A program made the translations under genes and the position numbers. Below, piece after piece: positions 1 to 64,000 of a stretch of 64,000 nt of DNA. The stretch is taken from the NCBI GenBank assembly GCA_943789365.1, contig CALSTV010000001.1, positions 186,001 through 250,000 on the forward strand, written 5' to 3'. The notes under the pieces were generated by a model. It made no database searches. It saw nothing but the letters and a program-made list of their open reading frames with translations, and was not told the DNA's origin. The stretch's first letter is position 1. Every line of letters begins with the position of its first letter. The DNA comes from an uncultured Flavobacteriaceae bacterium. Its GTDB lineage: Bacteria; Bacteroidota; Bacteroidia; Flavobacteriales; Flavobacteriaceae.

Positions 1-618
1 TGGGCCATTTTCCATAGTCATATCCTCAAGTGCCACCCAAATAGCAATTAGGTTTCCTTTGGGAAAGGTAGTCATTGAAATGGAATCAGAATGTGCACCT
101 TGTTGGCTACCGGTAATAAAATTAATACTCTGGAATAATTCTATCTTTTTAGCTAACAACAGTTCTAAAACACTTACAATCTTTTTATGAGCACCAATTT
201 TAAATAAGTTTTTAGATTTGTGAATGGCAAACATAATTTTGTTTCCGTTCTCAAACTTCACATCTCCGTTTTGCAACATTTGCTCCACTTCCTTGTTGTA
301 TTCTTCGACTTGAGCGGGGCTAAAATATTCTTTCAACACCACAAATCCATTTTCCGACCAAGACAACATTTCTTGCTTTGTTTTCTCGTCTAATTCCTGA
401 AACTCTTTTTGTTTGGGTAATTCGTTTCTCGAATTGAGCAAATCGTGTTTGTTCTTTTGTGCAGGAATCCCTTCAAAATCTAATGCACAAACAGAAGAGT
501 AATAACGCTTTAAAAGTCCATATTGCTTGTACTTAGCTAGATTGTGTACTAACTTTTTACGTTGAAAAAAATTGTAGAGTTGATAGCATATTTTATACTT
601 TTCAATAAGGTTTTTCAT
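1..618 (-). CDS. Phytanoyl-CoA dioxygenase (PhyH) family protein, N-terminal 206 residues
   Basis: The reading frame opens at ATG 618, three bases after the parE stop, and runs off the window edge without a stop, so the C-terminal end is missing. The segment near residues 170-205 contains an HSD triplet followed by a WVALED..MENGP stretch. This matches the Fe(II)/2-oxoglutarate dioxygenases of the PhyH family, where His-x-Asp supplies two iron ligands and the Trp-x-Ala-Leu-x-Asp...NGP strand follows. The distal His and Arg lie outside the window. The substrate cannot be told from sequence. The gene follows parE on the same strand closely enough for co-transcription, although no functional link is obvious. 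Confidence 0.75.
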   Translation of the reverse strand, partial: MKNLIEKYKICYQLYNFFQRKKLVHNLAKYKQYGLLKRYYSSVCALDFEGIPAQKNKHDLLNSRNELPKQKEFQELDEKTKQEMLSWSENGFVVLKEYFSPAQVEEYNKEVEQMLQNGDVKFENGNKIMFAIHKSKNLFKIGAHKKIVSVLELLLAKKIELFQSINFITGSQQGAHSDSISMTTFPKGNLIAIWVALEDMTMENGP

Positions 619-621
619 CTA

Positions 622-2475
622 TCATTCTTCAATTAGGTCCAATTCAACTTTTAAGTTTTCTATGATAAACTTCTGTCTGTCTGGTGTATTTTTCCCCATA
701 TAGAATTCCAAGAGCTTATCTATCGACATCTCTTTATCCAACATCACAGGGTCTAAACGGATATTTTCACCAATAAAATGAACAAATTCATTAGGTGATA
801 TTTCTCCCAGTCCTTTAAATCGAGTAATCTCGGGTTTACCCGTTAATTTTTCTATCGCCTGTTTTTTCTCATCTTCTGAATAACAGTAGATGGTTTCCTT
901 TTTGTTTCGCACTCTAAACAAAGGCGTCTCCAAAATAAACAAATGACCTTCCTTTATTACTTCTGGGAAAAACTGCAAGAAAAACGTAATCAACAGCAAG
1001 CGAATATGCATCCCATCTACATCGGCATCGGTTGCAATCACAATATTGTTATATCTTAGATTTTCAAGACTCTCTTCAATATTCAAAGCAGCTTGTAGAA
1101 GGTTAAATTCTTCGTTTTCGTAGACTACTTTCTTACTCATTCCATACGAATTTAAAGGTTTTCCCTTTAAACTAAATACAGCTTGGGTATTTACATTTCT
1201 CGATTTGGTAATAGAACCACTAGCCGAATCTCCCTCGGTTATAAACAAGGTAGTGTCCAAGCGGTTGTCTTTTTTTAGATCCCCTAGATGTACACGGCAA
1301 TCTCTTAATTTCTTATTATGTAGATTCGCTTTTTTTGCACGTTCTCTTGCCAATTTACGAACCCCAGAAAGTTCTTTACGCTCCCGTTCTGCTTGTAATA
1401 TTTTCCGTTGAATTTGCTCGGCAGATTCTGGATTTTTATGCAAATAATTATCTAATTGCCTTTTTACAAAATCGTTGATAAAGGTACGCACCGTTGGCAA
1501 ACCGCCTCCCATTTCGGTAGAACCCAATTTTGTTTTGGTCTGACTTTCAAAAACAGGTTCCATCACTTTGATACTGATGGCGCCTACAATAGATTTTCGA
1601 ACATCTGATGCTTCAAAATTCTTCCCAAAAAACTCACGAATGGTTTTTACCAGTGCTTCCCGAAACGCTACTTGATGCGTTCCTCCCTGCGTGGTGTGTT
1701 GTCCGTTTACAAAAGAATGGTACTCTTCACTGTATTGGGTTTTGCTATGTGTCATAGCCAATTCAATATCATCCTCTTTTAAATGAATGATTGGATAGGC
1801 TTTGTCTTCATAATTGATATTTTCTTCTAATAAATCTTTCAATCCATTTTCAGAAAAATATTTTTCTCCGTTAAATACAATCGTCAATCCCGTGTTTAGG
1901 TACACGTAATTTTTGATCATTTTAATCACATACTCATTGCGAAATTTATAATTGGCAAAAATACTAGGGTCTGGTGTAAAAGAGACGCGAGTTCCTTTTC
2001 GTTGGCTCGAAGCTTCAGGTGCTCCCTTTTCAATGAGGTTTCCTTTTTCAAATTCGGCAAATACCGTTTGTCCATCTCGAATGGATTGCACTCTAAATTG
2101 AGACGACAAAGCATTTACAGCCTTTGTCCCTACTCCATTCAAACCTACCGATTTCTTAAAAGCTTTGGAGTCGTACTTTCCTCCTGTATTCATTTTCGAA
2201 ACTACATCAACCACCTTTCCTAACGGAATTCCACGTCCATAATCACGTATGGTAACAGAAGTGTTTTTTACGGAAATCTCAATGGTTTTCCCAGCGTTCA
2301 TTACAAATTCATCGATCGAGTTATCTATCACCTCTTTGATCAATATGTAAATTCCGTCATCTTGAGAAGTTCCATCTCCTAATTTCCCAATATACATTCC
2401 TGGTCGCATTCTAATATGCTCTTTCCAATCCAGTGACCGTATATTGTCTTCCGTATAAGTAGTTTCCTGTGCCAT
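622..2475 (-). CDS. parE: DNA topoisomerase IV subunit B (ParE)
   Basis: The 617-residue protein is the ATPase/TOPRIM subunit of a type IIA topoisomerase, which decatenates daughter chromosomes together with ParC. The GHKL ATPase domain is at the N-terminus, with the N-box EVIDNSIDE near residue 50, DYGRGIP near 80 and a Gly-rich lid [13 protein letters not shown] near 110. The TOPRIM domain shows EGDSASGS near residue 413 and DADVDG near 482. The length fits ParE rather than the longer GyrB, and the QTKTKLGS transducer loop is present. parC is not seen in the window; the next gene downstream is a PhyH oxygenase instead. Annotation as GyrB is possible but less likely. Confidence 0.92.
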
Positions 2476-2573
2476 CTATTGCTTTGTAATCATGTAGTAA
2501 GGCTAAAATACTATTTTACAAAGAATATCAAAAGGACTTCGAGAATAATTATCAACAAGGTTCTTAACGCTAA

Positions 2574-2666
2574 TTTAGTTTTTAGTTTTTGGTTTTTTGG
2601 TTTTTGGCGGAATTTGGTACTGTCTTTCTTAATCACTCAAAACTCAGCACTCAGCACTCAAAACAG
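2574..2666. repeat. Degenerate 7-bp repeats between parE and the BtuF-like gene
   Basis: Two short runs with 7-bp periodicity lie in this gap. One is built on TTTAGTT/TTTGGTT (about 2574-2608) and the other on CTCAGCA/CTCAAAA (about 2633-2666). Several other intergenic gaps in the window hold heptamer runs with different cores. The small open frame on the plus strand here is a by-product of the repeat. Confidence 0.6.
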
Positions 2667-2668
2667 AA

Positions 2669-3586
2669 TTATTCAAATCTAAAAAACTTGTTTTCTAAGT
2701 CTTTCGATACTTTAAAATAATCAGGGTGTATCATAGTTGCCAAGCATTCAATTCCATTGACCAATGTACTGGCGGAAGGTTGCGTGAACATATCGAAATC
2801 GGCTATATATACAGCGTTATTCTTTACAGCTCGTAAGTCCTTCCATTCGGGTTGTTCCGTTAAAAAATGCATGTCTTTTAACGTAGTTTCTGTTGTATAT
2901 CCACACGGTGCAATGACCAATACTTCTGGATCGTATCTTACAATCTTTTCCCAAGGAATTACAATACTATCTCCAGAGGGGTGAGACAATAGATCAATTC
3001 CTCCAGCAAGACCAATCTGATGAGGAATCCAATGCCCACAATTGAACAATGGATCAATCCATTCCAAAAGCAATACCGATTTCTGTAACAGTCTATGACT
3101 GCGTTGCACATCTAGTACGGCTCCAACTCTTGCTTCTAACACTGCTAAATGTTGTACTCCTTTCTCCTCCGCTCCCATCGCAGTGGCAATGGTACGTATA
3201 GAATCAAACACATCTTGTAAAGAAGCTGGGTTGATTGGAATCAGTTCCGGTTCTTTCTCCAGATTGGCTACCGCTGCCGCTGTACACTTGGTGTCAATTT
3301 GGCATACCTCACATACATCTTGCGTAAAAATAATATCTGGAGCTATCGATGCCAATATAGGTTCATCAACATAATACAAAGACTCACCTGTTCTCTTACT
3401 ATTAGAAAACAAAGTATCTATTTCTTTACTGGTATAGTTCTTCCCTTCCATGACACAGCGCACTACTCTTTGTTTTTCAGACAATGCTTTTTCTGGACAT
3501 TCAAAGGTGATACCGTCCAACAGGTCTTCTAATCCCATATCGTAGATCATTTGTGTTATGGCGGGTAAAAATGAAGAAACTTTCAT
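2669..3586 (-). CDS. BtuF-like (TroA-fold) cobalamin/iron-complex binding protein without signal peptide
   Basis: The 305-residue protein resembles the substrate-binding proteins of ABC transporters for cobalamin and siderophores. It has an N-terminal PAITQMIYDMGLEDLLDG segment, then DEPILASIAPDIIFTQ, and a C-terminal half with PWEKIVRYDPEVLVIAPCG. It starts directly with the first beta strand (MKVSSFLPAIT), with no signal peptide or lipobox, so it is probably cytoplasmic. A Cys cluster (CEVCQIDTKC, near residue 94) could bind metal. It sits divergently from the cob genes (118 bp away), which argues for a role in B12 or corrinoid handling. Orthologues are often labelled cobalamin-binding protein; the ligand is inferred. 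Confidence 0.7.
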   Translation of the reverse strand: MKVSSFLPAITQMIYDMGLEDLLDGITFECPEKALSEKQRVVRCVMEGKNYTSKEIDTLFSNSKRTGESLYYVDEPILASIAPDIIFTQDVCEVCQIDTKCTAAAVANLEKEPELIPINPASLQDVFDSIRTIATAMGAEEKGVQHLAVLEARVGAVLDVQRSHRLLQKSVLLLEWIDPLFNCGHWIPHQIGLAGGIDLLSHPSGDSIVIPWEKIVRYDPEVLVIAPCGYTTETTLKDMHFLTEQPEWKDLRAVKNNAVYIADFDMFTQPSASTLVNGIECLATMIHPDYFKVSKDLENKFFRFE

Positions 3587-3704
3587 AGGTATTGATCGAT
3601 TTTTTGAATTGCTAAAATAACTTCTTTTAAAACATTAATGTGCTTTTTTTTGCAATTATCACAATTTTTGTAACCATATTTGTAAACTACAAACACAGAT
3701 TTAT

Positions 3705-4208
3705 ATGATCTATTATATTACAGGTGGAGAGCGCTCAGGAAAAAGTTCCTATGCGCAAAAATTAGCCGAAGAATTATCGGATACACCCTACTATTTAGCT
3801 ACGTCACGCATCTGGGACAAAGATTTCCAAAAAAGAGTAGATCGTCATGTTTCGGATCGTGATGAAAGATGGACCACCATAGAAGAAGAAAAAAAAATTA
3901 GCACTGTAATTCCTGAAGGCGCTGTGGTCGTGATTGATTGTGTAACCCTTTGGTTAACGAATTATTTTGTCGACACCAAATACGACGTTCAAAAAGCACT
4001 TAAATTAGCAACCGAAGAAATCGAAAAACTTAAAAGCACAAAGGCAACGCTTATCATTATTTCCAACGAAATTGGTATGGGAATTCATTCTGAACACGAA
4101 TCTGGAAGAAAGTTTACCGAATTACAAGGGTGGACAAACCAACGCATTGCAGCCATGGCAGACAAAGCTATTTTAATGGTTTCTGGACTTCCATTAGCAT
4201 TAAAATAA
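3705..4208 (+). CDS. cobU: Adenosylcobinamide kinase / adenosylcobinamide-phosphate guanylyltransferase
   Basis: The 167-residue bifunctional enzyme phosphorylates adenosylcobinamide and then transfers GMP to give adenosylcobinamide-GDP, the activated half of the nucleotide-loop assembly pathway. It begins with MIYYITGGERSGKSSYAQ, a P-loop at residues 7-14. It continues with YLATSRIWDKDF..RV.RH, in which the His after the Arg is the expected guanylylated residue region. VVIDCVTLWLTN serves as Walker B. Length and motif order match CobU/CobP. It is the first gene of a four- or five-gene plus-strand run. No cobalamin riboswitch fits in the 118-bp upstream gap, which is AT-rich with a weak TAnnTTTG-like box (CATATTTG) shortly before the ATG. 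Confidence 0.92.
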   Translation: MIYYITGGERSGKSSYAQKLAEELSDTPYYLATSRIWDKDFQKRVDRHVSDRDERWTTIEEEKKISTVIPEGAVVVIDCVTLWLTNYFVDTKYDVQKALKLATEEIEKLKSTKATLIIISNEIGMGIHSEHESGRKFTELQGWTNQRIAAMADKAILMVSGLPLALK

Positions 4209-4241
4209 AAACACATTACGTAACCTATTAATCCTATAACT

Positions 4242-5285
4242 GTGATTTTTGATATTCAAAACACGCATACTAGCTTAACAGAGAAGCTTCAACATACAAT
4301 TGACACAAAGACCAAACCACATGGATCTTTGGGGAAACTCGAAGACTTGGCGCTCCAAATTGGTTGTATTCAAAACACAACGAGTCCTGTAATTTCTAAG
4401 CCGGCAATTGTCGTATTTGCTGGAGATCATGGCGTGGTAAAAAACCATCCGGTGAGCCCCTATCCGCAAGAAGTAACTGCCCAAATGGTACTGAATTTTC
4501 TTCAAGGCGGTGCAGCAATCAATGTGTTTTCAAAACTAAATGCTATTGATTTGACTGTAGTTGACTGCGGGGTTTGTTTCGATTTTGACCCAAAGGCAAA
4601 CTGCATTCATGTCAAAATTACCAAAGGGACGGAAGACTATACAAAAACCTCGGCTATGTCGTTAGCACAATGTAGCTTAGCTATTGAGAAAGGAGCCCAA
4701 ATAATAAAGGATATTTATGCAAACGGATGCAATACGATAGGATTTGGCGAGATGGGTATTGGAAATACTTCCTCGGCAGCCTTATTGATGCATGCCTTTA
4801 CCAATGTCCCTATTGAAAAGTGTACAGGAAAAGGAACCGGACTTCAAGATGATGGGGTATTGACAAAAATAGAAATATTAAAAAAAGCCATTCAACTGCA
4901 TGGGTATAAAACAGCGCCTCTGGAACTACTCGCCAGTTATGGTGGTTTTGAAATTGCAATGATGGTAGGTGCTATACTACAAGCTGCCGAACAAAAAATG
5001 GTTCTTGTAATCGATGGTTTTATCGCCACTTCAGCACTGCTGACCGCATTTAAAATAAACGACAAGGTTTTAGCATATTGCATTTTCTCGCATACCTCTG
5101 GTGAAAAAGGACATAAAAAAATGCTAGACTATTTACAGGTCTCTCCTTTGCTCAATTTAGGGCTTCGTTTAGGCGAAGGAACCGGAGCTGCTTTGGCCAT
5201 GCCAACCTTACAAGCTGCCGTGGCTTTTTTAAACGAAATGGCCTCTTTTGAAAGTGCCAAGGTATCTGAATCTGTACATGATTAA
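4242..5285 (+). CDS. cobT: Nicotinate-nucleotide--dimethylbenzimidazole phosphoribosyltransferase
   Basis: The 347-residue protein makes alpha-ribazole phosphate from dimethylbenzimidazole and nicotinate mononucleotide. Family signatures include TKPHGSLGKLEDLA near residue 25, FAGDHGVV near 60, GFGEMGIGNTSSAA near 168 and the C-terminal LGLRLGEGTGAALAMP near 310, whose Glu is the catalytic base in characterised CobT. The start is GTG at 4242, 33 bp after cobU; no in-frame ATG gives the full N-terminus. It is co-directional with cobU and cobS. Confidence 0.93.
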   Translation: MIFDIQNTHTSLTEKLQHTIDTKTKPHGSLGKLEDLALQIGCIQNTTSPVISKPAIVVFAGDHGVVKNHPVSPYPQEVTAQMVLNFLQGGAAINVFSKLNAIDLTVVDCGVCFDFDPKANCIHVKITKGTEDYTKTSAMSLAQCSLAIEKGAQIIKDIYANGCNTIGFGEMGIGNTSSAALLMHAFTNVPIEKCTGKGTGLQDDGVLTKIEILKKAIQLHGYKTAPLELLASYGGFEIAMMVGAILQAAEQKMVLVIDGFIATSALLTAFKINDKVLAYCIFSHTSGEKGHKKMLDYLQVSPLLNLGLRLGEGTGAALAMPTLQAAVAFLNEMASFESAKVSESVHD

Positions 5286-5300
5286 TTGAATTAAAACACC

Positions 5301-6065
5301 ATGAAAAAACAACTACATATTTTTTTAACTGCCCTTATGTTTTTCACAAGGATTCCATGTCCAAAATGGGTCGACCACGCTCCAGAAATATTAAATAAAA
5401 GCACGCGTTATTTTTCATTGGTTGGCATTATTGTGGGTAGTATTTCCGCAGCGACCTATCTTTTAGCAGCTACAGTTTTTTCTGTTGAAATTTCAATTGC
5501 TCTAAGTATGATTGCCTCCTTCCTCACTACGGGAGCTTTCCACGAAGATGGCTTTGCCGATGTCTGTGATGGTTTTGGCGGTGGCTGGACCAAAGACAAA
5601 ATTCTACTTATCATGAAAGATTCCAGACTCGGTACTTTTGGAACGGTTGGATTGATTTCAATCCTAGCGCTCAAGTTTATGAGTTTGACTACCATGGCTC
5701 CTGAATATTTGGCACTTACCATCATTTCCGGGCATAGTATTAGCCGCTTTATTGCAACGACACTTATTTTTACGCACCCCTATGTTACGGATGACCAAAA
5801 CAGCAAATCCAAACCAGCTGCCAATCAGATGTCCCTAAATTCTTTGGTGTTGAATGCGTTTTTTGGTTTGCTTCCTTTGGTGTTTTTTAAAAACTACCTG
5901 GTTTTTATCGTACTCATTCCCCTCTTCATAGGTAAATGGTGGCTATCACGTTTTTTTAAAAAATGGATTGGTGGGCAAACCGGCGATTGTGCTGGCGCGC
6001 TTCAACAGGTTTCGGAAGTAGTATTTTATTTAAGCTTACTCGTATTATGGACATTTATATTATAA
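5301..6065 (+). CDS. cobS: Adenosylcobinamide-GDP ribazoletransferase (cobalamin synthase)
   Basis: The 254-residue polytopic inner-membrane protein joins adenosylcobinamide-GDP to alpha-ribazole (phosphate). The N-terminus FFTRIPCP and the Asp-rich HEDGFADVCDGFGGG segment (about residues 81-95) followed by KDSRLGTFG are diagnostic of CobS. Several hydrophobic segments lie in the C-terminal half. It starts 15 bp after cobT, and its last 19 bases overlap cobC, which suggests translational coupling. Confidence 0.93.
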   Translation: MKKQLHIFLTALMFFTRIPCPKWVDHAPEILNKSTRYFSLVGIIVGSISAATYLLAATVFSVEISIALSMIASFLTTGAFHEDGFADVCDGFGGGWTKDKILLIMKDSRLGTFGTVGLISILALKFMSLTTMAPEYLALTIISGHSISRFIATTLIFTHPYVTDDQNSKSKPAANQMSLNSLVLNAFFGLLPLVFFKNYLVFIVLIPLFIGKWWLSRFFKKWIGGQTGDCAGALQQVSEVVFYLSLLVLWTFIL

Positions 6066-6601
6066 GGCATACGACACCTGATATCGCTAAAGGAATTTGC
6101 TACGGACAAACCAATCTGGAACTTACAGATGATTTTCAGGCAGAAAGCGATGCTATTCTCTCCAAACTACCAAAGAACGCAAACCCAATTGTTTATAGTA
6201 GTCCTTTAAAAAGATGTACACAGTTGGCGGCACGTATTGCGACTTCCTACACCACAGATGAACGCCTTTTGGAATTGAATTTTGGAACTTGGGAACTAAA
6301 AAACTGGAACGATATTCCTAAAAATGAAATGACACCTTGGATGGAGAATTTTGTCCATGAAAAAGTACCTATGGGAGAGTCTTATACCGAATTAGCGACT
6401 AGAGTCGCCCATTTTTTTGAGGAAATTTCAAATACAAATCACGAGCAAATTATAATTGTAACGCACGGCGGTGTACAACGCGCATTGCTAGCTCAATTGA
6501 CAAATACACCTTTAAAAAAATCATTCGACATAAAAATTGCTTACGGTCAAATCAGCAAGGTTTCAATTTCTGAAACAACACATGTCATTATGAACTTTTA
6601 A
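6047..6601 (+). CDS. cobC: Alpha-ribazole phosphatase (histidine phosphatase family)
   Basis: The 184-residue protein removes the phosphate from alpha-ribazole 5'-phosphate (or adenosylcobalamin phosphate). The RHTTPD motif at residues 7-12 carries the phospho-accepting His, and THGG near residue 139 carries the second catalytic His, as in the phosphoglycerate-mutase-like superfamily. The frame is open further upstream (to 5963), but the catalytic RH would then sit unusually deep. ATG 6047, inside the end of cobS, puts it at the expected position and gives the classic 19-bp overlap. Confidence 0.88.
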   Translation: MDIYIIRHTTPDIAKGICYGQTNLELTDDFQAESDAILSKLPKNANPIVYSSPLKRCTQLAARIATSYTTDERLLELNFGTWELKNWNDIPKNEMTPWMENFVHEKVPMGESYTELATRVAHFFEEISNTNHEQIIIVTHGGVQRALLAQLTNTPLKKSFDIKIAYGQISKVSISETTHVIMNF

Positions 6602-6615
6602 GTAACTTTATACCA

Positions 6616-7743
6616 ATGAAAAACTCACTGACATCACTCCTAGTTGCGTGCCTTCTTATTTTTACATCCTGTCAAAATAGCAATGAAACGAAAGTTGCTT
6701 TCACTTCAAAAAACCTTACATATGCCAAAGGATTCACGGTACAGCGTTCTGGTGACTATAAAAAGATAACCATTCAGAATCCGTACAAAAACGCCTCTAA
6801 GAAATACACGTATTTATTAGTGCCGAAACACCTCGAAATTCCGAAACACGATCCCGAAACACAAATTATCAGAACGCCAGTCGAAAGAATGGTTGTGACT
6901 TCTACTTCACACATTCCCCTACTAGAGTTATTGAACGTTGAAAAAACCTTGGTAGGTTTTCCTAATACCGATTTTATTTCCTCTAAGCGAACCAGAAAAC
7001 TGATAAAAGATAAAACGCTTATTGATCTTGGAAAATCAGAAAGTATCAATACTGAAATTTTGTTAGACTTGGCTCCAGAGCTCGTCATGAGTTTTGCAGT
7101 TGACAAGCCCAACAAAACTTTTACAAACATCAAAAAAATGGGAATTCCAATTGTACTAAATGGCGATTGGCTGGAAGAAACCCCTTTAGGACGGGCAGAA
7201 TGGATACAGCTTTTCGGTGCCATTTACGAAAAGGAAAAAGAGGCCGACAGCATTTTCAAAAAAATTGAAACCGACTATAATAAAGCCAAAGCAACGGCAA
7301 CTTCGGCAAACACGAGGCCTACTATTGTATCAGGATCAATCTTTCAAGATGTTTGGTACTTACCTGCGGGTGAAAGTTTTATTGCCACTTATTTTAAAGA
7401 TGCTAAAACGGACTATCTATGGAAAGATTCTAAGGGTACTGGTAGCTTATCTTTGAGTTTTGAAACTGTTTTGGAAAAAGGGCAGCACGCCAATTTTTGG
7501 ATCGGTTGTAGTTTGTACGAAACCAAACAGGCCTTAGCAGCGGGTAGTATACATTATAAAAAATTTGATGCCTTTGCACAAAACACCTATACCTTTGCCA
7601 ATCGTAAAGGTGAAACCGGCGGTTTGGTATATTTTGAACTGGGTCCTATTCGCCCCGATTTAATTCTTAAAGACATCATTAAAATCACCCATCCCGAATT
7701 GTTACCGGAACACAAACTATTTTTCTTTGAGAAATTAAAATAA
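6616..7743 (+). CDS. BtuF/FecB-like substrate-binding lipoprotein
   Basis: The 375-residue protein has a lipoprotein signal (MKNSLTSLLVACLLIFTSC), with the lipobox Cys at residue 19. The TroA-fold periplasmic-binding domain includes RMVVTSTSHIPLLELLNVEKTLVGFPN, a LAPELVMSF strand and a GPIRPDLILKDI C-terminus. It follows cobC by 14 bp and is probably in the same operon, so corrinoid capture at the envelope is the likely job. Iron-siderophore binding is the main alternative. No permease or ATPase (BtuC/BtuD) gene is beside it. Confidence 0.75.
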   Translation: MKNSLTSLLVACLLIFTSCQNSNETKVAFTSKNLTYAKGFTVQRSGDYKKITIQNPYKNASKKYTYLLVPKHLEIPKHDPETQIIRTPVERMVVTSTSHIPLLELLNVEKTLVGFPNTDFISSKRTRKLIKDKTLIDLGKSESINTEILLDLAPELVMSFAVDKPNKTFTNIKKMGIPIVLNGDWLEETPLGRAEWIQLFGAIYEKEKEADSIFKKIETDYNKAKATATSANTRPTIVSGSIFQDVWYLPAGESFIATYFKDAKTDYLWKDSKGTGSLSLSFETVLEKGQHANFWIGCSLYETKQALAAGSIHYKKFDAFAQNTYTFANRKGETGGLVYFELGPIRPDLILKDIIKITHPELLPEHKLFFFEKLK

Positions 7744-7745
7744 AC

Positions 7746-7753
7746 TATCTTTG
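7746..7753 (+). promoter_or_regulatory. Bacteroidota-type -7 box (TATCTTTG) for the PPIase gene
   Basis: TATCTTTG matches the Bacteroidota -7 consensus TAnnTTTG exactly and lies in the 34-bp gap before the PPIase start, just after the binding-protein stop. A TTTG at 7726-7729 could serve as the -33 element, though the 16-bp spacing is short. It implies that the PPIase gene has its own promoter rather than being part of the B12 operon. Confidence 0.5.
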
Positions 7754-7777
7754 CCCCTTTAAAAAAAACATAAAAAA

Positions 7778-8710
7778 ATGAAAGACGGAATCTACGCAAA
7801 ATTCAATACGAGTAAAGGGGAAATCTTAGTTGATTTAACTTTTGACAAAACTCCGGGTACAGTTGGTAACTTTATTGCATTGGCTGAAGGAACTATGGAA
7901 AACACCGCAAAGGCACAAGGAACTCCTTACTATGACGGTTTGAAATTTCACAGAGTAATTGCTGATTTTATGATTCAAGGAGGCTGTCCACTTGGTACAG
8001 GAACTGGAAGTCCAGGATATAGTTTTGAGGATGAGTTTCATCCAGAATTGAAACACGACAAACCAGGTGTATTGTCTATGGCAAATTCAGGACCTGCTTC
8101 TAACGGTTCTCAATTTTTTATCACACATGTGGCAACTCCTTGGTTAGATAACAAACATACGGTTTTTGGAAATGTGGTTGAAGGACAAGATATTGTAGAT
8201 ACGATTGCTCAAGACGATCTTATGGAGTCTCTTCAAATTGTACGTGTAGGTGCAGCGGCGGAACAATTCAATGCTATTGAAGCCTTTAGAACTTTTGAAG
8301 GTGCTAGAGAGGAACGAATTGCAGCTGCCAAAGCGGCTCAAAAAGCAGAATTAGAAGCGGTTTCTGCTGGATATGAAGAAACAGCTAGTGGATTGCGTTA
8401 TAAAGTATTGGAAAAAGGATCTGGAAAACAAGCTACCAAAGGTGCTGGTGTTTCTGTACACTACAAAGGACAGTTGTTAGACGGTTCTGTTTTTGATTCT
8501 TCGTACAAACGTAAGGAACCTATCGATTTTACTGTAGGTGTTGGACAAGTTATCAAAGGATGGGACGAAGGTATTTTATTGCTACAAGTAGGCGATAAAG
8601 CGCGTTTTGTAATTCCTTCTAATTTGGCTTACGGATCAGCCGGTGCTGGTGGTGTGATTCCTCCAAACGCCATTTTGATTTTCGACGTGGAGTTGGTGGC
8701 TGTTAAATAA
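7778..8710 (+). CDS. Dual-family immunophilin: cyclophilin-FKBP fusion peptidyl-prolyl isomerase
   Basis: The 310-residue protein carries two unrelated proline isomerase domains. Residues 1-170 are a cyclophilin ([13 protein letters not shown], then [17 protein letters not shown] and LDNKHTVFG). A Lys/Ala/Glu-rich linker follows at about 170-200. Residues about 205-310 are an FKBP domain ([43 protein letters not shown]). Such CFBP fusions are known from flavobacteria. There is no signal peptide, so it is likely cytoplasmic. A strong intrinsic terminator follows at 8731. Confidence 0.93.
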
Positions 8711-8730
8711 GCAAACTAATATAAGACTAG

Positions 8731-8762
8731 AAAAATCCTGCTTTTGGCAGGATTTTTTTTTG
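8731..8762 (+). terminator. Rho-independent terminator after the PPIase gene
   Basis: A stem AATCCTGC / GCAGGATT with the tetraloop TTTT is followed by eight or more T residues, 21 bp after the PPIase stop. Confidence 0.9.
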
Positions 8763-8826
8763 GGGGAGTTTAGTATTCTATCTTCTCTAAACTCAAAAAT
8801 ATTCGTATGTACTACTTATAATTGTT

Positions 8827-8997
8827 TTAAAGATGATAGGTGACCACATTCTTTTTTCCCCATTGACTTGCTCTTTTCCGAACCTGTTCTTGTGTATAAT
8901 AACCACCTTCTTCAATTTCTTTTTCAGAAGATTCAAGTTCTTTATTGTACCATGCTATGCTGATATGTTCCGGCGAGACTTTGCTATGGGATGGCAT
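8827..8997 (-). CDS. Small hypothetical protein (56 aa)
   Basis: The frame runs from ATG 8997 to TAA 8827 and encodes MPSHSKVSPEHISIAWYNKE followed by a Glu-rich helix (LESSEKEIEEGGYYTQEQVR). The IEEG..YTQEQVRKRASQW tail looks like the C-terminal helix of some RelB-type antitoxins, but no toxin partner is beside it. It lies 3 bp downstream of a membrane-protein gene on the same strand, so the two probably form a transcription unit. Function unknown. Confidence 0.45.
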   Translation of the reverse strand: MPSHSKVSPEHISIAWYNKELESSEKEIEEGGYYTQEQVRKRASQWGKKNVVTYHL

Positions 8998-9000
8998 TGA

Positions 9001-9390
9001 TTAGTTTTTAAATTCACTCTTATGAATCTTTATCGTAAATACTATTCTTAAAATCTCCAGTAAAAATATAATTCCGACCAAAATTTTATACCCAAGTGAA
9101 TCGTATTGTAATCCAAATAGCTTTAACATGAATCCGAATGTTAAAATCATAAATGCAAATCTCAAAGGAAACTGAACATAATAGATAATCAATGAAATTT
9201 TATTTCTGAATATTGAAAAAACTCCAGAAACAATTAAGGAGGCGATAAGAACAATTTCCAAAATACTCATAATCGTGAAATGCTTAAAATTGTCAATCAA
9301 GCTCAATCCATTCTTGTAAGTACGAACAAATGAAAACAAATCTAAAAGTCCAAATACAATTAATAAGGTCTTTTTTATAGTATAGTTCAT
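9001..9390 (-). CDS. Hypothetical four-helix membrane protein
   Basis: The 129-residue protein has about four hydrophobic segments, roughly residues 8-24, 38-58, 65-88 and 100-120. It has no motif I recognise. It stands at the end of the minus-strand accessory array and overlaps or abuts the 56-aa gene, suggesting a two-gene cassette. Could be a transporter fragment or an immunity-type membrane protein; nothing in the sequence decides. Confidence 0.55.
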   Translation of the reverse strand: MNYTIKKTLLIVFGLLDLFSFVRTYKNGLSLIDNFKHFTIMSILEIVLIASLIVSGVFSIFRNKISLIIYYVQFPLRFAFMILTFGFMLKLFGLQYDSLGYKILVGIIFLLEILRIVFTIKIHKSEFKN

Positions 9391-9440
9391 ATTTTTTTTC
9401 AGAATTAAATGGTTTACTCATAGTTCCTTCAAATGTTGCC

Positions 9441-9633
9441 CAACGGTCTTGTGTATGAAACGTAGCGTATAAATAAGCGCTAACTTTTCGGATTTAGCAC
9501 GAGCCTAATTTTTTATTTTTATGTTTAATTTTCTTTTCTAAATATAACCAAATAAAAAATTTGGCGTACTTTGTAAATATACAAAAACCTCTCGGAAAGC
9601 CTGTAATAGCTATGTTTTATACACGTTGTTGTG
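9441..9633. repeat. Long imperfect inverted repeat between accessory modules (attC-like site A)
   Basis: The left arm GTGTATGAAACGTAGC (9451-9466) and the right arm, read on the opposite strand as GTGTATAAAACATAGC (9624-9609), match at 14 of 16 positions. They are capped by CAACGG on the left and CAACAAC (opposite strand) on the right. The roughly 190-bp palindrome fills most of the 313-bp gap between the 129-aa and DUF4276 genes. The layout recalls a long attC-type recombination site, but no integron integrase is in the window. Confidence 0.5.
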
Positions 9634-9660
9634 TTTTCGTACTTTGTGTTTTCGTACTTT
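9631..9660. repeat. Exact 15-bp tandem duplication
   Basis: GTGTTTTCGTACTTT occurs twice back to back, beginning at 9631 and 9646, at the outer edge of the inverted repeat. It looks like a small slippage or joining scar. Confidence 0.85.
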
Positions 9661-9703
9661 ATTTCTCTTAACATCTAATTCTAAAATTATCAAATATATT
9701 CTG

Positions 9704-10357
9704 TTAGATGTTTTCTAATTTATTTATCCATTCATTAAATCTTGGAGATTTTTGTAATAGGTTATGCATTCCAATATTTTCCGCTAAAATTGCTCCATAA
9801 ACAATTTTATTATATCCCTTTATTAACTTCATTAACCTTTTTGATGGAGCTGTATCAGGATGCTCATTTATTAGTTCAGGATTTGGGAAATTGTTCAGGA
9901 TTTTTTCCAGATCAGTTTTATTATTGAATTCATTTGATTCAAACGTTGATTCAAAAGATACTAGATTATTAAACAGTAATCCTTCAAATTCGTGCAATTG
10001 AATATATGGAATGAATCTTTTTTTTAAGTTATCATCGAATCCATCCATCATTGCTTGTTCTAAAAAATCCATTCTTTTTGATTTGTCAACAATAGCTTTT
10101 GAGTTTTGCCATTGAGGATAATTAAATCTATCAGGAATGCCATAATAATCAATAAATGTAGTCACAAAAGACTCTCCTTCTTTTAAATGGGAAGTAATTT
10201 GTGCTTTTAAGATATTCCAAGGAACAATTCCCCCTCCGGATTTTTTAATTAGCGGGCTTTGAATGTAAATCTCTTTTGGCAGGAAGTATGGTTGAAGCAC
10301 ATCTCTGACAAACTCTTGTTCAGTAGGTCCCTCACAAACAATAACTATTCTTTTCAT
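9704..10357 (-). CDS. DUF4276-family, TOPRIM-like protein of a two-gene ATPase system
   Basis: The 217-residue protein begins MKRIVIVCEGPTEQEFVRD, a beta strand followed by the acidic CEGxTE motif typical of DUF4276 and related TOPRIM-like nucleases. TTFIDYYGIPD near residue 70 would supply the second acidic cluster, and IQLHEFEGLLF near residue 118 is another family hallmark. The gene starts 2 bp after the upstream ATPase gene, so they are surely co-expressed. ATPase plus DUF4276 pairs resemble a split OLD-type nuclease and are associated with abortive-infection (AbiL-like) defence; that role is inferred. Confidence 0.75.
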   Translation of the reverse strand: MKRIVIVCEGPTEQEFVRDVLQPYFLPKEIYIQSPLIKKSGGGIVPWNILKAQITSHLKEGESFVTTFIDYYGIPDRFNYPQWQNSKAIVDKSKRMDFLEQAMMDGFDDNLKKRFIPYIQLHEFEGLLFNNLVSFESTFESNEFNNKTDLEKILNNFPNPELINEHPDTAPSKRLMKLIKGYNKIVYGAILAENIGMHNLLQKSPRFNEWINKLENI

Positions 10358-10359
10358 AA

Positions 10360-11427
10360 TTAATATTTGTTAGGTTGACCTCCTGTTAATATGTTCCTTT
10401 GCCATAAATCACCAACGCTATATGTGTCTAGCCATTCTTTTAAGTTATTTTCATCAAGTCTTGTGAATATGCTTTCTCCATTAAGTTGGTCAACTGTTAC
10501 TATATCAGATGGTGTAAAATGATTTACTAAATCTGCAGACTGAGTGGCTAAAATAACTTGTACTTTTTTTGCTGATACAGCCATAATCATACCAGCTAAC
10601 TTTGAAATGGCAAATGGGTGTAATCCTAATTCAGGTTCATCAATAATAATGCTTGATGGTAAATTTGGTTGCATAAATAATACTGTTAAAGCTATAAATC
10701 TTATTGTACCATCTGAAAGGTCAGAAACACCATAAATTGTTGAAGTATATTTACTTTTCCATTGTAATCTTATATGATTTTCTTGATTGGGTTGAAAGAA
10801 AAAATCAGAAAAATAGGGTGCAATACTTTGTATAGTTTGTATAATTCTATTATAAACAACCTTATGATTTTCATATACATTATATAAAAACGCACTTAAA
10901 TTACTACCATCTTCATACAAATAGTATTGGTCATTTATTATATTACTCATCTTTGAAAAAGGGGAATTTTTACTAGTATCGTGAAAGTGATACTTTCGAT
11001 AACCATTTAAATGTTCTCTAACATATTTAGCTCTATAATTATCTGTTGCTTTAATATTTGCTTCTGTACCAAAATTTGAAATATCTCTACCTTTATTGCC
11101 TCTGAAAACAAGAAATTCATCTGCGAATATGAAATTTTCATCACCAAGTTTTAATGTTGATTTATATCCATTAATCCCATTTCCAAAACCTGTCTCAAAT
11201 TCAATATTTTGAGTATTTTCAGAACCTTTATGTAATAATTTTTCTGTTCCACCTCTGAGAGCAACATATTCTTTAAGTCTTCTATCTTGAAGAGCATTTA
11301 AGAATTCAAAAAAAGATATAAAATTACTTTTCCCTGAACCATTTGCTCCTATGAGTATATTAATGGGTTTAAGTTCAAGAGTAATATCTTGAATTGATTT
11401 ATAGCCTGTTATTTTTATGTAATCCAT
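10360..11427 (-). CDS. AAA (OLD/RecF-like, AAA_21) ATPase, putative defence
   Basis: The 355-residue SMC/RecF-like ATPase has YKSIQDITLELKPINILIGA and the Walker A GANGSGKSNF near residues 28-37. The signature-like DLSDGTIRFIAL is near residue 232, the Walker B IIIDEPELGLHP near 260, and VQVILATQSADLVNHF gives the switch region. It has no C-terminal TOPRIM domain; the next gene (DUF4276) may supply it in trans. A small XRE regulator precedes it by 17 bp. Likely a phage-defence ATPase. Confidence 0.82.
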   Translation of the reverse strand: MDYIKITGYKSIQDITLELKPINILIGANGSGKSNFISFFEFLNALQDRRLKEYVALRGGTEKLLHKGSENTQNIEFETGFGNGINGYKSTLKLGDENFIFADEFLVFRGNKGRDISNFGTEANIKATDNYRAKYVREHLNGYRKYHFHDTSKNSPFSKMSNIINDQYYLYEDGSNLSAFLYNVYENHKVVYNRIIQTIQSIAPYFSDFFFQPNQENHIRLQWKSKYTSTIYGVSDLSDGTIRFIALTVLFMQPNLPSSIIIDEPELGLHPFAISKLAGMIMAVSAKKVQVILATQSADLVNHFTPSDIVTVDQLNGESIFTRLDENNLKEWLDTYSVGDLWQRNILTGGQPNKY

Positions 11428-11444
11428 AAACTAATATCTTTCCC

Positions 11445-11642
11445 TTAACTAGGTTTGTTTGATGTTATTAAATCTTTAACATCTACATCCAAAATATTTG
11501 CGATATCCATTAGGGTTTCTAATCTCGGTTGCTGTCTGTTTTGTGCATAAGCATTTATCATATTGCAACTTTTTCCTAGCTTCTCAGCCAACCAAACTTG
11601 CTTTATTCCTTTTTCTTCTAAAACTTCCTTAATTCTGTTCAC
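11445..11642 (-). CDS. Small XRE-family HTH regulator of the ATPase/DUF4276 operon
   Basis: The 65-residue protein is a single Cro/C1-type helix-turn-helix (KQVWLAEKLGKSCNMINAYA), ending with a LDVDVKDL helix. The GTG start at 11642 is fixed by an in-frame TAA immediately upstream. Sitting first in the operon, it probably autoregulates it. The upstream DNA has a direct repeat TACTTTA/TACTTTA (minus strand, about 11656-11672) that could be its operator; this is weak evidence. Confidence 0.75.
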   Translation of the reverse strand: MNRIKEVLEEKGIKQVWLAEKLGKSCNMINAYAQNRQQPRLETLMDIANILDVDVKDLITSNKPS

Positions 11643-11822
11643 TTATGGATGATGTTATGTAAAGTACTAAAGTAGTATTTTTTTATTAATGCTCATTTTT
11701 TTTTGATACTTATGTAAATATTTTTTGTAGTTTTTTTTAAATTGTTTTTAAATTAGTAACTAATGAGTCTAAAATTATATATGTAGTTGCTTGGTTAGGT
11801 ATGAAACACAACTTGTTATATA

Positions 11823-11875
11823 GATACCAAAGGTATCGTTTGTGGGTGTCTGCGTCGGGATAACGATACCTTTTT
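11823..11875 (+). terminator. Alternative hairpins GATACC/GGTATC versus GGTATCGTT/AACGATACC in a 600-bp gene-free gap
   Basis: AAAGGTATCGTT (11829-11840) pairs with AACGATACCTTT (11862-11873), with a 21-nt loop and a T run, like an intrinsic terminator on the plus strand. The same GGTATC can instead pair with GATACC at 11823-11828, giving mutually exclusive hairpins. No plus-strand gene is nearby, so it may belong to a small RNA or be a remnant. The rest of the gap (11643-12245) holds a Gly/Cys-rich palindrome CCTGCC..GGCAGG near 12174 and no convincing gene. Confidence 0.4.
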
Positions 11876-12245
11876 ATGATTTTTTTTCAATTTTCGTATA
11901 AATATATAAAACAAAGCACCAACACCGCTACGGATTCCCGTAAAATATTGAAATCAATAGAAATTGTGATTGAAAACTTTAGAATAAAGAAATTCTATTG
12001 GAAGCGCATCAATACGTAGCAACTCGTGAACTACTGCGTTTTATGAATACATAGCTTAGAACAACTGTATGCCACTAAATTCATTATATGTTCTTTACGG
12101 TTGCAGAACGGTTCTTGTTAAAGTCAATGGTCACACGAAGGGAGAACGAGTACGGTTCAGTTTTGTGTTTTCCTGCCCGTCCGGCAGGCGGACTTTGGGC
12201 TAAACCATAAAACCCCACATTAAACTTATGAGGTGTTGTAATACG

Positions 12246-12548
12246 TTATGCTCTTCTTTTGTTAGGGTTTTTCCTGTTTGAAAAGAATGATATTACTTCA
12301 ATATTTTCATTATTTCTAACTCTGTAATAAATAGTATTTAACTTTTTAATCACAGCTTTTCGAATGTTCTTTTTACTAGAAATGGGGAATAAACTTGGGT
12401 TTTCAGAAATTAAAATTAAAGTTCTTTCAATTTCTGAGGATAAGTTTATAAGTTCTTTCTCTGTCCAGTTTTTCTCTAAGTATGCAAAAGTTTCTTTTAA
12501 CTAAGCAAGAGCATGGTCAGTCCAATATATTTTATAACCACTTTTCAT
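12246..12548 (-). pseudogene. RelE/ParE-type toxin interrupted by an in-frame TAG
   Basis: From ATG 12548, which overlaps the antitoxin end by 17 bp, the frame reads MKSGYKIYWTDHALA, then TAG (12503-12501). It continues in the same frame through LKETFAYLEKNW, IRKAVIKKLNTIYYRV and IEVISFFSNRKNPNK to a TAA at 12246. The W-T-x-x-A start and the C-terminal FFSNRxNP strand are typical of ParE/RelE ribonuclease-fold toxins. A single base change in residue 16 has silenced it, while the antitoxin is intact. A sequencing error is the alternative. Confidence 0.7.
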
Positions 12549-12765
12549 ATGTCTGTCTAGCCTCAGAGTGTGGATTTAATTTTCCATTATCTGCGTCAGA
12601 AAGTCCTTTTTCAATTGATTCTTTCTCAAGGTCAGAAATTTCATTCCACCAATCCTTAGTTTCGGGTTTTCTCAAATCTAGAATTTTTTGAATCAATGAT
12701 TTGTCATCAAGTGTTGTTAACCACTTAACTAATTCAATATTAGTGTTTTGAAAATTTAATTCCAT
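12532..12765 (-). CDS. Antitoxin of the broken RelE/ParE pair
   Basis: The 77-residue acidic protein has the pattern seen in Bacteroidota antitoxins paired with ParE toxins. An N-terminal helix (LVKWLTTLDDKSLIQKILDL) precedes a central DWWNEISDLEKESIEKGLSD, and the short C-terminal tail HSEARQTYEKWL is the usual toxin-binding segment. Its stop overlaps the start of the toxin frame, a standard TA arrangement. Confidence 0.7.
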   Translation of the reverse strand: MELNFQNTNIELVKWLTTLDDKSLIQKILDLRKPETKDWWNEISDLEKESIEKGLSDADNGKLNPHSEARQTYEKWL

Positions 12766-12826
12766 AATTCAAATTTACAATATTTTGTTCTATTCTAAAA
12801 CAGAAACGTTTTCTTTCAAAGGTATT

Positions 12827-13029
12827 GCAACGGTTTGGCTATGAAATGTGTGGAATTATAAAAGTACTAGATTATCATTCTAGCACAAAACACAGCTTTT
12901 TTTTGAGCAATAAATTCACTGAATTTTTATACGCGAAAAAAAAAAAAAAAAAAATGTGACTTTTTAAAAAATCAAGAAATTTTTAGGCTAGGCGAAAATC
13001 CCGCATTGACATTATACGTTGTTGCCTAG
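12827..13029. repeat. Imperfect inverted repeat between two TA modules (attC-like site C)
   Basis: GCAACGG....TATGAAATGTG on the left (about 12827-12850) faces GCAACAACGTATAATGTC on the opposite strand (about 13025-13008). The arm ends resemble those of the repeat at 9441-9633 (CAACGG on one side, CAACAACGT on the other). The interior holds a run of about twenty A residues (near 12937) and no gene. Confidence 0.4.
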
Positions 13030-13035
13030 CGTTTA

Positions 13036-13332
13036 TTATATTAATCTGTTTTTAGGGTTTTGACGATTATCCCAAAAGGATAAAATCTCAACTCTATTTT
13101 TGTTTACATCATAAAAAAGTAAATAATCTTTCATGGGGATTACACGAGTAGTTTTGTTAGAGGTTAATCGCCCAATAAACTCGCTCTTCGAAAGAGTTTC
13201 AGTGAGATCTTCGATTTCAGAAAGAATTTTCAAACTATATTTTGAATTTCCGTTTCTCTTCGTGAAAAAATCTAAGACATCTTTTAATTCCTGTTTTGCA
13301 CGTAGTGACCAAATTATTTCTTTGTTAGCCAT
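13036..13332 (-). CDS. ParE/RelE-superfamily toxin
   Basis: The 98-residue protein begins with the strand KEIIWSLRAKQELKDVLDFF and ends with VEILSFWDNRQNPKNRL, the N- and C-terminal signatures of the ParE/RelE fold. The central TRVIPMKDYLLFYDV is the conserved strand pair. It overlaps the antitoxin gene by 19 bp. It would poison gyrase or cleave ribosome-bound mRNA; ParE-like is more likely from the sequence pattern. Confidence 0.8.
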   Translation of the reverse strand: MANKEIIWSLRAKQELKDVLDFFTKRNGNSKYSLKILSEIEDLTETLSKSEFIGRLTSNKTTRVIPMKDYLLFYDVNKNRVEILSFWDNRQNPKNRLI

Positions 13333-13550
13333 TCTTTCATTTCTGAAATTACTTCACTATTTTCAACAAAACTTCCGTTTAGTATTTCTTTTCGTCCGGT
13401 TTCTATGGAATCATTTTGTTCAGGAGATAATTGATATAAAGCTTGTTCTGAAGTATCGAATATAGTTTGAACAGCTCTCAAGAAACTCAAGTCCTTCGAA
13501 TCTCTAATTCTACTTATTAGGTTGTTTTTAATCTGAGCTGTCATATCCAT
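13314..13550 (-). CDS. Antitoxin partner of the ParE/RelE toxin
   Basis: The 78-residue protein has an N-terminal helical region (IKNNLISRIRDSKDLSFLRA) and a C-terminal SIETGRKEILNGSFVENSEV..EMKEWLTKK tail, as in other Bacteroidota addiction-module antitoxins. It overlaps the toxin start. It lies only 31 bp after an orphan Rhs tip, where an immunity gene would be expected, so it may be read through from that gene. Confidence 0.7.
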   Translation of the reverse strand: MDMTAQIKNNLISRIRDSKDLSFLRAVQTIFDTSEQALYQLSPEQNDSIETGRKEILNGSFVENSEVISEMKEWLTKK

Positions 13551-13581
13551 AATTATCTCTTTTACAGTTTATCAAAAATAA

Positions 13582-14433
13582 TCAATTTAATTCAAACTTT
13601 GGTATTGTACTTTCAATTAAACTTCTGCTAGCCCCTAAAGAAGTTTTTTGAGGGTTAAGATAAGTCGTCAAAGTATTAAACACCTTCAAACCACTTCCAA
13701 CATGTGTACCTCTTAATTCATTTTCTAAAAGATCTAACCCAAACAAATCATTTGCTACACCCAACATACTAGGAGAATTACTAACGCTAGTACTCTCTCG
13801 ATTTACTGAAAAAAAAGATGATAATTTCACAAAAATAATATTATCTCCAAACTCGCTTATCTTTGCACCTGATAAATTATCAATCCTATTTGAAACATCC
13901 ATTAAATAAGCTATTTGTTGTTCTTGTATTTGTGAATTATCAAAGATGTTATCCGTCATTGTTCCAAAAAACGAACTCCCTAAATTAGTGAGGTTTTCTG
14001 TAGCATCAGTACCAATTCCTAAATCCCAATGAATAGCTGCACTTGCAAGTGCTTCATCACTTGTTCCATCAAACCATTTGACTTCTCCTGTTTTATTATT
14101 TTTAATCCAATCATCTGCTTTAGCTCCATCAGGATCTATTTGACTAACCCAATTATTCCCCATTGACATATACGGTGAATGGTATTGTCCCGCAGGATCC
14201 GTAGTCAACCACCTATTAATTCTAGAATCATAAAGCCTCAACTGAAACGCCACCTTCCCGGTCTCATTATCTAACTCCTGCCCTTGGTAGTTATAACGAT
14301 AATCTCCAACAACATTCCGATTAGGCATTTGCATCCCCCCTGAAAAGTAATCTAACGCATTTTTTTTCTGCCTTTGACCACTTTTCCTAAATACTACCTC
14401 TAAAAAATTTGTATTTATTTTTTTGCACCCCAT
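13582..14433 (-). CDS. Orphan Rhs C-terminal tip E (core end plus unknown effector domain)
   Basis: The 283-residue frame lacks the long YD-repeat body. Residues 1-30 are a leader (MGCKKINTNFLEVVFRK...) shared only with the other displaced tip at 21507. Residues about 30-105 are the conserved Rhs core end (GGMQMPNRNV, YQGQELDNETGKVAFQLRLY, INRWLTTDPAG, DPDG). The rest is a unique 180-residue domain I do not recognise. No dedicated immunity gene follows; a TA pair does. A weak TATATTTA box lies just before the ATG. It may be a silent recombination donor rather than an expressed protein. Confidence 0.7.
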   Translation of the reverse strand: MGCKKINTNFLEVVFRKSGQRQKKNALDYFSGGMQMPNRNVVGDYRYNYQGQELDNETGKVAFQLRLYDSRINRWLTTDPAGQYHSPYMSMGNNWVSQIDPDGAKADDWIKNNKTGEVKWFDGTSDEALASAAIHWDLGIGTDATENLTNLGSSFFGTMTDNIFDNSQIQEQQIAYLMDVSNRIDNLSGAKISEFGDNIIFVKLSSFFSVNRESTSVSNSPSMLGVANDLFGLDLLENELRGTHVGSGLKVFNTLTTYLNPQKTSLGASRSLIESTIPKFELN

Positions 14434-14508
14434 AACTTCGTAAATATAATAAATTTATCTTAACATTTATTTATGTCGTTTATCTATATACCCCCCGACA
14501 CCTGCCTC

Positions 14509-15002
14509 GCTATTGTAACATAAACTAGGTTATAATACTTTTTTGCAACACTTTCTTTTGTAAACATCACGACTCCATAAAAAAGATAGTTATAACCAAC
14601 TTTATGTTAAATACTCCCGTTACACGCCATACTTCCAGCCGCTTGTCTAAAAAAGTAGTTCGTAGAATGGTCATTTTAAAAGAGTACGCAAACCTGCCGC
14701 AGCACCAGCCCCTTTTACGTACGCTTTTAAAACGTTCATTTCGTTATTCTATACAATGACATTTTTAAAACTGAAGATTTGGGGGCTGGCTATGCGGAAG
14801 GTAATCTTCAGTTCTTAAAATGCTAGGCTAAGTGCCGATTGAGCGTCAGAGTATGAGTAAGTCGTGTTGTGAGTTCTAACGCCAATTTAGAAGAACTGTG
14901 CGGCTATTTTACATAATTTTCATTATAACTACAGCAGCAGGATTTTACTTTGCAAGAGGGGTGTAATTTGCTGTATTATAATGCTAATTATGTTAATATA
15001 GC
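14509..15002. mobile_element. 494-bp structured non-coding element, copy 1 (MITE-like)
   Basis: The element is bounded by imperfect ~30-bp terminal inverted repeats, GCTATnnTAACATAA...TTATAATAC at 14509-14538 and its reverse complement at 14973-15002. A second copy of identical length (22487-22980) has unrelated flanking bases, which defines the ends. Inside is a further inverted pair TAACATAAAnnnGGTTATAA, a TTTTAAAAG/CTTTTAAAA pair and a long stem with arms at 14760-14779 and 14803-14822. It has no open frame of note. It sits between an orphan tip and the recombinase module, and could be a MITE, an attachment-site/origin region or a structured RNA. The remaining gene-free stretch to 15182 holds a TTTGGTTAT/ATAACCAAA inverted repeat (15059-15067, 15116-15124). 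Confidence 0.7.
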
Positions 15003-15182
15003 TTTGGCTCCCGCGACGTAGCTTCAGCGAAGTTGTGGTGGAGTTTTTGGTGTTATTCTTTGGTTATTTAATCTTGGATAGAGATACAAACGATTTAGCA
15101 ACTAACAGTGATGGGATAACCAAAAACTTCTGGCGGCTGCGGGGGTATGTAGTCCAGTTTTTTAAGGACAGAAGTCCACTAT

Positions 15183-15211
15183 AAAAAACCCCGAACCTAT
15201 TATGATTCGGG
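15183..15211 (-). terminator. Intrinsic terminator after the RelE-like toxin
   Basis: On the minus strand a CCCGAA...TTCGGG stem is followed by a run of T residues (15188-15183), six bases beyond the toxin stop. Confidence 0.8.
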
Positions 15212-15217
15212 AGCTAT

Positions 15218-15562
15218 TTAATTTCTTTTTTTGATTTTATCAGGATGCATATCTGTTGCAAAAAAATCTGTTATGTATACTTTTTGAACAACTTCATCTA
15301 CAAAATAAATAATCTTTATTGTTTTTCGTTTTGTTATATGGTAAACCAAAAAACGATGTTCTTTATTAAGGTATGCTAAATTTCCTTCTTTACTTCCTTG
15401 ATAAGGGTTTTTCTCTAAAGACATTGCCAATTCTAAAATGGCATCCGATTTACGACCGGCACTTTTTACACCGTGTGTTTGGTATAGATTAGATAATAAC
15501 TCCCAATAATATTGCTCAGCTTTGGAAGTAATCTCTACTAAATAGCTTGTTGTTTCTTCCAA
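15218..15562 (-). CDS. RelE/ParE-type toxin carried by recombinase module 1
   Basis: The 114-residue protein has YLVEITSKAEQYYWELLSNL at the N-terminus and ending strands EHRFLVYHITKRKTIKIIYF and VYITDFFATDMHPDK. The latter matches the RelE/ParE fold, with C-terminal F-F-x-T-x-x-x-P. It overlaps the upstream antitoxin by 25 bp. Placed inside the mobile module, it would stabilise the module by addiction (inference). The copy 2 module lacks it. Confidence 0.75.
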   Translation of the reverse strand: MEETTSYLVEITSKAEQYYWELLSNLYQTHGVKSAGRKSDAILELAMSLEKNPYQGSKEGNLAYLNKEHRFLVYHITKRKTIKIIYFVDEVVQKVYITDFFATDMHPDKIKKRN

Positions 15563-15780
15563 TTTTCTACTACATTTTTAAATTCATTAATAGATCTTGT
15601 TTCTCCTCTTTCGATAGACTTTAAAGATGCTTCTGCTCTTTGTTGTAAATCGGAGGTACTGGTAGAGAAAAAGGCATCCGTTTCTTCTTCAAAAATGTTT
15701 TTAATTTTAGATAAAATACTTTCCTTTTGAGTTTTTAAAAGTAATTGCATTAATTCAAGCTTTGTTGTTTCGATGTCCAT
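15538..15780 (-). CDS. Antitoxin of the module-borne TA pair
   Basis: The 80-residue helical acidic protein (LELMQLLLKTQKESILSKIK..SIERGETRSINEFKNVVENW) has the usual C-terminal toxin-binding region of RelB/ParD-like Bacteroidota antitoxins. It precedes and overlaps its toxin, and lies 40 bp downstream of the RadC-like gene on the same strand. Confidence 0.7.
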   Translation of the reverse strand: MDIETTKLELMQLLLKTQKESILSKIKNIFEEETDAFFSTSTSDLQQRAEASLKSIERGETRSINEFKNVVENWKKQQAI

Positions 15781-15820
15781 AACTAACGTATTTCTTACAA
15801 ATTTAGGGTTTTATTATAAG

Positions 15821-16450
15821 TTATTCCACTTTTAAGCGATTGATTACCGTTTTGGTAAGTCCTGTATATTCAATTATCATTTCTACAGGAACACCTTTTT
15901 TCTTCATTTCTCTTGCTATTTCCTTGGCTTTTTTGTTTTCTCCAACTTGTTCTCCTTTTTCCTGCGCAGCCTTTTCATAACGCCTTTTAATTTCAAAGGC
16001 AGGAACATATTTAAGACTTTTTTCCAGTTCTTCCAACAAGCCTGTATTTACAAAACTGTAATAGGAGTTTTCGGTAATGATTAGATGATCTAATACAGGT
16101 ACGTTCATAATTCTACCTACTTGTATCATATGATCTGTGATGTCTTTGTCGGCTGTTGAGGGTGTGAGCCTTCCCGAGGGGTGGTTGTGGACTAAGACTA
16201 ATTTTACAGCGCGTTTTTGCAAAGGAATGCTAAAGACTTCCATAGGTTCTACTATGGTGGCTCTAAAGCTGCCCATGCTTACCAGTTCGATGTTTAGGAT
16301 TTTATGGGCGTTGTCTAAGCTGATTGTCCAAAAGTGTTCACGTCCCCGATCTGTTTTTTGTTCTCGCAGTAAGATGCGTTGCATCACTCCGTAAATATCA
16401 TCGGCATTTTCTATTTTAATCTGATTTTTTGCTGTCAATTTTATGTTCAT
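15821..16450 (-). CDS. RadC/JAB-domain protein with extra C-terminal helical tail
   Basis: The 209-residue protein has the JAMM metalloprotease-like motif VHNHPSGRLTPSTADKDIT near residues 92-110, as in RadC-family proteins often carried by integrative elements. It lacks the RadC N-terminal HhH region. The C-terminal ~50 residues (KAKEIAREMKKKGVPVEMII, then EYTGLT) form a helical tail otherwise common at the end of Rpn/PD-(D/E)XK transposase-like proteins. It sits just downstream of the recombinase pair in module 1 and is missing from module 2. Confidence 0.8.
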   Translation of the reverse strand: MNIKLTAKNQIKIENADDIYGVMQRILLREQKTDRGREHFWTISLDNAHKILNIELVSMGSFRATIVEPMEVFSIPLQKRAVKLVLVHNHPSGRLTPSTADKDITDHMIQVGRIMNVPVLDHLIITENSYYSFVNTGLLEELEKSLKYVPAFEIKRRYEKAAQEKGEQVGENKKAKEIAREMKKKGVPVEMIIEYTGLTKTVINRLKVE

Positions 16451-16481
16451 TTTGAATCTAGTGTAAAGTTACTATTTGTTT

Positions 16482-17438
16482 TTAATTTAAAGGATGGTAT
16501 TTATTGATGTCTTCTTGTAAGTCTTCTAAGTCATTTATCAAATACGATTCGGTGGAGCTTACATATCGATGCCCTGCTCTGTATTGTACTTCTCGTAGGT
16601 TGTATTGTTTGAGCCAACCAGTGATGACACTTGACCGGATTTGTTGGAGGTTTTCTATTTTTTTGTTTTGTTTCCGGAGTTGTTCTATTAATTTCTGTAA
16701 GGTGTTTTGTAGCTCTAAACTTGTTCCTGTACTGACTAAAAATAAATCGGTTTCCTTTTTGGTTTCTGCGAGTATTGCTTGCCTCACCTGCAAGGTGTAT
16801 TCCATAAAATCTAAGATCTGATGGGCTTCTAATTTTAACGTTCTTTCGTTGCTTTTTCTTCCTCTAGCAATAAAGATTTTTCCGTCTCGTAATTTTATGT
16901 CCTGGACTAATAAATTTTTTATTTCACTTGTATTTAAGCCTTGATAAACCAACAAACTTACAATGACTTCATTTCTTTGTTTTGCTAAACTCTCGCTTGG
17001 TGAGGATTTGTAATCAAAATATATTTTCTCTAATTCTGTACGGCTTAAAATGTTGTGCAATATTTTTCTTTTTACACCTTTGGTTTCTATGTTTAAAACA
17101 GGATTTTCTTTTACAATTCCTAGTTCATTTAAATACGTATAATATCTCTTTAAACTTGATAAAACTGCTTGGATCGTAATTTGTTTTACTTGCTTTCTTT
17201 TACTTTGTATGTAAAACGTAATGTCATTATAACTGACGGCTTCTTCTATGATATTTTCTTTAGCTAGCCATTTTTTAAAACGAGACACATCACTTAAATA
17301 ACGTTCACTACTTTTTATACTGTATCCTTTTCCTAGTAAATATTGTATAAAATTTGGTTGGTCTTTTTCATTTTGTAACCTTTGTAAAAGTTCTAAATCC
17401 GCATCATGTGGCGAGTCGCCACGGACATGTTTTCTCAT
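16482..17438 (-). CDS. Tyrosine recombinase 2 (module 1), catalytically atypical
   Basis: The 318-residue protein has an N-terminal SAM-like core-binding domain and a C-terminal tyrosine-recombinase domain. The box I Arg, normally in G-L-R-x-x-E, is Asn (YQGLNTSEI). The His of H-x-L-R is Gln (QQIRSSVIT). The second Arg, GHRYVSSTESYL and the terminal Tyr remain. The same changes occur in the module 2 paralogue, so they are ancestral, not decay. It is placed 14 bp after recombinase 1 and probably acts as an accessory or heterodimer partner. Confidence 0.8.
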   Translation of the reverse strand: MRKHVRGDSPHDADLELLQRLQNEKDQPNFIQYLLGKGYSIKSSERYLSDVSRFKKWLAKENIIEEAVSYNDITFYIQSKRKQVKQITIQAVLSSLKRYYTYLNELGIVKENPVLNIETKGVKRKILHNILSRTELEKIYFDYKSSPSESLAKQRNEVIVSLLVYQGLNTSEIKNLLVQDIKLRDGKIFIARGRKSNERTLKLEAHQILDFMEYTLQVRQAILAETKKETDLFLVSTGTSLELQNTLQKLIEQLRKQNKKIENLQQIRSSVITGWLKQYNLREVQYRAGHRYVSSTESYLINDLEDLQEDINKYHPLN

Positions 17439-17452
17439 TGCTTTTTAATTTA

Positions 17453-18388
17453 TTAGCTGTCGGGCTTCCCGACTAGGTGAGTATATATCTGCGTAGATTC
17501 TAAAGAAGTATGTCCTAAAAAACGACTTATATTTTCTAGTGGCATTCCATTGACCAATAAATGTGTAGCGATGCTATGCCGTAAGACATGCAAGCGTACA
17601 TTCTTTTCTTGTAATGTAATATCGTCTGTTCTTTGTTGTAAGATTTTTAAGCGTATTGCCATGCTTTGGGCTGTTAGTCTGTTGCCTCGCTCTCCTATAA
17701 AAAAGGCGGTGGCATTGCCACTTTTGGTAAGTAGCGGACGGGCATCAAAGACATAGTCTTGTAAATAGTTGAGATTGGTTTTGTTAAAGGGAATTATTCT
17801 TTCTTTATTGGCTTTTCCTTTTCTTACGTGGAGCGTGGCGCTGTCCCAGTTGATATCACTTAAGTCTAAATGGTAGCCTTCGTTTCTTCTAAGTCCGCAG
17901 CTGTAAAATATGGTTAGGATGGCTCTGTCTCTTGCGTTTAAGGGTGCCAATCTTCCGTGTTCATTATAGCCATAGGTGGCTTTGTATAGTAATTGTATTT
18001 CTTGTGGAGTAAGCGTCTCTACTTCGCTGTCGTCGCACGACTCCCAATCAATTTGTAACATAGGGAGGATTATCCTCCCACTCTGACGTAAATAGTCTGT
18101 GAATTTATATAAGGCTTGTAAATGTTTGTTTAAACTTCCGTTACTTAATGCACCACCTTTTCTATCGTTACTTCGCAATTTTAAATTTTCGTAATGGTCT
18201 TTGATAAGTTGTGGTGTGAGTTGCTTTATATCGCTGTGCCCGTGGCTCTCTAAAAAGTAAAACAGTTCTCTAATGTGATTGGGTAGGTTGTAAACGGTAC
18301 TTTCTGCATAGCCTAAAATATCTAACCATTCTCTAAAGGATTTCTCTATATAAATAAAAGATTGGTTTTTAAGCTGTAGTTTTCTCAT
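17453..18388 (-). CDS. Tyrosine recombinase 1 (module 1), canonical active site
   Basis: The 311-residue XerC/D-like integrase has Arg I in SCGLRRNEGYHL, Lys in RKGKANKER, HVLRHSIATHLL for His/Arg II, and FLGHTSLESTQIYTHL containing His/Trp-position and the nucleophile Tyr. The first ~175 residues are almost identical to the module 2 paralogue. Then a block of about 50 residues around Arg I differs strongly, followed again by near identity, a mosaic typical of recombination. It is likely the catalytic integrase/transposase of the module. Confidence 0.88.
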   Translation of the reverse strand: MRKLQLKNQSFIYIEKSFREWLDILGYAESTVYNLPNHIRELFYFLESHGHSDIKQLTPQLIKDHYENLKLRSNDRKGGALSNGSLNKHLQALYKFTDYLRQSGRIILPMLQIDWESCDDSEVETLTPQEIQLLYKATYGYNEHGRLAPLNARDRAILTIFYSCGLRRNEGYHLDLSDINWDSATLHVRKGKANKERIIPFNKTNLNYLQDYVFDARPLLTKSGNATAFFIGERGNRLTAQSMAIRLKILQQRTDDITLQEKNVRLHVLRHSIATHLLVNGMPLENISRFLGHTSLESTQIYTHLVGKPDS

Positions 18389-18454
18389 AATTTGCGTGTC
18401 GAGGCTCTCGACTTTTTTATAGCACTTATACTTTTTCGTGAACTTTGCGAACCA

Positions 18455-20064
18455 CTAACTTAATTCGCTAATTATCTTTTCTTTAGGTGGTTCATTTTTG
18501 GTTTGAACCACTTTTGAACCATTGAACCGCTTTAACTCTTTTAAAGTCTTGTCCAATACGCTGTTAATCTCCTTTTGTAGTTGGTTGTATTCTGTGGTGC
18601 TTACGATTTCGTAATGGTAACCAGTTGCTTTTTTACCTTTCACTTTCTTAATGTAGTAGCCTGTGAGCAATTGTAGGTTGTAGCGTTTTTGGTTACTTGG
18701 GTTAATACGAAGAACTTGTCGTATTTCTCGATTGGTAAACTGACCGGAGCCCGAATTGTCTTTATTTTTATCTCTCTGTTTTAGGTAGCTTTTAACAGCT
18801 TCCAGATAGTTTCTACAACTTCCAGTGAGTTCATCACTTTTTCTTAGCAAGACTTCTTTCAATAAATTATTCGCATTTTCTATATCTTCAAGAGTAACTT
18901 CTATAAATTCTTCTCCTGTCTGGGTGTCGACCTTCGACTGTCTCTGCCACTGGCAGTAAAAGGTAACTGCTTCTATAAATTGTAAATAGTGGCTGTTGGT
19001 TCGTCTTGGTTTAAAGACTGCCGATGGGAGGCTAAGCCTCTCTGCAAATGGATTTATAATTTTTATGGGTTTTAATATTCTCTGCACATTTTGTAAAAAC
19101 TCTTGTGCTTCTCTTTCTTCATAAATATTAATCTCTCCAGCAGATATTTTTCTTTGGTACACCATTATTTTTTCGTCTTGTATTTCTCCCTCGTCTAAAT
19201 AAATTAAAAAACTACGGTTGGCGTTGTCTTCGTAAATATGTTCTTTGGTGGTACAACCTGCTACACAGACCGGACCTTCAACAATTAAATATTTGGTTTG
19301 CGTTTCGCCTTTGGTATTTTTACTAGCAATAGTTTTTACGATACGTTTTTTAGTCTGTAATTCTCGTAAAGGATAGAGTGCATTTTCTGCGCCGTCTAAA
19401 TCTTCAATAAGTATGACTTTGTTTTTAAGCTCTTGTTTTCCAAAATAGTAAAAGGCGTTTTCGCTTAATGTTGTTATACTTACTCGTTCTTCTTCTGGAA
19501 TGAGTTCGCCTACTTTTTCTTGTAAATGGGTTTTTCCTGTTCCGCTACTTCCTAAACCTATAACGTGTAAAGGCTGTTCTCGTTTTCTGCTTGTAAATAT
19601 GATGTACATTAACAGTCGGTTGATTTCTTCTCCTATTACTCCACTTTTTCCAATGAGTTCATTCGTCTTTTCTAAAAGATTAGAATCTTTCAAAAATGCC
19701 TGTGCGGCTCGCAGCTCTTTTTCTGTAAGCTTTTTAACTTTGGGTGCAGCAGCCTGCTGCTGTTGCTTTAATTTATCTAAGCGATACGCTTCAAGCGCTT
19801 CCGTTAACTCGCTTAAACTTGCGGCAATAACACTTGTACCAATTTCTCTGCAATCTTTCTTATAAATTTCTCTAATTGTGTGTCGTTATATAAATCTAAG
19901 TTATGTCTTACAGGTGGACGGCTACTATTATTTAATTCCACCTTTAAGGTGGCTCGCATTCTGTCCAAGCCTTCTAATTTGACACCTCCTAAAACTGTAA
20001 GCTGTAGTATTTCATTCTCGTAGATTAATTGGTCTTGGTTTGCTATTTGAAGTTTTTTTGACAT
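18455..20064 (-). pseudogene. AAA ATPase/helicase-like protein (module 1), frameshifted copy
   Basis: The gene is base-for-base almost the same as the intact copy at 25154-26764, except that one G of a GGG run (CCC on the plus strand) near 19838-19841 is missing. The frame therefore breaks after about 75 residues, at LVQVLLPQV. The 412-residue remainder (18455-19693) still encodes the P-loop GLGSSGTGKTHLQ and could in theory restart at TTG 19693, but loss of the N-terminal domain is expected. Module 1 may depend on the module 2 protein in trans. Confidence 0.85.
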
Positions 20065-20096
20065 TGTTAAAAAAAATAAAATGTAATTATCAGACA

Positions 20097-20129
20097 CAAA
20101 TATATCTTTTATTTACAAATCAAACAAAA
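20097..20129 (-). promoter_or_regulatory. Promoter for the module 1 ATPase-recombinase operon
   Basis: On the minus strand TTTTG (20129-20125) and TATATTTG (20104-20097) are separated by 20 bp, an excellent fit to the Bacteroidota -33/-7 elements. Transcription would start about 20-30 bp before ATG 20064, which also rules out the GTG further upstream as the start codon. Confidence 0.7.
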
Positions 20130-20214
20130 CTATCAGGGACGTATTTCACTTTTAATTACTTATTTTTACTTTTGTAAGTTATTATTAGTAGCATTTGTAA
20201 CTATTTAGGACATT

Positions 20215-20547
20215 ATGGACACAGGTAAAATTATAGAAACATTACGTAAAAAACACAATTGGTCTCAAGGAGAACTTGCAGATAAAACAAACGTTTCTCG
20301 TGTAATGATTGGTAAATACGAACGTAGTGAAGCGACCCCATCTATTGAAGCTGCTAAAAGCATTGCGGATGCTTTTCAGGTGTCTTTAGATTATTTAGTG
20401 GGAGAAGGTGTGAATGCTGCTTTTGATAAAAAAACAGTACAACGATTACAAGATATTCAGAACCTTGATAAGGAAACTCAAAATGTATTGTTTCGATTGA
20501 TTGATACCATGATTAGAGACACAAAAGCTAAAAAAGCATATTCTTAA
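20215..20547 (+). CDS. XRE-family HTH regulator (module 1)
   Basis: The 110-residue protein has a Cro/C1-type HTH (WSQGELADKTNVSRVMIGKY) at residues 16-60. The C-terminal helix (VQRLQDIQNLDKETQNVLFR) is likely for dimerisation. It is divergent from the ATPase operon, sharing a 117-bp control region, and probably represses both directions. It is identical in protein sequence to the module 2 copy; I saw one silent difference (20339). Confidence 0.85.
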   Translation: MDTGKIIETLRKKHNWSQGELADKTNVSRVMIGKYERSEATPSIEAAKSIADAFQVSLDYLVGEGVNAAFDKKTVQRLQDIQNLDKETQNVLFRLIDTMIRDTKAKKAYS

Positions 20548-20577
20548 AACTTGTCTGCCCTAGTAAAACAAAGACAC

Positions 20578-20612
20578 AAAAAAACTACTCCAATTGCTTG
20601 AAGTAGCTTTTT
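20578..20612 (+). terminator. Terminator after the module 1 XRE gene
   Basis: An A-rich flank, stem CTACT/AGTAG (20585-20589, 20602-20606) and a following CTTTTT form a short, probably bidirectional terminator 31 bp after the stop. The same sequence follows the module 2 copy. Confidence 0.6.
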
Positions 20613-20751
20613 ATTAGTTTTCTTAGACCGTCTTTCTTAATTCCCTTATAAAGGACAGATTTTCGTATAAACATCTCGTAGGGGGCACGGGTACAAAAAC
20701 TAGCGCAGTAAAAAAACTCCTACATTTCTGTAAAAGCTTTTCTTTATTGGC

Positions 20752-21495
20752 TTAATGTTCGCCCCAATCTTCTTTTACTTGAGCATATGATTTTTTAACA
20801 ATTGGAATCATTGACTCATCAACCTCTTTTAAATTATTTAATACTTTATTATATAGTTCTTGTTTATTTTCTGGATGAGGACCATCAAAAAAGAAAACCC
20901 AAAAACTAGCTATTTCTAATTTGTTTTTTTTATTTAAAAGGCTAAAAAACAACTGTGAATCTGATCTATAAAATTTTTGAAGAGAATGTTGTACAACTCC
21001 TACATTGTCCGATTGCCAATGACCATTGACACCTATGGAAATTATTTTTTTTAAATAATCCTTTTCTGAAATATTTAATGGGACATAATTATGAATATGA
21101 TTATAACTAGAATATAAAGGACTACCCTTAAATTCATTCTCGTTATGCGTATCATCATATCCATAAAGCTTTTTAAAATTTTCAAAATTATCGGGAAACA
21201 TTTTAAAAAACAATACCTCACTTAAAGAATCATTGGTCTTTTCAAATTGATTAAAATAATGCTTTAAATATCTTGCACTATCTTGTAATGTTTTAACTTC
21301 TTTATAATTTAAGGTGTAGTCTAGTGTCGATTGTTCCTCTTCATTATCAATTCCTTCATTTATAGAATCTTTGACCTCAATTTGGAGAATACCTAAAGAA
21401 TCTATAGCTTTTTCTTTGGCTATTTTTTTATGTTCTGTCTTGCAACTAAAAATAAATAACCATAAAGACAATTGTAAAATTATCACCACTCTCAT
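20752..21495 (-). CDS. Lipoprotein, candidate immunity protein for tip D
   Basis: The 247-residue protein has a lipoprotein signal peptide (VVIILQLSLWLFIFSC, lipobox Cys near residue 17), followed by a Lys/Glu-rich linker and a helical domain with no motif I recognise. It begins 11 bp after the stop of tip D, whose predicted activity is on the cell wall. A lipid-anchored periplasmic protein would be the right kind of immunity partner. This pairing is inferred from position only. Confidence 0.6.
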   Translation of the reverse strand: MRVVIILQLSLWLFIFSCKTEHKKIAKEKAIDSLGILQIEVKDSINEGIDNEEEQSTLDYTLNYKEVKTLQDSARYLKHYFNQFEKTNDSLSEVLFFKMFPDNFENFKKLYGYDDTHNENEFKGSPLYSSYNHIHNYVPLNISEKDYLKKIISIGVNGHWQSDNVGVVQHSLQKFYRSDSQLFFSLLNKKNKLEIASFWVFFFDGPHPENKQELYNKVLNNLKEVDESMIPIVKKSYAQVKEDWGEH

Positions 21496-21506
21496 ACCTT
21501 AATATT

Positions 21507-22409
21507 TTAGTTTAAAAATGGAATTCCTCTATGAGGAAAATTATTATGGATAATAACTCTAGTGTTTTCAACCCCTACTGCATTGATAGCAGTATTTAAT
21601 TCTATAAGTTTCTTTTTACTACCATTAACAAAATCTTTACTCCTATAACAACCAGGTAATAAACATCCTTCAGTGTTAACGGGGTAACTACCATTGTGAA
21701 TAAGTATTGCCCTACTTTCAGGTACTTGGTCATTAGATAACTTAAAAACATCTTGGTATCTATCACCATTATGATTCCTTAAATTATAAATCCCCTCAGG
21801 TATTCTTCTATCTCGATTAGCAATCGTTGTATCTGGTCCAGCAGGCTCTAACATAAAACCATTAACACCTCCAAAAGTAAACATACTTGTTGTTGAAAAG
21901 TCAGTTTGAACATCTCTAAATATATTTATATACTTAGTAGCTCCATAATCTCTTGCAACAGTAAACGCAAGATCTCCCGTCCCTTCTTTTATTGAACTAA
22001 TTGCCCATTCTCTATCTCCACCACCTCCTGCATGGTCTATTTTTCCTTGAAATCCTCCACCTATCCAAGCACCTAATGCTTGAAACCAGTTATCATAACC
22101 ACCATCAGGATCAATACTAGAAATAGGATTGTTTCCCATTGCTAAATAAGGACTATGATACTGCCCCGCAGGATCGGTAGTCAACCATCTATTAATTCTA
22201 GAGTCATACAACCTAAGTTGAAAAGCCACCTTCCCGGTCTCAGGATCCAACTCCTGCCCTTGGTAGTTATAGCGGTAATCTCCCTGAACATTTCTATTAG
22301 GCATTTGCATCCCACCTGAAAAGTAATCTAACGCATTTTTTTTCTGCCTTTGACCATTTTTCCTAAATACTACCTCTAAAAAATTTGTATTTATTTTTTT
22401 GCAGCCCAT
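21507..22409 (-). CDS. Orphan Rhs tip D with DUF5675-like effector domain
   Basis: The 300-residue frame has the same leader as tip E (MGCKKINTNFLEVVFRK) and then the Rhs core end up to SIDPDGG near residue 107. Its C-terminal domain has GFMLEPAGPDTT, RRIPEGIYNL, RAILIHNGSYPVNTEGCLLP, the pattern of DUF5675. The H-x-G...T-x-G-C strand resembles the L,D-transpeptidase/YkuD active site, so peptidoglycan is a plausible target. TATATTTG (minus strand 22423-22416) lies just before the ATG, which would make the transcript almost leaderless. Confidence 0.75.
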   Translation of the reverse strand: MGCKKINTNFLEVVFRKNGQRQKKNALDYFSGGMQMPNRNVQGDYRYNYQGQELDPETGKVAFQLRLYDSRINRWLTTDPAGQYHSPYLAMGNNPISSIDPDGGYDNWFQALGAWIGGGFQGKIDHAGGGGDREWAISSIKEGTGDLAFTVARDYGATKYINIFRDVQTDFSTTSMFTFGGVNGFMLEPAGPDTTIANRDRRIPEGIYNLRNHNGDRYQDVFKLSNDQVPESRAILIHNGSYPVNTEGCLLPGCYRSKDFVNGSKKKLIELNTAINAVGVENTRVIIHNNFPHRGIPFLN

Positions 22410-22486
22410 ACCTTACAAATATAGTAAAATTACCTAAACATTTGTTTAATTCATTTGTACAACGTCTCAGCCACCACGCCTCCCTC

Positions 22487-22980
22487 GCTATTGTAACATA
22501 AACTAGGTTATAATACTTTTTTGCAACACTTTCTTTTGTAAACATCACGACTCCATAAAAAAGATAGTTATAACCAACTTTATGTTAAATACTCCCGTTA
22601 CACGCCATACTTACAGCCGCTTGTCTAAAAAAGGAGTTCGTAGAATGGTCATTTTAAAAGAGTACGCAAACCTGCCGCAGCACCAGCCTCTTTTACGTAC
22701 GCTTTTAAAACGTTCATTTCGTTATTCTATACAATGACATTTTAAGAACTGAAGATTTAGAGGCTGGTCATGCGGAAGGTAATCTTCAGTTCTTAAAATG
22801 CTAGGCTAAGTGCCGATTGAACGTCAGAGTATGAGTAAGTCGTGTTGTGAGTTCTAACGTCGATTTAGAAGAACTGTGCGGCTATTTGACATAATTTTCA
22901 TTATAACTACAGCAGTAGGATTTTACTTTGTAAGCGGGGTGTAATTTGCTGTATTATAATGCTAATTATGTTAATATAGC
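22487..22980. mobile_element. 494-bp structured non-coding element, copy 2
   Basis: It has the same length and terminal inverted repeats as the 14509-15002 copy (22487-22516 and 22951-22980), with about twenty substitutions. Here the central stem is a perfect 20-bp inverted repeat: arms 22738-22757 (CATTTTAAGAACTGAAGATT) and 22781-22800, loop 23 nt. It lies between tip D and recombinase module 2, as copy 1 lies between tip E and module 1. Confidence 0.7.
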
Positions 22981-22985
22981 TTGGG

Positions 22986-23076
22986 GTAAGTTTTTATGCA
23001 TTAGATTTTTTTCGGCAACAGCTCTTTGCATTTTTCTTGCAATGTGCTGTGTGAGCGTTGGCGCATAAAAACTTAC
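22986..23076. repeat. Nested palindrome beside recombinase module 2
   Basis: GTAAGTTTTTATGC (22986-22999) is the exact reverse complement of GCATAAAAACTTAC (23063-23076). Inside are ACAGC/GCTGT and TTGCA/TGCAA, so about 91 bp can fold into one interrupted hairpin. A second pair ACAAAACAAAA/TTTTGTTTTGT follows at about 23094-23149. It may be a recombination or end-recognition site of the module, or a terminator for recombinase 2. Module 1 has no copy at this position. Confidence 0.65.
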
Positions 23077-23154
23077 AGAAGTGTGGCGCGCGGAACAAAA
23101 CAAAAGACAGAGGATTTTGAGGTACGATAAAACTGGGTTTTGTTTTGTGGGGAT

Positions 23155-24138
23155 TTATCCGATTGGATGATATTTATTAATGTCTTCTTTTAAATCTTCT
23201 AAATCGTTTATTAGATAATTTTCAGTTGAACTAACGTAACGATGTCCTGCAAAATATTGTACTTCTCGAAGATTGTAAACCTTTAGCCAACCAGTAATTA
23301 CGGAAGCTCGTATTTGTTTTACGCTTTCAACTTGCTTGTTTTGTTTGTGTAATTCTTGCATCAGTTTTTGCATTACATTCTGTAATTTTAAACTACTTCC
23401 TTGAGTAACGAAAAATAAATCGGTTTCCTTTTTAGTTTCCTGTAAAATAGTTTCTCTTGTCTTTAATTGATATTCCATAAAATCCAAGATTTGGTGCGAT
23501 TCCAGTTTTAAGGTTCTTTCGTTACTTCTGCGACTGCCTTTTATAAAGATTTTACCTTCTCTTAATTTTACATCTTTGATAGTTAAATTTTGTATATCAT
23601 TTGTATTTAAACCTTGATAAACGAGTAAACTAACTATAATTTCATTTCGTTTTTTAGATAAACTTTCACTTTCTAAATTCTTGTAATCAAAGTAGATTTT
23701 CTCTAATTCTTGTTTGCTTAAAATGTTGTGTAATACTTTACGTTTTATTCCTTTTATTTGAACGTTTACAGTTGGATTTTCAGCTACAAAACCTAATTCT
23801 TGTAAGTAGTTATAATATTGCTTTAAACTTGCTAAAACAGTTTGTATTGTGATTTGTTTTACCTTTCCTTTTTTGCTTTGTATGTAGTGCGTAATATCGT
23901 TATAACTTACTGCTTCTTCTGTAATATTTTCTTTATCCAACCATTTTTTATAAAGTTCAATATCCTTTAAATAACGTTCGCCACTTTTAATACTGTAACC
24001 TTTTTGCAATAAATATTTGATAAATTCTGGTTGGTCTTTTTCGTTTTGTAATCGCTGTAATAACTCTAGTTCTTCGTTATCGTTTACAGATTTCTTACGT
24101 GTTCTGCTATCCTTTGTTTTACCGAGTTTAATTGCCAT
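23155..24138 (-). CDS. Tyrosine recombinase 2 (module 2), catalytically atypical
   Basis: This 327-residue paralogue of the module 1 protein (roughly three quarters identical by eye) starts with an extra basic segment (AIKLGKTKDSRTRKKS). Box I reads YQGLNTNDI, with Asn in place of the catalytic Arg. Box II reads KQIRASVITGWL, with no His. GHRYVSSTENYL with the Tyr is kept. Its start overlaps the recombinase 1 stop by 11 bp, so the two are made together and probably work as a pair. Confidence 0.8.
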   Translation of the reverse strand: MAIKLGKTKDSRTRKKSVNDNEELELLQRLQNEKDQPEFIKYLLQKGYSIKSGERYLKDIELYKKWLDKENITEEAVSYNDITHYIQSKKGKVKQITIQTVLASLKQYYNYLQELGFVAENPTVNVQIKGIKRKVLHNILSKQELEKIYFDYKNLESESLSKKRNEIIVSLLVYQGLNTNDIQNLTIKDVKLREGKIFIKGSRRSNERTLKLESHQILDFMEYQLKTRETILQETKKETDLFFVTQGSSLKLQNVMQKLMQELHKQNKQVESVKQIRASVITGWLKVYNLREVQYFAGHRYVSSTENYLINDLEDLKEDINKYHPIG

Positions 24139-25087
24139 TGTCTTGATTTACTAAATGCGTATAAACTTGCGTAGATTCTAAAGAATTATGCCCTAAAAAT
24201 CTGCTAATGTTTTCTAATGGCATTCCGTTTGAGAGTAGATGCGTAGCAATACTATGACGTAAAACGTGTAAGCGTACATTCTTTTCTTGTAACTGTAAAT
24301 CGTCTGTGCGTTGTTGTAAGATTTTTAAGCGTATTGCCATGCTTTGGGCTGTTAGTCTGTTGCCTCGCTCTCCTATAAAAAAGGCGGTGGCATTGCCACT
24401 TTTGGTAAGTAACGGACGGGCATCAAAGACGTAGTCTTGTAAATAGGTTAAATTGGTTTTGTTAAAGGGTACGATTCTTTCTTTATTGGCTTTTCCTTTT
24501 CTAACGTGTAGTATCTGTTTGTCAAAATTAATGTCATCCACTCGTAAATGATAGCCTTCATTTCTGCGTAATCCACAACCATAGAAAACGGTTAACATTG
24601 CACAATCTCGTAACGCAATAGCTTCAAAAAAATAATGTGGTTTTGTGTATTTGATGTTTTTAGGATAAAGTGATGTGGCTTTATAAAGTAATTGTACTTC
24701 TCTTGGCGTAAGTGTTTCTATTTCGCTGTCGTCGCACGACTCCCAATCGATATTTAGCGTTGGTAAAATCATTCTACCGCTTTGACGTAAATAGTCTGTG
24801 AATTTATATAAGGCTTGTAAATGTTTGTTTAAACTTCCGTTACTTAATGCACCACCTTTTCTATCGTTACTTCGCAATTTTAAATTTTCGTAATGATCTT
24901 TGATAAGTTGTGGTGTGAGTTGCTTTATATCGCTGTGCCCGTGGCTCTCTAAAAAGTAAAACAGTTCTCTAATGTGATTGGGTAGGTTGTAAACGGTACT
25001 TTCTGCATAGCCTAAAATATCTAACCATTCTCTAAAGGATTTCTCTATATAAATAAAAGATTGGTTTTTAAGCTGTAGTTTTCTCAT
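24128..25087 (-). CDS. Tyrosine recombinase 1 (module 2), canonical active site
   Basis: The 319-residue integrase has all catalytic positions: GCGLRRNEGYHL (Arg I), RKGKANKER (Lys), HVLRHSIATHLL (His/Arg II) and FLGHNSLESTQVYTHL (Tyr). It is eight residues longer than the module 1 copy because of a different block SLYPKNIKYTKPHYFFEA before Arg I. It starts 66 bp after the ATPase stop. Confidence 0.88.
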   Translation of the reverse strand: MRKLQLKNQSFIYIEKSFREWLDILGYAESTVYNLPNHIRELFYFLESHGHSDIKQLTPQLIKDHYENLKLRSNDRKGGALSNGSLNKHLQALYKFTDYLRQSGRMILPTLNIDWESCDDSEIETLTPREVQLLYKATSLYPKNIKYTKPHYFFEAIALRDCAMLTVFYGCGLRRNEGYHLRVDDINFDKQILHVRKGKANKERIVPFNKTNLTYLQDYVFDARPLLTKSGNATAFFIGERGNRLTAQSMAIRLKILQQRTDDLQLQEKNVRLHVLRHSIATHLLSNGMPLENISRFLGHNSLESTQVYTHLVNQDNGN

Positions 25088-25153
25088 AATTTGCGTGTCG
25101 AGGCTCTCGACTTTTTTATAGCACTTATACTTTTTCGTGAACTTTGCGAACCA

Positions 25154-26764
25154 CTAACTTAATTCGCTAATTATCTTTTCTTTAGGTGGTTCATTTTTGG
25201 TTTGAACCACTTTTGAACCATTGAACCGCTTTAACTCTTTTAAAGTCTTGTCCAATACGCTGTTAATCTCCTTTTGTAGTTGGTTGTATTCTGTGGTGCT
25301 TACGATTTCGTAATGGTAACCAGTTGCTTTTTTACCTTTCACTTTCTTAATGTAGTAGCCTGTGAGCAATTGTAGGTTGTAGCGTTTTTGGTTACTTGGG
25401 TTAATACGAAGAACTTGTCGTATTTCTCGATTGGTAAACTGACCGGAGCCCGAATTGTCTTTATTTTTATCTCTCTGTTTTAGGTAGCTTTTAACAGCTT
25501 CCAGATAGTTTCTACAACTTCCAGTGAGTTCATCACTTTTTCTTAGCAAGACTTCTTTCAATAAATTATTCGCATTTTCTATATCTTCAAGAGTAACTTC
25601 TATAAATTCTTCTCCTGTCTGGGTGTCGACCTTCGACTGTCTCTGCCACTGGCAGTAAAAGGTAACTGCTTCTATAAATTGTAAATAGTGGCTGTTGGTT
25701 CGTCTTGGTTTAAAGACTGCCGATGGGAGGCTAAGCCTCTCTGCAAATGGATTTATAATTTTTATGGGTTTTAATATTCTCTGCACATTTTGTAAAAACT
25801 CTTGTGCTTCTCTTTCTTCATAAATATTAATCTCTCCAGCAGATATTTTTCTTTGGTACACCATTATTTTTTCGTCTTGTATTTCTCCCTCGTCTAAATA
25901 AATTAAAAAACTACGGTTGGCGTTGTCTTCGTAAATATGTTCTTTGGTGGTACAACCTGCTACACAGACCGGACCTTCAACAATTAAATATTTGGTTTGC
26001 GTTTCGCCTTTGGTATTTTTACTAGCAATAGTTTTTACGATACGTTTTTTAGTCTGTAATTCTCGTAAAGGATAGAGTGCATTTTCTGCGCCGTCTAAAT
26101 CTTCAATAAGTATGACTTTGTTTTTAAGCTCTTGTTTTCCAAAATAGTAAAAGGCGTTTTCGCTTAATGTTGTTATACTTACTCGTTCTTCTTCTGGAAT
26201 GAGTTCGCCTACTTTTTCTTGTAAATGGGTTTTTCCTGTTCCGCTACTTCCTAAACCTATAACGTGTAAAGGCTGTTCTCGTTTTCTGCTTGTAAATATG
26301 ATGTACATTAACAGTCGGTTGATTTCTTCTCCTATTACTCCACTTTTTCCAATGAGTTCATTCGTCTTTTCTAAAAGATTAGAATCTTTCAAAAATGCCT
26401 GTGCGGCTCGCAGCTCTTTTTCTGTAAGCTTTTTAACTTTGGGTGCAGCAGCCTGCTGCTGTTGCTTTAATTTATCTAAGCGATACGCTTCAAGCGCTTC
26501 CGTTAACTCGCTTAAACTTGCGGCAATAACACTTGTACCCAATTTCTCTGCAATCTTTCTTATAAATTTCTCTAATTGTGTGTCGTTATATAAATCTAAG
26601 TTATGTCTTACAGGTGGACGGCTACTATTATTTAATTCCACCTTTAAGGTGGCTCGCATTCTGTCCAAGCCTTCTAATTTGACACCTCCTAAAACTGTAA
26701 GCTGTAGTATTTCATTCTCGTAGATTAATTGGTCTTGGTTTGCTATTTGAAGTTTTTTTGACAT
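25154..26764 (-). CDS. AAA ATPase/primase-helicase-like protein of the recombinase module (intact copy)
   Basis: The 536-residue protein starts at ATG 26764; the open frame extends to GTG 26797, but that codon lies in the promoter. The N-terminal ~75 residues form one domain, followed by a Gln/Ala-rich linker (about 105-120). The ATPase core carries GLGSSGTGKTHLQ (Walker A, near residue 178) and KNKVILIEDLDGAENALYPL (Walker B). It resembles the ATPase half of mobile-element primase-helicase proteins found beside paired tyrosine recombinases; no CHC2 zinc finger is present. It may load or melt DNA for transposition. Confidence 0.75.
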   Translation of the reverse strand: MSKKLQIANQDQLIYENEILQLTVLGGVKLEGLDRMRATLKVELNNSSRPPVRHNLDLYNDTQLEKFIRKIAEKLGTSVIAASLSELTEALEAYRLDKLKQQQQAAAPKVKKLTEKELRAAQAFLKDSNLLEKTNELIGKSGVIGEEINRLLMYIIFTSRKREQPLHVIGLGSSGTGKTHLQEKVGELIPEEERVSITTLSENAFYYFGKQELKNKVILIEDLDGAENALYPLRELQTKKRIVKTIASKNTKGETQTKYLIVEGPVCVAGCTTKEHIYEDNANRSFLIYLDEGEIQDEKIMVYQRKISAGEINIYEEREAQEFLQNVQRILKPIKIINPFAERLSLPSAVFKPRRTNSHYLQFIEAVTFYCQWQRQSKVDTQTGEEFIEVTLEDIENANNLLKEVLLRKSDELTGSCRNYLEAVKSYLKQRDKNKDNSGSGQFTNREIRQVLRINPSNQKRYNLQLLTGYYIKKVKGKKATGYHYEIVSTTEYNQLQKEINSVLDKTLKELKRFNGSKVVQTKNEPPKEKIISELS

Positions 26765-26796
26765 TGTTAAAAAAAATAAAATGTAATTATCAGACA

Positions 26797-26829
26797 CAAA
26801 TATATCTTTTATTTACAAATCAAACAAAA
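26797..26829 (-). promoter_or_regulatory. Promoter for the module 2 ATPase-recombinase operon
   Basis: TTTTG and TATATTTG on the minus strand are 20 bp apart, identical to the module 1 control region. The 150-bp divergent gap with the XRE gene is the likely repressor-binding region. Confidence 0.7.
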
Positions 26830-26914
26830 CTATCAGGGACGTATTTCACTTTTAATTACTTATTTTTACTTTTGTAAGTTATTATTAGTAGCATTTGTAA
26901 CTATTTAGGACATT

Positions 26915-27247
26915 ATGGACACAGGTAAAATTATAGAAACATTACGTAAAAAACACAATTGGTCTCAAGGAGAACTTGCAGATAAAACAAACGTTTCTCG
27001 TGTAATGATTGGTAAATACGAACGTAGTGAAGCGACTCCATCTATTGAAGCTGCTAAAAGCATTGCGGATGCTTTTCAGGTGTCTTTAGATTATTTAGTG
27101 GGAGAAGGTGTGAATGCTGCTTTTGATAAAAAAACAGTACAACGATTACAAGATATTCAGAACCTTGATAAGGAAACTCAAAATGTATTGTTTCGATTGA
27201 TTGATACCATGATTAGAGACACAAAAGCTAAAAAAGCATATTCTTAA
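26915..27247 (+). CDS. XRE-family HTH regulator (module 2)
   Basis: This is the same 110-residue protein as in module 1, with HTH residues 16-60 and a C-terminal helical dimerisation segment. It is divergent from the ATPase operon. Two identical regulators in one locus mean that the modules would be co-regulated. Confidence 0.85.
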   Translation: MDTGKIIETLRKKHNWSQGELADKTNVSRVMIGKYERSEATPSIEAAKSIADAFQVSLDYLVGEGVNAAFDKKTVQRLQDIQNLDKETQNVLFRLIDTMIRDTKAKKAYS

Positions 27248-27277
27248 AACTTGTCTGCCCTAGTAAAACAAAGACAC

Positions 27278-27312
27278 AAAAAAACTACTCCAATTGCTTG
27301 AAGTAGCTTTTT
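27278..27312 (+). terminator. Terminator after the module 2 XRE gene
   Basis: Same CTACT/AGTAG stem with flanking A and T runs as after the module 1 copy. Confidence 0.6.
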
Positions 27313-27442
27313 ATTAGTTTTCTTAGACCGTCTTTCTTAATTCCCTTATAAAGGACAGATTTTCGTATAAGCATCTCGTAGGGGGCACAGATTCGTGCGG
27401 GAGCTTTACTTTTTAATTATTCCTCGTGTGGGAGCTGGGTAT

Positions 27443-27832
27443 TTAGCAATATTTCCATAATAAAAAATTAAATATTATTATGCCTAACAAAATTACATAG
27501 TACGTTGTACTTAATTTTTTAACCTCTTTTTCTGACATCTTCTTAAACACTTTCAAAATATTAGAAATTTTCCTCTCAATTAAAAGATAATTTAATCCAA
27601 TAATCGTAACAGCTATTATCAGATATATCACTTTGCCGTTAAATACGACATCATACTTATTAGAAATATAAACTTCTAATTTATAAAGAGGATAAAAACT
27701 TAAAAAGATTATCTTTCCTGCCATAAAATATGTTGCATAGTAGACATGTAAATCATCATCTTTATATATGCTTTTCGATGAACGATATGATTTTAAATAG
27801 CTATAGTTATATACTTTTTTTAATAAATTCAT
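27443..27832 (-). CDS. Membrane protein, candidate immunity protein for tip C
   Basis: The 129-residue protein has about three hydrophobic segments: near residues 30-50, 64-84 and 105-125 (the last YYVILLGIIIFNFLLW). It begins 2 bp after the tip C stop, the position of an immunity gene. Tip C itself has hydrophobic, membrane-seeking stretches, so an inner-membrane immunity protein would fit. No family recognised. Confidence 0.55.
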   Translation of the reverse strand: MNLLKKVYNYSYLKSYRSSKSIYKDDDLHVYYATYFMAGKIIFLSFYPLYKLEVYISNKYDVVFNGKVIYLIIAVTIIGLNYLLIERKISNILKVFKKMSEKEVKKLSTTYYVILLGIIIFNFLLWKYC

Positions 27833-27834
27833 TT

Positions 27835-28683
27835 TTAATCATTTAAAAATCCAAACATTGATTTTTCATTAAATGAATCATTTTCATATAAAGATGGTAG
27901 CCAATGTGATAAATGATAACCTTTAATATCTGATTGGTCTACTTTATACCCTAATATTGGACCAGCATAAGGAATGGAACCTACTACATAGGAAACAGTT
28001 GACCTAACTAAGTATCTCTGATCTCCAGTCATAACGGAAAGCCTATACCCATCTCCTAGTGAGATTACATTTAATATTCCTGCTACTCTAGATACTGATT
28101 TGATCTTATTGGCATTTTTCAAAAACTTTTTACCACTAACATTTTGATTCCCATTTAGGCTCCCGTTAGATCTATACAAATTTTTAAGTTGAATATTTCC
28201 TTTTGAAAGTTGTTTCATGCTCAATATTTTTGAATTTCTTACCAAATCTTTAGCAATCTGATTTGTTGTTCCTATTGTCAATCCCGATATTAAATTAGCC
28301 TGTGAAAATGCCTTACTAAAATCGAATATTGGAAATTCTTGTTTGCTTAAAGAAATTTCATCCATATAATTAACCCAACCTCCAATATCACGTACAGAAA
28401 TAGATTCCAGACCGGGTACATCTCCTGTAACAACTAATGAAGTATCATAACCTGGTGGACAATCATCACAATCCATTCCTCCATTAGGATCAACTCTACT
28501 TACCCAATTATTTCCCATCGCTAAATAAGGACTTGCATATTGTCTATAAGGATCCGTAGTCAACCACCTATTAATTCTAGAATCATACAATCTAAGCTGA
28601 AACGCTTCCTTACCAGTTTCAGGGTCTTTTTCTTGTCCTTGATACGCATAGCGGTAATCTCCCTGAACATTTCTATTGGGCAT
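27835..28683 (-). CDS. Orphan Rhs tip C (core end plus hydrophobic effector domain)
   Basis: The 282-residue frame starts at MPNRNVQGDYRYAYQGQ, inside the conserved core end. It continues through RLYDSRINRWLTTDPYRQYA to SRVDPNGG near residue 70. The following ~210 residues are unique, with a hydrophobic Gly/Ser-rich C-terminal part (VSYVVGSIPYAGPILGYKVD). The start lies 24 bp after the immunity-like gene of tip B, so it can be translated from the same mRNA, but without a secretion signal. Confidence 0.7.
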   Translation of the reverse strand: MPNRNVQGDYRYAYQGQEKDPETGKEAFQLRLYDSRINRWLTTDPYRQYASPYLAMGNNWVSRVDPNGGMDCDDCPPGYDTSLVVTGDVPGLESISVRDIGGWVNYMDEISLSKQEFPIFDFSKAFSQANLISGLTIGTTNQIAKDLVRNSKILSMKQLSKGNIQLKNLYRSNGSLNGNQNVSGKKFLKNANKIKSVSRVAGILNVISLGDGYRLSVMTGDQRYLVRSTVSYVVGSIPYAGPILGYKVDQSDIKGYHLSHWLPSLYENDSFNEKSMFGFLND

Positions 28684-28707
28684 TTCTTTAATTTTAAGAC
28701 CTTTCTT

Positions 28708-28929
28708 TTACCATACAAAACCTTCTCCAAAATATTCATGGTAAAGAATTAATAAGCCCATGGTAAGAAAAACAAAAATAATAGATACTCTTCTTAGAAT
28801 AGAATAACCACCGTCACCAGTAGTAAAACTCATCATTTCTTTAAAAAAGGGGTTTTTTATTAAGTCTCTAATAAGAAAAGCTGCTATACATAAAAATGAA
28901 ATAGCTATTAATGTGTTCCTAGTTTTCAT
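28708..28929 (-). CDS. Two-helix membrane protein, candidate immunity for tip B
   Basis: The 73-residue protein has two transmembrane segments (residues 7-22 and 45-63) and ends LLILYHEYFGEGFVW. That end is identical to the 72-residue paralogue at 29828, while the first half differs. It follows tip B by 28 bp. Confidence 0.6.
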   Translation of the reverse strand: MKTRNTLIAISFLCIAAFLIRDLIKNPFFKEMMSFTTGDGGYSILRRVSIIFVFLTMGLLILYHEYFGEGFVW

Positions 28930-28957
28930 AATTCAATTATGGTTTTCAATATTGAAA

Positions 28958-29803
28958 CTATTTATCATTCTTTATAGAGTTGGAAATAACTGTATTCTTA
29001 ATTCCAAATCCTTTATCAAGAATTTGAAAAGATAAATTATCTATTTTGTCCAAATGATGTAATTTTTTTAATCCCACAGAAACTGATTCGCCAACAAAAA
29101 AGGAAGTCGCATTCACCCCAATAGCAGACCAATTTTTATTATAAATATCTACAGGCAAGCTCATTGCTAAACCTACTCCTGAAATAAACTTTCCTGCTGC
29201 CATCATAGGAATTCCTGCTTCGGCACCTACACCTGTAAGCGTAGCACCGTAACCTACTATTAAAATACCATCTCCTGTGTCTTGATAATATTGAGCAGTA
29301 TGAGTATATGCTTCTAAAGACCAGCGACTAATATCATCATAGGTAACATTTTTTGAATTCAATGGATTTGGGTTCCTACGTTCACTAGCCCAAGAATTAT
29401 AAGCCTCTTGATGGCTAGAAAAATTACTCCCATATTTTTGATTCCAATCGTTTAAAGTTCCATTAAAACTACTTTCCCACCCAACAGGTGTATTAAAACT
29501 CACTTCAGAAACCCAATTTCTTCTGCTTCCACTTCCATGAACGATAACTTCTGGAAGCATTCCTCCATCATATTCATCGCAACACTCGGTATCGGTTCCT
29601 CCATTAGGATCAACTCTACTTACCCAATTATTCCCCATCGCTAAATAAGGACTTGCATATTGTCTATAAGGATCCGTAGTCAACCATCTGTTAATACGAG
29701 AATCATACAATCTAAGCTGAAACGCCACCTTCCCGGTCTCATTATCTAACTCCTGTCCTTGGTAGTTATAGCGGTAATCTCCCTGAACATTTCTATTAGG
29801 CAT
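28958..29803 (-). CDS. Orphan Rhs tip B, near-duplicate of the full-length protein's own tip
   Basis: The 281-residue frame begins MPNRNVQGDYRYNYQGQ and matches the C-terminal part of the full-length Rhs protein almost exactly. About 600 bp (29111-29712 versus 30223-30824) appear identical. The last ~50 residues then differ at many positions, starting after SAIGVNATS. The domain has a Gly-rich hydrophobic core (GILIVGYGATLTGVGAEAG). It is a displaced second version with altered C-terminus and its own immunity gene. Confidence 0.75.
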   Translation of the reverse strand: MPNRNVQGDYRYNYQGQELDNETGKVAFQLRLYDSRINRWLTTDPYRQYASPYLAMGNNWVSRVDPNGGTDTECCDEYDGGMLPEVIVHGSGSRRNWVSEVSFNTPVGWESSFNGTLNDWNQKYGSNFSSHQEAYNSWASERRNPNPLNSKNVTYDDISRWSLEAYTHTAQYYQDTGDGILIVGYGATLTGVGAEAGIPMMAAGKFISGVGLAMSLPVDIYNKNWSAIGVNATSFFVGESVSVGLKKLHHLDKIDNLSFQILDKGFGIKNTVISNSIKNDK

Positions 29804-29827
29804 TTCTTTAATTTTAGGACCTTTCTT

Positions 29828-30046
29828 TTACCACACAAAACCTTCTCCAAAATATTCATGATAAAGGATTAGTAAGCCCATTGATAATACACCCAAAATA
29901 ATTATTACAGTTCTTAATATCGAATAACCTCTATCCCCTGGGTTATCAATCATTCTTTTGTAAAAAGGATTTTTTATTAAATCAATTATGAAGTAAACAC
30001 CAATACTGATTAATCCAATTGCAATTAATGTATTTTTAAGCTCCAT
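29828..30046 (-). CDS. Two-helix membrane protein, candidate immunity for the full-length Rhs protein
   Basis: The 72-residue protein has two transmembrane segments (about 7-24 and 44-62) and ends LLILYHEYFGEGFVW. It lies 23 bp after the Rhs stop. It is a paralogue of the protein at 28708; the N-terminal halves vary in parallel with the C-terminal ends of the paired tips. Confidence 0.6.
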   Translation of the reverse strand: MELKNTLIAIGLISIGVYFIIDLIKNPFYKRMIDNPGDRGYSILRTVIIILGVLSMGLLILYHEYFGEGFVW

Positions 30047-30069
30047 ACATCTTATGTTTCTTCTTAAAA

Positions 30070-33000
30070 TTATTCTTCATCATTGATAGAACGTTGTATA
30101 TAAGCGTTTTTTAAGCCTACTCCACCATCAAGTATTTGAAATGAAAGATCATCTATTTTATCCAAATGATGTAATTTCTCTAAACCCCGAGTAGCTATTC
30201 TTCCAGTAATATACGATGTCACATTCACCCCAATAGCAGACCAATTTTTATTATAAATATCTACAGGCAAGCTCATTGCTAAACCTACTCCTGAAATAAA
30301 CTTTCCTGCTGCCATCATAGGAATTCCTGCTTCGGCACCTACACCTGTAAGCGTAGCACCGTAACCTACTATTAAAATACCATCTCCTGTGTCTTGATAA
30401 TATTGAGCAGTATGAGTATATGCTTCTAAAGACCAGCGACTAATATCATCATAGGTAACATTTTTTGAATTCAATGGATTTGGGTTCCTACGTTCACTAG
30501 CCCAAGAATTATAAGCCTCTTGATGGCTAGAAAAATTACTCCCATATTTTTGATTCCAATCGTTTAAAGTTCCATTAAAACTACTTTCCCACCCAACAGG
30601 TGTATTAAAACTCACTTCAGAAACCCAATTTCTTCTGCTTCCACTTCCATGAACGATAACTTCTGGAAGCATTCCTCCATCATATTCATCGCAACACTCG
30701 GTATCGGTTCCTCCATTAGGATCAACTCTACTTACCCAATTATTCCCCATCGCTAAATAAGGACTTGCATATTGTCTATAAGGATCCGTAGTCAACCATC
30801 TGTTAATACGAGAATCATACAACCTAAGTTGAAAAGCCACCTTCCCGGTCTCAGGATCGGTTTCAGCAAATTGCCCCTGATATCCGTAACGATAATCTCC
30901 AACAACATTCCGATTAGGCATTTGCATCCCCCCGGGGTAATAATCTGCAAATAGCGATGGTGTGGGGTTGTCTTTGGTTACGACAGCTCTTACATTTCCT
31001 AGATGGTCAGTAAGTTCATAGTTGGTAGCACCGTTTTTGTGGTATACCCCTAAACGAGAGGCACCGTAGATAGGGAGTTCTAGTTGCGTTTGCTCGCTGT
31101 AGATCGCCATCACGCTTCCGGCAACATCACGTACATAATAGTGCGTACTGCTTAAAACTCCATTTGTGTATACTTCTTTGCGCACTCTGAATCCTTTGTC
31201 GTTATAATAAAATCTAACGAAAGGTACATCATTTTTTTGAACTTCAGAAACCAAACCACTCGCTGTATATACATATTTTATACCCTCTGCCCGATTCTCA
31301 CTGAGCTGACCAATATTGTTGTATAGATAAGTGTTTGGGGCCTGGTTTTTTAAATCGGCACTGCGATTTGGGTTGCTGTTGTCGTTCGCATCGCTAATAT
31401 AATTTAACTGGTTGGGTTTTTGTGAATCGTAATGGTAGCTAAAATCATCCATGGCGTTGTCTCCGTTAGCATCTGTATAGCCATTGCGTTTGAGGGCTTG
31501 GAGGTTTCCATTGGCGTCGTATTCCAATCCTGTAACGCTGTAATCTTGGGCTTCAGTTGCGTTTTGTGTTGTTTCTCCTTCGTTTGCTATTCTTGCCGTA
31601 AAAGTAACTCCATTTGAAGCTACGGCATGAAAACCAGGTTTTAGTACAACAGCTGTTTTTGCAATAACGGTTTCGGAGGTAGTTACCACGGCACTTCTTT
31701 CTTCTACATCGCTTATGGTAAAGCTGTCTTGCAATTCGTGGTTCCATCCAGCACCTTCCAACCAGTTGTTTTTGTTGTATTTATAATAATAGGTATTGAC
31801 TCCAAATCCCTCCGCCTTTCTGGTACTCCAGGTCATGGCTTTGATATTGCCGTTGTACTGGTCAACACCGTTGCTGTTGACCAAATCGAAATCTGTGTTT
31901 CTTTGGTAATCACCTTGATAGTAGTCGAGCACCATACCAAAAGCATCATCGGTATCGCCACCGGGGTCTTTGTCTCCGTCTAATTCAGGATGGTTAATGG
32001 CTTTTAGCTGTCCTGCCAAATTGTAGACATAGTCAATTCCCTGTAGTTTGTTGCCGCTTCGGTCTTTGAGTTCCAAACGTTTTAAGGCACCAGTTTCGTA
32101 ATAGTCATAAGAAGCATGTGTTATATAAATATTTCCATCCTCTGAAGTTTGTACCTGTATCAACTCCCCACTTACTTCGTGGTAGGAATAGTGGTGTACA
32201 AAGCGTTCTCCGGGACTGTATCGCTGAAAGTCTACTTTGGTAACGGCACTGGTAACGGGGTCGTATTCGTAGTCGATGGTTTTTACGCCCAAACCGGCAA
32301 TGTTTTGTACGAGCCATTCCACACGACCGTAAATATCGTAACTGTACCAGGTAGTGGTCTGGGCATTTTGAGTTTTGGCTACATTACCGGCTACAAATTG
32401 CTGCCGCCCGTAATGGGCGCTATGGTCGGAATCTAAAACGGTTGCTAAGCCCGCAGTGTCTTCAAGGTCATAAACGGTTTCTTGCTGTTCTTCGGGTTTT
32501 ATAGTTCCTGCAAAAGCGAGCACATCGGAGTCTAAACCCGAAAAATCACCCACAGCCACCCCACTTTCAACGGGGCGTGCGAGTGCGTCGTAGTTGGTAT
32601 AGGAAAATTCGCCTGCAAGTGCCTGTTTGCTATTTTGCGAAAAGCGTATTTGTCCGTCTTTTCGGTATTTAAAAGTTGCCGAGCCTTGGTCTGGACTGGT
32701 AGTCGAGAGCAGTTGCCCAAGCGAGTTGTATTCAAAAGTTGTGGCGCTGCTATGGTTGAGTTCCGCTGCGTTTTTAAATCCGCTTAAAGCGCTGCTGTCA
32801 AAACCTATGGGTTGGGTGGTTTTGGTGAGGCGCCCGGCTTTGTCGTAGTAGTTGAGTGCGTAGTCGTAATAGTTTACCTTATAGCGCACGCCAATATTTT
32901 CTAAAAAAGCAGGCTCCACAGAATTATCTTGCTCATTTATGAGCGCATAGGCGGGAAAGTTTATATTGCTATGACCTATGTATTCAATTCTATAGAAGCC

Positions 33001-34740
33001 TGCCAATAGGTTGTTGTTGCTTGCCAGTACGGTTTCTGTTTTAAGATTGTATATTTTAAAATCTGAGGCGGTGGCTCCCACAAACGAAAGGGTGTTGTCA
33101 CAGCCGGTCGGAATATGAATGTCTATATATTTTTGAGGCCCTATTAAAGACAGTACCTCATATTGCTGGTCGCCTCCAGAGCGTGCACTTGCTAGGGTTT
33201 TGCCATCGGTATCGGTAAATACTACGGTTTCTATACCGTGTATGTCTTGGTTGATGGTTTTGGTGGCTTTTAAATAATCATTTACCTCCAAAGGCTCGAT
33301 TTCATAAATTCCTAAAACCAAGGGATAAGATCTGGAAGGTGTCTTTCTTCTGGAAAAAGAGTTCAGTCTAAACAACTTACTGGGTTCTCCACTCGATGGT
33401 CTATACAAATCATAGATATAAGAAATCACTAATTTGTCAGAAGAAATATACATTAAGGTTGAAAATTCTTCATTTGTTTCCAAATCGGTTAGTTCTAAAT
33501 TAAATAAATCAATATTAGAATTATCTAGATCATCCTTTAAATTTTTGATAAGTTCTTTAGAAGGAAAATACCCCAAACCAAAAACATATTGCATTTCCTG
33601 AGCAGCTGGGAAGGTATAGGAAAAACCTTGTTTCCAAGAGTCACCAATTCCATCGCCATTGGTATCTATTTTATTACCTCCTATGGTTTTTAAGACGGTT
33701 CCTGGATTTAAGCTGCTGTAAATGGTTCTTGAATAGGGTCGGTTTGTGATGTCCTGTAAATCATCGTTTGTATTATTTGGACTGTATTGTCTGCCCAAAT
33801 CGTATGAATTGGAGCTGCTGCTTACTTCGGTAGGGTTTTCCAGATTCGAATTATCAAAATCTGACAAGCCATAGTTACCGCCGTTCGTATTCTTTATAAA
33901 ATCTTCTTTGTAGGCAAAAGCTTCATCTGTGTTCGTATTGGTATCAGAAATGGGAGCACTTAAGGTTTGTATGGCAGGCCTTCCCTGGATGTCATATAGC
34001 GTCTGATGCGCCCATATGCGCTGATTCTTAAAATCAAGTGTTTGAGTTTGGGTGCGTTTTCCAAGGCCATCTAAATAATTTTTATTTTGAGCACGAATGA
34101 TTCCCTCAACGTCAAAACTTCGAGATCGAATCCAGTTTCTATCTTCATAAGGCTCAGTAGGAAAAACACAGCCAGAAATTGGCCCTTGCTCACCGATACA
34201 ATTGTCATCTCTATTTATCACCCATATTTTTCCTACGTCATTAGGTGCTTCGCAAGCATATATAGGTATTTGCGTTAGAATGGGGAAAGGGGAATCTCCT
34301 TCGAATAGTACTATTTCATCGGATTCATATTCTCCAAAACCATCTTCGTCCAGGTCGGGATACCAGGCCTGCAGACAGGCTTTGCTTTGTGTAATTTGTA
34401 TAGTTCCATAAAACGAATTGTATAAATCTCGTATTGTCAAAGTACCAGATCTAGTTGTGTCCAATGTGCTTTCATCTATTGAAATCACAAAAACAAACCG
34501 GTCGTTCACTACCCTTTTTGTATAAGATAACCAGGAAGGATATCCAGTTAAAATAAGATCTTCAAGAGTACAGGAATCTGAAATATCGTACAGATCTAAC
34601 TCTAATACATTGGCCTCCGCTAATACGTCATAATACAAGTCAAGATCTCCTGTATTAAAATCATAACATTGTCCAAAACATCCAATACTTCCCAATATTG
34701 AAAGGCATAGCACCATTCTCATCTTTATTAATATTTTCAT
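30070..34740 (-). CDS. Full-length secreted Rhs/YD-repeat protein with toxin tip A
   Basis: The 1556-residue protein has a Sec signal peptide (MVLCLSILGSIGCFGQ), then a BACON-like beta domain (about 30-115) and a Ca-binding-like YPDLDEDGFG near 130. A DUF6443-type region (WIRSRSFDVEGIIRAQNK) follows near 205, then a long YD-repeat barrel (about 640-1290). The Rhs core ends RINRWLTTDPYRQYA...SRVDPNGG near 1340. The last ~210 residues are the variable tip. The signal peptide points to Sec export and probably T9SS or surface display, not T6SS. It lies 4 bp after a broken partner gene. Confidence 0.88.
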   Translation of the reverse strand: MKILIKMRMVLCLSILGSIGCFGQCYDFNTGDLDLYYDVLAEANVLELDLYDISDSCTLEDLILTGYPSWLSYTKRVVNDRFVFVISIDESTLDTTRSGTLTIRDLYNSFYGTIQITQSKACLQAWYPDLDEDGFGEYESDEIVLFEGDSPFPILTQIPIYACEAPNDVGKIWVINRDDNCIGEQGPISGCVFPTEPYEDRNWIRSRSFDVEGIIRAQNKNYLDGLGKRTQTQTLDFKNQRIWAHQTLYDIQGRPAIQTLSAPISDTNTNTDEAFAYKEDFIKNTNGGNYGLSDFDNSNLENPTEVSSSSNSYDLGRQYSPNNTNDDLQDITNRPYSRTIYSSLNPGTVLKTIGGNKIDTNGDGIGDSWKQGFSYTFPAAQEMQYVFGLGYFPSKELIKNLKDDLDNSNIDLFNLELTDLETNEEFSTLMYISSDKLVISYIYDLYRPSSGEPSKLFRLNSFSRRKTPSRSYPLVLGIYEIEPLEVNDYLKATKTINQDIHGIETVVFTDTDGKTLASARSGGDQQYEVLSLIGPQKYIDIHIPTGCDNTLSFVGATASDFKIYNLKTETVLASNNNLLAGFYRIEYIGHSNINFPAYALINEQDNSVEPAFLENIGVRYKVNYYDYALNYYDKAGRLTKTTQPIGFDSSALSGFKNAAELNHSSATTFEYNSLGQLLSTTSPDQGSATFKYRKDGQIRFSQNSKQALAGEFSYTNYDALARPVESGVAVGDFSGLDSDVLAFAGTIKPEEQQETVYDLEDTAGLATVLDSDHSAHYGRQQFVAGNVAKTQNAQTTTWYSYDIYGRVEWLVQNIAGLGVKTIDYEYDPVTSAVTKVDFQRYSPGERFVHHYSYHEVSGELIQVQTSEDGNIYITHASYDYYETGALKRLELKDRSGNKLQGIDYVYNLAGQLKAINHPELDGDKDPGGDTDDAFGMVLDYYQGDYQRNTDFDLVNSNGVDQYNGNIKAMTWSTRKAEGFGVNTYYYKYNKNNWLEGAGWNHELQDSFTISDVEERSAVVTTSETVIAKTAVVLKPGFHAVASNGVTFTARIANEGETTQNATEAQDYSVTGLEYDANGNLQALKRNGYTDANGDNAMDDFSYHYDSQKPNQLNYISDANDNSNPNRSADLKNQAPNTYLYNNIGQLSENRAEGIKYVYTASGLVSEVQKNDVPFVRFYYNDKGFRVRKEVYTNGVLSSTHYYVRDVAGSVMAIYSEQTQLELPIYGASRLGVYHKNGATNYELTDHLGNVRAVVTKDNPTPSLFADYYPGGMQMPNRNVVGDYRYGYQGQFAETDPETGKVAFQLRLYDSRINRWLTTDPYRQYASPYLAMGNNWVSRVDPNGGTDTECCDEYDGGMLPEVIVHGSGSRRNWVSEVSFNTPVGWESSFNGTLNDWNQKYGSNFSSHQEAYNSWASERRNPNPLNSKNVTYDDISRWSLEAYTHTAQYYQDTGDGILIVGYGATLTGVGAEAGIPMMAAGKFISGVGLAMSLPVDIYNKNWSAIGVNVTSYITGRIATRGLEKLHHLDKIDDLSFQILDGGVGLKNAYIQRSINDEE

Positions 34741-34744
34741 AGCC

Positions 34745-37700
34745 TTATTTTTTATAATTGTAATTTAATAATTCAGAAAGTTTAAACCCTCCATAATAGA
34801 GGCCTTCCACATCGGCAACCTCTGTATAGGTCTTTATCAACCTCCCTGCGGCATCGTATTCGTATTTGGTTCCCATATTATTGCTGTTTAAAATACAGCT
34901 AAGCTCGTCCCACTCGTTATATACATAGCTAGTCATTGAGGAAGCGACTGGATGCACACGGAAGTCGTCAATTATGTTTCCAACACCAATACTGCTGACC
35001 ACAATATTTTGAGGACTTGCGTCTATTTCTAGGTAATGATTGAGCAATACCCAATCGCCACAAAACACTTTTTCTCCATTTATCGGCGCTCCATTAACAC
35101 GAAGATCCAGATAGAATTTGCCCCATTTACTGTGTGCCCAAAAGGACACTTTGTATTTCCCCGCTCTGTGATTTGCATTTAAATGCGCTGTTACATTCTG
35201 ATTTGTATTGAGGCGGATACAATACTTACCGCTATGCGCGGTATAATCGCTTCTGTAAGCACCATTTTGTAGCGAAATCTGTTGGTCTAAATAACCGTCT
35301 GTGGTCAAATCGTATTCCGCACCGGTATAAAACATCTCAGCATAGGCAGCATTGCAAACAGTAGCAACCTTGGTATCCTTGTCACACATTTTTGTAGCAG
35401 CGTAATTACCATTGATATCTTTCACCTCCAAGGGTTTAGAAAAATGGTCGTATTGCGTGGTTTCAGATACAGATTTCCAGTTGGAGTTGGGCTGTGTTGC
35501 CTGAATTCCCCAATTAAAATGATCATCTGTCTGCTGTCATACCCCAAATAGCTCCCATCGGCTGCGGTAGCCCCGTCCCATATATAATTCTTATACTTTC
35601 TCCATATTTTTTCAGAAGCCTGAGAAGGCGTGTTTTCTGAACCGTCGTTTGACCTATAGGTCCAGTTGTTGTTCCAAGTGGTGATATTGGCGGCCATAGT
35701 TTTCCAACTACCTTCCACATCAATCAAAGTAGAAGTAATTGCTCCTTGTGTTAGCATATTATTATTGGAGATGTTATCTACCATAGACCCTAATGAGGGA
35801 TATTTGTAATATGCTGGAATGGAAATATTTTTAATCTTATCACCGGTACTCTCGACATTGAAATGATTTCCGTACTTTTCCCCGTAATGGAGTCTAAAGA
35901 ACCAAAAATCCGAAGAAGAAATAAAATTAGTATTGATTTCAGTAGATTTTTTAAGCAAACTTGGATATTTTAATTCTTGAAGAAGAATTAATCAACCATT
36001 TGTCCTTTATGACATCACTATTATTATCGTAGTCCACAATTTTATAGGATTGATATGCTTCCTTGGTTACTCCTATACGGTTTGGTGTTTCTTCTGGTTT
36101 ATAATATTGATTTATAATCTTTTGTAACAATTGTCCTTCAATATTAAAAGTTGAAATTTCCAAAAGCTGACCTAAATTCGCTAAATTTGTCTTTTATTGT
36201 ATAATTCTTTATACTTACATCTTTGTCGGTCATCGAGTTATAATGTTCACTTTGAGTTGTACATGAAATTTCATACAAGTCTCCAAACTTGATTCTATTC
36301 GGATCTTTCTCTTTAAACACATTAAACCTGTATTGAACACTTCCCTCCGAAATATCATCTGCTCCACTGCTTTCCATTGTTACGTATTCATACATTACCT
36401 TTGGAGCTGGTAACTCGCTACTATAAGGAACCTCCACCTGTAATTCTGGAGCAAACGGGAAATAACTTATATACCCATAACCTTCTCCATTCCCCCCATA
36501 TTTATATTTTACTATATTGGCTTTATCACCATCAGAGGTAGTAATTGAACTTGTTCTGATTCCTCCAACTGGATTATATAATTCTTCTTTTGGAATATTA
36601 AATGTAGTTTTTGAGATAGAATGACTCTGAGCAACCTGAAACTGGCGCTTGTACTTTGTATCACCTGTCCATCTGGGGAAACAGTTATTGTATTTCCTTT
36701 TATATTAGTTATCGTACCTACTCCTTCATAAAATGCCGCTCCTTGATCGCAATCACGAATGGGACCATACCTCCAACGTCTTCTTAATAACATTTGTACC
36801 TTATCCCCTATTTTCAAAGAATATAAACTACTCATTTCGTATGAATAATCGGTTGTACTTATCTTAGAAAATAGATGATCAGTAAGTGATTTAAATTGAT
36901 GAGTCTCATAATTTACTTCAATCTTCCCTCCAAGTGGAGTTTGTATTTCGGCCAAAGACCAGGCTTCATTATGGTCTCTGTAATAACCAAAATCATCTTT
37001 TTTATCAATATCAAACCCTAAATAATCCTTAAAATATTCGAATGTATAAGGCGGCAGGTTTTGTATACCTTGCTTTCCTTTAAATTCAACGGAATTCAAA
37101 GTCAGTCTGCCATAATTGGAAGAAGTTGTGTTTGGGGCGTTTTCAACCAAAGAATAATCATAGTTCAAATCAACTATTTTCAAAGCTTTGTCTCGCAATA
37201 TTTGCCAATCGTCTCCAATATCAATTATATTATCTTTTAAATCATAGCCAACTGTTTGAACAGCTTTGTCTGAATCGTTATACAGAATAGTTTCATAAGC
37301 TTCATTTGAAATACCATCTGAGGTATTGATTGTATCATCTTCATCTTTTACAAGAATAATATGATTTAATCGCAATGGTTTTTGGCGGGGAATTGTAAAA
37401 CGCTCCCACATAATTACTACTAGTCTGATCTTCATCTTCTTTATGACTTACTGATTCATACTTCCAATATTCAGATTGCCCGTCATCTCTTTCGCTTTTT
37501 ACAAAAATCGCTGCATGCGTTCTTGTCTTGATTTTGTCTAAGTAATAGACCTCCTTTCTCCCTTTGATGGTTGTTTTAATATTGTCATCTCTCCGTCTTC
37601 AAAATAATCTGTGGCATATGGTGTTTCCAGATAAATGCATCTGACCATTTTCCATATTCAAAACTTACCCAATAACCGTAATCTCCATTGTCGGTGAAAC

Positions 37701-39568
37701 CGTTGTTATTTTTATCTATATAATCTGGTCCGGTAACCGCGGTTAGAAGCCAATGTGTTGCATAGGGCTCTAGCTGCCGTTTTTCAAAATAAGACTCACT
37801 CTCTAAGGAGAGTCTTCAATAACTCCAAAAGTTCTGGTAATTATTTCATGATTATAGACTGGCAAAGCGTAATGATACGTTTTACCATCCATTGCAGTTA
37901 TCTTAAATGCTCCAATTCCATCTGCAGGTTTGACACTTCGGACAAAACCGTTAGCAATAGGTTCCAGATAGCCTTTTTCTTTCTGATAATCATAACTCTC
38001 CAGTAGATCCTTATTTGTAAAAATATTGAATATAGGAGCCGTTTCTTCGTCTAGGTTTTGAATTGGTTTCCACACCTCCAGAATAATAACCTGACAGGGG
38101 TACGTCTTGATTTGAAGTATTGAATTGAGCTTCTGATACATTTGCGCTTAAATAAGAAGAAATTTCATTATCAAAATAAAAATAAGGACGAGAATCAAAC
38201 TTTGAAAAAGAGTTGTCATCGTGTTTAAGAAACTGTTAAAATTAATTTGACACCCTTGATTATTCTTTTTAACAGGCACTCCAAATAGAACTCCATTTTC
38301 ATATAATCTGGATGACATACTTCCAGATAGCCCCTGTGCTTGGACGTTATATTTATCGTAATTCGGATATACAGGATTGTTCATATTAATTTCGAGCCGA
38401 GTTTAAAAACTCGGTATCTTCCAATGAAAATTCATAAATATCCATAAAACCTTTTCTAAGAATTCTTGTTCTCCAGGTACAACCAGACAAATCCCCCCAT
38501 GCTCCACAAGACAAATAGTTTTCAGTTTCTCTATTAAAGGCATCATTAAAATATACAGGGGCCAAATACAGAATTTTTTTCCTTTTTCCCTAAATAATAT
38601 CTGAATGTTTGTTTCCCAAACGTTAAACTAATAACACCAATACTGGTAGGAATCATTATGGGAATCATCCAACTACTAGTTTTAATAGTGTAATCCCCCA
38701 TACTAATCGTATTGTTGAATTGCATCTGTAACCCAACTCCCATACCTCCGTCTACTGAATAATTCCCTGCACCATTGTCAGTTTTGTTGCTTACTCCAAA
38801 ACGTAATCCAACACCAGAAGAAGAAAGATTAAACCCAAGATTAACAGTATTGCTTGATGCATCTGTCCCTGTAAAACTCATTCCATAGGTCCCATTATTA
38901 GAAGCACTTATTCTAAAACCTGTGTCGTTGGTGCTAAACCCAATAGAAGTGCTTGTTCCCCCCATTTGAATTTGTACTTATGCCTAAACTCAATCCACCC
39001 GGGGTACGAATCCTCCTACACCTATACTTGCACCATCTGTTCCGAATTGCGCATCTATTCCCAAACCTACCCCGCTTCCAGGTCCAACGCCTATACTTAC
39101 ATGGCCGCCTAAACTTTTGTGACTTCCCCATGAAAATCCTAAACCAACTGATAAAGAACCTTCTGGAGTTCCGTAACCTAAAGACAATGAATACACTTCA
39201 ATTTTATCTCCTTGGTCATAAAAAAACTCTGTTAATTGAGAGCCATTATAATCATCAGGATACCCATTTACTGTTCTATTAATAGCCCCGGGATTCAAAT
39301 TCCACCCCAATCCTACCCATGAGGCCTCCTGGTCCATGGCAATTCCTGCATGATATGCCAAAGCAATCGGATAGCCGCCTTCAGGAGAAGGAACATTTAG
39401 TAGTGGTAATACGTAAGTAAAATCCCCTGTGTTTAAATTCACCATATCCGTAGCATCAACCGGTTCAAAACTGGCTGCCTCTGGCGCATTCGGTCCTTGT
39501 GCTTTTGTTGTTGTATATACGAGTAGTAATAGCAGGTAAATACTTGTTTTTGTGAAGTTCATTTTCAT
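34745..39568 (-). pseudogene. Large secreted YD-repeat partner protein, destroyed by multiple frameshifts
   Basis: One ancestral gene of about 1600 codons is now spread over at least nine successive open segments in different frames: 38990-39568, 38546-38965, 38148-38384, 37803-38141, 36512-37435, 36144-36437, 35951-36163, 35422-35958 and 34745-35431. The start is intact: signal peptide, then FEPVDATDMVNLNTGDFTYV and ASWVGLGWNLNPGAINRTVN, a SpvB-like N-terminus common in Bacteroidota YD-repeat proteins. The end has TKYEYDAAGRLIKTYTE. The genes on both sides are intact, so base-calling error is an unlikely cause. Confidence 0.85.
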
Positions 39569-39619
39569 TCGTTTTTTTGATTTTCTTTAAACAATCGACT
39601 TTTATTTTGATTATTATGG

Positions 39620-39706
39620 TCTCAAGCTTGGGACTGTGGGCAGGTAGCTATGGGCTTTGGGCCTTGGAATATTGCCACCGGCCTATAGCCACCTGCCAAA
39701 TGCCTA
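39620..39706. repeat. Degenerate GGGCTTT-type heptamer repeat
   Basis: Between the broken YD-repeat gene and the lipoprotein remnant lies a short run built on GGGCTTT/GGGCCTT and its complement (ACCGGCC, ATAGCCACC). It is related in pattern to the larger arrays at 41.1-42.7 kb. Confidence 0.5.
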
Positions 39707-39708
39707 CT

Positions 39709-40355
39709 TCAGGATTTCGACTTCGGTTCTTCACTTAGGGGTGCTACTTCAACTTTTAAAGCATCATACGAACTCGAACGAATACCAACCAATCCAAATA
39801 CAGTTCTTCCTTTGGCTATAGTGGTGCCTTGGATATCAAATTTTTCCAAATCACTTTTAAACTTTTTATTGGCACTGCTTGATACTGCCAAATTCCCCAG
39901 CGCTATACCCGGACCAATTACAAGACCGATAGGCGTAGAATTCGTTTCCTCAATCCTACCGTTTGTGCTCGACGTAGTGTTAAAAGTCATAGGAGTTAAC
40001 AGTAAGTAGAAAAGAAAATTTCCCGACTTTTGCCTTAGCGATTTATACAACTTATTTTTGTCCATCACTATCGGAGAACTACCGTTTTCATAAGTCAACC
40101 TGATGTCCTTTCCAAAAACCAAATCCCTTTCAGAATTGTTGGTAATCTTAATCGATACAAGCTTGACGTCCTTCTTGCGTTCCTTCTTTGCATAGCTATC
40201 TTCCAACAAACTGTATTTGTATTCGAAAACAACGTCATTTGTCTGACTTCCAGAAGCATATCTCAAACTATACGGATGTATGTTTTATACGATGATGCAC
40301 ATGCGTTCATTAATAAGATCATTGCTATGATTCCCACAGATTTTACAATTTTCAT
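39709..40355 (-). pseudogene. Lipoprotein of unknown function with a frameshift after the signal peptide
   Basis: From ATG 40355 the frame gives MKIVKSVGIIAMILLMNACA, a clear lipoprotein signal, then stops after eleven more codons at TGA. Shifting frame by one base near 40290-40310 joins it to a 185-codon open segment (39709-40266) with VKLVSIKITNNSERDLVFGK and a C-terminal glycine-rich hydrophobic part. The body can only start at a poor TTG on its own, so it is probably inactive. Function unknown. Confidence 0.6.
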
Positions 40356-40399
40356 TTTTTTATTTTTAAGTTAATATTCATAATTTTTGAGGGGGTGTA

Positions 40400-40466
40400 T
40401 TCATTTGCCAGTGGTTGGTGGCTGGAGGCTGGAGGCCGGTGGCTGTCGGCTGTAGGCGTACATCTC
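40400..40466. repeat. GGCTGGA-type heptamer repeat
   Basis: GGCTGGA occurs in tandem with variants (GGTTGGT, GGCCGGT, GGCTGTC, GGCTGTA) at a period of 7 bp, just beyond the end of the 351-codon frame. Confidence 0.65.
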
Positions 40467-40472
40467 AAACCC

Positions 40473-41528
40473 TCAAAATTCAAGCTTCGGTTCCTTTTTT
40501 ATTTTATTTGTATCAAACTTAAATTTCAGATCTCCGGTTTGTAAGCCAAAATCTTCTATAGACAGCACCAAATAGTCCGATGCCAACTGCTCAATTTCTC
40601 GCGGATATACAAACAACATACTGGTACTTGGGCTCATTCCGTACAACCTCGGATAATGGTAGTCTAACAAGTTGAGTGTGTCTTTTTTCTCAGTATATAG
40701 ATGCACTTTGTTTGCCATTCCAAATGCAAGTTGGTTTACCAAACGTCCAAATTCTTGACGGTTGGCGGCATTGCTCAATAAGGCTTTTCCATTTCTGGAA
40801 AACTGCAAGGTGAAATATAGGTAGTTGCCATACTTATTTCTTAAACTTTGTATTCGGTCTTTTGTAACTGTATCCAATTCCTGCTGTACCATTAAGTCCG
40901 TTGGTTTGTAGGTAATGGTATAGTCAATTCCGTTGACAAATTTATGTTGTGTATAGCCATTTTCCGGATTTTTGAGATACGAATACAGTGCTTTTTTACT
41001 GTCGAAGGTTTTTTGGTTACAAGCTACTGTCGCGAGTAAAATTGACAACACAATGAGTAGCTGTTTTAGAGTTTTTGGCTTTCGGATTCCGGCTTCTGGC
41101 TTTCGGCTACCGGCTTTCGGCCCATTTGCTGGAAGCTGGAAGCCGGAAGCCGTTTCCCTTATACAACTAGCCGGAAGCTGGAAGCCAGAAGCCTTTTCCC
41201 TTATACAACTAGCCGAAAGCCGGAAGCCGAAAGCCTTTTCCCTTATACAACTAGCCGAAAGCTGGAAGCCGAAAGCCGTTTCCCTTATACAACTAGCCGA
41301 AAGCTGGAAGCCGGAAGCCGTTTCCCTTATACAACTAGCCGAAAGCCGGAAGCCGAAAGCCTTTTCCCTTATACAACTAGCCGAAAGCTGGAAGCCGAAA
41401 GCCGAAAGCCAGAAGCCAGAAGCCGAAAGCCGAAAGCTGGTCGCTACAGTCTTTCGATTCTTCGTTCTTTGCGCTTCGCTCCCGTCTTTCAGATTCGAGT
41501 TACCAATACATAAAAAAAACTTATCCAT
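40473..41528 (-). CDS. Lipoprotein-like protein whose start runs into a 14-residue repeat array
   Basis: The true body is the last ~195 residues (40473 to about 41075). It has a signal-like LKQLLIVLSILLATVAC with lipobox Cys, then VQQELDTVTKDRIQSLRNKY and a FKFDTNKIKKEPKLEF end. No ATG precedes the signal segment. Instead the frame stays open through a 42-bp repeat (encoding 14-residue units around SASCIRExA) back to ATG 41528. Either the repeat replaced the original start, or a fused protein is made; GTG 41051 leaves too short a signal. Function unknown. Confidence 0.5.
   Translation of the reverse strand: MDKFFLCIGNSNLKDGSEAQRTKNRKTVATSFRLSASGFWLSAFGFQLSASCIREKAFGFRLSASCIRETASGFQLSASCIRETAFGFQLSASCIREKAFGFRLSASCIREKASGFQLPASCIRETASGFQLPANGPKAGSRKPEAGIRKPKTLKQLLIVLSILLATVACNQKTFDSKKALYSYLKNPENGYTQHKFVNGIDYTITYKPTDLMVQQELDTVTKDRIQSLRNKYGNYLYFTLQFSRNGKALLSNAANRQEFGRLVNQLAFGMANKVHLYTEKKDTLNLLDYHYPRLYGMSPSTSMLFVYPREIEQLASDYLVLSIEDFGLQTGDLKFKFDTNKIKKEPKLEF
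41153..41404. repeat. Six tandem 42-bp repeats (6 x 7 bp)
   Basis: TTTCCCTTATACAACTAGCC followed by three degenerate GAAAGCC/GGAAGCC heptamers recurs at 41153, 41195, 41237, 41279, 41321 and 41363, exactly 42 bp apart. Flanking heptamers extend the array to about 41080 and 41440. Because 42 is a multiple of 3, open frames exist on both strands. Confidence 0.92.
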
Positions 41529-41874
41529 TAATCGTAGTAATTAAGCTATTCAATTTCTTATTTAGTAATACAACAGTGTTTATTAGAGTTTTATACTGGT
41601 CATGATCAATTATATTTAAATCGTTTGACAGAATTAAAAAATATTCAACTTCTGTCGCCGATCCGTTGGCAATAATTAAAAACCGCCGAAACTCGGCTTG
41701 ACTTTCCCTTCCGCATCCTTCCGCAATATTCGCCGCTACTGAGGATGACGCCCTTCGCAACTGACTTGTAATCCCATATAGTTCACTTTTTGGAAAGGTC
41801 TTTGTTATTTTGTAGATGTCTAATGTCACCTCATGTGCCAATTTCCACACCTGATATTTTTTATAGTTTCTCAT
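41521..41874 (-). CDS. Four-helix bundle protein (S23/IVP-like, TIGR02436 type)
   Basis: The 117-residue protein matches the small four-helix-bundle family first described from 23S rRNA intervening sequences: YKKYQVWKLAHEVTLDIYKI, LYGITSQLRRASSSVAANIAEG, EFRRFLIIANGSATEVEYFL. The role of the family is unknown. Here it is a stand-alone gene enclosed by heptamer repeat arrays on both sides, and no rRNA is nearby. Its first bases abut the 41885-42665 array. Confidence 0.88.
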   Translation of the reverse strand: MRNYKKYQVWKLAHEVTLDIYKITKTFPKSELYGITSQLRRASSSVAANIAEGCGRESQAEFRRFLIIANGSATEVEYFLILSNDLNIIDHDQYKTLINTVVLLNKKLNSLITTING

Positions 41875-41884
41875 ATTTTACTGA

Positions 41885-42665
41885 TGGTTTGTGGCCAAAA
41901 GCCAGAAGCCAAAAGCCAATAGCCGAAAGCCAAAAGCCGAAAGCCGTTAGCCAGAAGCCAGAAGCCAAAAGCCAAAAGCCAAAAGCCAAAAGCCGAAAGC
42001 CAATAGCCAATAGCCAAAAGCCAAGAGACAGAAGCCAAAAGCCGGTAGCCGAAAGCCAATAGCCGGTAACCGATAGCCGGTAGCCGAAAGCCGAAAGCCA
42101 AAAGCCGGTAGCCGAAAGCCAATAGCCGGTAACCGATAGCCGGTAGCCGAAAGCCGAAAGCCAAAAGCCGGTAGCCGAAAGCCAATAGCCGGTAACCGAT
42201 AGCCGGTAGCCAAAAGCCGAAAGCCAATAGCCAATAGCCAAAAGCCAAGAGACAGAAGCCAAAAGCCGGTAGCCGAAAGCCAATAGCCGGTAACCGATAG
42301 CCGGTAGCCGAAAGCCGAAAGCCAAAAGCCGGTAGCCGAAAGCCAATAGCCGGTAACCGATAGCCGGTAGCCGAAAGCCGTTAGCCAGAAGCCAGAAGCC
42401 AGAAGCCAAAAGCCGAAAGCCAAAAGCCAAAAGCCGAAAGCCAATAGCCAATAGCCAAAAGCCAATAGCCAAAAGCCGAAAGCCAATAGCCAATAGCCAA
42501 AAGCCAATAGCCAAAAGCCAAGAGACAGAAGCCGGTAGCCGAAAGCCAAAAGCCGGTAGCCGAAAGCCAATAGCCGGTAACCGATAGCCGAAAGCCGTTA
42601 GCCAAAAGCCGAAAGCCGATAGCCGGTAGCGAGTAGCCGAAAGCCGAAAGCCGAAAGCAAGTAGC
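41885..42665. repeat. 780-bp heptamer array (AAAGCCG/AATAGCC/GGTAGCC)
   Basis: The whole gap is built from 7-bp units xxxAGCC with a varying first half (GAAAGCC, CAAAAGC phase, AATAGCC, GGTAGCC, GGTAACC). A higher-order 63-bp unit (9 x 7) recurs, for example at 42041 and 42104. Long frames on both strands (up to 217 codons) are artefacts of the repeat lacking stop codons. It has no conserved-repeat/unique-spacer structure, so it is not CRISPR. Confidence 0.93.
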
Positions 42666-42672
42666 CTAAAAC

Positions 42673-43203
42673 TTACTCGCCATACTCCGCATTCAGACCT
42701 TCCAATATTTCTTCGGTTAAATCGGCATCTTCAACAGCATACATGATATTCCCAGCACCACTGGCTCCGAAAATGATACGATGTTTGTGTTTTTTCCCGT
42801 ATTCCGTTACATAGCTATTGATATCATTGATTACGGTTTGGGTAGTTTTCCTATCTTCTTCTTTCAATTGTTTTTGAATTGCTTCTTGATAATTATTGAT
42901 TTGTTGCTGTTTGTTACCCAACAACTCTTGCTTAAGCGCCAATTCCTTTTTAGTCATTCGTGTCCGTTCTTTTTCATACGCTTGAAGTTCTTTTTGCCAA
43001 TCGCCCATCAAACTGTCGACATTGGTTTTTAACAGTTCCGATTTGTTCTGAAACTCGGCACGAACTACCGCTGTTTTTTTATAGCCCTCCAAAAGTTTAT
43101 TAACATCTACATAAACCAATTCCGAAGTTTTGTGACCTTCCACTAGGGAAAATAGTGCCGCTCCAAAAGCAATTAAAGCGACAACTAAAGTGATTTTTTT
43201 CAT
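42673..43203 (-). CDS. OmpH/Skp-like periplasmic chaperone
   Basis: The 176-residue protein has a signal/anchor (TLVVALIAFGAALFSLVEG), then VYVDVNKLLEGYKKTAVVRA, a long Lys/Glu/Gln-rich coiled coil (about 45-130) and a terminal HRIIFGASGAGNIMYA strand. This is the Skp/OmpH layout. Skp chaperones carry outer-membrane proteins across the periplasm. It begins 13 bp after the tail-fibre-like gene on the same strand, so it may serve that surface protein. Confidence 0.82.
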   Translation of the reverse strand: MKKITLVVALIAFGAALFSLVEGHKTSELVYVDVNKLLEGYKKTAVVRAEFQNKSELLKTNVDSLMGDWQKELQAYEKERTRMTKKELALKQELLGNKQQQINNYQEAIQKQLKEEDRKTTQTVINDINSYVTEYGKKHKHRIIFGASGAGNIMYAVEDADLTEEILEGLNAEYGE

Positions 43204-43216
43204 CTCTGATTTCGAT

Positions 43217-44395
43217 TTAAAGATTAGTTGTTTTCAATATGGATTCCAATTTTTCCAAACGCACTTCCAATGCTTTCAGTCTATTTATCTCTTTCTCTTG
43301 TGCAATGGTGTACAACGTAAGTTCTTCGATTTTTTGAAGTAATCTTGCATTCATATCTCCCAATAAAATTCCATTTGTCTCAACATCTTTTGCAGAAGGA
43401 ATATCCTGAAGGCGACCGTTTTGTGCAATGAATTGCTCTACTTCCAATAAGCTGGGGAGCGAATAATTTTCCTCGAAAACAAAATCAGACCAATTGAGCA
43501 GGTCAATCCGCACTTCTTTGGTATGAATATTCCCATTCACGGTTAATTTTTCATCTGGACTTGTGGTTCCAATCCCTACCATTCCAGGACCATCATTGTT
43601 CATAATGGTATTTGCAGTAGATCCAGAAGCATTGAGGTACAAAGTAGACCATTCACCATCATTAAATGCACCTATTTCATTACTGTCAAGGGCCATACAT
43701 TTGTCATCCTTTTCTCCAATCATCAAAGCCGGAGTCTTTCCCTTACCCACATCCAAACGACTCCTCACATGGAAGAAGGCTTCAGGTTCTGAGGTTCCGA
43801 TTCCCACATACCCGGTATCTCCCTTTATTGACATACGAAGTTGGGAATCTCCTACCTTAAAATAAAGATGTGCGTTTTCATCAAGAGTCCCTACATGTAG
43901 GTTCCCTCCAGTATTCACTATTTCATTGGCATCGATTCCTATACCCGCTTCTGTTCCTCCAACCAAAAGCGTTGCATTAGCAATTTCATTATTTGCAATC
44001 GTAGTTGTCGCATTTAAATGCAAGGTGGTCAATGGGTTTGTTGTTCCTATCCCTACAAAACCTGTATCACCCTTGATTACCATACGATGTTGCCCTTCTC
44101 CTACCTTAAAATACAAATGATCGTCGGGACTTGTGGTTCCAATATATAGATTGCTACCAACATTCATGATTTCATTTTCGTCTATACCTATCCCTTTTAG
44201 TTCAGTTCCTACCAAAAGTGAGGCCTGACTAATGTCATTTGCCCCAATGGAAGTTGGAGACTGTAGATGTAAGGTGGTCAATGGGCTCGATATTCCAACC
44301 CCAACAAAAGTTCCGGTGTCCGTAATTTGTCCGTGACTAATAGCTGTAGCAACAACAGCTACTACCAATGCAATTTTTTTCTTTGAATTTTTCAT
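43217..44395 (-). CDS. Tail-fibre-like repeat surface protein
   Basis: The 392-residue protein has a signal peptide (KKIALVVAVVATAISHG). It then carries three degenerate repeats of about 85 residues with GIGTTNPLTTLHLNATTTI, ATLLVGGTEAGIGIDANEI, HLYFKVGDSQLRMSIKGDTG. A final VGIGTTSPDEKLTVNGNI precedes a C-terminal coiled coil (ARLLQKIEELTLYTIAQEKE...). Bacteroidota encode many such phage-tail-fibre-like exported proteins, usually trimeric. It is probably on the cell surface. Operon with the Skp-like gene. Confidence 0.8.
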   Translation of the reverse strand: MKNSKKKIALVVAVVATAISHGQITDTGTFVGVGISSPLTTLHLQSPTSIGANDISQASLLVGTELKGIGIDENEIMNVGSNLYIGTTSPDDHLYFKVGEGQHRMVIKGDTGFVGIGTTNPLTTLHLNATTTIANNEIANATLLVGGTEAGIGIDANEIVNTGGNLHVGTLDENAHLYFKVGDSQLRMSIKGDTGYVGIGTSEPEAFFHVRSRLDVGKGKTPALMIGEKDDKCMALDSNEIGAFNDGEWSTLYLNASGSTANTIMNNDGPGMVGIGTTSPDEKLTVNGNIHTKEVRIDLLNWSDFVFEENYSLPSLLEVEQFIAQNGRLQDIPSAKDVETNGILLGDMNARLLQKIEELTLYTIAQEKEINRLKALEVRLEKLESILKTTNL

Positions 44396-44871
44396 AATCC
44401 ATTCTTAATTTTTAGTTTAACAATAAATCACCCCTCTTTAAAAGTTTTAAACATTTATGGGGGGACTTGCGAAACTAAAGTCTAAAAGAATTGGAATTAC
44501 TCCCTTTCAATAGCGGTGATTTTCTTGTTGCAAACATAAACATATGTTTAATAATATACAACACAAGTAGTCAACAAAATTAATATTCTAGCACTCCTTC
44601 TTTCTACAGACCGCATTTAGACTCTAAATAATTTTACTTGTATACACCACAATAAATATCACTTATTAAGGGCATTCCATGTTTTATTTCTACAATCAGT
44701 ATTTATTTCAACTATTATACACGTGTACTTTGTATTATTTATTAACTTTTATTTAACTAAAGACCGACTTCATTTTTCACTAATTTTACTGCGCCCTCCG
44801 AGAAGTTGAATAGTTTGTTTTTGTACAGATATTTTAAATATCCAACACTGAAATAAAACCAAATAAATTAT
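44396..44871. other. 476-bp gene-free divergent region
   Basis: This AT-rich DNA lies between the tail-fibre-like gene and the first pseudopilin gene and must hold both promoters. I see no open frame, repeat or clear TAnnTTTG pair that I would defend. Confidence 0.5.
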
Positions 44872-45279
44872 ATGAATTTAACTACTAAGAAGGTAAACGC
44901 ATTCAATCTCCAGGAGCTTTTGGTGGTATTGGTAATTATTGGCATCTTGCTCTTGTTAGCAGTGCCAAAACTGATGCCTCTAATCTCAAAAACTAAAAGT
45001 ATTGAGGCACAAACCCAGTTGAAACATTTACACAGTCTTCAACGTCAACATTTCTACATCCATTCTAGCTATAGTGCCGATTTTATGGAGTTGGGATTTG
45101 AAGCTCCACCAACAGTTGCCGAAAACGGAAATGCAAACTATGTTTTTGAAATTACGCATGCTACAAACCATGAATTTATTGCTACTGCAACAGCAATTAC
45201 TGATTTTGACGGAGACGGAGTTTTCAATATATGGCAGGTAGACCATCACCTTAAATTGAAAGAGATAGTAAGGGATTAA
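44872..45279 (+). CDS. Major pseudopilin (GspG/PilA-like)
   Basis: The 135-residue protein has a class III prepilin leader: short basic N-terminus, then AFNLQELLVVLVIIGILLLL with Glu at +5 of the mature Phe. The cleavage residue is Ala rather than Gly, which is rare. The C-terminal part is short, with DFDGDGVFNIW that may bind Ca like GspG. First gene of the plus-strand half of the secretion cluster, 19 bp before the prepilin peptidase. Confidence 0.82.
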   Translation: MNLTTKKVNAFNLQELLVVLVIIGILLLLAVPKLMPLISKTKSIEAQTQLKHLHSLQRQHFYIHSSYSADFMELGFEAPPTVAENGNANYVFEITHATNHEFIATATAITDFDGDGVFNIWQVDHHLKLKEIVRD

Positions 45280-45298
45280 CAATTTAAAGTACTTTTTT

Positions 45299-45781
45299 AT
45301 GGAGCTCTTATTACTACTTTCTTCGCTGCTTTGTCTCGGTTTCATTTTTCTGCAAGATGTAAAAGACAGAAGTGTCTCGCTCCTTCTCTTTATCATCAAT
45401 TTTATTGCGCTTGGTCTTTTGCACTACCTGAAAGGAAACAGACAATTACTCATAGGTCATATTGCTATCAATTTTTGTATCCTGACCCCAATAATTTTAG
45501 TACTATACGCATATGTGAAAATTGTTTTAAAAACTTCTTTAGAAGAGAGTATCGGTTTGGGTGATTTGTTCTGGACCCTTGCATTGGCTTTTGGTTTTCC
45601 AACATTGAGTTTTATGGTACTGCTAGCTTTTTCATTTCTATTTTCACTGGGACTGCATCTTGTTTACAAAAGCAAGTATACCAATCCTTTGGTACCTCTT
45701 GCCGGTTACCAATCTTTATTTTTACTACTGTTACTGGTTACGAATGAACTGTTTCCCGGATTAAGCCTTTATGCAATATGA
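45299..45781 (+). CDS. Minimal prepilin peptidase (A24 family)
   Basis: The 160-residue polytopic membrane protein has the two catalytic Asp motifs of A24 peptidases: QDVKDRSVS near residue 20 and SIGLGDLFW (GxGD) near 85. It lacks the N-methyltransferase/zinc domain of GspO/PilD, as in TadV/FlaK-type peptidases. It would cleave the pseudopilins encoded on both sides. It overlaps the ATPase gene by 4 bp. Confidence 0.8.
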   Translation: MELLLLLSSLLCLGFIFLQDVKDRSVSLLLFIINFIALGLLHYLKGNRQLLIGHIAINFCILTPIILVLYAYVKIVLKTSLEESIGLGDLFWTLALAFGFPTLSFMVLLAFSFLFSLGLHLVYKSKYTNPLVPLAGYQSLFLLLLLVTNELFPGLSLYAI

Positions 45782-47190
45782 GTACGGAGAACAACTATAA
45801 AATAGCAACCGAGCTCAAACAAATGATCAGCGTAGCACAAGCCCATCATTATCAGATAATTCCGGAATACGCTGAAGAACAAGCACTCTCGTTTAAAACC
45901 TGTGCAGCTCATACCGAAACCTTACAAAATGAATTGCAAATAGTCTTTGGGAAAGAAGTACACCTTATTTCAATTCATCACGATGATTTTCAAAAATACT
46001 TGTCGGTAAACTACCGCGTAAATCAGAATAAAAAAACTAACAAACTCAGCTATAGTGATGATTTCTTATTAAAAATAATATATGAAGCAAAGGAGATTGG
46101 CAGTAGCGATATTCATTTTGAAGCTTTTGAAGAAAAATGCAGAGTACGGTTTCGAATAGACGGAAAACTTATCGAACGCTATCTCGTTGATTTGAAAGAA
46201 TACCCGATACTCATCAACCGAATCAAAATCATGGCGCAGTTAGATATCTCTGAAAAAAGGTTGCCACAAGATGGGCGAATTCATATCAACTCAGGAAACG
46301 ATGAATTTGACATTCGTGTTTCGGTTTTACCCACATTGCACGGAGAAAAAATAGTACTTCGCCTGCTTTCTAAAGACAGTACAAACATACAATTGGAAAC
46401 ACTGGGATTTACAGAATTGGAATTAAGACGCTTTCAGGAAAACATCAAAAAACCCCATGGCATGGTTTTAATTTCCGGCCCGACAGGATCTGGAAAAACA
46501 ACCACACTCTATGCTTCTCTTAAAGTTCTCAATACAGAGTTTAGCAATATTGTTACCATAGAAGACCCTATTGAATATACCTTGGAAGGAGTCAATCAGG
46601 TACAGCTAAAAGAAACGATTGGTTTGGACTTTCCTAATACGCTAAGAACATTTTTACGTCAAGATCCAGACATTATCATGGTCGGTGAAATCAGGGATGC
46701 TGATACAGCTAATATGGCCATTAGAGCTGCTCTTACAGGACATACGGTACTCTCTACCATTCATACCAACTCGGCATGGGCAACCATTTCCAGACTCATA
46801 GATATGGGAATTCCTCCATTTTTAATTGCAAGTACTTTGAATATGAGTGTAGCCCAACGACTCGTTCGAAAACTTTGCAAACATTGTAAAACAAAACACC
46901 CCATTACCCCCACTCTTTTACCCGAGTTTTTTAGCATCCCCAAACATTGGAAAACACATTTCAAAGCCATCGGCTGTACACTCTGTCACCATACCGGATA
47001 TCACGGAAGAAAAGCTATCTATGAAATTATTCCCTTTTCTCCAGAACTGACGGAAATGATCAAATCAAATCAATTAGACATTACCCAATACCTAATTGAA
47101 AAAAACATCCCTACACTACAAACAAATGCCATTAAACTTGTGAGCGCTGGTGTTACTTCTATTGATGAAATATATCCATTGCTGTGCTAA
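45778..47190 (+). CDS. gspE: Type II secretion/type IV pilus assembly ATPase
   Basis: The 470-residue hexameric motor has an N2-type domain (IGSSDIHFEAFEEKCRVRFR), GPTGSGKTTTLYA as Walker A (near 237), an Asp box TIEDPIEY, DIIMVGEIRD as Walker B (near 300) and HTVLSTIHTN as the His box. A zinc-binding CKHC...CTLC pair lies near 366-402. This is the GspE/PilB layout. The N-terminal cytoplasmic domain is short. Confidence 0.92.
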   Translation: MSTENNYKIATELKQMISVAQAHHYQIIPEYAEEQALSFKTCAAHTETLQNELQIVFGKEVHLISIHHDDFQKYLSVNYRVNQNKKTNKLSYSDDFLLKIIYEAKEIGSSDIHFEAFEEKCRVRFRIDGKLIERYLVDLKEYPILINRIKIMAQLDISEKRLPQDGRIHINSGNDEFDIRVSVLPTLHGEKIVLRLLSKDSTNIQLETLGFTELELRRFQENIKKPHGMVLISGPTGSGKTTTLYASLKVLNTEFSNIVTIEDPIEYTLEGVNQVQLKETIGLDFPNTLRTFLRQDPDIIMVGEIRDADTANMAIRAALTGHTVLSTIHTNSAWATISRLIDMGIPPFLIASTLNMSVAQRLVRKLCKHCKTKHPITPTLLPEFFSIPKHWKTHFKAIGCTLCHHTGYHGRKAIYEIIPFSPELTEMIKSNQLDITQYLIEKNIPTLQTNAIKLVSAGVTSIDEIYPLLC

Positions 47191-47237
47191 TTCCAACAAA
47201 TTATAAACAACCCTTTAGGGAATAAGATTTAAAAATT

Positions 47238-49352
47238 GTGATAAAACCAACGAAATTCAGCTTCCTCCTACTACTTTTAGCGATGTATATTACAGGATAT
47301 ACCCAGGAAATAGATCAGGAAGATCGTTTGGATACGCTTAGAGAAGAACTCAAGGCTATTTCCGCAACTACATTGGGACTGACACAAACTGTAGATTTTA
47401 ATATCGACCATACCAAATTGACCGATTTTGTTCGGGCAATGGCAGACCTCCACGGTATCAACATCAGTCTGGAAAATTCGCTGAATAACTTACAGGTTAC
47501 CAATAATTTCTCCAATGCAACCGTAGCCGACGTGCTGCTCTTTCTGTGCAAAAGTTATTCACTGACCATAGACTTTACCGGAAATATCTTGCATCTAAAA
47601 AAGTACCAAGCCCCTAAAAAAGAATATAAATTTAGGGAAATCCCAATCCAATATACCGACAGCTCAGACCTCATTACGCTCGATCTTAAACACGACAGTC
47701 TGTCTGTAGTATTTAAAAAAATAGCCGACCTCACCGGAAAAAACCTGGTCTTTACTCCTGGATTAGGACATCAAAAATTAAGTGGATATTTTAAAAATAT
47801 GCCGCTAAAAGATGCCATCGAAAAACTTTCCTTTGCCAATAATTTGGAAGTCGAACAAACCCGTAACGGTGTCTATATGTTTGAACCTGGAAACCATATA
47901 CCAAACACGAATCAGGGATCCCAAAAACAGCGCCCCATTAGAAATAGAAGTAGTAACTTTTATTACCAGATACAGGATACACTTTCAAAACAACTTGAAG
48001 TCGATTTTGAAAACACAGATATCAATGCAATCATTCACGCCATAGGAGTTGATTTAAAGATAGACATGTTTACCACTGCGCCTCTGAAGGAAGCGGGAAA
48101 AGCAAGTGTAAAAGCGCATACCATTGATTTCGACCTATTGCTCGACAAGCTGTTTGAAAACACCGATTTCACCTATAAAAAACAGAATGAAATCTATTTC
48201 TTTGGAAAAAATGAACAACTGTCCTTAAGAAACAATGTCACCATTCCATTGATGCATCGCTCTATTGAGATTATGAGCGGACAAGGAAATGTAAGAAGTG
48301 GCAGCAATTATGGAAACGCTGGAGTTAACAACAACCAAAACAACTACACCAGGACAAATTACAACAACAACTCCAATAACTTCAATACAAATTCGAATGC
48401 GACCAACAGACAAAACATCAACACGCAAAACAATGCTGTTTTTGGAAAATACACCAACAATTCAGAAGCATTGGTGAATATACTTCCCAAAGACATTATC
48501 AGCAATTTGGAAATTAAAACCGACTTGGAATTGAATAGTTTTATTGTAAGTGGGCCTAGTCAGAATATCAACCGATTTCGTGAGTTTATAGCAACTATTG
48601 ACAAACCGATTCCGGTAATTTTGATTGAGGTAATGTTTATTGAATATAAAAAAAATGCGACCATCGAAACTGGGGTTGACTGGGGTATCGGCAATGAACC
48701 GACGACCACACAAGGAGCCTTATTTCCGGGTACAGATCTCAGTCTTGGAGAAGAAACCATTAATAAAATTATCGGCGGTTTCAACGGTTTTGGAACCCTA
48801 AACTTAGGAAAAGTGGTCCCTAATTTTTATGCAACTATCAAAGCAATGGAAAACAATGGGGCTATTGATATTACTTCTACCCCAAAATTATCAACCCTAA
48901 ACGGACACAGGGCAAGCCTTGCCATTGGCGAGACTACCTATTATGTGGTGACCAATACAGATTATATCGGATCGCAAATTCCTCAAACATCTACCATAAC
49001 AAACTACCAACCTATCAATGCAGAAATGGCATTGCACATCATGCCTTTGGTGTCTGGAGACGGCAGTATCACCATGAGTTTAAATGTCATACAGTCTAGT
49101 TTTAACGATACCCGAATTGACGAGCAGGCACCACCTGGGATGAATTCCAGAGAATTTTCTTCCACCATCAGAGTTAAAAATCAAGACGTCATTATTTTGG
49201 GAGGACTGGAAGAAGAAGTAAACAGCAATTCCGGTTCTGGGGTACCATTTTTAGCCAAAATCCCTCTTATAAAATGGCTCTTTAGCAGCCAGAAAAAAGA
49301 AGACAAAGAAAAAAAACTATCTATTTTAATCAAACCAACAATCATCAAATAA
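47238..49352 (+). CDS. gspD: Outer-membrane secretin (GspD/PilQ-like)
   Basis: The 704-residue protein begins at GTG 47238 with a signal peptide (FSFLLLLLAMYITGYTQ). Two STN/N0-like domains (about 50-105 and 140-210) and a third N-domain precede an Asn-rich linker (about 355-405, NNNQNNYTRTNYNNNSNN). N3 and secretin domains follow, with VIDGFI-like strands, VEVMFIEYKK-type and the end VPFLAKIPLIKWLFSS. The linker is unusual in length and composition. Confidence 0.9.
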   Translation: MIKPTKFSFLLLLLAMYITGYTQEIDQEDRLDTLREELKAISATTLGLTQTVDFNIDHTKLTDFVRAMADLHGINISLENSLNNLQVTNNFSNATVADVLLFLCKSYSLTIDFTGNILHLKKYQAPKKEYKFREIPIQYTDSSDLITLDLKHDSLSVVFKKIADLTGKNLVFTPGLGHQKLSGYFKNMPLKDAIEKLSFANNLEVEQTRNGVYMFEPGNHIPNTNQGSQKQRPIRNRSSNFYYQIQDTLSKQLEVDFENTDINAIIHAIGVDLKIDMFTTAPLKEAGKASVKAHTIDFDLLLDKLFENTDFTYKKQNEIYFFGKNEQLSLRNNVTIPLMHRSIEIMSGQGNVRSGSNYGNAGVNNNQNNYTRTNYNNNSNNFNTNSNATNRQNINTQNNAVFGKYTNNSEALVNILPKDIISNLEIKTDLELNSFIVSGPSQNINRFREFIATIDKPIPVILIEVMFIEYKKNATIETGVDWGIGNEPTTTQGALFPGTDLSLGEETINKIIGGFNGFGTLNLGKVVPNFYATIKAMENNGAIDITSTPKLSTLNGHRASLAIGETTYYVVTNTDYIGSQIPQTSTITNYQPINAEMALHIMPLVSGDGSITMSLNVIQSSFNDTRIDEQAPPGMNSREFSSTIRVKNQDVIILGGLEEEVNSNSGSGVPFLAKIPLIKWLFSSQKKEDKEKKLSILIKPTIIK

Positions 49353-50528
49353 ATGCGACATTCGTTCACTTATGGAAATTCATTTGTAGCCATTGAGCAT
49401 GCTTGTTCAGAAGCAAAAGAGCATTTTCACGGGTTGTTTTTAAAAAAGAAAAAAAATGAATTCATCATTGCCAATCACAAAACAACAACAGCCCTCGATT
49501 CAATTCTAGATGACATTCCCAAACTGACACCCGTTTTTATAACGATTAACAACCAACATACTTTACAAAAGGTAGCACATCAACACTTTTCTAGCACCAA
49601 AGATGCTGTCAATTTTTGCTTTCCTGCCCTAGAGCAAGACGCTTTTTATATAACCGTAGCTCCTGTGGGTGCAAGTACATTAGTAACGCTTTGCCGAAAA
49701 GAAATTGTTTCTGAAATCATCGCATTTTACCAAAGTAAAAACATTACTTTGCTCAGCATTTCTTTAGGGAACAGTAACATTTATACACTAGTACCACATC
49801 TTAACACCAAGAGCTTCTATACTTCCAATTTTAAAATTGATATCGACTCACAGCACACAAAGCTCACCGAAATAGCCCCTCCACAAACCAGCTACCTACT
49901 CAACGGTTTAACCCTTTCAAATCAATATTTATTGTCATTGGCAAGCCTCTTAACTTTGTACGTAAAACCGGAGCACCGCAGTAACTTTGCACCACTCAAT
50001 GCACAACTCCTAAAGACCTTTATACACAACCGAATTTATTACTACGGCTTGCGCACCTCAATTGCCTTTATATTTTGCCTACTACTCATTAATTCATTTC
50101 TGTTTATAACCTACCAAAAAAAGACAAATCAGCTCCGACAAGACCTGTTTCTAATGCAAAAAGATCAATCCAGTCGAGACCTTTTAAAAGAACGCCTACA
50201 AGACCATAAAAATCTTGTCACAAACCTTACTGAAAATGCAAATTCCAAAGTATCTTATTTTTTAGATGAGATTGGAATAAGTGTGCCAAAATCTGTAATT
50301 TTAAATACACTATACTACCAACTTCCTCTAAAAAAAATTAAAAATGACAAAAAGATTGAAATTGACAGCAACAAAATTATCATTAGTGGAACAGTGAACA
50401 ATAGTGATGATTTCACCCCATGGATACGGGAGCTTTCAGCGCTTTCCTGGATAAAATCGAGCCGTGTAATTGATTATGGAACGGGGAAAGAAAAATTCAT
50501 CAGTTTTAGCATAGAACTTATCTTATGA
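49353..50528 (+). CDS. GspL/PilM-PilN-like assembly platform protein
   Basis: The 391-residue protein has a cytoplasmic N-terminal part of about 230 residues (actin-like in GspL/PilM, too diverged to assign motifs), one transmembrane helix (about 233-255, TSIAFIFCLLLINSFLFI), a coiled coil and a periplasmic ferredoxin-like domain. Its start directly abuts the secretin stop and its end overlaps the next gene by 4 bp. Position and topology argue for GspL or a PilM-PilN fusion. Confidence 0.65.
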   Translation: MRHSFTYGNSFVAIEHACSEAKEHFHGLFLKKKKNEFIIANHKTTTALDSILDDIPKLTPVFITINNQHTLQKVAHQHFSSTKDAVNFCFPALEQDAFYITVAPVGASTLVTLCRKEIVSEIIAFYQSKNITLLSISLGNSNIYTLVPHLNTKSFYTSNFKIDIDSQHTKLTEIAPPQTSYLLNGLTLSNQYLLSLASLLTLYVKPEHRSNFAPLNAQLLKTFIHNRIYYYGLRTSIAFIFCLLLINSFLFITYQKKTNQLRQDLFLMQKDQSSRDLLKERLQDHKNLVTNLTENANSKVSYFLDEIGISVPKSVILNTLYYQLPLKKIKNDKKIEIDSNKIIISGTVNNSDDFTPWIRELSALSWIKSSRVIDYGTGKEKFISFSIELIL

Positions 50529-51043
50529 GTATATTCAGAAAAAATTGGTTGCTCTTGATGGGGAGCATCACTATCGTAATTCTCTCTTATTTCTTGGCTT
50601 TTGATCCAACCCTTAAACTAAAAAGCGAACTAAAGCTATTGCAAGCACAAAAAGAAATTCAAGAAAAAACGAGAAAAGAACTGATTCATTTGGAAAAACA
50701 AAATCGGTACTATTCAAAACTATTGGAAAAGCATAAAATTGCGACCGATGTTTCTTTACAGAACAAATTGCTGGAACACCTCAACCGATTGACGCATCAA
50801 AATAAGCTAATCGTAGTTTCGTTCAACCCAACACATGCATATACAGCAGCCGGGACTACATTTGAAACCTATTCTTTTAAAGTTAGAGGGAGTTATACCT
50901 CCATTGTAAAGTTAATCTACGATTTGGAACAGTTGACTAAATTTGGTAAAGTGACCTCTGTAATGTTTGACAAAATTAAAAATCATAAAACCCAACGCTC
51001 CTATTTAGATTGTGAGCTCTACATTCAAAGAATCAGACAATAA
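50525..51043 (+). CDS. GspM/PilO-like protein
   Basis: The 172-residue protein has one N-terminal transmembrane helix (LLLMGSITIVILSYFLAF), a coiled coil (KSELKLLQAQKEIQEKTRKE) and a C-terminal ferredoxin-like domain with FKVRGSYTSIVKLIYDLEQL, characteristic of PilO/GspM. Last gene of the plus-strand half; its stop is 5 bp from the stop of the convergent gspF. Confidence 0.72.
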   Translation: MSIFRKNWLLLMGSITIVILSYFLAFDPTLKLKSELKLLQAQKEIQEKTRKELIHLEKQNRYYSKLLEKHKIATDVSLQNKLLEHLNRLTHQNKLIVVSFNPTHAYTAAGTTFETYSFKVRGSYTSIVKLIYDLEQLTKFGKVTSVMFDKIKNHKTQRSYLDCELYIQRIRQ

Positions 51044-51048
51044 CGGGG

Positions 51049-52176
51049 CTATCCCATGACCGAACTCAACTGAAACATTGGCATGTACATGGCAATCAGC
51101 ACAAGCGCTACCACAATACCAAGAAACACAATAATCAAAGGCTCTAAAACCGTACTCAAAACTTTTGAATTTTGTGCCACCTCTCTGTTATATTGGCTTG
51201 CAAGCCTTTCAAAAATAAAGGAGTTCTGATTGGTTTCTTCCGCCACTTTTATCAAAGAAACCATCTTTCTATCGAATAGCGCTAGTTTTGAAAGACTGGC
51301 ACTCAAAAGATTCCCCGACAATAAATCCTGCTCAACACTCTGGAGCGCGTGTCGCATAGGATAAAAAGCAATCATTTCCTTTGTCAACTGTACACTTTGC
51401 AACATCGGAACATTGGAACCTACCAACAAAGCTGTGGCTTGGGTAAATTGTGCCATATACATTTTACGCAGTAACTCGCCGATATAGGGAAGTTTTAACA
51501 ACATACCGGTAAAATAAATTTGAAATCTTTCCGTTTTCGACAGCAATTTTAAAGCCACCGAGAAAGCTACACCTGCTAAAAAAAGCACTAAAATATTGTC
51601 TTGAAACCCTTCAGAGAAAAAAATTACCGCTTTTGTCAATACAGGCAATGGCACCTTGTTTTGTTCAAATATAGAGGCAAACATCGGAACGACAAACTGT
51701 AACATAAACAATACTGCCAAAAAAGCCGTACACATCACAACTATGGGATATGACAAAGCGTTTATAATCGTCTTCCTTTGTTCATTTTTACCGTGATAGT
51801 AATTTCCCAATGCTTTACATACTTTTTTTAAAGTACCGGTTTCTTCCCCAATCTTAATAGAATAATATTCATAATTTGAAAAGGATTTCTGGGTTTTCAT
51901 AGCGGCAGAAAATGTTTTCCCTTTTAGAATTTCAGAAATTATTTCTTGAAACAGTTTTTGTTCAGCAGGTTTGCCACTTTCTTTAGAAATTAATACAAGT
52001 ACCTCCTTTAAAGGAACTCCTGCGGATAATAAAAGATGTAATTCCGTATAAAATGCTTCCTTTTTTTTAGTCCCGAAGGCACTTCCAAACAAATGTATTT
52101 CCTTTGACAAAAGCATTTGCATATCAAATGTCTTCTTGTGCTTTTCCGGTACTATTTTTTCTATCTTGAAAGCCAT
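51049..52176 (-). CDS. gspF: Type II secretion inner-membrane platform protein
   Basis: The 375-residue protein has two GspF domains (ELHLLLSAGVPLKEVLVLIS; QATALLVGSNVPMLQSVQLT), and each is followed by transmembrane segments (about 145-170, 195-215 and 345-370). GEETGTLKKVCKALGNYY is a family hallmark. Overlaps the pseudopilin gene upstream by 16 bp. Confidence 0.9.
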   Translation of the reverse strand: MAFKIEKIVPEKHKKTFDMQMLLSKEIHLFGSAFGTKKKEAFYTELHLLLSAGVPLKEVLVLISKESGKPAEQKLFQEIISEILKGKTFSAAMKTQKSFSNYEYYSIKIGEETGTLKKVCKALGNYYHGKNEQRKTIINALSYPIVVMCTAFLAVLFMLQFVVPMFASIFEQNKVPLPVLTKAVIFFSEGFQDNILVLFLAGVAFSVALKLLSKTERFQIYFTGMLLKLPYIGELLRKMYMAQFTQATALLVGSNVPMLQSVQLTKEMIAFYPMRHALQSVEQDLLSGNLLSASLSKLALFDRKMVSLIKVAEETNQNSFIFERLASQYNREVAQNSKVLSTVLEPLIIVFLGIVVALVLIAMYMPMFQLSSVMG

Positions 52177-52622
52177 AATTCACGCATATAATGGGATGCT
52201 CCCTTTGTTTTGTATACAAATATTTTATCTTTTTCAATCTCAAACCTCACCGCATCGATGGTTCCTAAGAAAACTATCTGCTGATCCAAGTACAGGTCCT
52301 TATCTTGGACCTTTACAAATAAAGTATCTGTATTTCTAAGAACATAGTTGCTAAAAATCTTATAGCGAATGCTATCTGTTTCTGAAACCCCAATCAAATG
52401 GTTTTCTTTGGCATCATAAAACATTTGACAACGATTAAAGTCATACACCAATAACCTCTCAAACCACCGTACTTCATCGGATTTTTGAAATTCAAATTGT
52501 GCCACAGACATCTGCTTTTGAATAAGATGTAGCATCAGTAATGCCATAGCAATCACCACCGACGACAAGGCCAGAACAACGAGCATTTCATGAATGGTAA
52601 AGGCTTTTACTTTTGTACGCAT
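52161..52622 (-). CDS. Minor pseudopilin (GspJ/GspH-like)
   Basis: The 153-residue protein has a prepilin-type start, MRTKVKAFTIHEMLVVLALS, with Ala before Phe and Glu at +5, then a hydrophobic helix. The rest is beta-rich (FSNYVLRNTDTLFVKVQDKD). Placed between GspI-like and gspF genes, with overlaps at both ends. Confidence 0.75.
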   Translation of the reverse strand: MRTKVKAFTIHEMLVVLALSSVVIAMALLMLHLIQKQMSVAQFEFQKSDEVRWFERLLVYDFNRCQMFYDAKENHLIGVSETDSIRYKIFSNYVLRNTDTLFVKVQDKDLYLDQQIVFLGTIDAVRFEIEKDKIFVYKTKGASHYMRELWLSR

Positions 52623-52948
52623 TACTTATTCTTTATGAATGACACAGATTTTAACAACCTTTGATCTACGATTGAAACCGCTTCAAAAACAACCCTATCT
52701 CCCTCTTCTGAAATATGAATCTCAAATGACGCAAAGGCTTCCGTATAGGGCACAGTTATCGCTTCATTGAGGTATCGATATTCCAATTGCTCCAATTTGT
52801 ACATCACCAATGAACGGTCAAGAACCAAGGTTGTCTCAAACACATTAGACAGTATCAATGTCGCAATTCCAAAGATTACCACAAGCAATACGGATGCAAC
52901 AATGGTCTCTATCAATGTACCCGCTTTTATTTTTATCAGTACAGCCAT
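52622..52948 (-). CDS. Minor pseudopilin (GspI-like)
   Basis: The 108-residue product starts at ATG 52948, giving MAVLIKIKAGTLIETIVASV. It has a short basic leader, Gly-Thr-Leu-Ile-Glu with Glu in the prepilin position, and a hydrophobic helix. An upstream start at 53026 would place 26 implausible Cys/Arg-rich residues before the leader. It overlaps the upstream GspK-like gene by 13 bp and the next gene by 1 bp. Confidence 0.72.
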   Translation of the reverse strand: MAVLIKIKAGTLIETIVASVLLVVIFGIATLILSNVFETTLVLDRSLVMYKLEQLEYRYLNEAITVPYTEAFASFEIHISEEGDRVVFEAVSIVDQRLLKSVSFIKNK

Positions 52949-54192
52949 TTTACAATATTTGTTTCTTGAGATTCTATAAAAAGCCCGGCATATTCCGCCG
53001 GTAAAAGCTCGGCATTGATTGAACAATTGTATAAATGATTTTGATAGACAGCTCCAAATTGCTCTGCGACAAAAGCATCGGTATAAACGGTTCCGTGGAT
53101 CACAGCCTCACTGTCCAAATTTCTTTCACAATACAGCTCTCCTTCCAACATTACATTTGCATGTAACTTCAATTGCGCCCTATGGGAGTTGTTTCCTTCG
53201 TCGGATATATAAACAAGAGCTCCCTGAATGCTTGTGCCTTCCTGAATTTGCATATTGGGTAGGTTTTTATGAATCATTGGACTTTGACTAGCACCTTCAC
53301 AGAACACCAAAGCCGTCGGATATTGCAGTCTACAATTTTTTCCAACAGTAAGTTCCCTACTCGCAAAGGCCTGAAAATTTCCCTGTACGCCGTCCAGTAT
53401 TTCAATAATAGGTGCTATTAGTATCACATCCTTTAATTTGCTGGTTTTAAAAACGCGTATGCGGTTCTCCGATTGAACAATATAATTTCCTGATAATGAA
53501 ATTTCTTCCAAATCGACACTTCCTTGTGCGTAAACTATTTTTGTCGCCTGCCAAAATGAAAGAGGCTTTCTAGTTTGAGCTCCCCAATACTCAAAGTTGA
53601 CTTCTTCCGACAGTATTTCATTTGTAATTTGTTGTAGGTAATCTCTGTTCTTTAGTTTTGGTAAATTTTGTGTACTCACAGTACCTCTTCCGTACAGCAA
53701 CTTTTGGTTATAATAATTTTGTCCTCCTATGGTTCCCGTTTTCATCCCTTTTTGTGGCAGTTTGGCATTTCCTTCAATACGAGTAGTGCCTACCACCACC
53801 AAAGGCTTTTTATGATCTGAAAGATAAAGTCCATTGCGGTACTCATTTGTAATTCCTACAAGTGCCGCACTTTTAAAGTGTTCATTTTTTAACTGACTTG
53901 AAGCAAGTAGCACATCAAAAACTCCCCAGTGCTTTTTTAAAAGTGTCGTCTGCAAGGATGCGTTGGTAGGGCTTTCTATAACAACAGGCTTTTGATAATC
54001 AATGTCTGTATGCTGAAGCAGCCGAAAACTTTGCTGATTTGTATAGATCGTTTCCTTAAAGTTAGAGGACTGCGTACTACTAAGTTGCTGCAACCGGTTA
54101 AGGGTAATAAAACTAACGAGCAACAAGGCAATGATGGCAGCAATACCTGTTACGTAATAAAGAGCACCAGCTTTGATTCGAAAATGTATCAT
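52936..54192 (-). CDS. Large pseudopilin-like protein (GspK/PilX-like position)
   Basis: The 418-residue protein has a short leader and hydrophobic helix (KAGALYYVTGIAAIIALLLV) that fits a prepilin without the usual Glu, as in GspK. The long C-terminal region is beta-rich, with LEEISLSGNYIVQSENRIRV and LTVGKNCRLQYPTALVF, reminiscent of right-handed beta-helix repeats. The size fits the tip pseudopilin GspK. Confidence 0.6.
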   Translation of the reverse strand: MIHFRIKAGALYYVTGIAAIIALLLVSFITLNRLQQLSSTQSSNFKETIYTNQQSFRLLQHTDIDYQKPVVIESPTNASLQTTLLKKHWGVFDVLLASSQLKNEHFKSAALVGITNEYRNGLYLSDHKKPLVVVGTTRIEGNAKLPQKGMKTGTIGGQNYYNQKLLYGRGTVSTQNLPKLKNRDYLQQITNEILSEEVNFEYWGAQTRKPLSFWQATKIVYAQGSVDLEEISLSGNYIVQSENRIRVFKTSKLKDVILIAPIIEILDGVQGNFQAFASRELTVGKNCRLQYPTALVFCEGASQSPMIHKNLPNMQIQEGTSIQGALVYISDEGNNSHRAQLKLHANVMLEGELYCERNLDSEAVIHGTVYTDAFVAEQFGAVYQNHLYNCSINAELLPAEYAGLFIESQETNIVKWLY

Positions 54193-54229
54193 CCTATTCT
54201 ACTAAAATGTGGTCTTTTTCCATGCTGCA

Positions 54230-54694
54230 TTATAGTCGTTCTTTAAAATCATAGGTCTTTTTTTGCGATTGATACACTACTGTGATTTGTTTAGTACTTC
54301 CCTTAATTAAGGTCACATCTTTAAAAGTATCTTGTACTCCAAAGAAATATTGCTGTCTGTCTATTTCGATTAGAAACCTAAACACATCCTCGCTTTTTAA
54401 CAGACCTATGTATTTTATTTCTGGAAATAGCACCTCCGACTTTGGCATTTTTCTCTTTTTCTTATGTGGCAAACGAGGTTTGTTTTGAATTGGAGCAAAA
54501 AAAGGGTCTCTGTAAGCCGTTCTTATTTCAAACCGTTCAAAGTCAATGGTATTTCCTATTGGGTTCATCGGATTCATTGCTACTTCCACTACAGGATGTG
54601 TTTGTCTTAAAAAAAACAACTTGTAGCCTATAGCGCTCCAAATAACAATTACGGCCACTAACAATATGTAGATATTGGTTTTTTTCTGTTTCAC
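54230..54694 (-). CDS. GspC/PilP-like inner-membrane protein
   Basis: The 154-residue protein has one N-terminal transmembrane helix (YILLVAVIVIWSAIGYKLFF), a Pro-rich linker with YRDPFFAP, and a small HR-like beta domain (IKYIGLLKSEDVFRFLIEID, then VQDTFKDVTLIKGS). This matches PilP/GspC, which link the platform to the secretin. Confidence 0.65.
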   Translation of the reverse strand: MKQKKTNIYILLVAVIVIWSAIGYKLFFLRQTHPVVEVAMNPMNPIGNTIDFERFEIRTAYRDPFFAPIQNKPRLPHKKKRKMPKSEVLFPEIKYIGLLKSEDVFRFLIEIDRQQYFFGVQDTFKDVTLIKGSTKQITVVYQSQKKTYDFKERL

Positions 54695-54705
54695 ATCCTT
54701 TCAAA

Positions 54706-55089
54706 TTATAAATTATCCAAATCATCTATCTCGGTCACAACAAAACGCTGTGTTCTGTAGTTTGTTTCGTACTGAGAATTGACTCCTCGAAGTCGCCATT
54801 CATAGGTATTGGCACCTAATGATTTTGTAAAACTTCTGGTTGTTATGATCGTATCGAGTAAAATCTGATTGGCATGCTCAAAACTTGGTGTAGCCAACTG
54901 GAGTTGGTATGTCTCGATATGTTTTGCTGTTTCCCAAGAAAAAATAATTGCGCCGGAATTCACTTCTGTTTGATCTAATGGTGCCAGTACAGACACCTCT
55001 TCATCTGAAATATCCTCTACAAATACTATTTCATTACAGCTTATACCTATGGCAAAAAGTAGAAAGTAGTAAAGTGAAATTTGTTTCAT
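54706..55089 (-). CDS. Lipoprotein with a fibronectin type III-like domain
   Basis: The product has 127 residues from ATG 55089; an ATG at 55104 is possible. The signal peptide KQISLYYFLLFAIGISC carries a lipobox Cys. The rest is one Fn3-like fold (APLDQTEVNSGAIIFSWETA, then YEWRLRGVNS). First gene of the minus-strand half of the secretion cluster; perhaps a pilotin or secretin-associated lipoprotein by position. Confidence 0.6.
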   Translation of the reverse strand: MKQISLYYFLLFAIGISCNEIVFVEDISDEEVSVLAPLDQTEVNSGAIIFSWETAKHIETYQLQLATPSFEHANQILLDTIITTRSFTKSLGANTYEWRLRGVNSQYETNYRTQRFVVTEIDDLDNL

Positions 55090-55104
55090 AATTTTATATA
55101 ACAC

Positions 55105-55479
55105 TTAGTTTTTATAGGTTCTTCCATCTTATTGCAAATCCGAATAAGTAAAATAGATACTATAGTCTAAAACGCTAAAGATACAAAATTAAAACATACA
55201 TTTGTTAATTTATTACTTATTTGAAATACAGACTATATTTATTTTTAGACTATTCTTAGAAGTGAGGTTACCAAATCAAAACCACAATACGCGTACCTTT
55301 CTTATTACCAGTTTATTAGAGACACACAAGTTCCATTCTTCATTTTCCATTCCAACAATTCCACCTCCTCTATTAGCTTATTACCTCCTATACTTCTTGT
55401 CAGCTTCATTGCTCTTTCTTTCCTCAAATTTTCAAAAAGAATACTTCTTCTTTTTAATAAAATCAACTATATTTGCGAC
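55105..55479. other. 375-bp gene-free divergent region before the thr leader
   Basis: AT-rich DNA between the secretion-cluster lipoprotein and the thr leader. A frame of 93 codons on the plus strand (55202-55483) is rich in Phe/Leu/Ser without family resemblance and I do not consider it a gene. Apart from the promoter box at 55468 nothing stands out. Confidence 0.5.
55468..55475 (+). promoter_or_regulatory. TATATTTG -7 box of the thr operon
   Basis: An exact match to TAnnTTTG, four bases before ATG 55480. Transcription would begin at or just after that ATG, so the leader message is either leaderless or initiates at the inner ATG 55543. No clear TTTG lies 19-21 bp upstream. Confidence 0.6.
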
Positions 55480-55581
55480 ATGAATTTTTCAACAGAAAAT
55501 ACATTCACTTCAAACTACTCTAATTTATTAGAGCGTATTTCTATGACTGCAACTGGAAACACGACAACCCTTTGGGGTTAA
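55480..55581 (+). CDS. Threonine operon leader peptide (33 aa)
   Basis: The frame ATG 55480 to TAA 55581 encodes a peptide with eight Thr among 33 residues, ending SMTATGNTTTLWG. A shorter form from ATG 55543 would be the 12-residue MTATGNTTTLWG. It ends 123 bp before thrA. Thr-rich leaders upstream of thrA mediate attenuation in other bacteria. The following DNA can form GTGCT/AGCAC (about 55611-55645) and AATTCAA/TTGAATT (about 55657-55673) hairpins, but no classic terminator with a T tract is clear. Confidence 0.65.
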   Translation: MNFSTENTFTSNYSNLLERISMTATGNTTTLWG

Positions 55582-55704
55582 GCTACTATTACATCAGAAA
55601 AAACCCATGTGCTATTCGTTTAGACGCAATGCGCAGCACCGGTATAAAAAATAAAGAATTCAATTTTTGAATTGTGACAGCAATTCTACGATATATATTA
55701 AAAA

Positions 55705-58155
55705 ATGAAAGTTTTAAAATTTGGAGGTACTTCGGTAGCCAATGCAGCCAACATAGCAAAAGTAATTAACATTCTAAAAGAGAACGCTAAAGAGAACCAG
55801 TTGTTGGTTGTTGTTTCTGCACTTGGAGGTACCACAGACACCTTGTTAGAAGCAGGTGCCCTTGCACAAAAAGGCGACGGTGCGTATGCCAACAGCTTCA
55901 AAACCGTTGAAAACAGACATCTCGAAACAGCTAGAGAACTCATTCCTATCGACAAACAATCGAGCGTATTAGGGGGACTTAAAAAAATACTAAACGAGTT
56001 GGAAAGTACCTTAGAAGGTGTTTTTCTTTTAAAAGAGTTTTCCGATAAAACACACGATAAAATCGTAAGCTTCGGTGAGCGCCTTTCTTCATACATCGTT
56101 TTCAACGCGGTAAAAGCAGTTGAAAATAATGCAGCCTTAAAAGACAGCCGAGAATTGATTGTTACCGACAGTGCTTTTACACAAGCAGTAGTAGATAGTA
56201 CTGCTACAAAAAACAACATCGTTTCTTTCTTTAAAGAAAGTAAAGCCAAAATTGTAATCCTACCAGGTTTTGTAGCTTCCAACAAAGAGGGAGAAACAAC
56301 TACCCTAGGTCGTGGTGGCTCTGACTTTACAGCTGCATTGATTGCTGCTGCATTAAACAGCAGTCAATTGGAAATTTGGACCGATGTAAGCGGGATGTAT
56401 ACTGCCAATCCTAAAATTGTAAAAGGCGCATTTCCAATCCAAAACATATCCTATCAAGAAGCGATGGAATTGTCGCATTTTGGTGCGAAAGTATTGTACC
56501 CTCCTACCATTCAACCTGTTTTACACAAGGAAATTCCTATTGTAATAAAAAATACGTTTGATGCTTCCGCTTCTGGAACCTATATTTCAAAAGGAAATTC
56601 TCAAAGCGAAACCTTAATCAAAGGAATCAGTCATGTTGAAAATATTACTTTGATTACTCTAGAAGGTAATGGAATGATTGGAATTCCTGGCTTTTCAAAA
56701 CGTTTGTTTGAAGCCCTGTCTCAAGAAAAAATAAATGTGGCTTTAATTACACAAGCATCTTCTGAGCATTCTATTTGTATCGGTATCAACGATAGCGATG
56801 CAGATCTTGCAAAGGAAGTAATCGATGAAGTGTTTGCTTATGAAATTTCTTTGGGTAAATTGAAACCTTTGGAAGTAGAAAGCGGATTGGCAATCATTGC
56901 TTTGGTGGGTGACAATATGAAAAACCACCAAGGTATTAGCGGGCGTATGTTTAGTACACTTGGTAAAAATAATGTAAACATCAGAGCCATTGCACAAGGA
57001 GCTTCTGAAAAGAACATTTCTACCGTAATTGCCAAAAAGAACATTAAAAAAGCATTGAACTCGTTGCATAACGAGTTTTTTGAAAATCAAGTCGTAAACC
57101 TAAACCTTTATATTGTAGGTGTAGGAAATGTTGGTGGTAAACTCATTGAGCAAATAGCCGCTCAAGAAAACTATTTATTAGAAAAACTACAATTGAAAAT
57201 CAATGTCGTGGCGCTTTCAAACTCTAAAAAAATGTTATTTAGAGAAGAAGGAATCGACTTGGCTAATTGGAAAAACGATTTGCTAAGCAACGGAGCAGCT
57301 TTAGACATGCAACAATTCCATGACAATGTGGTCGCTTTCAATTTGACGAACAGTATTTTTGTTGATAATACTGCCAATTACGATATTGCTCAATTATATG
57401 CCTCTTATTTAAAAGAGAGCATTGCCGTTGTGACTTGCAATAAAATTGCAGCCTCATCTGAATACGACAAATATGCTGAACTAAAATCATTATCGCAAGA
57501 ATACAATGCACCCTATTTATTTGAAACCAACGTAGGTGCAGGTTTGCCAATTATTAACACCTTGAATAACTTGGTGCAATCTGGTGATCAGATTCAAAAA
57601 ATACAAGCAGTTGCTTCGGGTTCGTTGAACTTTATCTTCAACTCTTTTGTAGGAGATGCCAACTTTGCTAAAATTGTGGACGAAGCAGGTGATTTAGGGT
57701 TTACAGAACCTGATCCTCGAATTGATTTGAGCGGTGTTGATGTAGCAAGAAAAATATTAATTCTAGCTCGAGAAAGTGGCACGAAAATGAACTTGGAAGA
57801 CATAGAAAACATTTCCTTCCTTCCAAAATCTAGCTTGGAAGCAGATTCTATTGCCGATTTTAAACAAACATTAGTTGAAGAAGCTGCACATTTTGAAGCT
57901 ATCAAAGAAAAAGCAGCTAAGAACAATGCGGAGTTAAAATACGTTGCTGAATTTGCAGGAGGAAAAGCCAATGTATCACTGCAAGAAGTAGATAGCAAAC
58001 ATCCTTTTTCAAACTTGCAAGGAAGCGACAATATTGTATTGTTCTTTACAGATCGTTACCCAGAATACCCATTAATAGTGAAAGGAGCCGGTGCTGGAGC
58101 CGATGTAACAGCTTCCGGTATTTTTGCAGATATCATTCGAGTTGGAAGAGGTTAA
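55705..58155 (+). CDS. thrA: Bifunctional aspartokinase I / homoserine dehydrogenase I
   Basis: The 816-residue fusion performs the first and third steps of threonine synthesis. The aspartokinase domain is at 1-280, with VLKFGGTSVANA and TTLGRGGSDFTAALIA. Two ACT domains lie near 315-455 (ISHVENITLITLEGNGMIGI), giving Thr feedback control. The homoserine dehydrogenase part is at 465-816, with the NAD-binding strand LYIVGVGNVGGKLIEQI and SGSLNFIFNSF. Length and domain order match E. coli ThrA. Confidence 0.96.
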   Translation: MKVLKFGGTSVANAANIAKVINILKENAKENQLLVVVSALGGTTDTLLEAGALAQKGDGAYANSFKTVENRHLETARELIPIDKQSSVLGGLKKILNELESTLEGVFLLKEFSDKTHDKIVSFGERLSSYIVFNAVKAVENNAALKDSRELIVTDSAFTQAVVDSTATKNNIVSFFKESKAKIVILPGFVASNKEGETTTLGRGGSDFTAALIAAALNSSQLEIWTDVSGMYTANPKIVKGAFPIQNISYQEAMELSHFGAKVLYPPTIQPVLHKEIPIVIKNTFDASASGTYISKGNSQSETLIKGISHVENITLITLEGNGMIGIPGFSKRLFEALSQEKINVALITQASSEHSICIGINDSDADLAKEVIDEVFAYEISLGKLKPLEVESGLAIIALVGDNMKNHQGISGRMFSTLGKNNVNIRAIAQGASEKNISTVIAKKNIKKALNSLHNEFFENQVVNLNLYIVGVGNVGGKLIEQIAAQENYLLEKLQLKINVVALSNSKKMLFREEGIDLANWKNDLLSNGAALDMQQFHDNVVAFNLTNSIFVDNTANYDIAQLYASYLKESIAVVTCNKIAASSEYDKYAELKSLSQEYNAPYLFETNVGAGLPIINTLNNLVQSGDQIQKIQAVASGSLNFIFNSFVGDANFAKIVDEAGDLGFTEPDPRIDLSGVDVARKILILARESGTKMNLEDIENISFLPKSSLEADSIADFKQTLVEEAAHFEAIKEKAAKNNAELKYVAEFAGGKANVSLQEVDSKHPFSNLQGSDNIVLFFTDRYPEYPLIVKGAGAGADVTASGIFADIIRVGRG

Positions 58156-58170
58156 ATCAAAACAAAGAAA

Positions 58171-59097
58171 ATGAACGAAATTAAATTATTTTGTACAGCT
58201 ACCATAGCCAATATTTCATGTGGTTTTGATGTCTTAGGCTTGGCTTTAGACAATGTTGGAGATGAAATGGTTGTTCGAAAAGTAGCCAAAAAAGGGGTCA
58301 CAATCACAAAAATTGTTGGTCAAGACCTCCCTTTGGAAACGCATAAAAACGTAGCAGGTGTAGCAGCACTTGCCCTACTCTCAAAAGTAGATACCGAATT
58401 TGGTTTTGAGATTGAAATTTATAAAAACATCAAACCGGGAAGTGGTATTGGATCGAGCGCAGCCAGTAGCGCCGGTGCCGTATATGGTATCAACGAATTA
58501 CTAGGAAAACCCTTTAGCAATCACGATCTCATCGAGTTTGCCATGCAAGGTGAGCGTCTTGCTAGCGGTGTTGCACATGCCGACAATGTAGCGCCTGCCC
58601 TTTTGGGTGGTTTTACTTTGGTTAGAAGTACGGACCCGTTAGAAGTAATTAAGATTGCACCACCATCAGAAATGTATGCTACCGTAATTCACCCACAGAT
58701 TGAAGTTAAAACTTCAGACGCCAGGGAAATTCTTAAAAACACCATCCCTCTAAAAACAGCCATTGCGCAATGGGGAAACCTCGGCGCTTTGATCAGTGGA
58801 TTGTACACGGAAGATTACGAACTTATTGGACGCTCATTGGAGGATAAAATTGTAGAACCTATACGCTCTATTCTAATCCCTGCCTTTGATGCGGTAAAAG
58901 AAGTCAGTATTGAAGCAGGTGCACTTGGAGCCGGAATCTCCGGATCAGGTCCTTCTATTTTCGCGCTAAGCAAAGGCATTGAAACTGCGCAAAAAGTAGG
59001 CGAAGCCATGAAAAACGTATATCAAAAAGTAGGGATTGACTATGATGTACATATCTCAAAAATAAATAACGAAGGAATTAAAATAATGGATAATTGA
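58171..59097 (+). CDS. thrB: Homoserine kinase
   Basis: The 308-residue GHMP kinase has TIANISCGFDVLGLALD near the start, the ATP-binding PGSGIGSSAASSAGAVYGIN near residue 90 and the C-terminal GAGISGSGPSIFAL. It phosphorylates homoserine for ThrC. It starts 15 bp after thrA. Confidence 0.95.
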   Translation: MNEIKLFCTATIANISCGFDVLGLALDNVGDEMVVRKVAKKGVTITKIVGQDLPLETHKNVAGVAALALLSKVDTEFGFEIEIYKNIKPGSGIGSSAASSAGAVYGINELLGKPFSNHDLIEFAMQGERLASGVAHADNVAPALLGGFTLVRSTDPLEVIKIAPPSEMYATVIHPQIEVKTSDAREILKNTIPLKTAIAQWGNLGALISGLYTEDYELIGRSLEDKIVEPIRSILIPAFDAVKEVSIEAGALGAGISGSGPSIFALSKGIETAQKVGEAMKNVYQKVGIDYDVHISKINNEGIKIMDN

Positions 59098-59100
59098 AAA

Positions 59101-59202
59101 GTAGTGAGTACCTAGTATCGAATATCAGGTATTGAGTATTCGGTATCGAGTACCAAATAGCAAGTGCCAAATACTTATTACCAAATACTCATTACCGATT
59201 AC
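59101..59202. repeat. Heptamer repeat between thrB and thrC
   Basis: The DNA reads as fourteen successive 7-bp units, such as GAGTACC, TAGTATC, GAATATC, GAGTATT, CGGTATC, AAATACT and CATTACC, all variants of one core. It would be transcribed within the thr mRNA. Confidence 0.8.
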
Positions 59203-59218
59203 ACAACACAAAACACAT

Positions 59219-60520
59219 ATGAACTATTTCAGTTTAAATAAAAAATCAGAAAATGTTTCTTTTGAAGCAGCAGTTGTAAAAGGATTGGCACCCGATAAAG
59301 GGTTGTATTTTCCGGAAAGCATTACACCGCTGTCAAAAGAATTTATAGAAAATATTGAAAACTACAGCAATAGTGAAATTGCCTACGAAGCCATCAAACA
59401 ATTTGTAGGCGATGAGATTCCTGAAAATGAATTGAAACGCATTATTGAAGAAACTTTATGTTTTGATTTCCCAGTTGTCCCTGTAGACAAAAACATTGCT
59501 TCTTTGGAACTGTACCACGGGCCAACTATGGCTTTTAAAGACGTAGGAGCTCGCTTTATGGCGCGTTGTTTAGGCTACTTTAACAACAAGTCGGAAGTTA
59601 AAGAAGATGTGACAGTATTGGTAGCTACGTCTGGTGATACTGGAGGCGCTGTTGCTAGTGGATTTTTAGGGGTTAAAGGCGTAAATGTTGTCATCCTATA
59701 CCCTAGCGGAAAGGTAAGTGACGTACAAGAAAAGCAATTGACTACCCTAGGCCAAAACATCAAAGCTCTTGAGGTAAATGGTACTTTTGACGATTGTCAG
59801 GCGATGGTTAAAAAAGCGTTTTTAGATAGTGATTTGACAGATGTTATGAAATTGACTTCTGCAAATTCTATCAATATAGCGAGATGGTTACCACAGATGT
59901 TCTATTTCTTTTTTGCTTATAAACAGCTCAAAGACAAGAACAAAAAATTAGTTTTCTCGGTACCAAGTGGAAATTTTGGAAATATTTGTGCTGGAATGAT
60001 GGCGCAAAAGTTAGGTTTGCCAATCGAGCATTTCATTACAGGAACGAATGTAAACAGAGTGGTTCCGGCATACTTAGAAACTGGTGAATACAGCCCAAAA
60101 CCTTCCATCCAAACCATATCGAATGCGATGGATGTTGGGGCACCGAGTAATTTTATCCGTATAGAAGAAATTCACAATTACGACCTTAAAAAGCTACGTG
60201 CCAACCTAACAGGATTTAGTTATACAGATGAAGAAGCCACTGCGGCTATGGGACATTTGGTAAAAAGCCTCGATTATGTGGCGGAGCCTCATGGCGCTAT
60301 TGGTTATTTAGCTTTGAAAAATTATTTAAAAACAAATACGGATACGCAAGGAATCTTTTTAGAGACTGCACATCCTGTTAAGTTTTTAGATGTATTGTAT
60401 CCTGGGGTTGCCGAGAAATTAGAAATCCCAGCGCAAATCCAAGCGGTCATCGACTTGGAAAAAGAAGCGACTCAGATTACAGCATACGACGAATTAAAAC
60501 AATTTTTGAAAGAAGCATGA
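59219..60520 (+). CDS. thrC: Threonine synthase
   Basis: The 433-residue PLP enzyme converts O-phosphohomoserine to threonine. [18 protein letters not shown] near residue 100 contains the PLP-binding Lys, and [23 protein letters not shown] and the C-terminal LETAHPVKF are family motifs. The frame is open to 59132, but the extra 29 residues come from the heptamer repeat, so ATG 59219 (MNYFSLN) is the proper start. Overlaps gcvT by 4 bp. Confidence 0.95.
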
Positions 60521-61596
60521 AAACCATTCAACTGAACGACATCCACGAACAACTAGGAGCTAAAATAGTGCCTTTTGCAGGTTTTGCAATGCCGGTGCAA
60601 TACGAAGGCGTTAATGCCGAACACGCAACAGTGCGTGAAGGTGTTGGCGTGTTTGATGTTTCCCATATGGGTGAGTTTCTTTTGAATGGAGAACACGCAC
60701 TAGAGCTTATTCAACGTGTTACTTCCAACGATGCCTCTAAATTAAATATTGGCGATGCTCAATACAGCTGTTTACCAAATCAACAAGGAGGAATTGTAGA
60801 TGATTTGATTGTATACCGCATCAAAGAAGACAGTTATCTATTGGTTGTCAATGCTTCAAATATTGAAAAAGATTGGAATTGGATTGCTACGCAAAACAGC
60901 ATGAATGTGCCTATGCGTAATATCTCTGACGAATATTCCCTTTTGGCCATTCAAGGTCCGAAAGCAATAGCTGCCATGCAAAGTTTGACTTCGGTTGATT
61001 TGTCTGCTATTAAATTTTACACGTTTAAGATTGGTGATTTTGCAGGTATCGAACATGTCATCATTTCTGCAACTGGCTACACAGGATCAGGTGGTTTTGA
61101 GATTTACTGTAAAAACAGTGAGGTCGAACAAATCTGGAACAAGGTTTTTGAAGCAGGGGCCGATTTCGATATCAAACCCATTGGATTGGCAGCCAGAGAT
61201 ACGCTGCGTCTTGAAATGGGGTATTGCCTTTACGGAAATGATATAAATGATACTACATCCCCTATCGAAGCTGGTTTGGGATGGATTACCAAGTTTTCAA
61301 AATCTTTTACCAATAGTGACAACTTGTTATTACAAAAAGAAAATGGCGTTTCGAAAAAACTCGTCGGTTTTGAATTGCTCGACAAAGGAGTTCCTAGAAA
61401 AGATTATGAAATTGCAGATGCCGATGACAATGTAATTGGGATTGTAACTTCAGGAACTATGGGCCCCTCTGTAAAAAAAGGAATTGGTATGGGCTATGTT
61501 CCTACTAAATACGCTAGCCCCGGTTCGGAAATCTACATAAAAGTTCGTAAGCGTTTACTCAGAGCACAGGTGGTGAAGTTGCCGTTTTACAAATAG
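60517..61596 (+). CDS. gcvT: Glycine cleavage system T protein (aminomethyltransferase)
   Basis: The 359-residue folate enzyme of glycine cleavage has [31 protein letters not shown] near residue 48, [12 protein letters not shown] near 187 and [20 protein letters not shown] near 228, with a C-terminal [19 protein letters not shown] overlaps the thrC stop (ATGA), so the two are translationally coupled, linking Thr synthesis and glycine/one-carbon use. Confidence 0.95.
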
Positions 61597-61702
61597 TGTT
61601 TGATTGGTGAACACAGACCTCGACGATTGTGTTGTAGCGTTTAGATTCCTTCGTCGTACCTCCTCGGAATGACAGTTCCTAACACTGTAAATAGTTTGAA
61701 TA

Positions 61703-61780
61703 CAGAACAAGAAAACCAGAAAACCAAAAGACCAGAGAACCATACAACCAGAGAACCATAAAACCAGCAGACCGGCAGAC
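61703..61780. repeat. 8-bp-period repeat (AACCAGA/AACCATA type)
   Basis: CC dinucleotides recur every 8 bp through GAAAACCA, GAGAACCA, TAAAACCA, GCAGACCG. It lies between convergent gcvT and the helicase gene. It is the only one of the simple intergenic arrays here with period 8 instead of 7. Confidence 0.75.
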
Positions 61781-61783
61781 TAT

Positions 61784-62896
61784 TTAAATTCCCTTCGCTT
61801 TAAAACCTAAATCATTTTCAATTTCTCGAAGTCTTCCGAGTTCAGTTGCAGTTACCAAAGCCAATGAAGTTCCTTTTTTTCCGGCTCTAGCAGTTCTTCC
61901 CGATCTATGTGTATAATATTCTAATTGTTCTGGCAATTGGTAATGAATGACAAAGGCCAAGTCTTTGACGTCAATTCCTCTAGCGGCGACATCCGTTGCG
62001 ATTAACACTTGCGTTTTTTCATTTTTAAAAGAGCGCATTACCTTATCACGATCACGTTGTCCCATCTCTCCTTCCAATCCGTTGACTGAAAAATCATCTT
62101 CTTTAAGATATTCTGTAAGATTCTGAACACCCGCCCTTGTCTTACAAAATACGATGCCTCGACCTTCCGAATTTTCTTCGAGAAACGAAACGAGCGCATC
62201 GTACTTTTCTTTCCCGTTTACCAATTTATATTGATGTGCAATATTCTTATTGATAAGTGTACTTGCATCTACCGTTATTCTCTTAGCATCTGGTGACATG
62301 TACGTTTTTACGATACGATGAATTTCTTCTGGCATGGTAGCTGAAAACAACCAAGTCTTGCGTGTACCGTTGGTATAATTTAAAATTCTATTTAGATCTT
62401 GTTTAAAGCCCATGCTCAACATTTCATCAGCTTCATCCAATACTATGGTTTTAATTTTCGTTAAATCCAAAGCACCACGTTCAATTAAATCTACTAAACG
62501 ACCTGGTGTTGCAACCACAAAATGTGTAGGCCGTTTTAAGTTGTTTATCTGAACATCAATTTTAACGCCTCCGTACAATTCTTCAGAAAATATTTTAGTC
62601 GGCACATATTTCGTTAACTTGAACAATTGCTTGTTTATTTGCTGAACTAATTCTCGAGTTGGCGATAATATAAGTGCCTGAATTTCATTCTTAGAAGGAT
62701 CTATTTGTTGTAAAATAGGCAAACCAAAAGCGGCTGTTTTTCCAGTTCCGGTTTGCGCCAAACCAATAAAATCAGTTTCTTCTTTCAATAAAATAGGTAT
62801 GGCCTTTTCTTGAATATCTGTAGGAGTGTCAATATTATTCTCCTTTAATGCTTTATGAAAGTCTTTTGAAACTCCTAAACTTGAAAATGTAGTCAC
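61784..62896 (-). CDS. DEAD-box RNA helicase
   Basis: The 370-residue protein is the two RecA-like domains of a DEAD-box helicase with little extra: Q motif near residue 27, AQTGTGKTAAFG, PTRELVQQ, DEADEMLSMGFK, FSATMPEEI, VFCKTRAGV, ATDVAARGIDVKDL, HRSGRTARAGKKG. GTG 62896 (MTTFSSLGV) is chosen because the more upstream TTG 62917 lies inside the promoter box. It has no C-terminal RNA-binding domain, so it is shorter than DbpA or RhlE. Confidence 0.9.
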   Translation of the reverse strand: MTTFSSLGVSKDFHKALKENNIDTPTDIQEKAIPILLKEETDFIGLAQTGTGKTAAFGLPILQQIDPSKNEIQALILSPTRELVQQINKQLFKLTKYVPTKIFSEELYGGVKIDVQINNLKRPTHFVVATPGRLVDLIERGALDLTKIKTIVLDEADEMLSMGFKQDLNRILNYTNGTRKTWLFSATMPEEIHRIVKTYMSPDAKRITVDASTLINKNIAHQYKLVNGKEKYDALVSFLEENSEGRGIVFCKTRAGVQNLTEYLKEDDFSVNGLEGEMGQRDRDKVMRSFKNEKTQVLIATDVAARGIDVKDLAFVIHYQLPEQLEYYTHRSGRTARAGKKGTSLALVTATELGRLREIENDLGFKAKGI

Positions 62897-62914
62897 AATA
62901 AAATATTTAGACTG

Positions 62915-62922
62915 CAAAGATA
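62915..62922 (-). promoter_or_regulatory. TATCTTTG -7 box of the helicase gene
   Basis: An exact TAnnTTTG on the minus strand, 18 bp before the GTG start. It decides the start codon because the alternative TTG is part of the box. Confidence 0.6.
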
Positions 62923-63127
62923 GGATTAATTCTTCTCTGGTACATTAGAAACCCATTAACAATTATCATTCGCTATTAGGAGTAAACTCATTCACTTGAT
63001 TTAAACATCAGTGCCAATATCTTAAAAAATAAACTTTATTATATTTTTTAATATATGTACATTTACAATACGTTAAACTAAACCGAAATATAGTACTTGA
63101 ATAACAATCACAGAAATCAGCACAATA

Positions 63128-64000
63128 ATGGCAACAAATAATAGGGTTTTACAATTTGATTTTTTTAGAGGATTAATGCTCGTCATTATGATGTTTAATC
63201 ATTTAATGTATTTTCCATTAAATTCCTTAAAGAGTACTATCTATCCTTTTACATATGAAACTTTTGGATTTTTTACAGCTGCCGAAGGTTTTATTTTTCT
63301 ATCTGGACTTGTATTGGGTGTTGTTTATACAAAAAAACTAAAAAAACAAGGAAAGCTGGCATTTGATACCGCTCTCTACAAACGAGCATTATTCGTATAT
63401 AAGTACCATATTGGTTCTTTTTTATTTGTTACCTTGTTGTTTTATATCCCCTTGTATAATACATACTGGTCAGACAGCTGGGAAAGTCAACGAATGCTTA
63501 GAGACGCTCCTTTTTACACATTTCTCAAGGCCATTTTTCTTTTGCATCAAACAAATTTACTCGACATACTTTCATTATATGTTTTATATATTCTAATGGT
63601 CCCATCTATGACCAATTTACTTAACAATAACAGGCATAAATTGTTTTTCTTTTGCATTATTCTACTTTGGAGTTTTGGACAATTCCGACCTCAACTCTAT
63701 TTAGAGTCTATAAGTAGTTTTCATTTCGGATGGTTTGAAGCCTTTTCCTGGCAAAGTTTATTTTTTATCGGGTATTTTATTGGATATCAATACTCTATGC
63801 AGAAATCAATCCCTTTTAAATTTAATAAAATCTTATTTCAACTAAGTTTGACTATTTTTCTATTAGGATTCTTTTTTAAACATTTTTATTCAATTCCAAA
63901 AGCTTATGATACTTTATTTAGTGTTCGAAATTTAGGCCTTTTTAGAATTGTAAATTTCTTGGCGTTGGCATATTTAATTTATTTAGTATCAAAGCGCAAG
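63128..64000 (+). CDS. OpgC-like membrane acyltransferase, N-terminal 291 residues
   Basis: The frame begins at ATG 63128 and is open to the window end, so the C-terminus is missing. It starts VLQFDFFRGLMLVIMMFNHL, with the Arg-Gly...Asn-His pattern of OpgC/acyltransferase-3-like proteins, followed by FTAAEGFIFLSGLVLG, typical of OpgC. At least seven hydrophobic segments are visible. OpgC succinylates periplasmic glucans in proteobacteria; the substrate here is unknown. Confidence 0.8.
   Translation, partial: MATNNRVLQFDFFRGLMLVIMMFNHLMYFPLNSLKSTIYPFTYETFGFFTAAEGFIFLSGLVLGVVYTKKLKKQGKLAFDTALYKRALFVYKYHIGSFLFVTLLFYIPLYNTYWSDSWESQRMLRDAPFYTFLKAIFLLHQTNLLDILSLYVLYILMVPSMTNLLNNNRHKLFFFCIILLWSFGQFRPQLYLESISSFHFGWFEAFSWQSLFFIGYFIGYQYSMQKSIPFKFNKILFQLSLTIFLLGFFFKHFYSIPKAYDTLFSVRNLGLFRIVNFLALAYLIYLVSKRK

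What the first reader, a model, noticed from the sequence alone, without database searches (positions are those of the whole stretch)
13582..34740. Rhs toxin-tip reservoir interleaved with two tyrosine-recombinase modules
Seen: one full-length secreted Rhs protein is followed by four displaced core-end-plus-tip frames (28958, 27835, 21507, 13582), three of them with a small downstream candidate immunity gene. Two near-identical modules (XRE regulator, ATPase, two tyrosine recombinases) interrupt the series, and each is followed by the same 494-bp structured element and then an orphan tip with a shared leader. Known: orphan Rhs tips recombine onto the main gene through the conserved core. Inference: the recombinase modules may have delivered or may mobilise tip-immunity cassettes, a mobile tip-exchange system that I have not seen described.
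Basis: partly seen in the sequence, partly recalled or inferred. Interest (0 to 1): 0.85.

Follow-up and report, generated by a model that had tools for sequence, protein, structure and literature searches.

The report
Mobile elements that swap toxin tips
The window holds two copies of a widespread bacterial mobile element that appears to insert itself at one exact spot inside a large secreted toxin gene, giving the gene a new toxin ending while pushing the old ending downstream.

Summary
Two modules (XRE regulator, MCM-like helicase, XerD-like recombinase, degenerate partner) separate Rhs toxin tips. The unit is larger: [core end + tip + immunity]-[module]-[~520-bp non-coding element]-[short end], bounded on both sides by one point in the Rhs core, the codons of YYP(F/G)G. 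The "shared leader" of two orphan tips is the element's right end.

Of 99 distinct related modules, mostly Bacteroidota, 80 have a same-strand Rhs core within 8 kb upstream (16: held stretch ends; 3: none) and 51 downstream (45; 3); opposite strand 0. Junctions bound the crossover to five bases (TTTGG, GGCGG) in two loci and agree elsewhere. In a closed genome two backbones differ at 1 base in 5.9 kb, carry different tips, and stop matching there. One 7.9-kb unit sits on two Rhs genes of this genome. Recombinase lineage follows core subtype.

Best reading: integrative elements that deliver Rhs tips in frame. Excision and transfer are inferred. Ten full-text searches found no description; Jackson 2009 proposed a tip-carrying circle but knew no integrase with Rhs.

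The parts
30070..34740 (-). Main full-length Rhs gene (1556 aa, secretion signal by eye); target gene
   Evidence: RHS_repeat over its cut-off and DUF6443 just under; Rhs_assc_core
30928..30936 (-). Left junction (attL-like) inside the Rhs core, codons for P-G-G of YYPGGM
   Evidence: same position as the crossover bounded in other loci
22317..30933 (-). Element A as it stands: core end + tip1, immunity, tip1', immunity, tip2, immunity, module A, non-coding element, right end. The extra tips probably come from later duplication (28476-29805 vs 29596-30923, 87%)
29828..30046 (-). Candidate immunity gene of main tip (72 aa)
28958..29803 (-). Orphan tip1' (tip part 89.7% identical to main tip)
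28708..28929 (-). Candidate immunity gene (73 aa)
27835..28683 (-). Orphan tip2, next to module A; likely original cargo of element A (inference)
27443..27832 (-). Candidate immunity gene (129 aa)
26915..27247 (+). Module A XRE regulator, divergent from the rest
   Evidence: same protein as in module B, which has an HTH_3 hit
25154..26797 (-). Module A MCM-like AAA+ helicase
   Evidence: no Pfam or NCBIfam hit; model pLDDT 84; best PDB folds are MCM helicases
24128..25087 (-). Module A TR1, XerD-like tyrosine recombinase with complete catalytic set
23155..24138 (-). Module A TR2, degenerate tyrosine recombinase partner
22466..22986 (-). Non-coding element of A (~520 bp) with dif-like inverted-repeat sites
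   Evidence: its sister copy aligned
22311..22345 (-). Right end of A and junction into the older tip3 core
14341..22316 (-). Element B (7976 bp): core end + tip3, immunity, module B, RadC, TA pair, non-coding element, right end
21507..22316 (-). Tip3 with core end (DUF5675 domain); cargo of element B, now orphan
20752..21495 (-). Candidate immunity gene of tip3 (247 aa)
20215..20547 (+). Module B XRE regulator
18455..20097 (-). Module B helicase, reading frame broken near its start
17453..18388 (-). Module B TR1
16482..17438 (-). Module B TR2
15821..16450 (-). RadC-like JAB protein, accessory
15218..15780 (-). Toxin-antitoxin-like pair, accessory (judged by eye)
   Evidence: no Pfam hit
14485..15008 (-). 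Non-coding element of B
14338..14372 (-). Right end of B and junction into tip4 core
13582..14340 (-). Tip4 with core end, oldest displaced tip of the window
13036..13550 (-). ParE toxin and partner after tip4

Best explanation
The modules belong to a family of integrative elements whose attachment site lies inside the Rhs reading frame. The element is [3' end of Rhs core + toxin tip + immunity gene]-[XRE, MCM-like helicase, XerD-like TR1, degenerate TR2]-[accessory genes]-[~520-bp non-coding element]-[short AT-rich end]. SHOWN by comparison: both borders of the unit lie at the same codons (4-5 of the conserved YYP(F/G)G); most main genes read through the left border in frame; displaced tips start at the right border. 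INFERRED: TR1, probably with TR2, recombines a circular form with that site; a new tip and its immunity are fused in frame to the resident Rhs gene; the old tip is pushed downstream as an orphan; repeated insertion at the regenerated site builds the series seen in the window; excision would restore the former toxin; the helicase and the dif-like inverted-repeat element serve replication or processing of the circle.
For: (1) Association: apart from the window, loci were fetched by helicase or non-coding element, not by Rhs. Of 99 distinct close-clade modules a same-strand Rhs core lies within 8 kb upstream in 80 (held stretch ends first 16, none 3) and downstream in 51 (45, 3); opposite strand 0 and 0. 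(2) Borders: seven junction triplets compared. Common windows: TTTGG (L066), GGCGG (L085/L089), GGCGGGATGG (L090), an 18-base window containing TTTGG (L059), a wide one in L056; this genome's triplet, out of register in the script, shares CCTTTTGGACTT by eye. (3) Closed genome (L171): backbones differ at 1 base between 6347 and 12210, then diverge from 12211, right after TATTATCCTTTTGG; their tips differ. (4) A 7,890-bp stretch with tip and module, 99.9% identical, sits on two Rhs genes of this genome. (5) 40 of 53 first cores with 450 bp or more upstream are in frame for 140 aa or more, against 3 of 69 cores with a module upstream. (6) End motif A5+..GC before 32 of 69 and 2 of 53. (7) Core subtype changes 5 times on the TR1 tree; 300 shuffles gave 20-30. 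(8) TR1 R, K, H, R, H, Y invariant in 41 of 41. (9) Some tips match toxin families: TseH, GH-E, AHH, CdiA_C_tRNase, Ntox50.
Against: No excision, circle or transfer was observed. Terminal overlaps in 2 of 49 whole contigs (L108, 141 bp; L148, 59 bp) fit tandem arrays as well as circles. 12 of 53 first cores, window tip1' and tip2 among them, are not in frame with a long upstream ORF, and 37 of 69 cores behind a module lack the end motif as I wrote it. Tip1' and tip2 of the window lack a right end, so not every orphan is explained. The non-coding element was found in 53 of 87 downstream regions. In the nine loci one has no Rhs core and one has a core only downstream. L171 (same backbone, different tips) needs a cargo-exchange step, possibly homologous recombination. 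Several identical tandem arrays come from draft assemblies. No natural uninterrupted version of an occupied site was found. In L022 the right end coincides with a contig end. Core subtype could partly follow host lineage.
Confidence: 0.84

Rival explanations
1. Tips are exchanged by RecA-type homologous recombination through the conserved core, and the recombinase modules are passengers that use the Rhs locus as an insertion hotspot without carrying tips.
For: Jackson 2009 proposes core-homology exchange (passages); Koskiniemi 2014 showed it in Salmonella (seen only as cited in the passages). In the window tip1' and tip2 have no right end and look like a tandem duplication. In L171 the same backbone carries different tips.
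Against: Homologous recombination would not put the breakpoint at the same codons in cores of different sequence, nor give an end motif, nor tie recombinase lineage to core subtype. The 7.9-kb stretch shared by two Rhs genes includes the tip. I noticed nothing att-like between immunity gene and XRE, but made no systematic search.
Confidence: 0.1
2. The recombinases are resident tools of the Rhs locus that switch tips within one cell (programmed excision), not a mobile element.
For: Excision between left and right borders would put the older tip back in frame. Tandem arrays with regenerated sites occur in several loci.
Against: The helicase, accessory TA pairs and patchy distribution (24 of 397 family genomes, 12 of 395 phylum genomes, with different profiles) look like a mobile element. 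The same unit occurs on two Rhs genes. Two divergent element lineages (helicases 59%, TR1 46% identical) coexist in this genome.
Confidence: 0.06

Closest known systems
Rhs C-terminal displacement (Jackson 2009, PMC2935791; passages seen)
   Same: Main gene followed by core-end-plus-tip orphans; a tip-carrying circle was proposed
   Different: [quoted passage not shown] Here the unit encodes recombinases and the crossover lies at fixed codons
rAID clusters of Bacteroidales (PMC12247911; passages seen)
   Same: Tyrosine recombinase linked to interbacterial toxin-immunity genes and conserved intergenic motifs
   Different: rAID are described as arrays of orphan immunity genes with a tyrosine recombinase; here each unit carries toxin tip, immunity candidate, helicase and two recombinases and targets the toxin gene
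Integrons
   Same: XerC/D-like recombinase, newest cassette first, older ones displaced
   Different: TR1 is below the integron integrase cut-off (90.4 of 265 bits); each unit carries its own recombinases; the site is a coding motif
Integrase genes near Rhs genes in bee gut bacteria (Steele 2017, PMC5727410; passages seen) and integrase/transposase genes in CDI orphan arrays (PMC4927057; passages seen)
   Same: Integrase-like genes beside toxin arrays, role in exchange suggested
   Different: No unit, site or mechanism is defined in the passages seen; those genes were not compared here
Prophages that replace the 3' end of a host gene on insertion, such as e14 in icd (recalled, no call)
   Same: Site-specific insertion inside a protein gene with restored reading frame
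   Different: Those restore nearly the same protein end; here the new end is a different toxin and is the cargo

Membership tests
Tyrosine-recombinase integrative element | Integrase with full catalytic set | tested here: met
   TR1 R174 K199 H274 R277 H300 Y309 invariant in 41 of 41
Tyrosine-recombinase integrative element | Defined attachment junctions with a short common core | tested here: met
   Of seven junction triplets, four give windows of 5-18 bases, one a wide window, two no automatic window (own genome out of register, 12 bases by eye; L171 has different cargo)
Tyrosine-recombinase integrative element | Excised circular form | not testable with these tools
   No reads; 2 of 49 whole contigs with terminal overlaps fit circle or tandem array
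Rhs C-terminal displacement locus | One full-length gene followed by orphan core-end-plus-tip fragments | tested here: met
Integron | IntI-type integrase | tested here: not met
   TIGR02249 90.4 bits against cut-off 265 for TR1
Integron | Cassettes without an integrase of their own | tested here: not met
   Units carry TR1 and TR2
rAID cluster | Array of orphan immunity genes beside a tyrosine recombinase | tested here: not met
   Units carry toxin tips
Integrative conjugative element | Relaxase and conjugation genes | tested here: not met
   No such Pfam hit among the 20 window proteins scanned; units of other genomes were not scanned whole
RIT elements and Tn554 (features recalled) | Three tyrosine recombinases (RIT) or TnpA/B/C (Tn554) | tested here: not met
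   Two recombinases, one degenerate, plus helicase
Phage | Relatives in a viral collection | tested here: not met
   0 of 26 pattern matches in viral contigs encode a relative of the helicase

The most novel reading that the evidence does not exclude
These are replicating episomes dedicated to toxin renewal. A helicase-replicated circle carries a tip-immunity cassette, inserts at one codon pair of a polymorphic toxin gene, arms the cell with a new toxin while keeping the old immunity, and can leave again to restore the old toxin. Related units with a primase-helicase fusion would do the same for non-Rhs toxin genes, so several toxin backbones have evolved landing sites for such elements.
Probability: 0.4. 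Interest if true: 0.93.

Novelty: categorically new. Interest (0 to 1): 0.88.

Why it matters
How Rhs and similar toxins acquire new tips without losing the old ones has been open since C-terminal displacement was described. [quoted passage not shown] Kirchberger 2017 saw integron-like displacement of effectors but no evidence of an integrase (passages). This family supplies the recombinase, the site and the cargo in one unit, and makes the question testable with a harmless reporter. It also explains why many orphan tips begin at one codon, and gives a marker for finding toxin-immunity pairs.

Tried and rejected
Rfam on window 11000-36500 with E up to 1: 0 matches, so the non-coding element is not a known RNA family. 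Viral contigs: 26 stretches matched a pattern, 0 encode a relative. Orphan tip of L021 in the genus: found only in its own genome, 1 of 6, so no natural uninterrupted site. Tip C of the closed genome in 299 genomes of its genus: 5 matches, its own included; the best other (L187) is a cassette without helicase or recombinases and without a full Rhs gene in 19 kb. Contig C2 does not continue the end of C1. PDB sequence search with the helicase profile: 0 hits. A tRNA target was rejected for the window: no tRNA gene found in it. A covariance model of the non-coding element was considered and not built; whether it acts as RNA or DNA is open.

Rows set aside: 141 modules were reduced to 123 distinct helicases; 24 divergent or partial ones were counted apart (at 8 kb: upstream core 16, held stretch ends 6, none 2; downstream 8, 14, 2). 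In one search, 4 of 165 tips were dropped as shorter than 60 aa. In one search, 99 downstream regions were cut out, of which 87 were long enough to be searched (count). In one search, 62 of 99 TR1 rows had a core subtype label. In one search, 30 of 83 first cores lay within 450 bp of the start of the held stretch. In one search, four loci fetched twice, incomplete tips and tips under 90 aa were left out.
Full report
WHAT IS THERE. On the minus strand the window reads: full-length Rhs gene (30070-34740), candidate immunity, orphan tip1', immunity, orphan tip2, immunity, module A, ~520-bp non-coding element, orphan tip3 (DUF5675), immunity, module B with RadC and a toxin-antitoxin-like pair, second copy of the non-coding element, orphan tip4, ParE pair. 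Modules are 90.0% identical over 4.2 kb and the non-coding element with tip start 90.2% over 885 columns. Module B's helicase gene is broken near its start.

THE GENOME ITSELF. A DNA search with the non-coding element and a protein search with the helicase found two further modules in the same genome, both right behind another Rhs gene with tip and small ORFs (L021, L022). Their helicases are 59% identical to that of module A and TR1 46%, while the non-coding element is 95% identical, so parts of these units have mixed. L021 and L022 share 7,890 bp at 99.9%, starting about 24 bp before the YYPFG codons of two different Rhs genes and including the tip; L022 stops at the end of its contig. L021 has the right end joined to a different core; L022 has it joined to the unit's own core. 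The main-gene, inter-unit and orphan junctions share CCTTTTGGACTT by eye; the script was out of register for this triplet. A search with the Rhs core model gave 23 core ends in the genome, so many Rhs cores carry no module.

OTHER GENOMES. A profile of two helicases hit 24 of 397 genomes of the family; a profile of 17 hit 12 of 395 genomes of the phylum. I annotated 109 loci with profiles built from the window and the first relatives. Among 99 distinct close-clade modules with a recombinase, a Rhs core end lies on the same strand within 8 kb upstream in 80, the held stretch ends first in 16, none in 3; downstream 51, 45 and 3; opposite strand 0 on either side. Nine further loci came from the phylum search: five have a core on both sides (L171, L173, L174, L175, L177), two upstream (L172; L178, where the downstream side was not held), one downstream only (L179), one none (L176).

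BORDERS. In tandem arrays the whole unit repeats, tip included (L056 99.6%, L059 99.1%, L063 99.9%, L066 98.6%). In L056, L059 and L063 the mismatches lie only in and next to the core at the unit ends (L066 not examined there). Comparing main-gene, inter-unit and last-orphan junctions in seven triplets bounds the crossover to TTTGG in L066, GGCGG in L085/L089, GGCGGGATGG in L090, an 18-base window containing TTTGG in L059 and a wide window in L056; the triplets of this genome (above) and L171 (different cargo) gave no automatic window. L171 belongs to a single-contig 5.43-Mb genome, so assembly error is unlikely: two backbones differ at one base between 6347 and 12210 and then at 44 positions in the next 234 bp, starting just after TATTATCCTTTTGG; their tips differ. 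Displaced tips often carry upstream a non-coding end such as AAAAAAACGCATAAAC-TACTATCC, and main genes carry coding sequence instead: the motif A5+ then GC occurs before 32 of 69 cores with a module upstream and 2 of 53 first cores. Among first cores with at least 450 bp of upstream sequence, 40 of 53 read in frame for 140 aa or more, 12 for under 50; among cores with a module upstream, 3 of 69 reach 140 aa and 57 are under 50.

CARGO. 161 tips of at least 60 aa fall into 134 clusters, 115 of them single; copies of a locus fetched twice are among the 161. Of 135 non-redundant tips scanned, a minority match Pfam (27 families, 25 listed, six members for M91 peptidase, two for DUF6973, one for each other listed family); matches include TseH, GH-E, Tox-PL-2, Amidase_2, Toxin-JAB1, AHH, CdiA_C_tRNase, WHH and Ntox50. 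Between tip and XRE/helicase a same-strand ORF of 50 aa or more was found in 109 of 114 cases, starting within 100 bp of the tip stop in 86; no shuffled control was run for this count, so it is only compatible with immunity genes.

MACHINERY. TR1 keeps R174, K199, H274, R277, H300, Y309 in 41 of 41 sequences; its nearest solved relative by sequence is XerD (1a0p, E 5e-42). In TR2 (92 sequences) the first catalytic arginine is kept at the aligned position in only 8, Gln stands for the box His in 82, while Arg is kept in 89, His in 88 and Tyr in 90, so it is probably a partner, not an independent recombinase. The helicase has no Pfam or NCBIfam match; its AlphaFold model (pLDDT 84) matches MCM helicases best (8s09, E 3e-10, TM about 0.4; 4r7z, TM 0.59 by target length). 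In a divergent relative the same domain is fused to a CHC2 zinc finger and Toprim domain, as in primases (L070). TR1 lineage follows core subtype: 5 changes on the tree, 20-30 (mean 25.3) in 300 label shuffles; two lineages with different core subtypes coexist in this genome, so host descent alone is not the cause.

THE NON-CODING ELEMENT. An iterated profile from the window copy matches 53 of the 87 downstream regions searched; in the nine best-scoring copies it ends 136-174 nt before the downstream core (from, whose regions run 60 nt past the core start). Its conserved ends are inverted pairs of sites like TTTACATAA-N6..8-TTATAATAC (17 sequences), which resemble a XerC/XerD dif site (dif recalled). 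A loose pattern of this kind occurs 99 times in 166 kb downstream of modules and 26 times in 250 kb upstream of helicases. Rfam has no match. A part of it also occurs behind L070, which lies beside another toxin-like gene, so it seems to belong to the element and not to Rhs. I take it for an origin or processing site; this is inference.

MECHANISM. The simplest account is insertion of a circle at the YYP(F/G)G codons by TR1 (with TR2), which fuses the carried tip in frame to the resident gene and leaves the old tip behind the right end as an orphan that keeps its immunity gene. Repeated insertion gives the series newest-to-oldest. In the window, element B (14341-22316) would have inserted first and displaced tip4; element A (22317-30933) followed and displaced tip3. 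Tip1' and tip2 lack a right end and look like duplications of a tip-immunity segment (87% over 1.34 kb), so homologous recombination probably also acts here. In L171 the same backbone carries two tips; how cargo changes is not known, though extra XRE pieces at the cargo border may mark recombination points.

LITERATURE. Ten full-text searches listed no paper that describes such a unit, judging by titles, abstract starts and the passages opened. Passages seen: Jackson 2009, Kirchberger 2017, Steele 2017, CDI islands PMC4927057, rAID PMC12247911, Ornithobacterium RHS arrays PMC13183296. No paper was read whole. The library holds open-licence papers only, so absence is not proof.

VERDICT. I call it categorically new because no known family tested here has this combination, while noting that site-specific insertion into a protein gene with frame restoration has precedents (recalled).

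Noticed in passing
L070:4118-20000; L072; L176: Related units with a CHC2-Toprim primase fused to the helicase (domains by Pfam in L070; L072 and L176 judged by eye) lie beside non-Rhs toxin-like genes. In L070 a tandem copy (99.9%) starts inside a toxin-like gene after a different N-terminus, suggesting the same logic on another backbone
   Followed up: partly
L187:14454-17194: Core-tip-immunity cassette with XRE and TA pair but no helicase or recombinases, outside a full Rhs gene: probably a decayed unit
   Followed up: partly
L188:15527-15754: XRE gene in two broken pieces behind an Rhs tip in the window's genome: possible trace of a lost unit
   Followed up: no
L021:11878-17698: The Rhs genes of this second occupied locus are split into several frames; L022 carries a long intact ORF with the same unit
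   Followed up: no
L023:4277-4578: Short stray fragments of the non-coding element in the window's genome; the surrounding genes were not examined
   Followed up: no
window 41128-42536: Repeat-rich region with 14- and 21-base spacing (43 overlapping copies reported)
   Followed up: no
L057 and L089: Helicase-region DNA 90.9% identical over 1.5 kb between Flavivirga aquatica and Salegentibacter, suggesting transfer between genera
   Followed up: no
L120, L118: Several orphan tips in a row without modules between them, as in window tip1' and tip2
   Followed up: no
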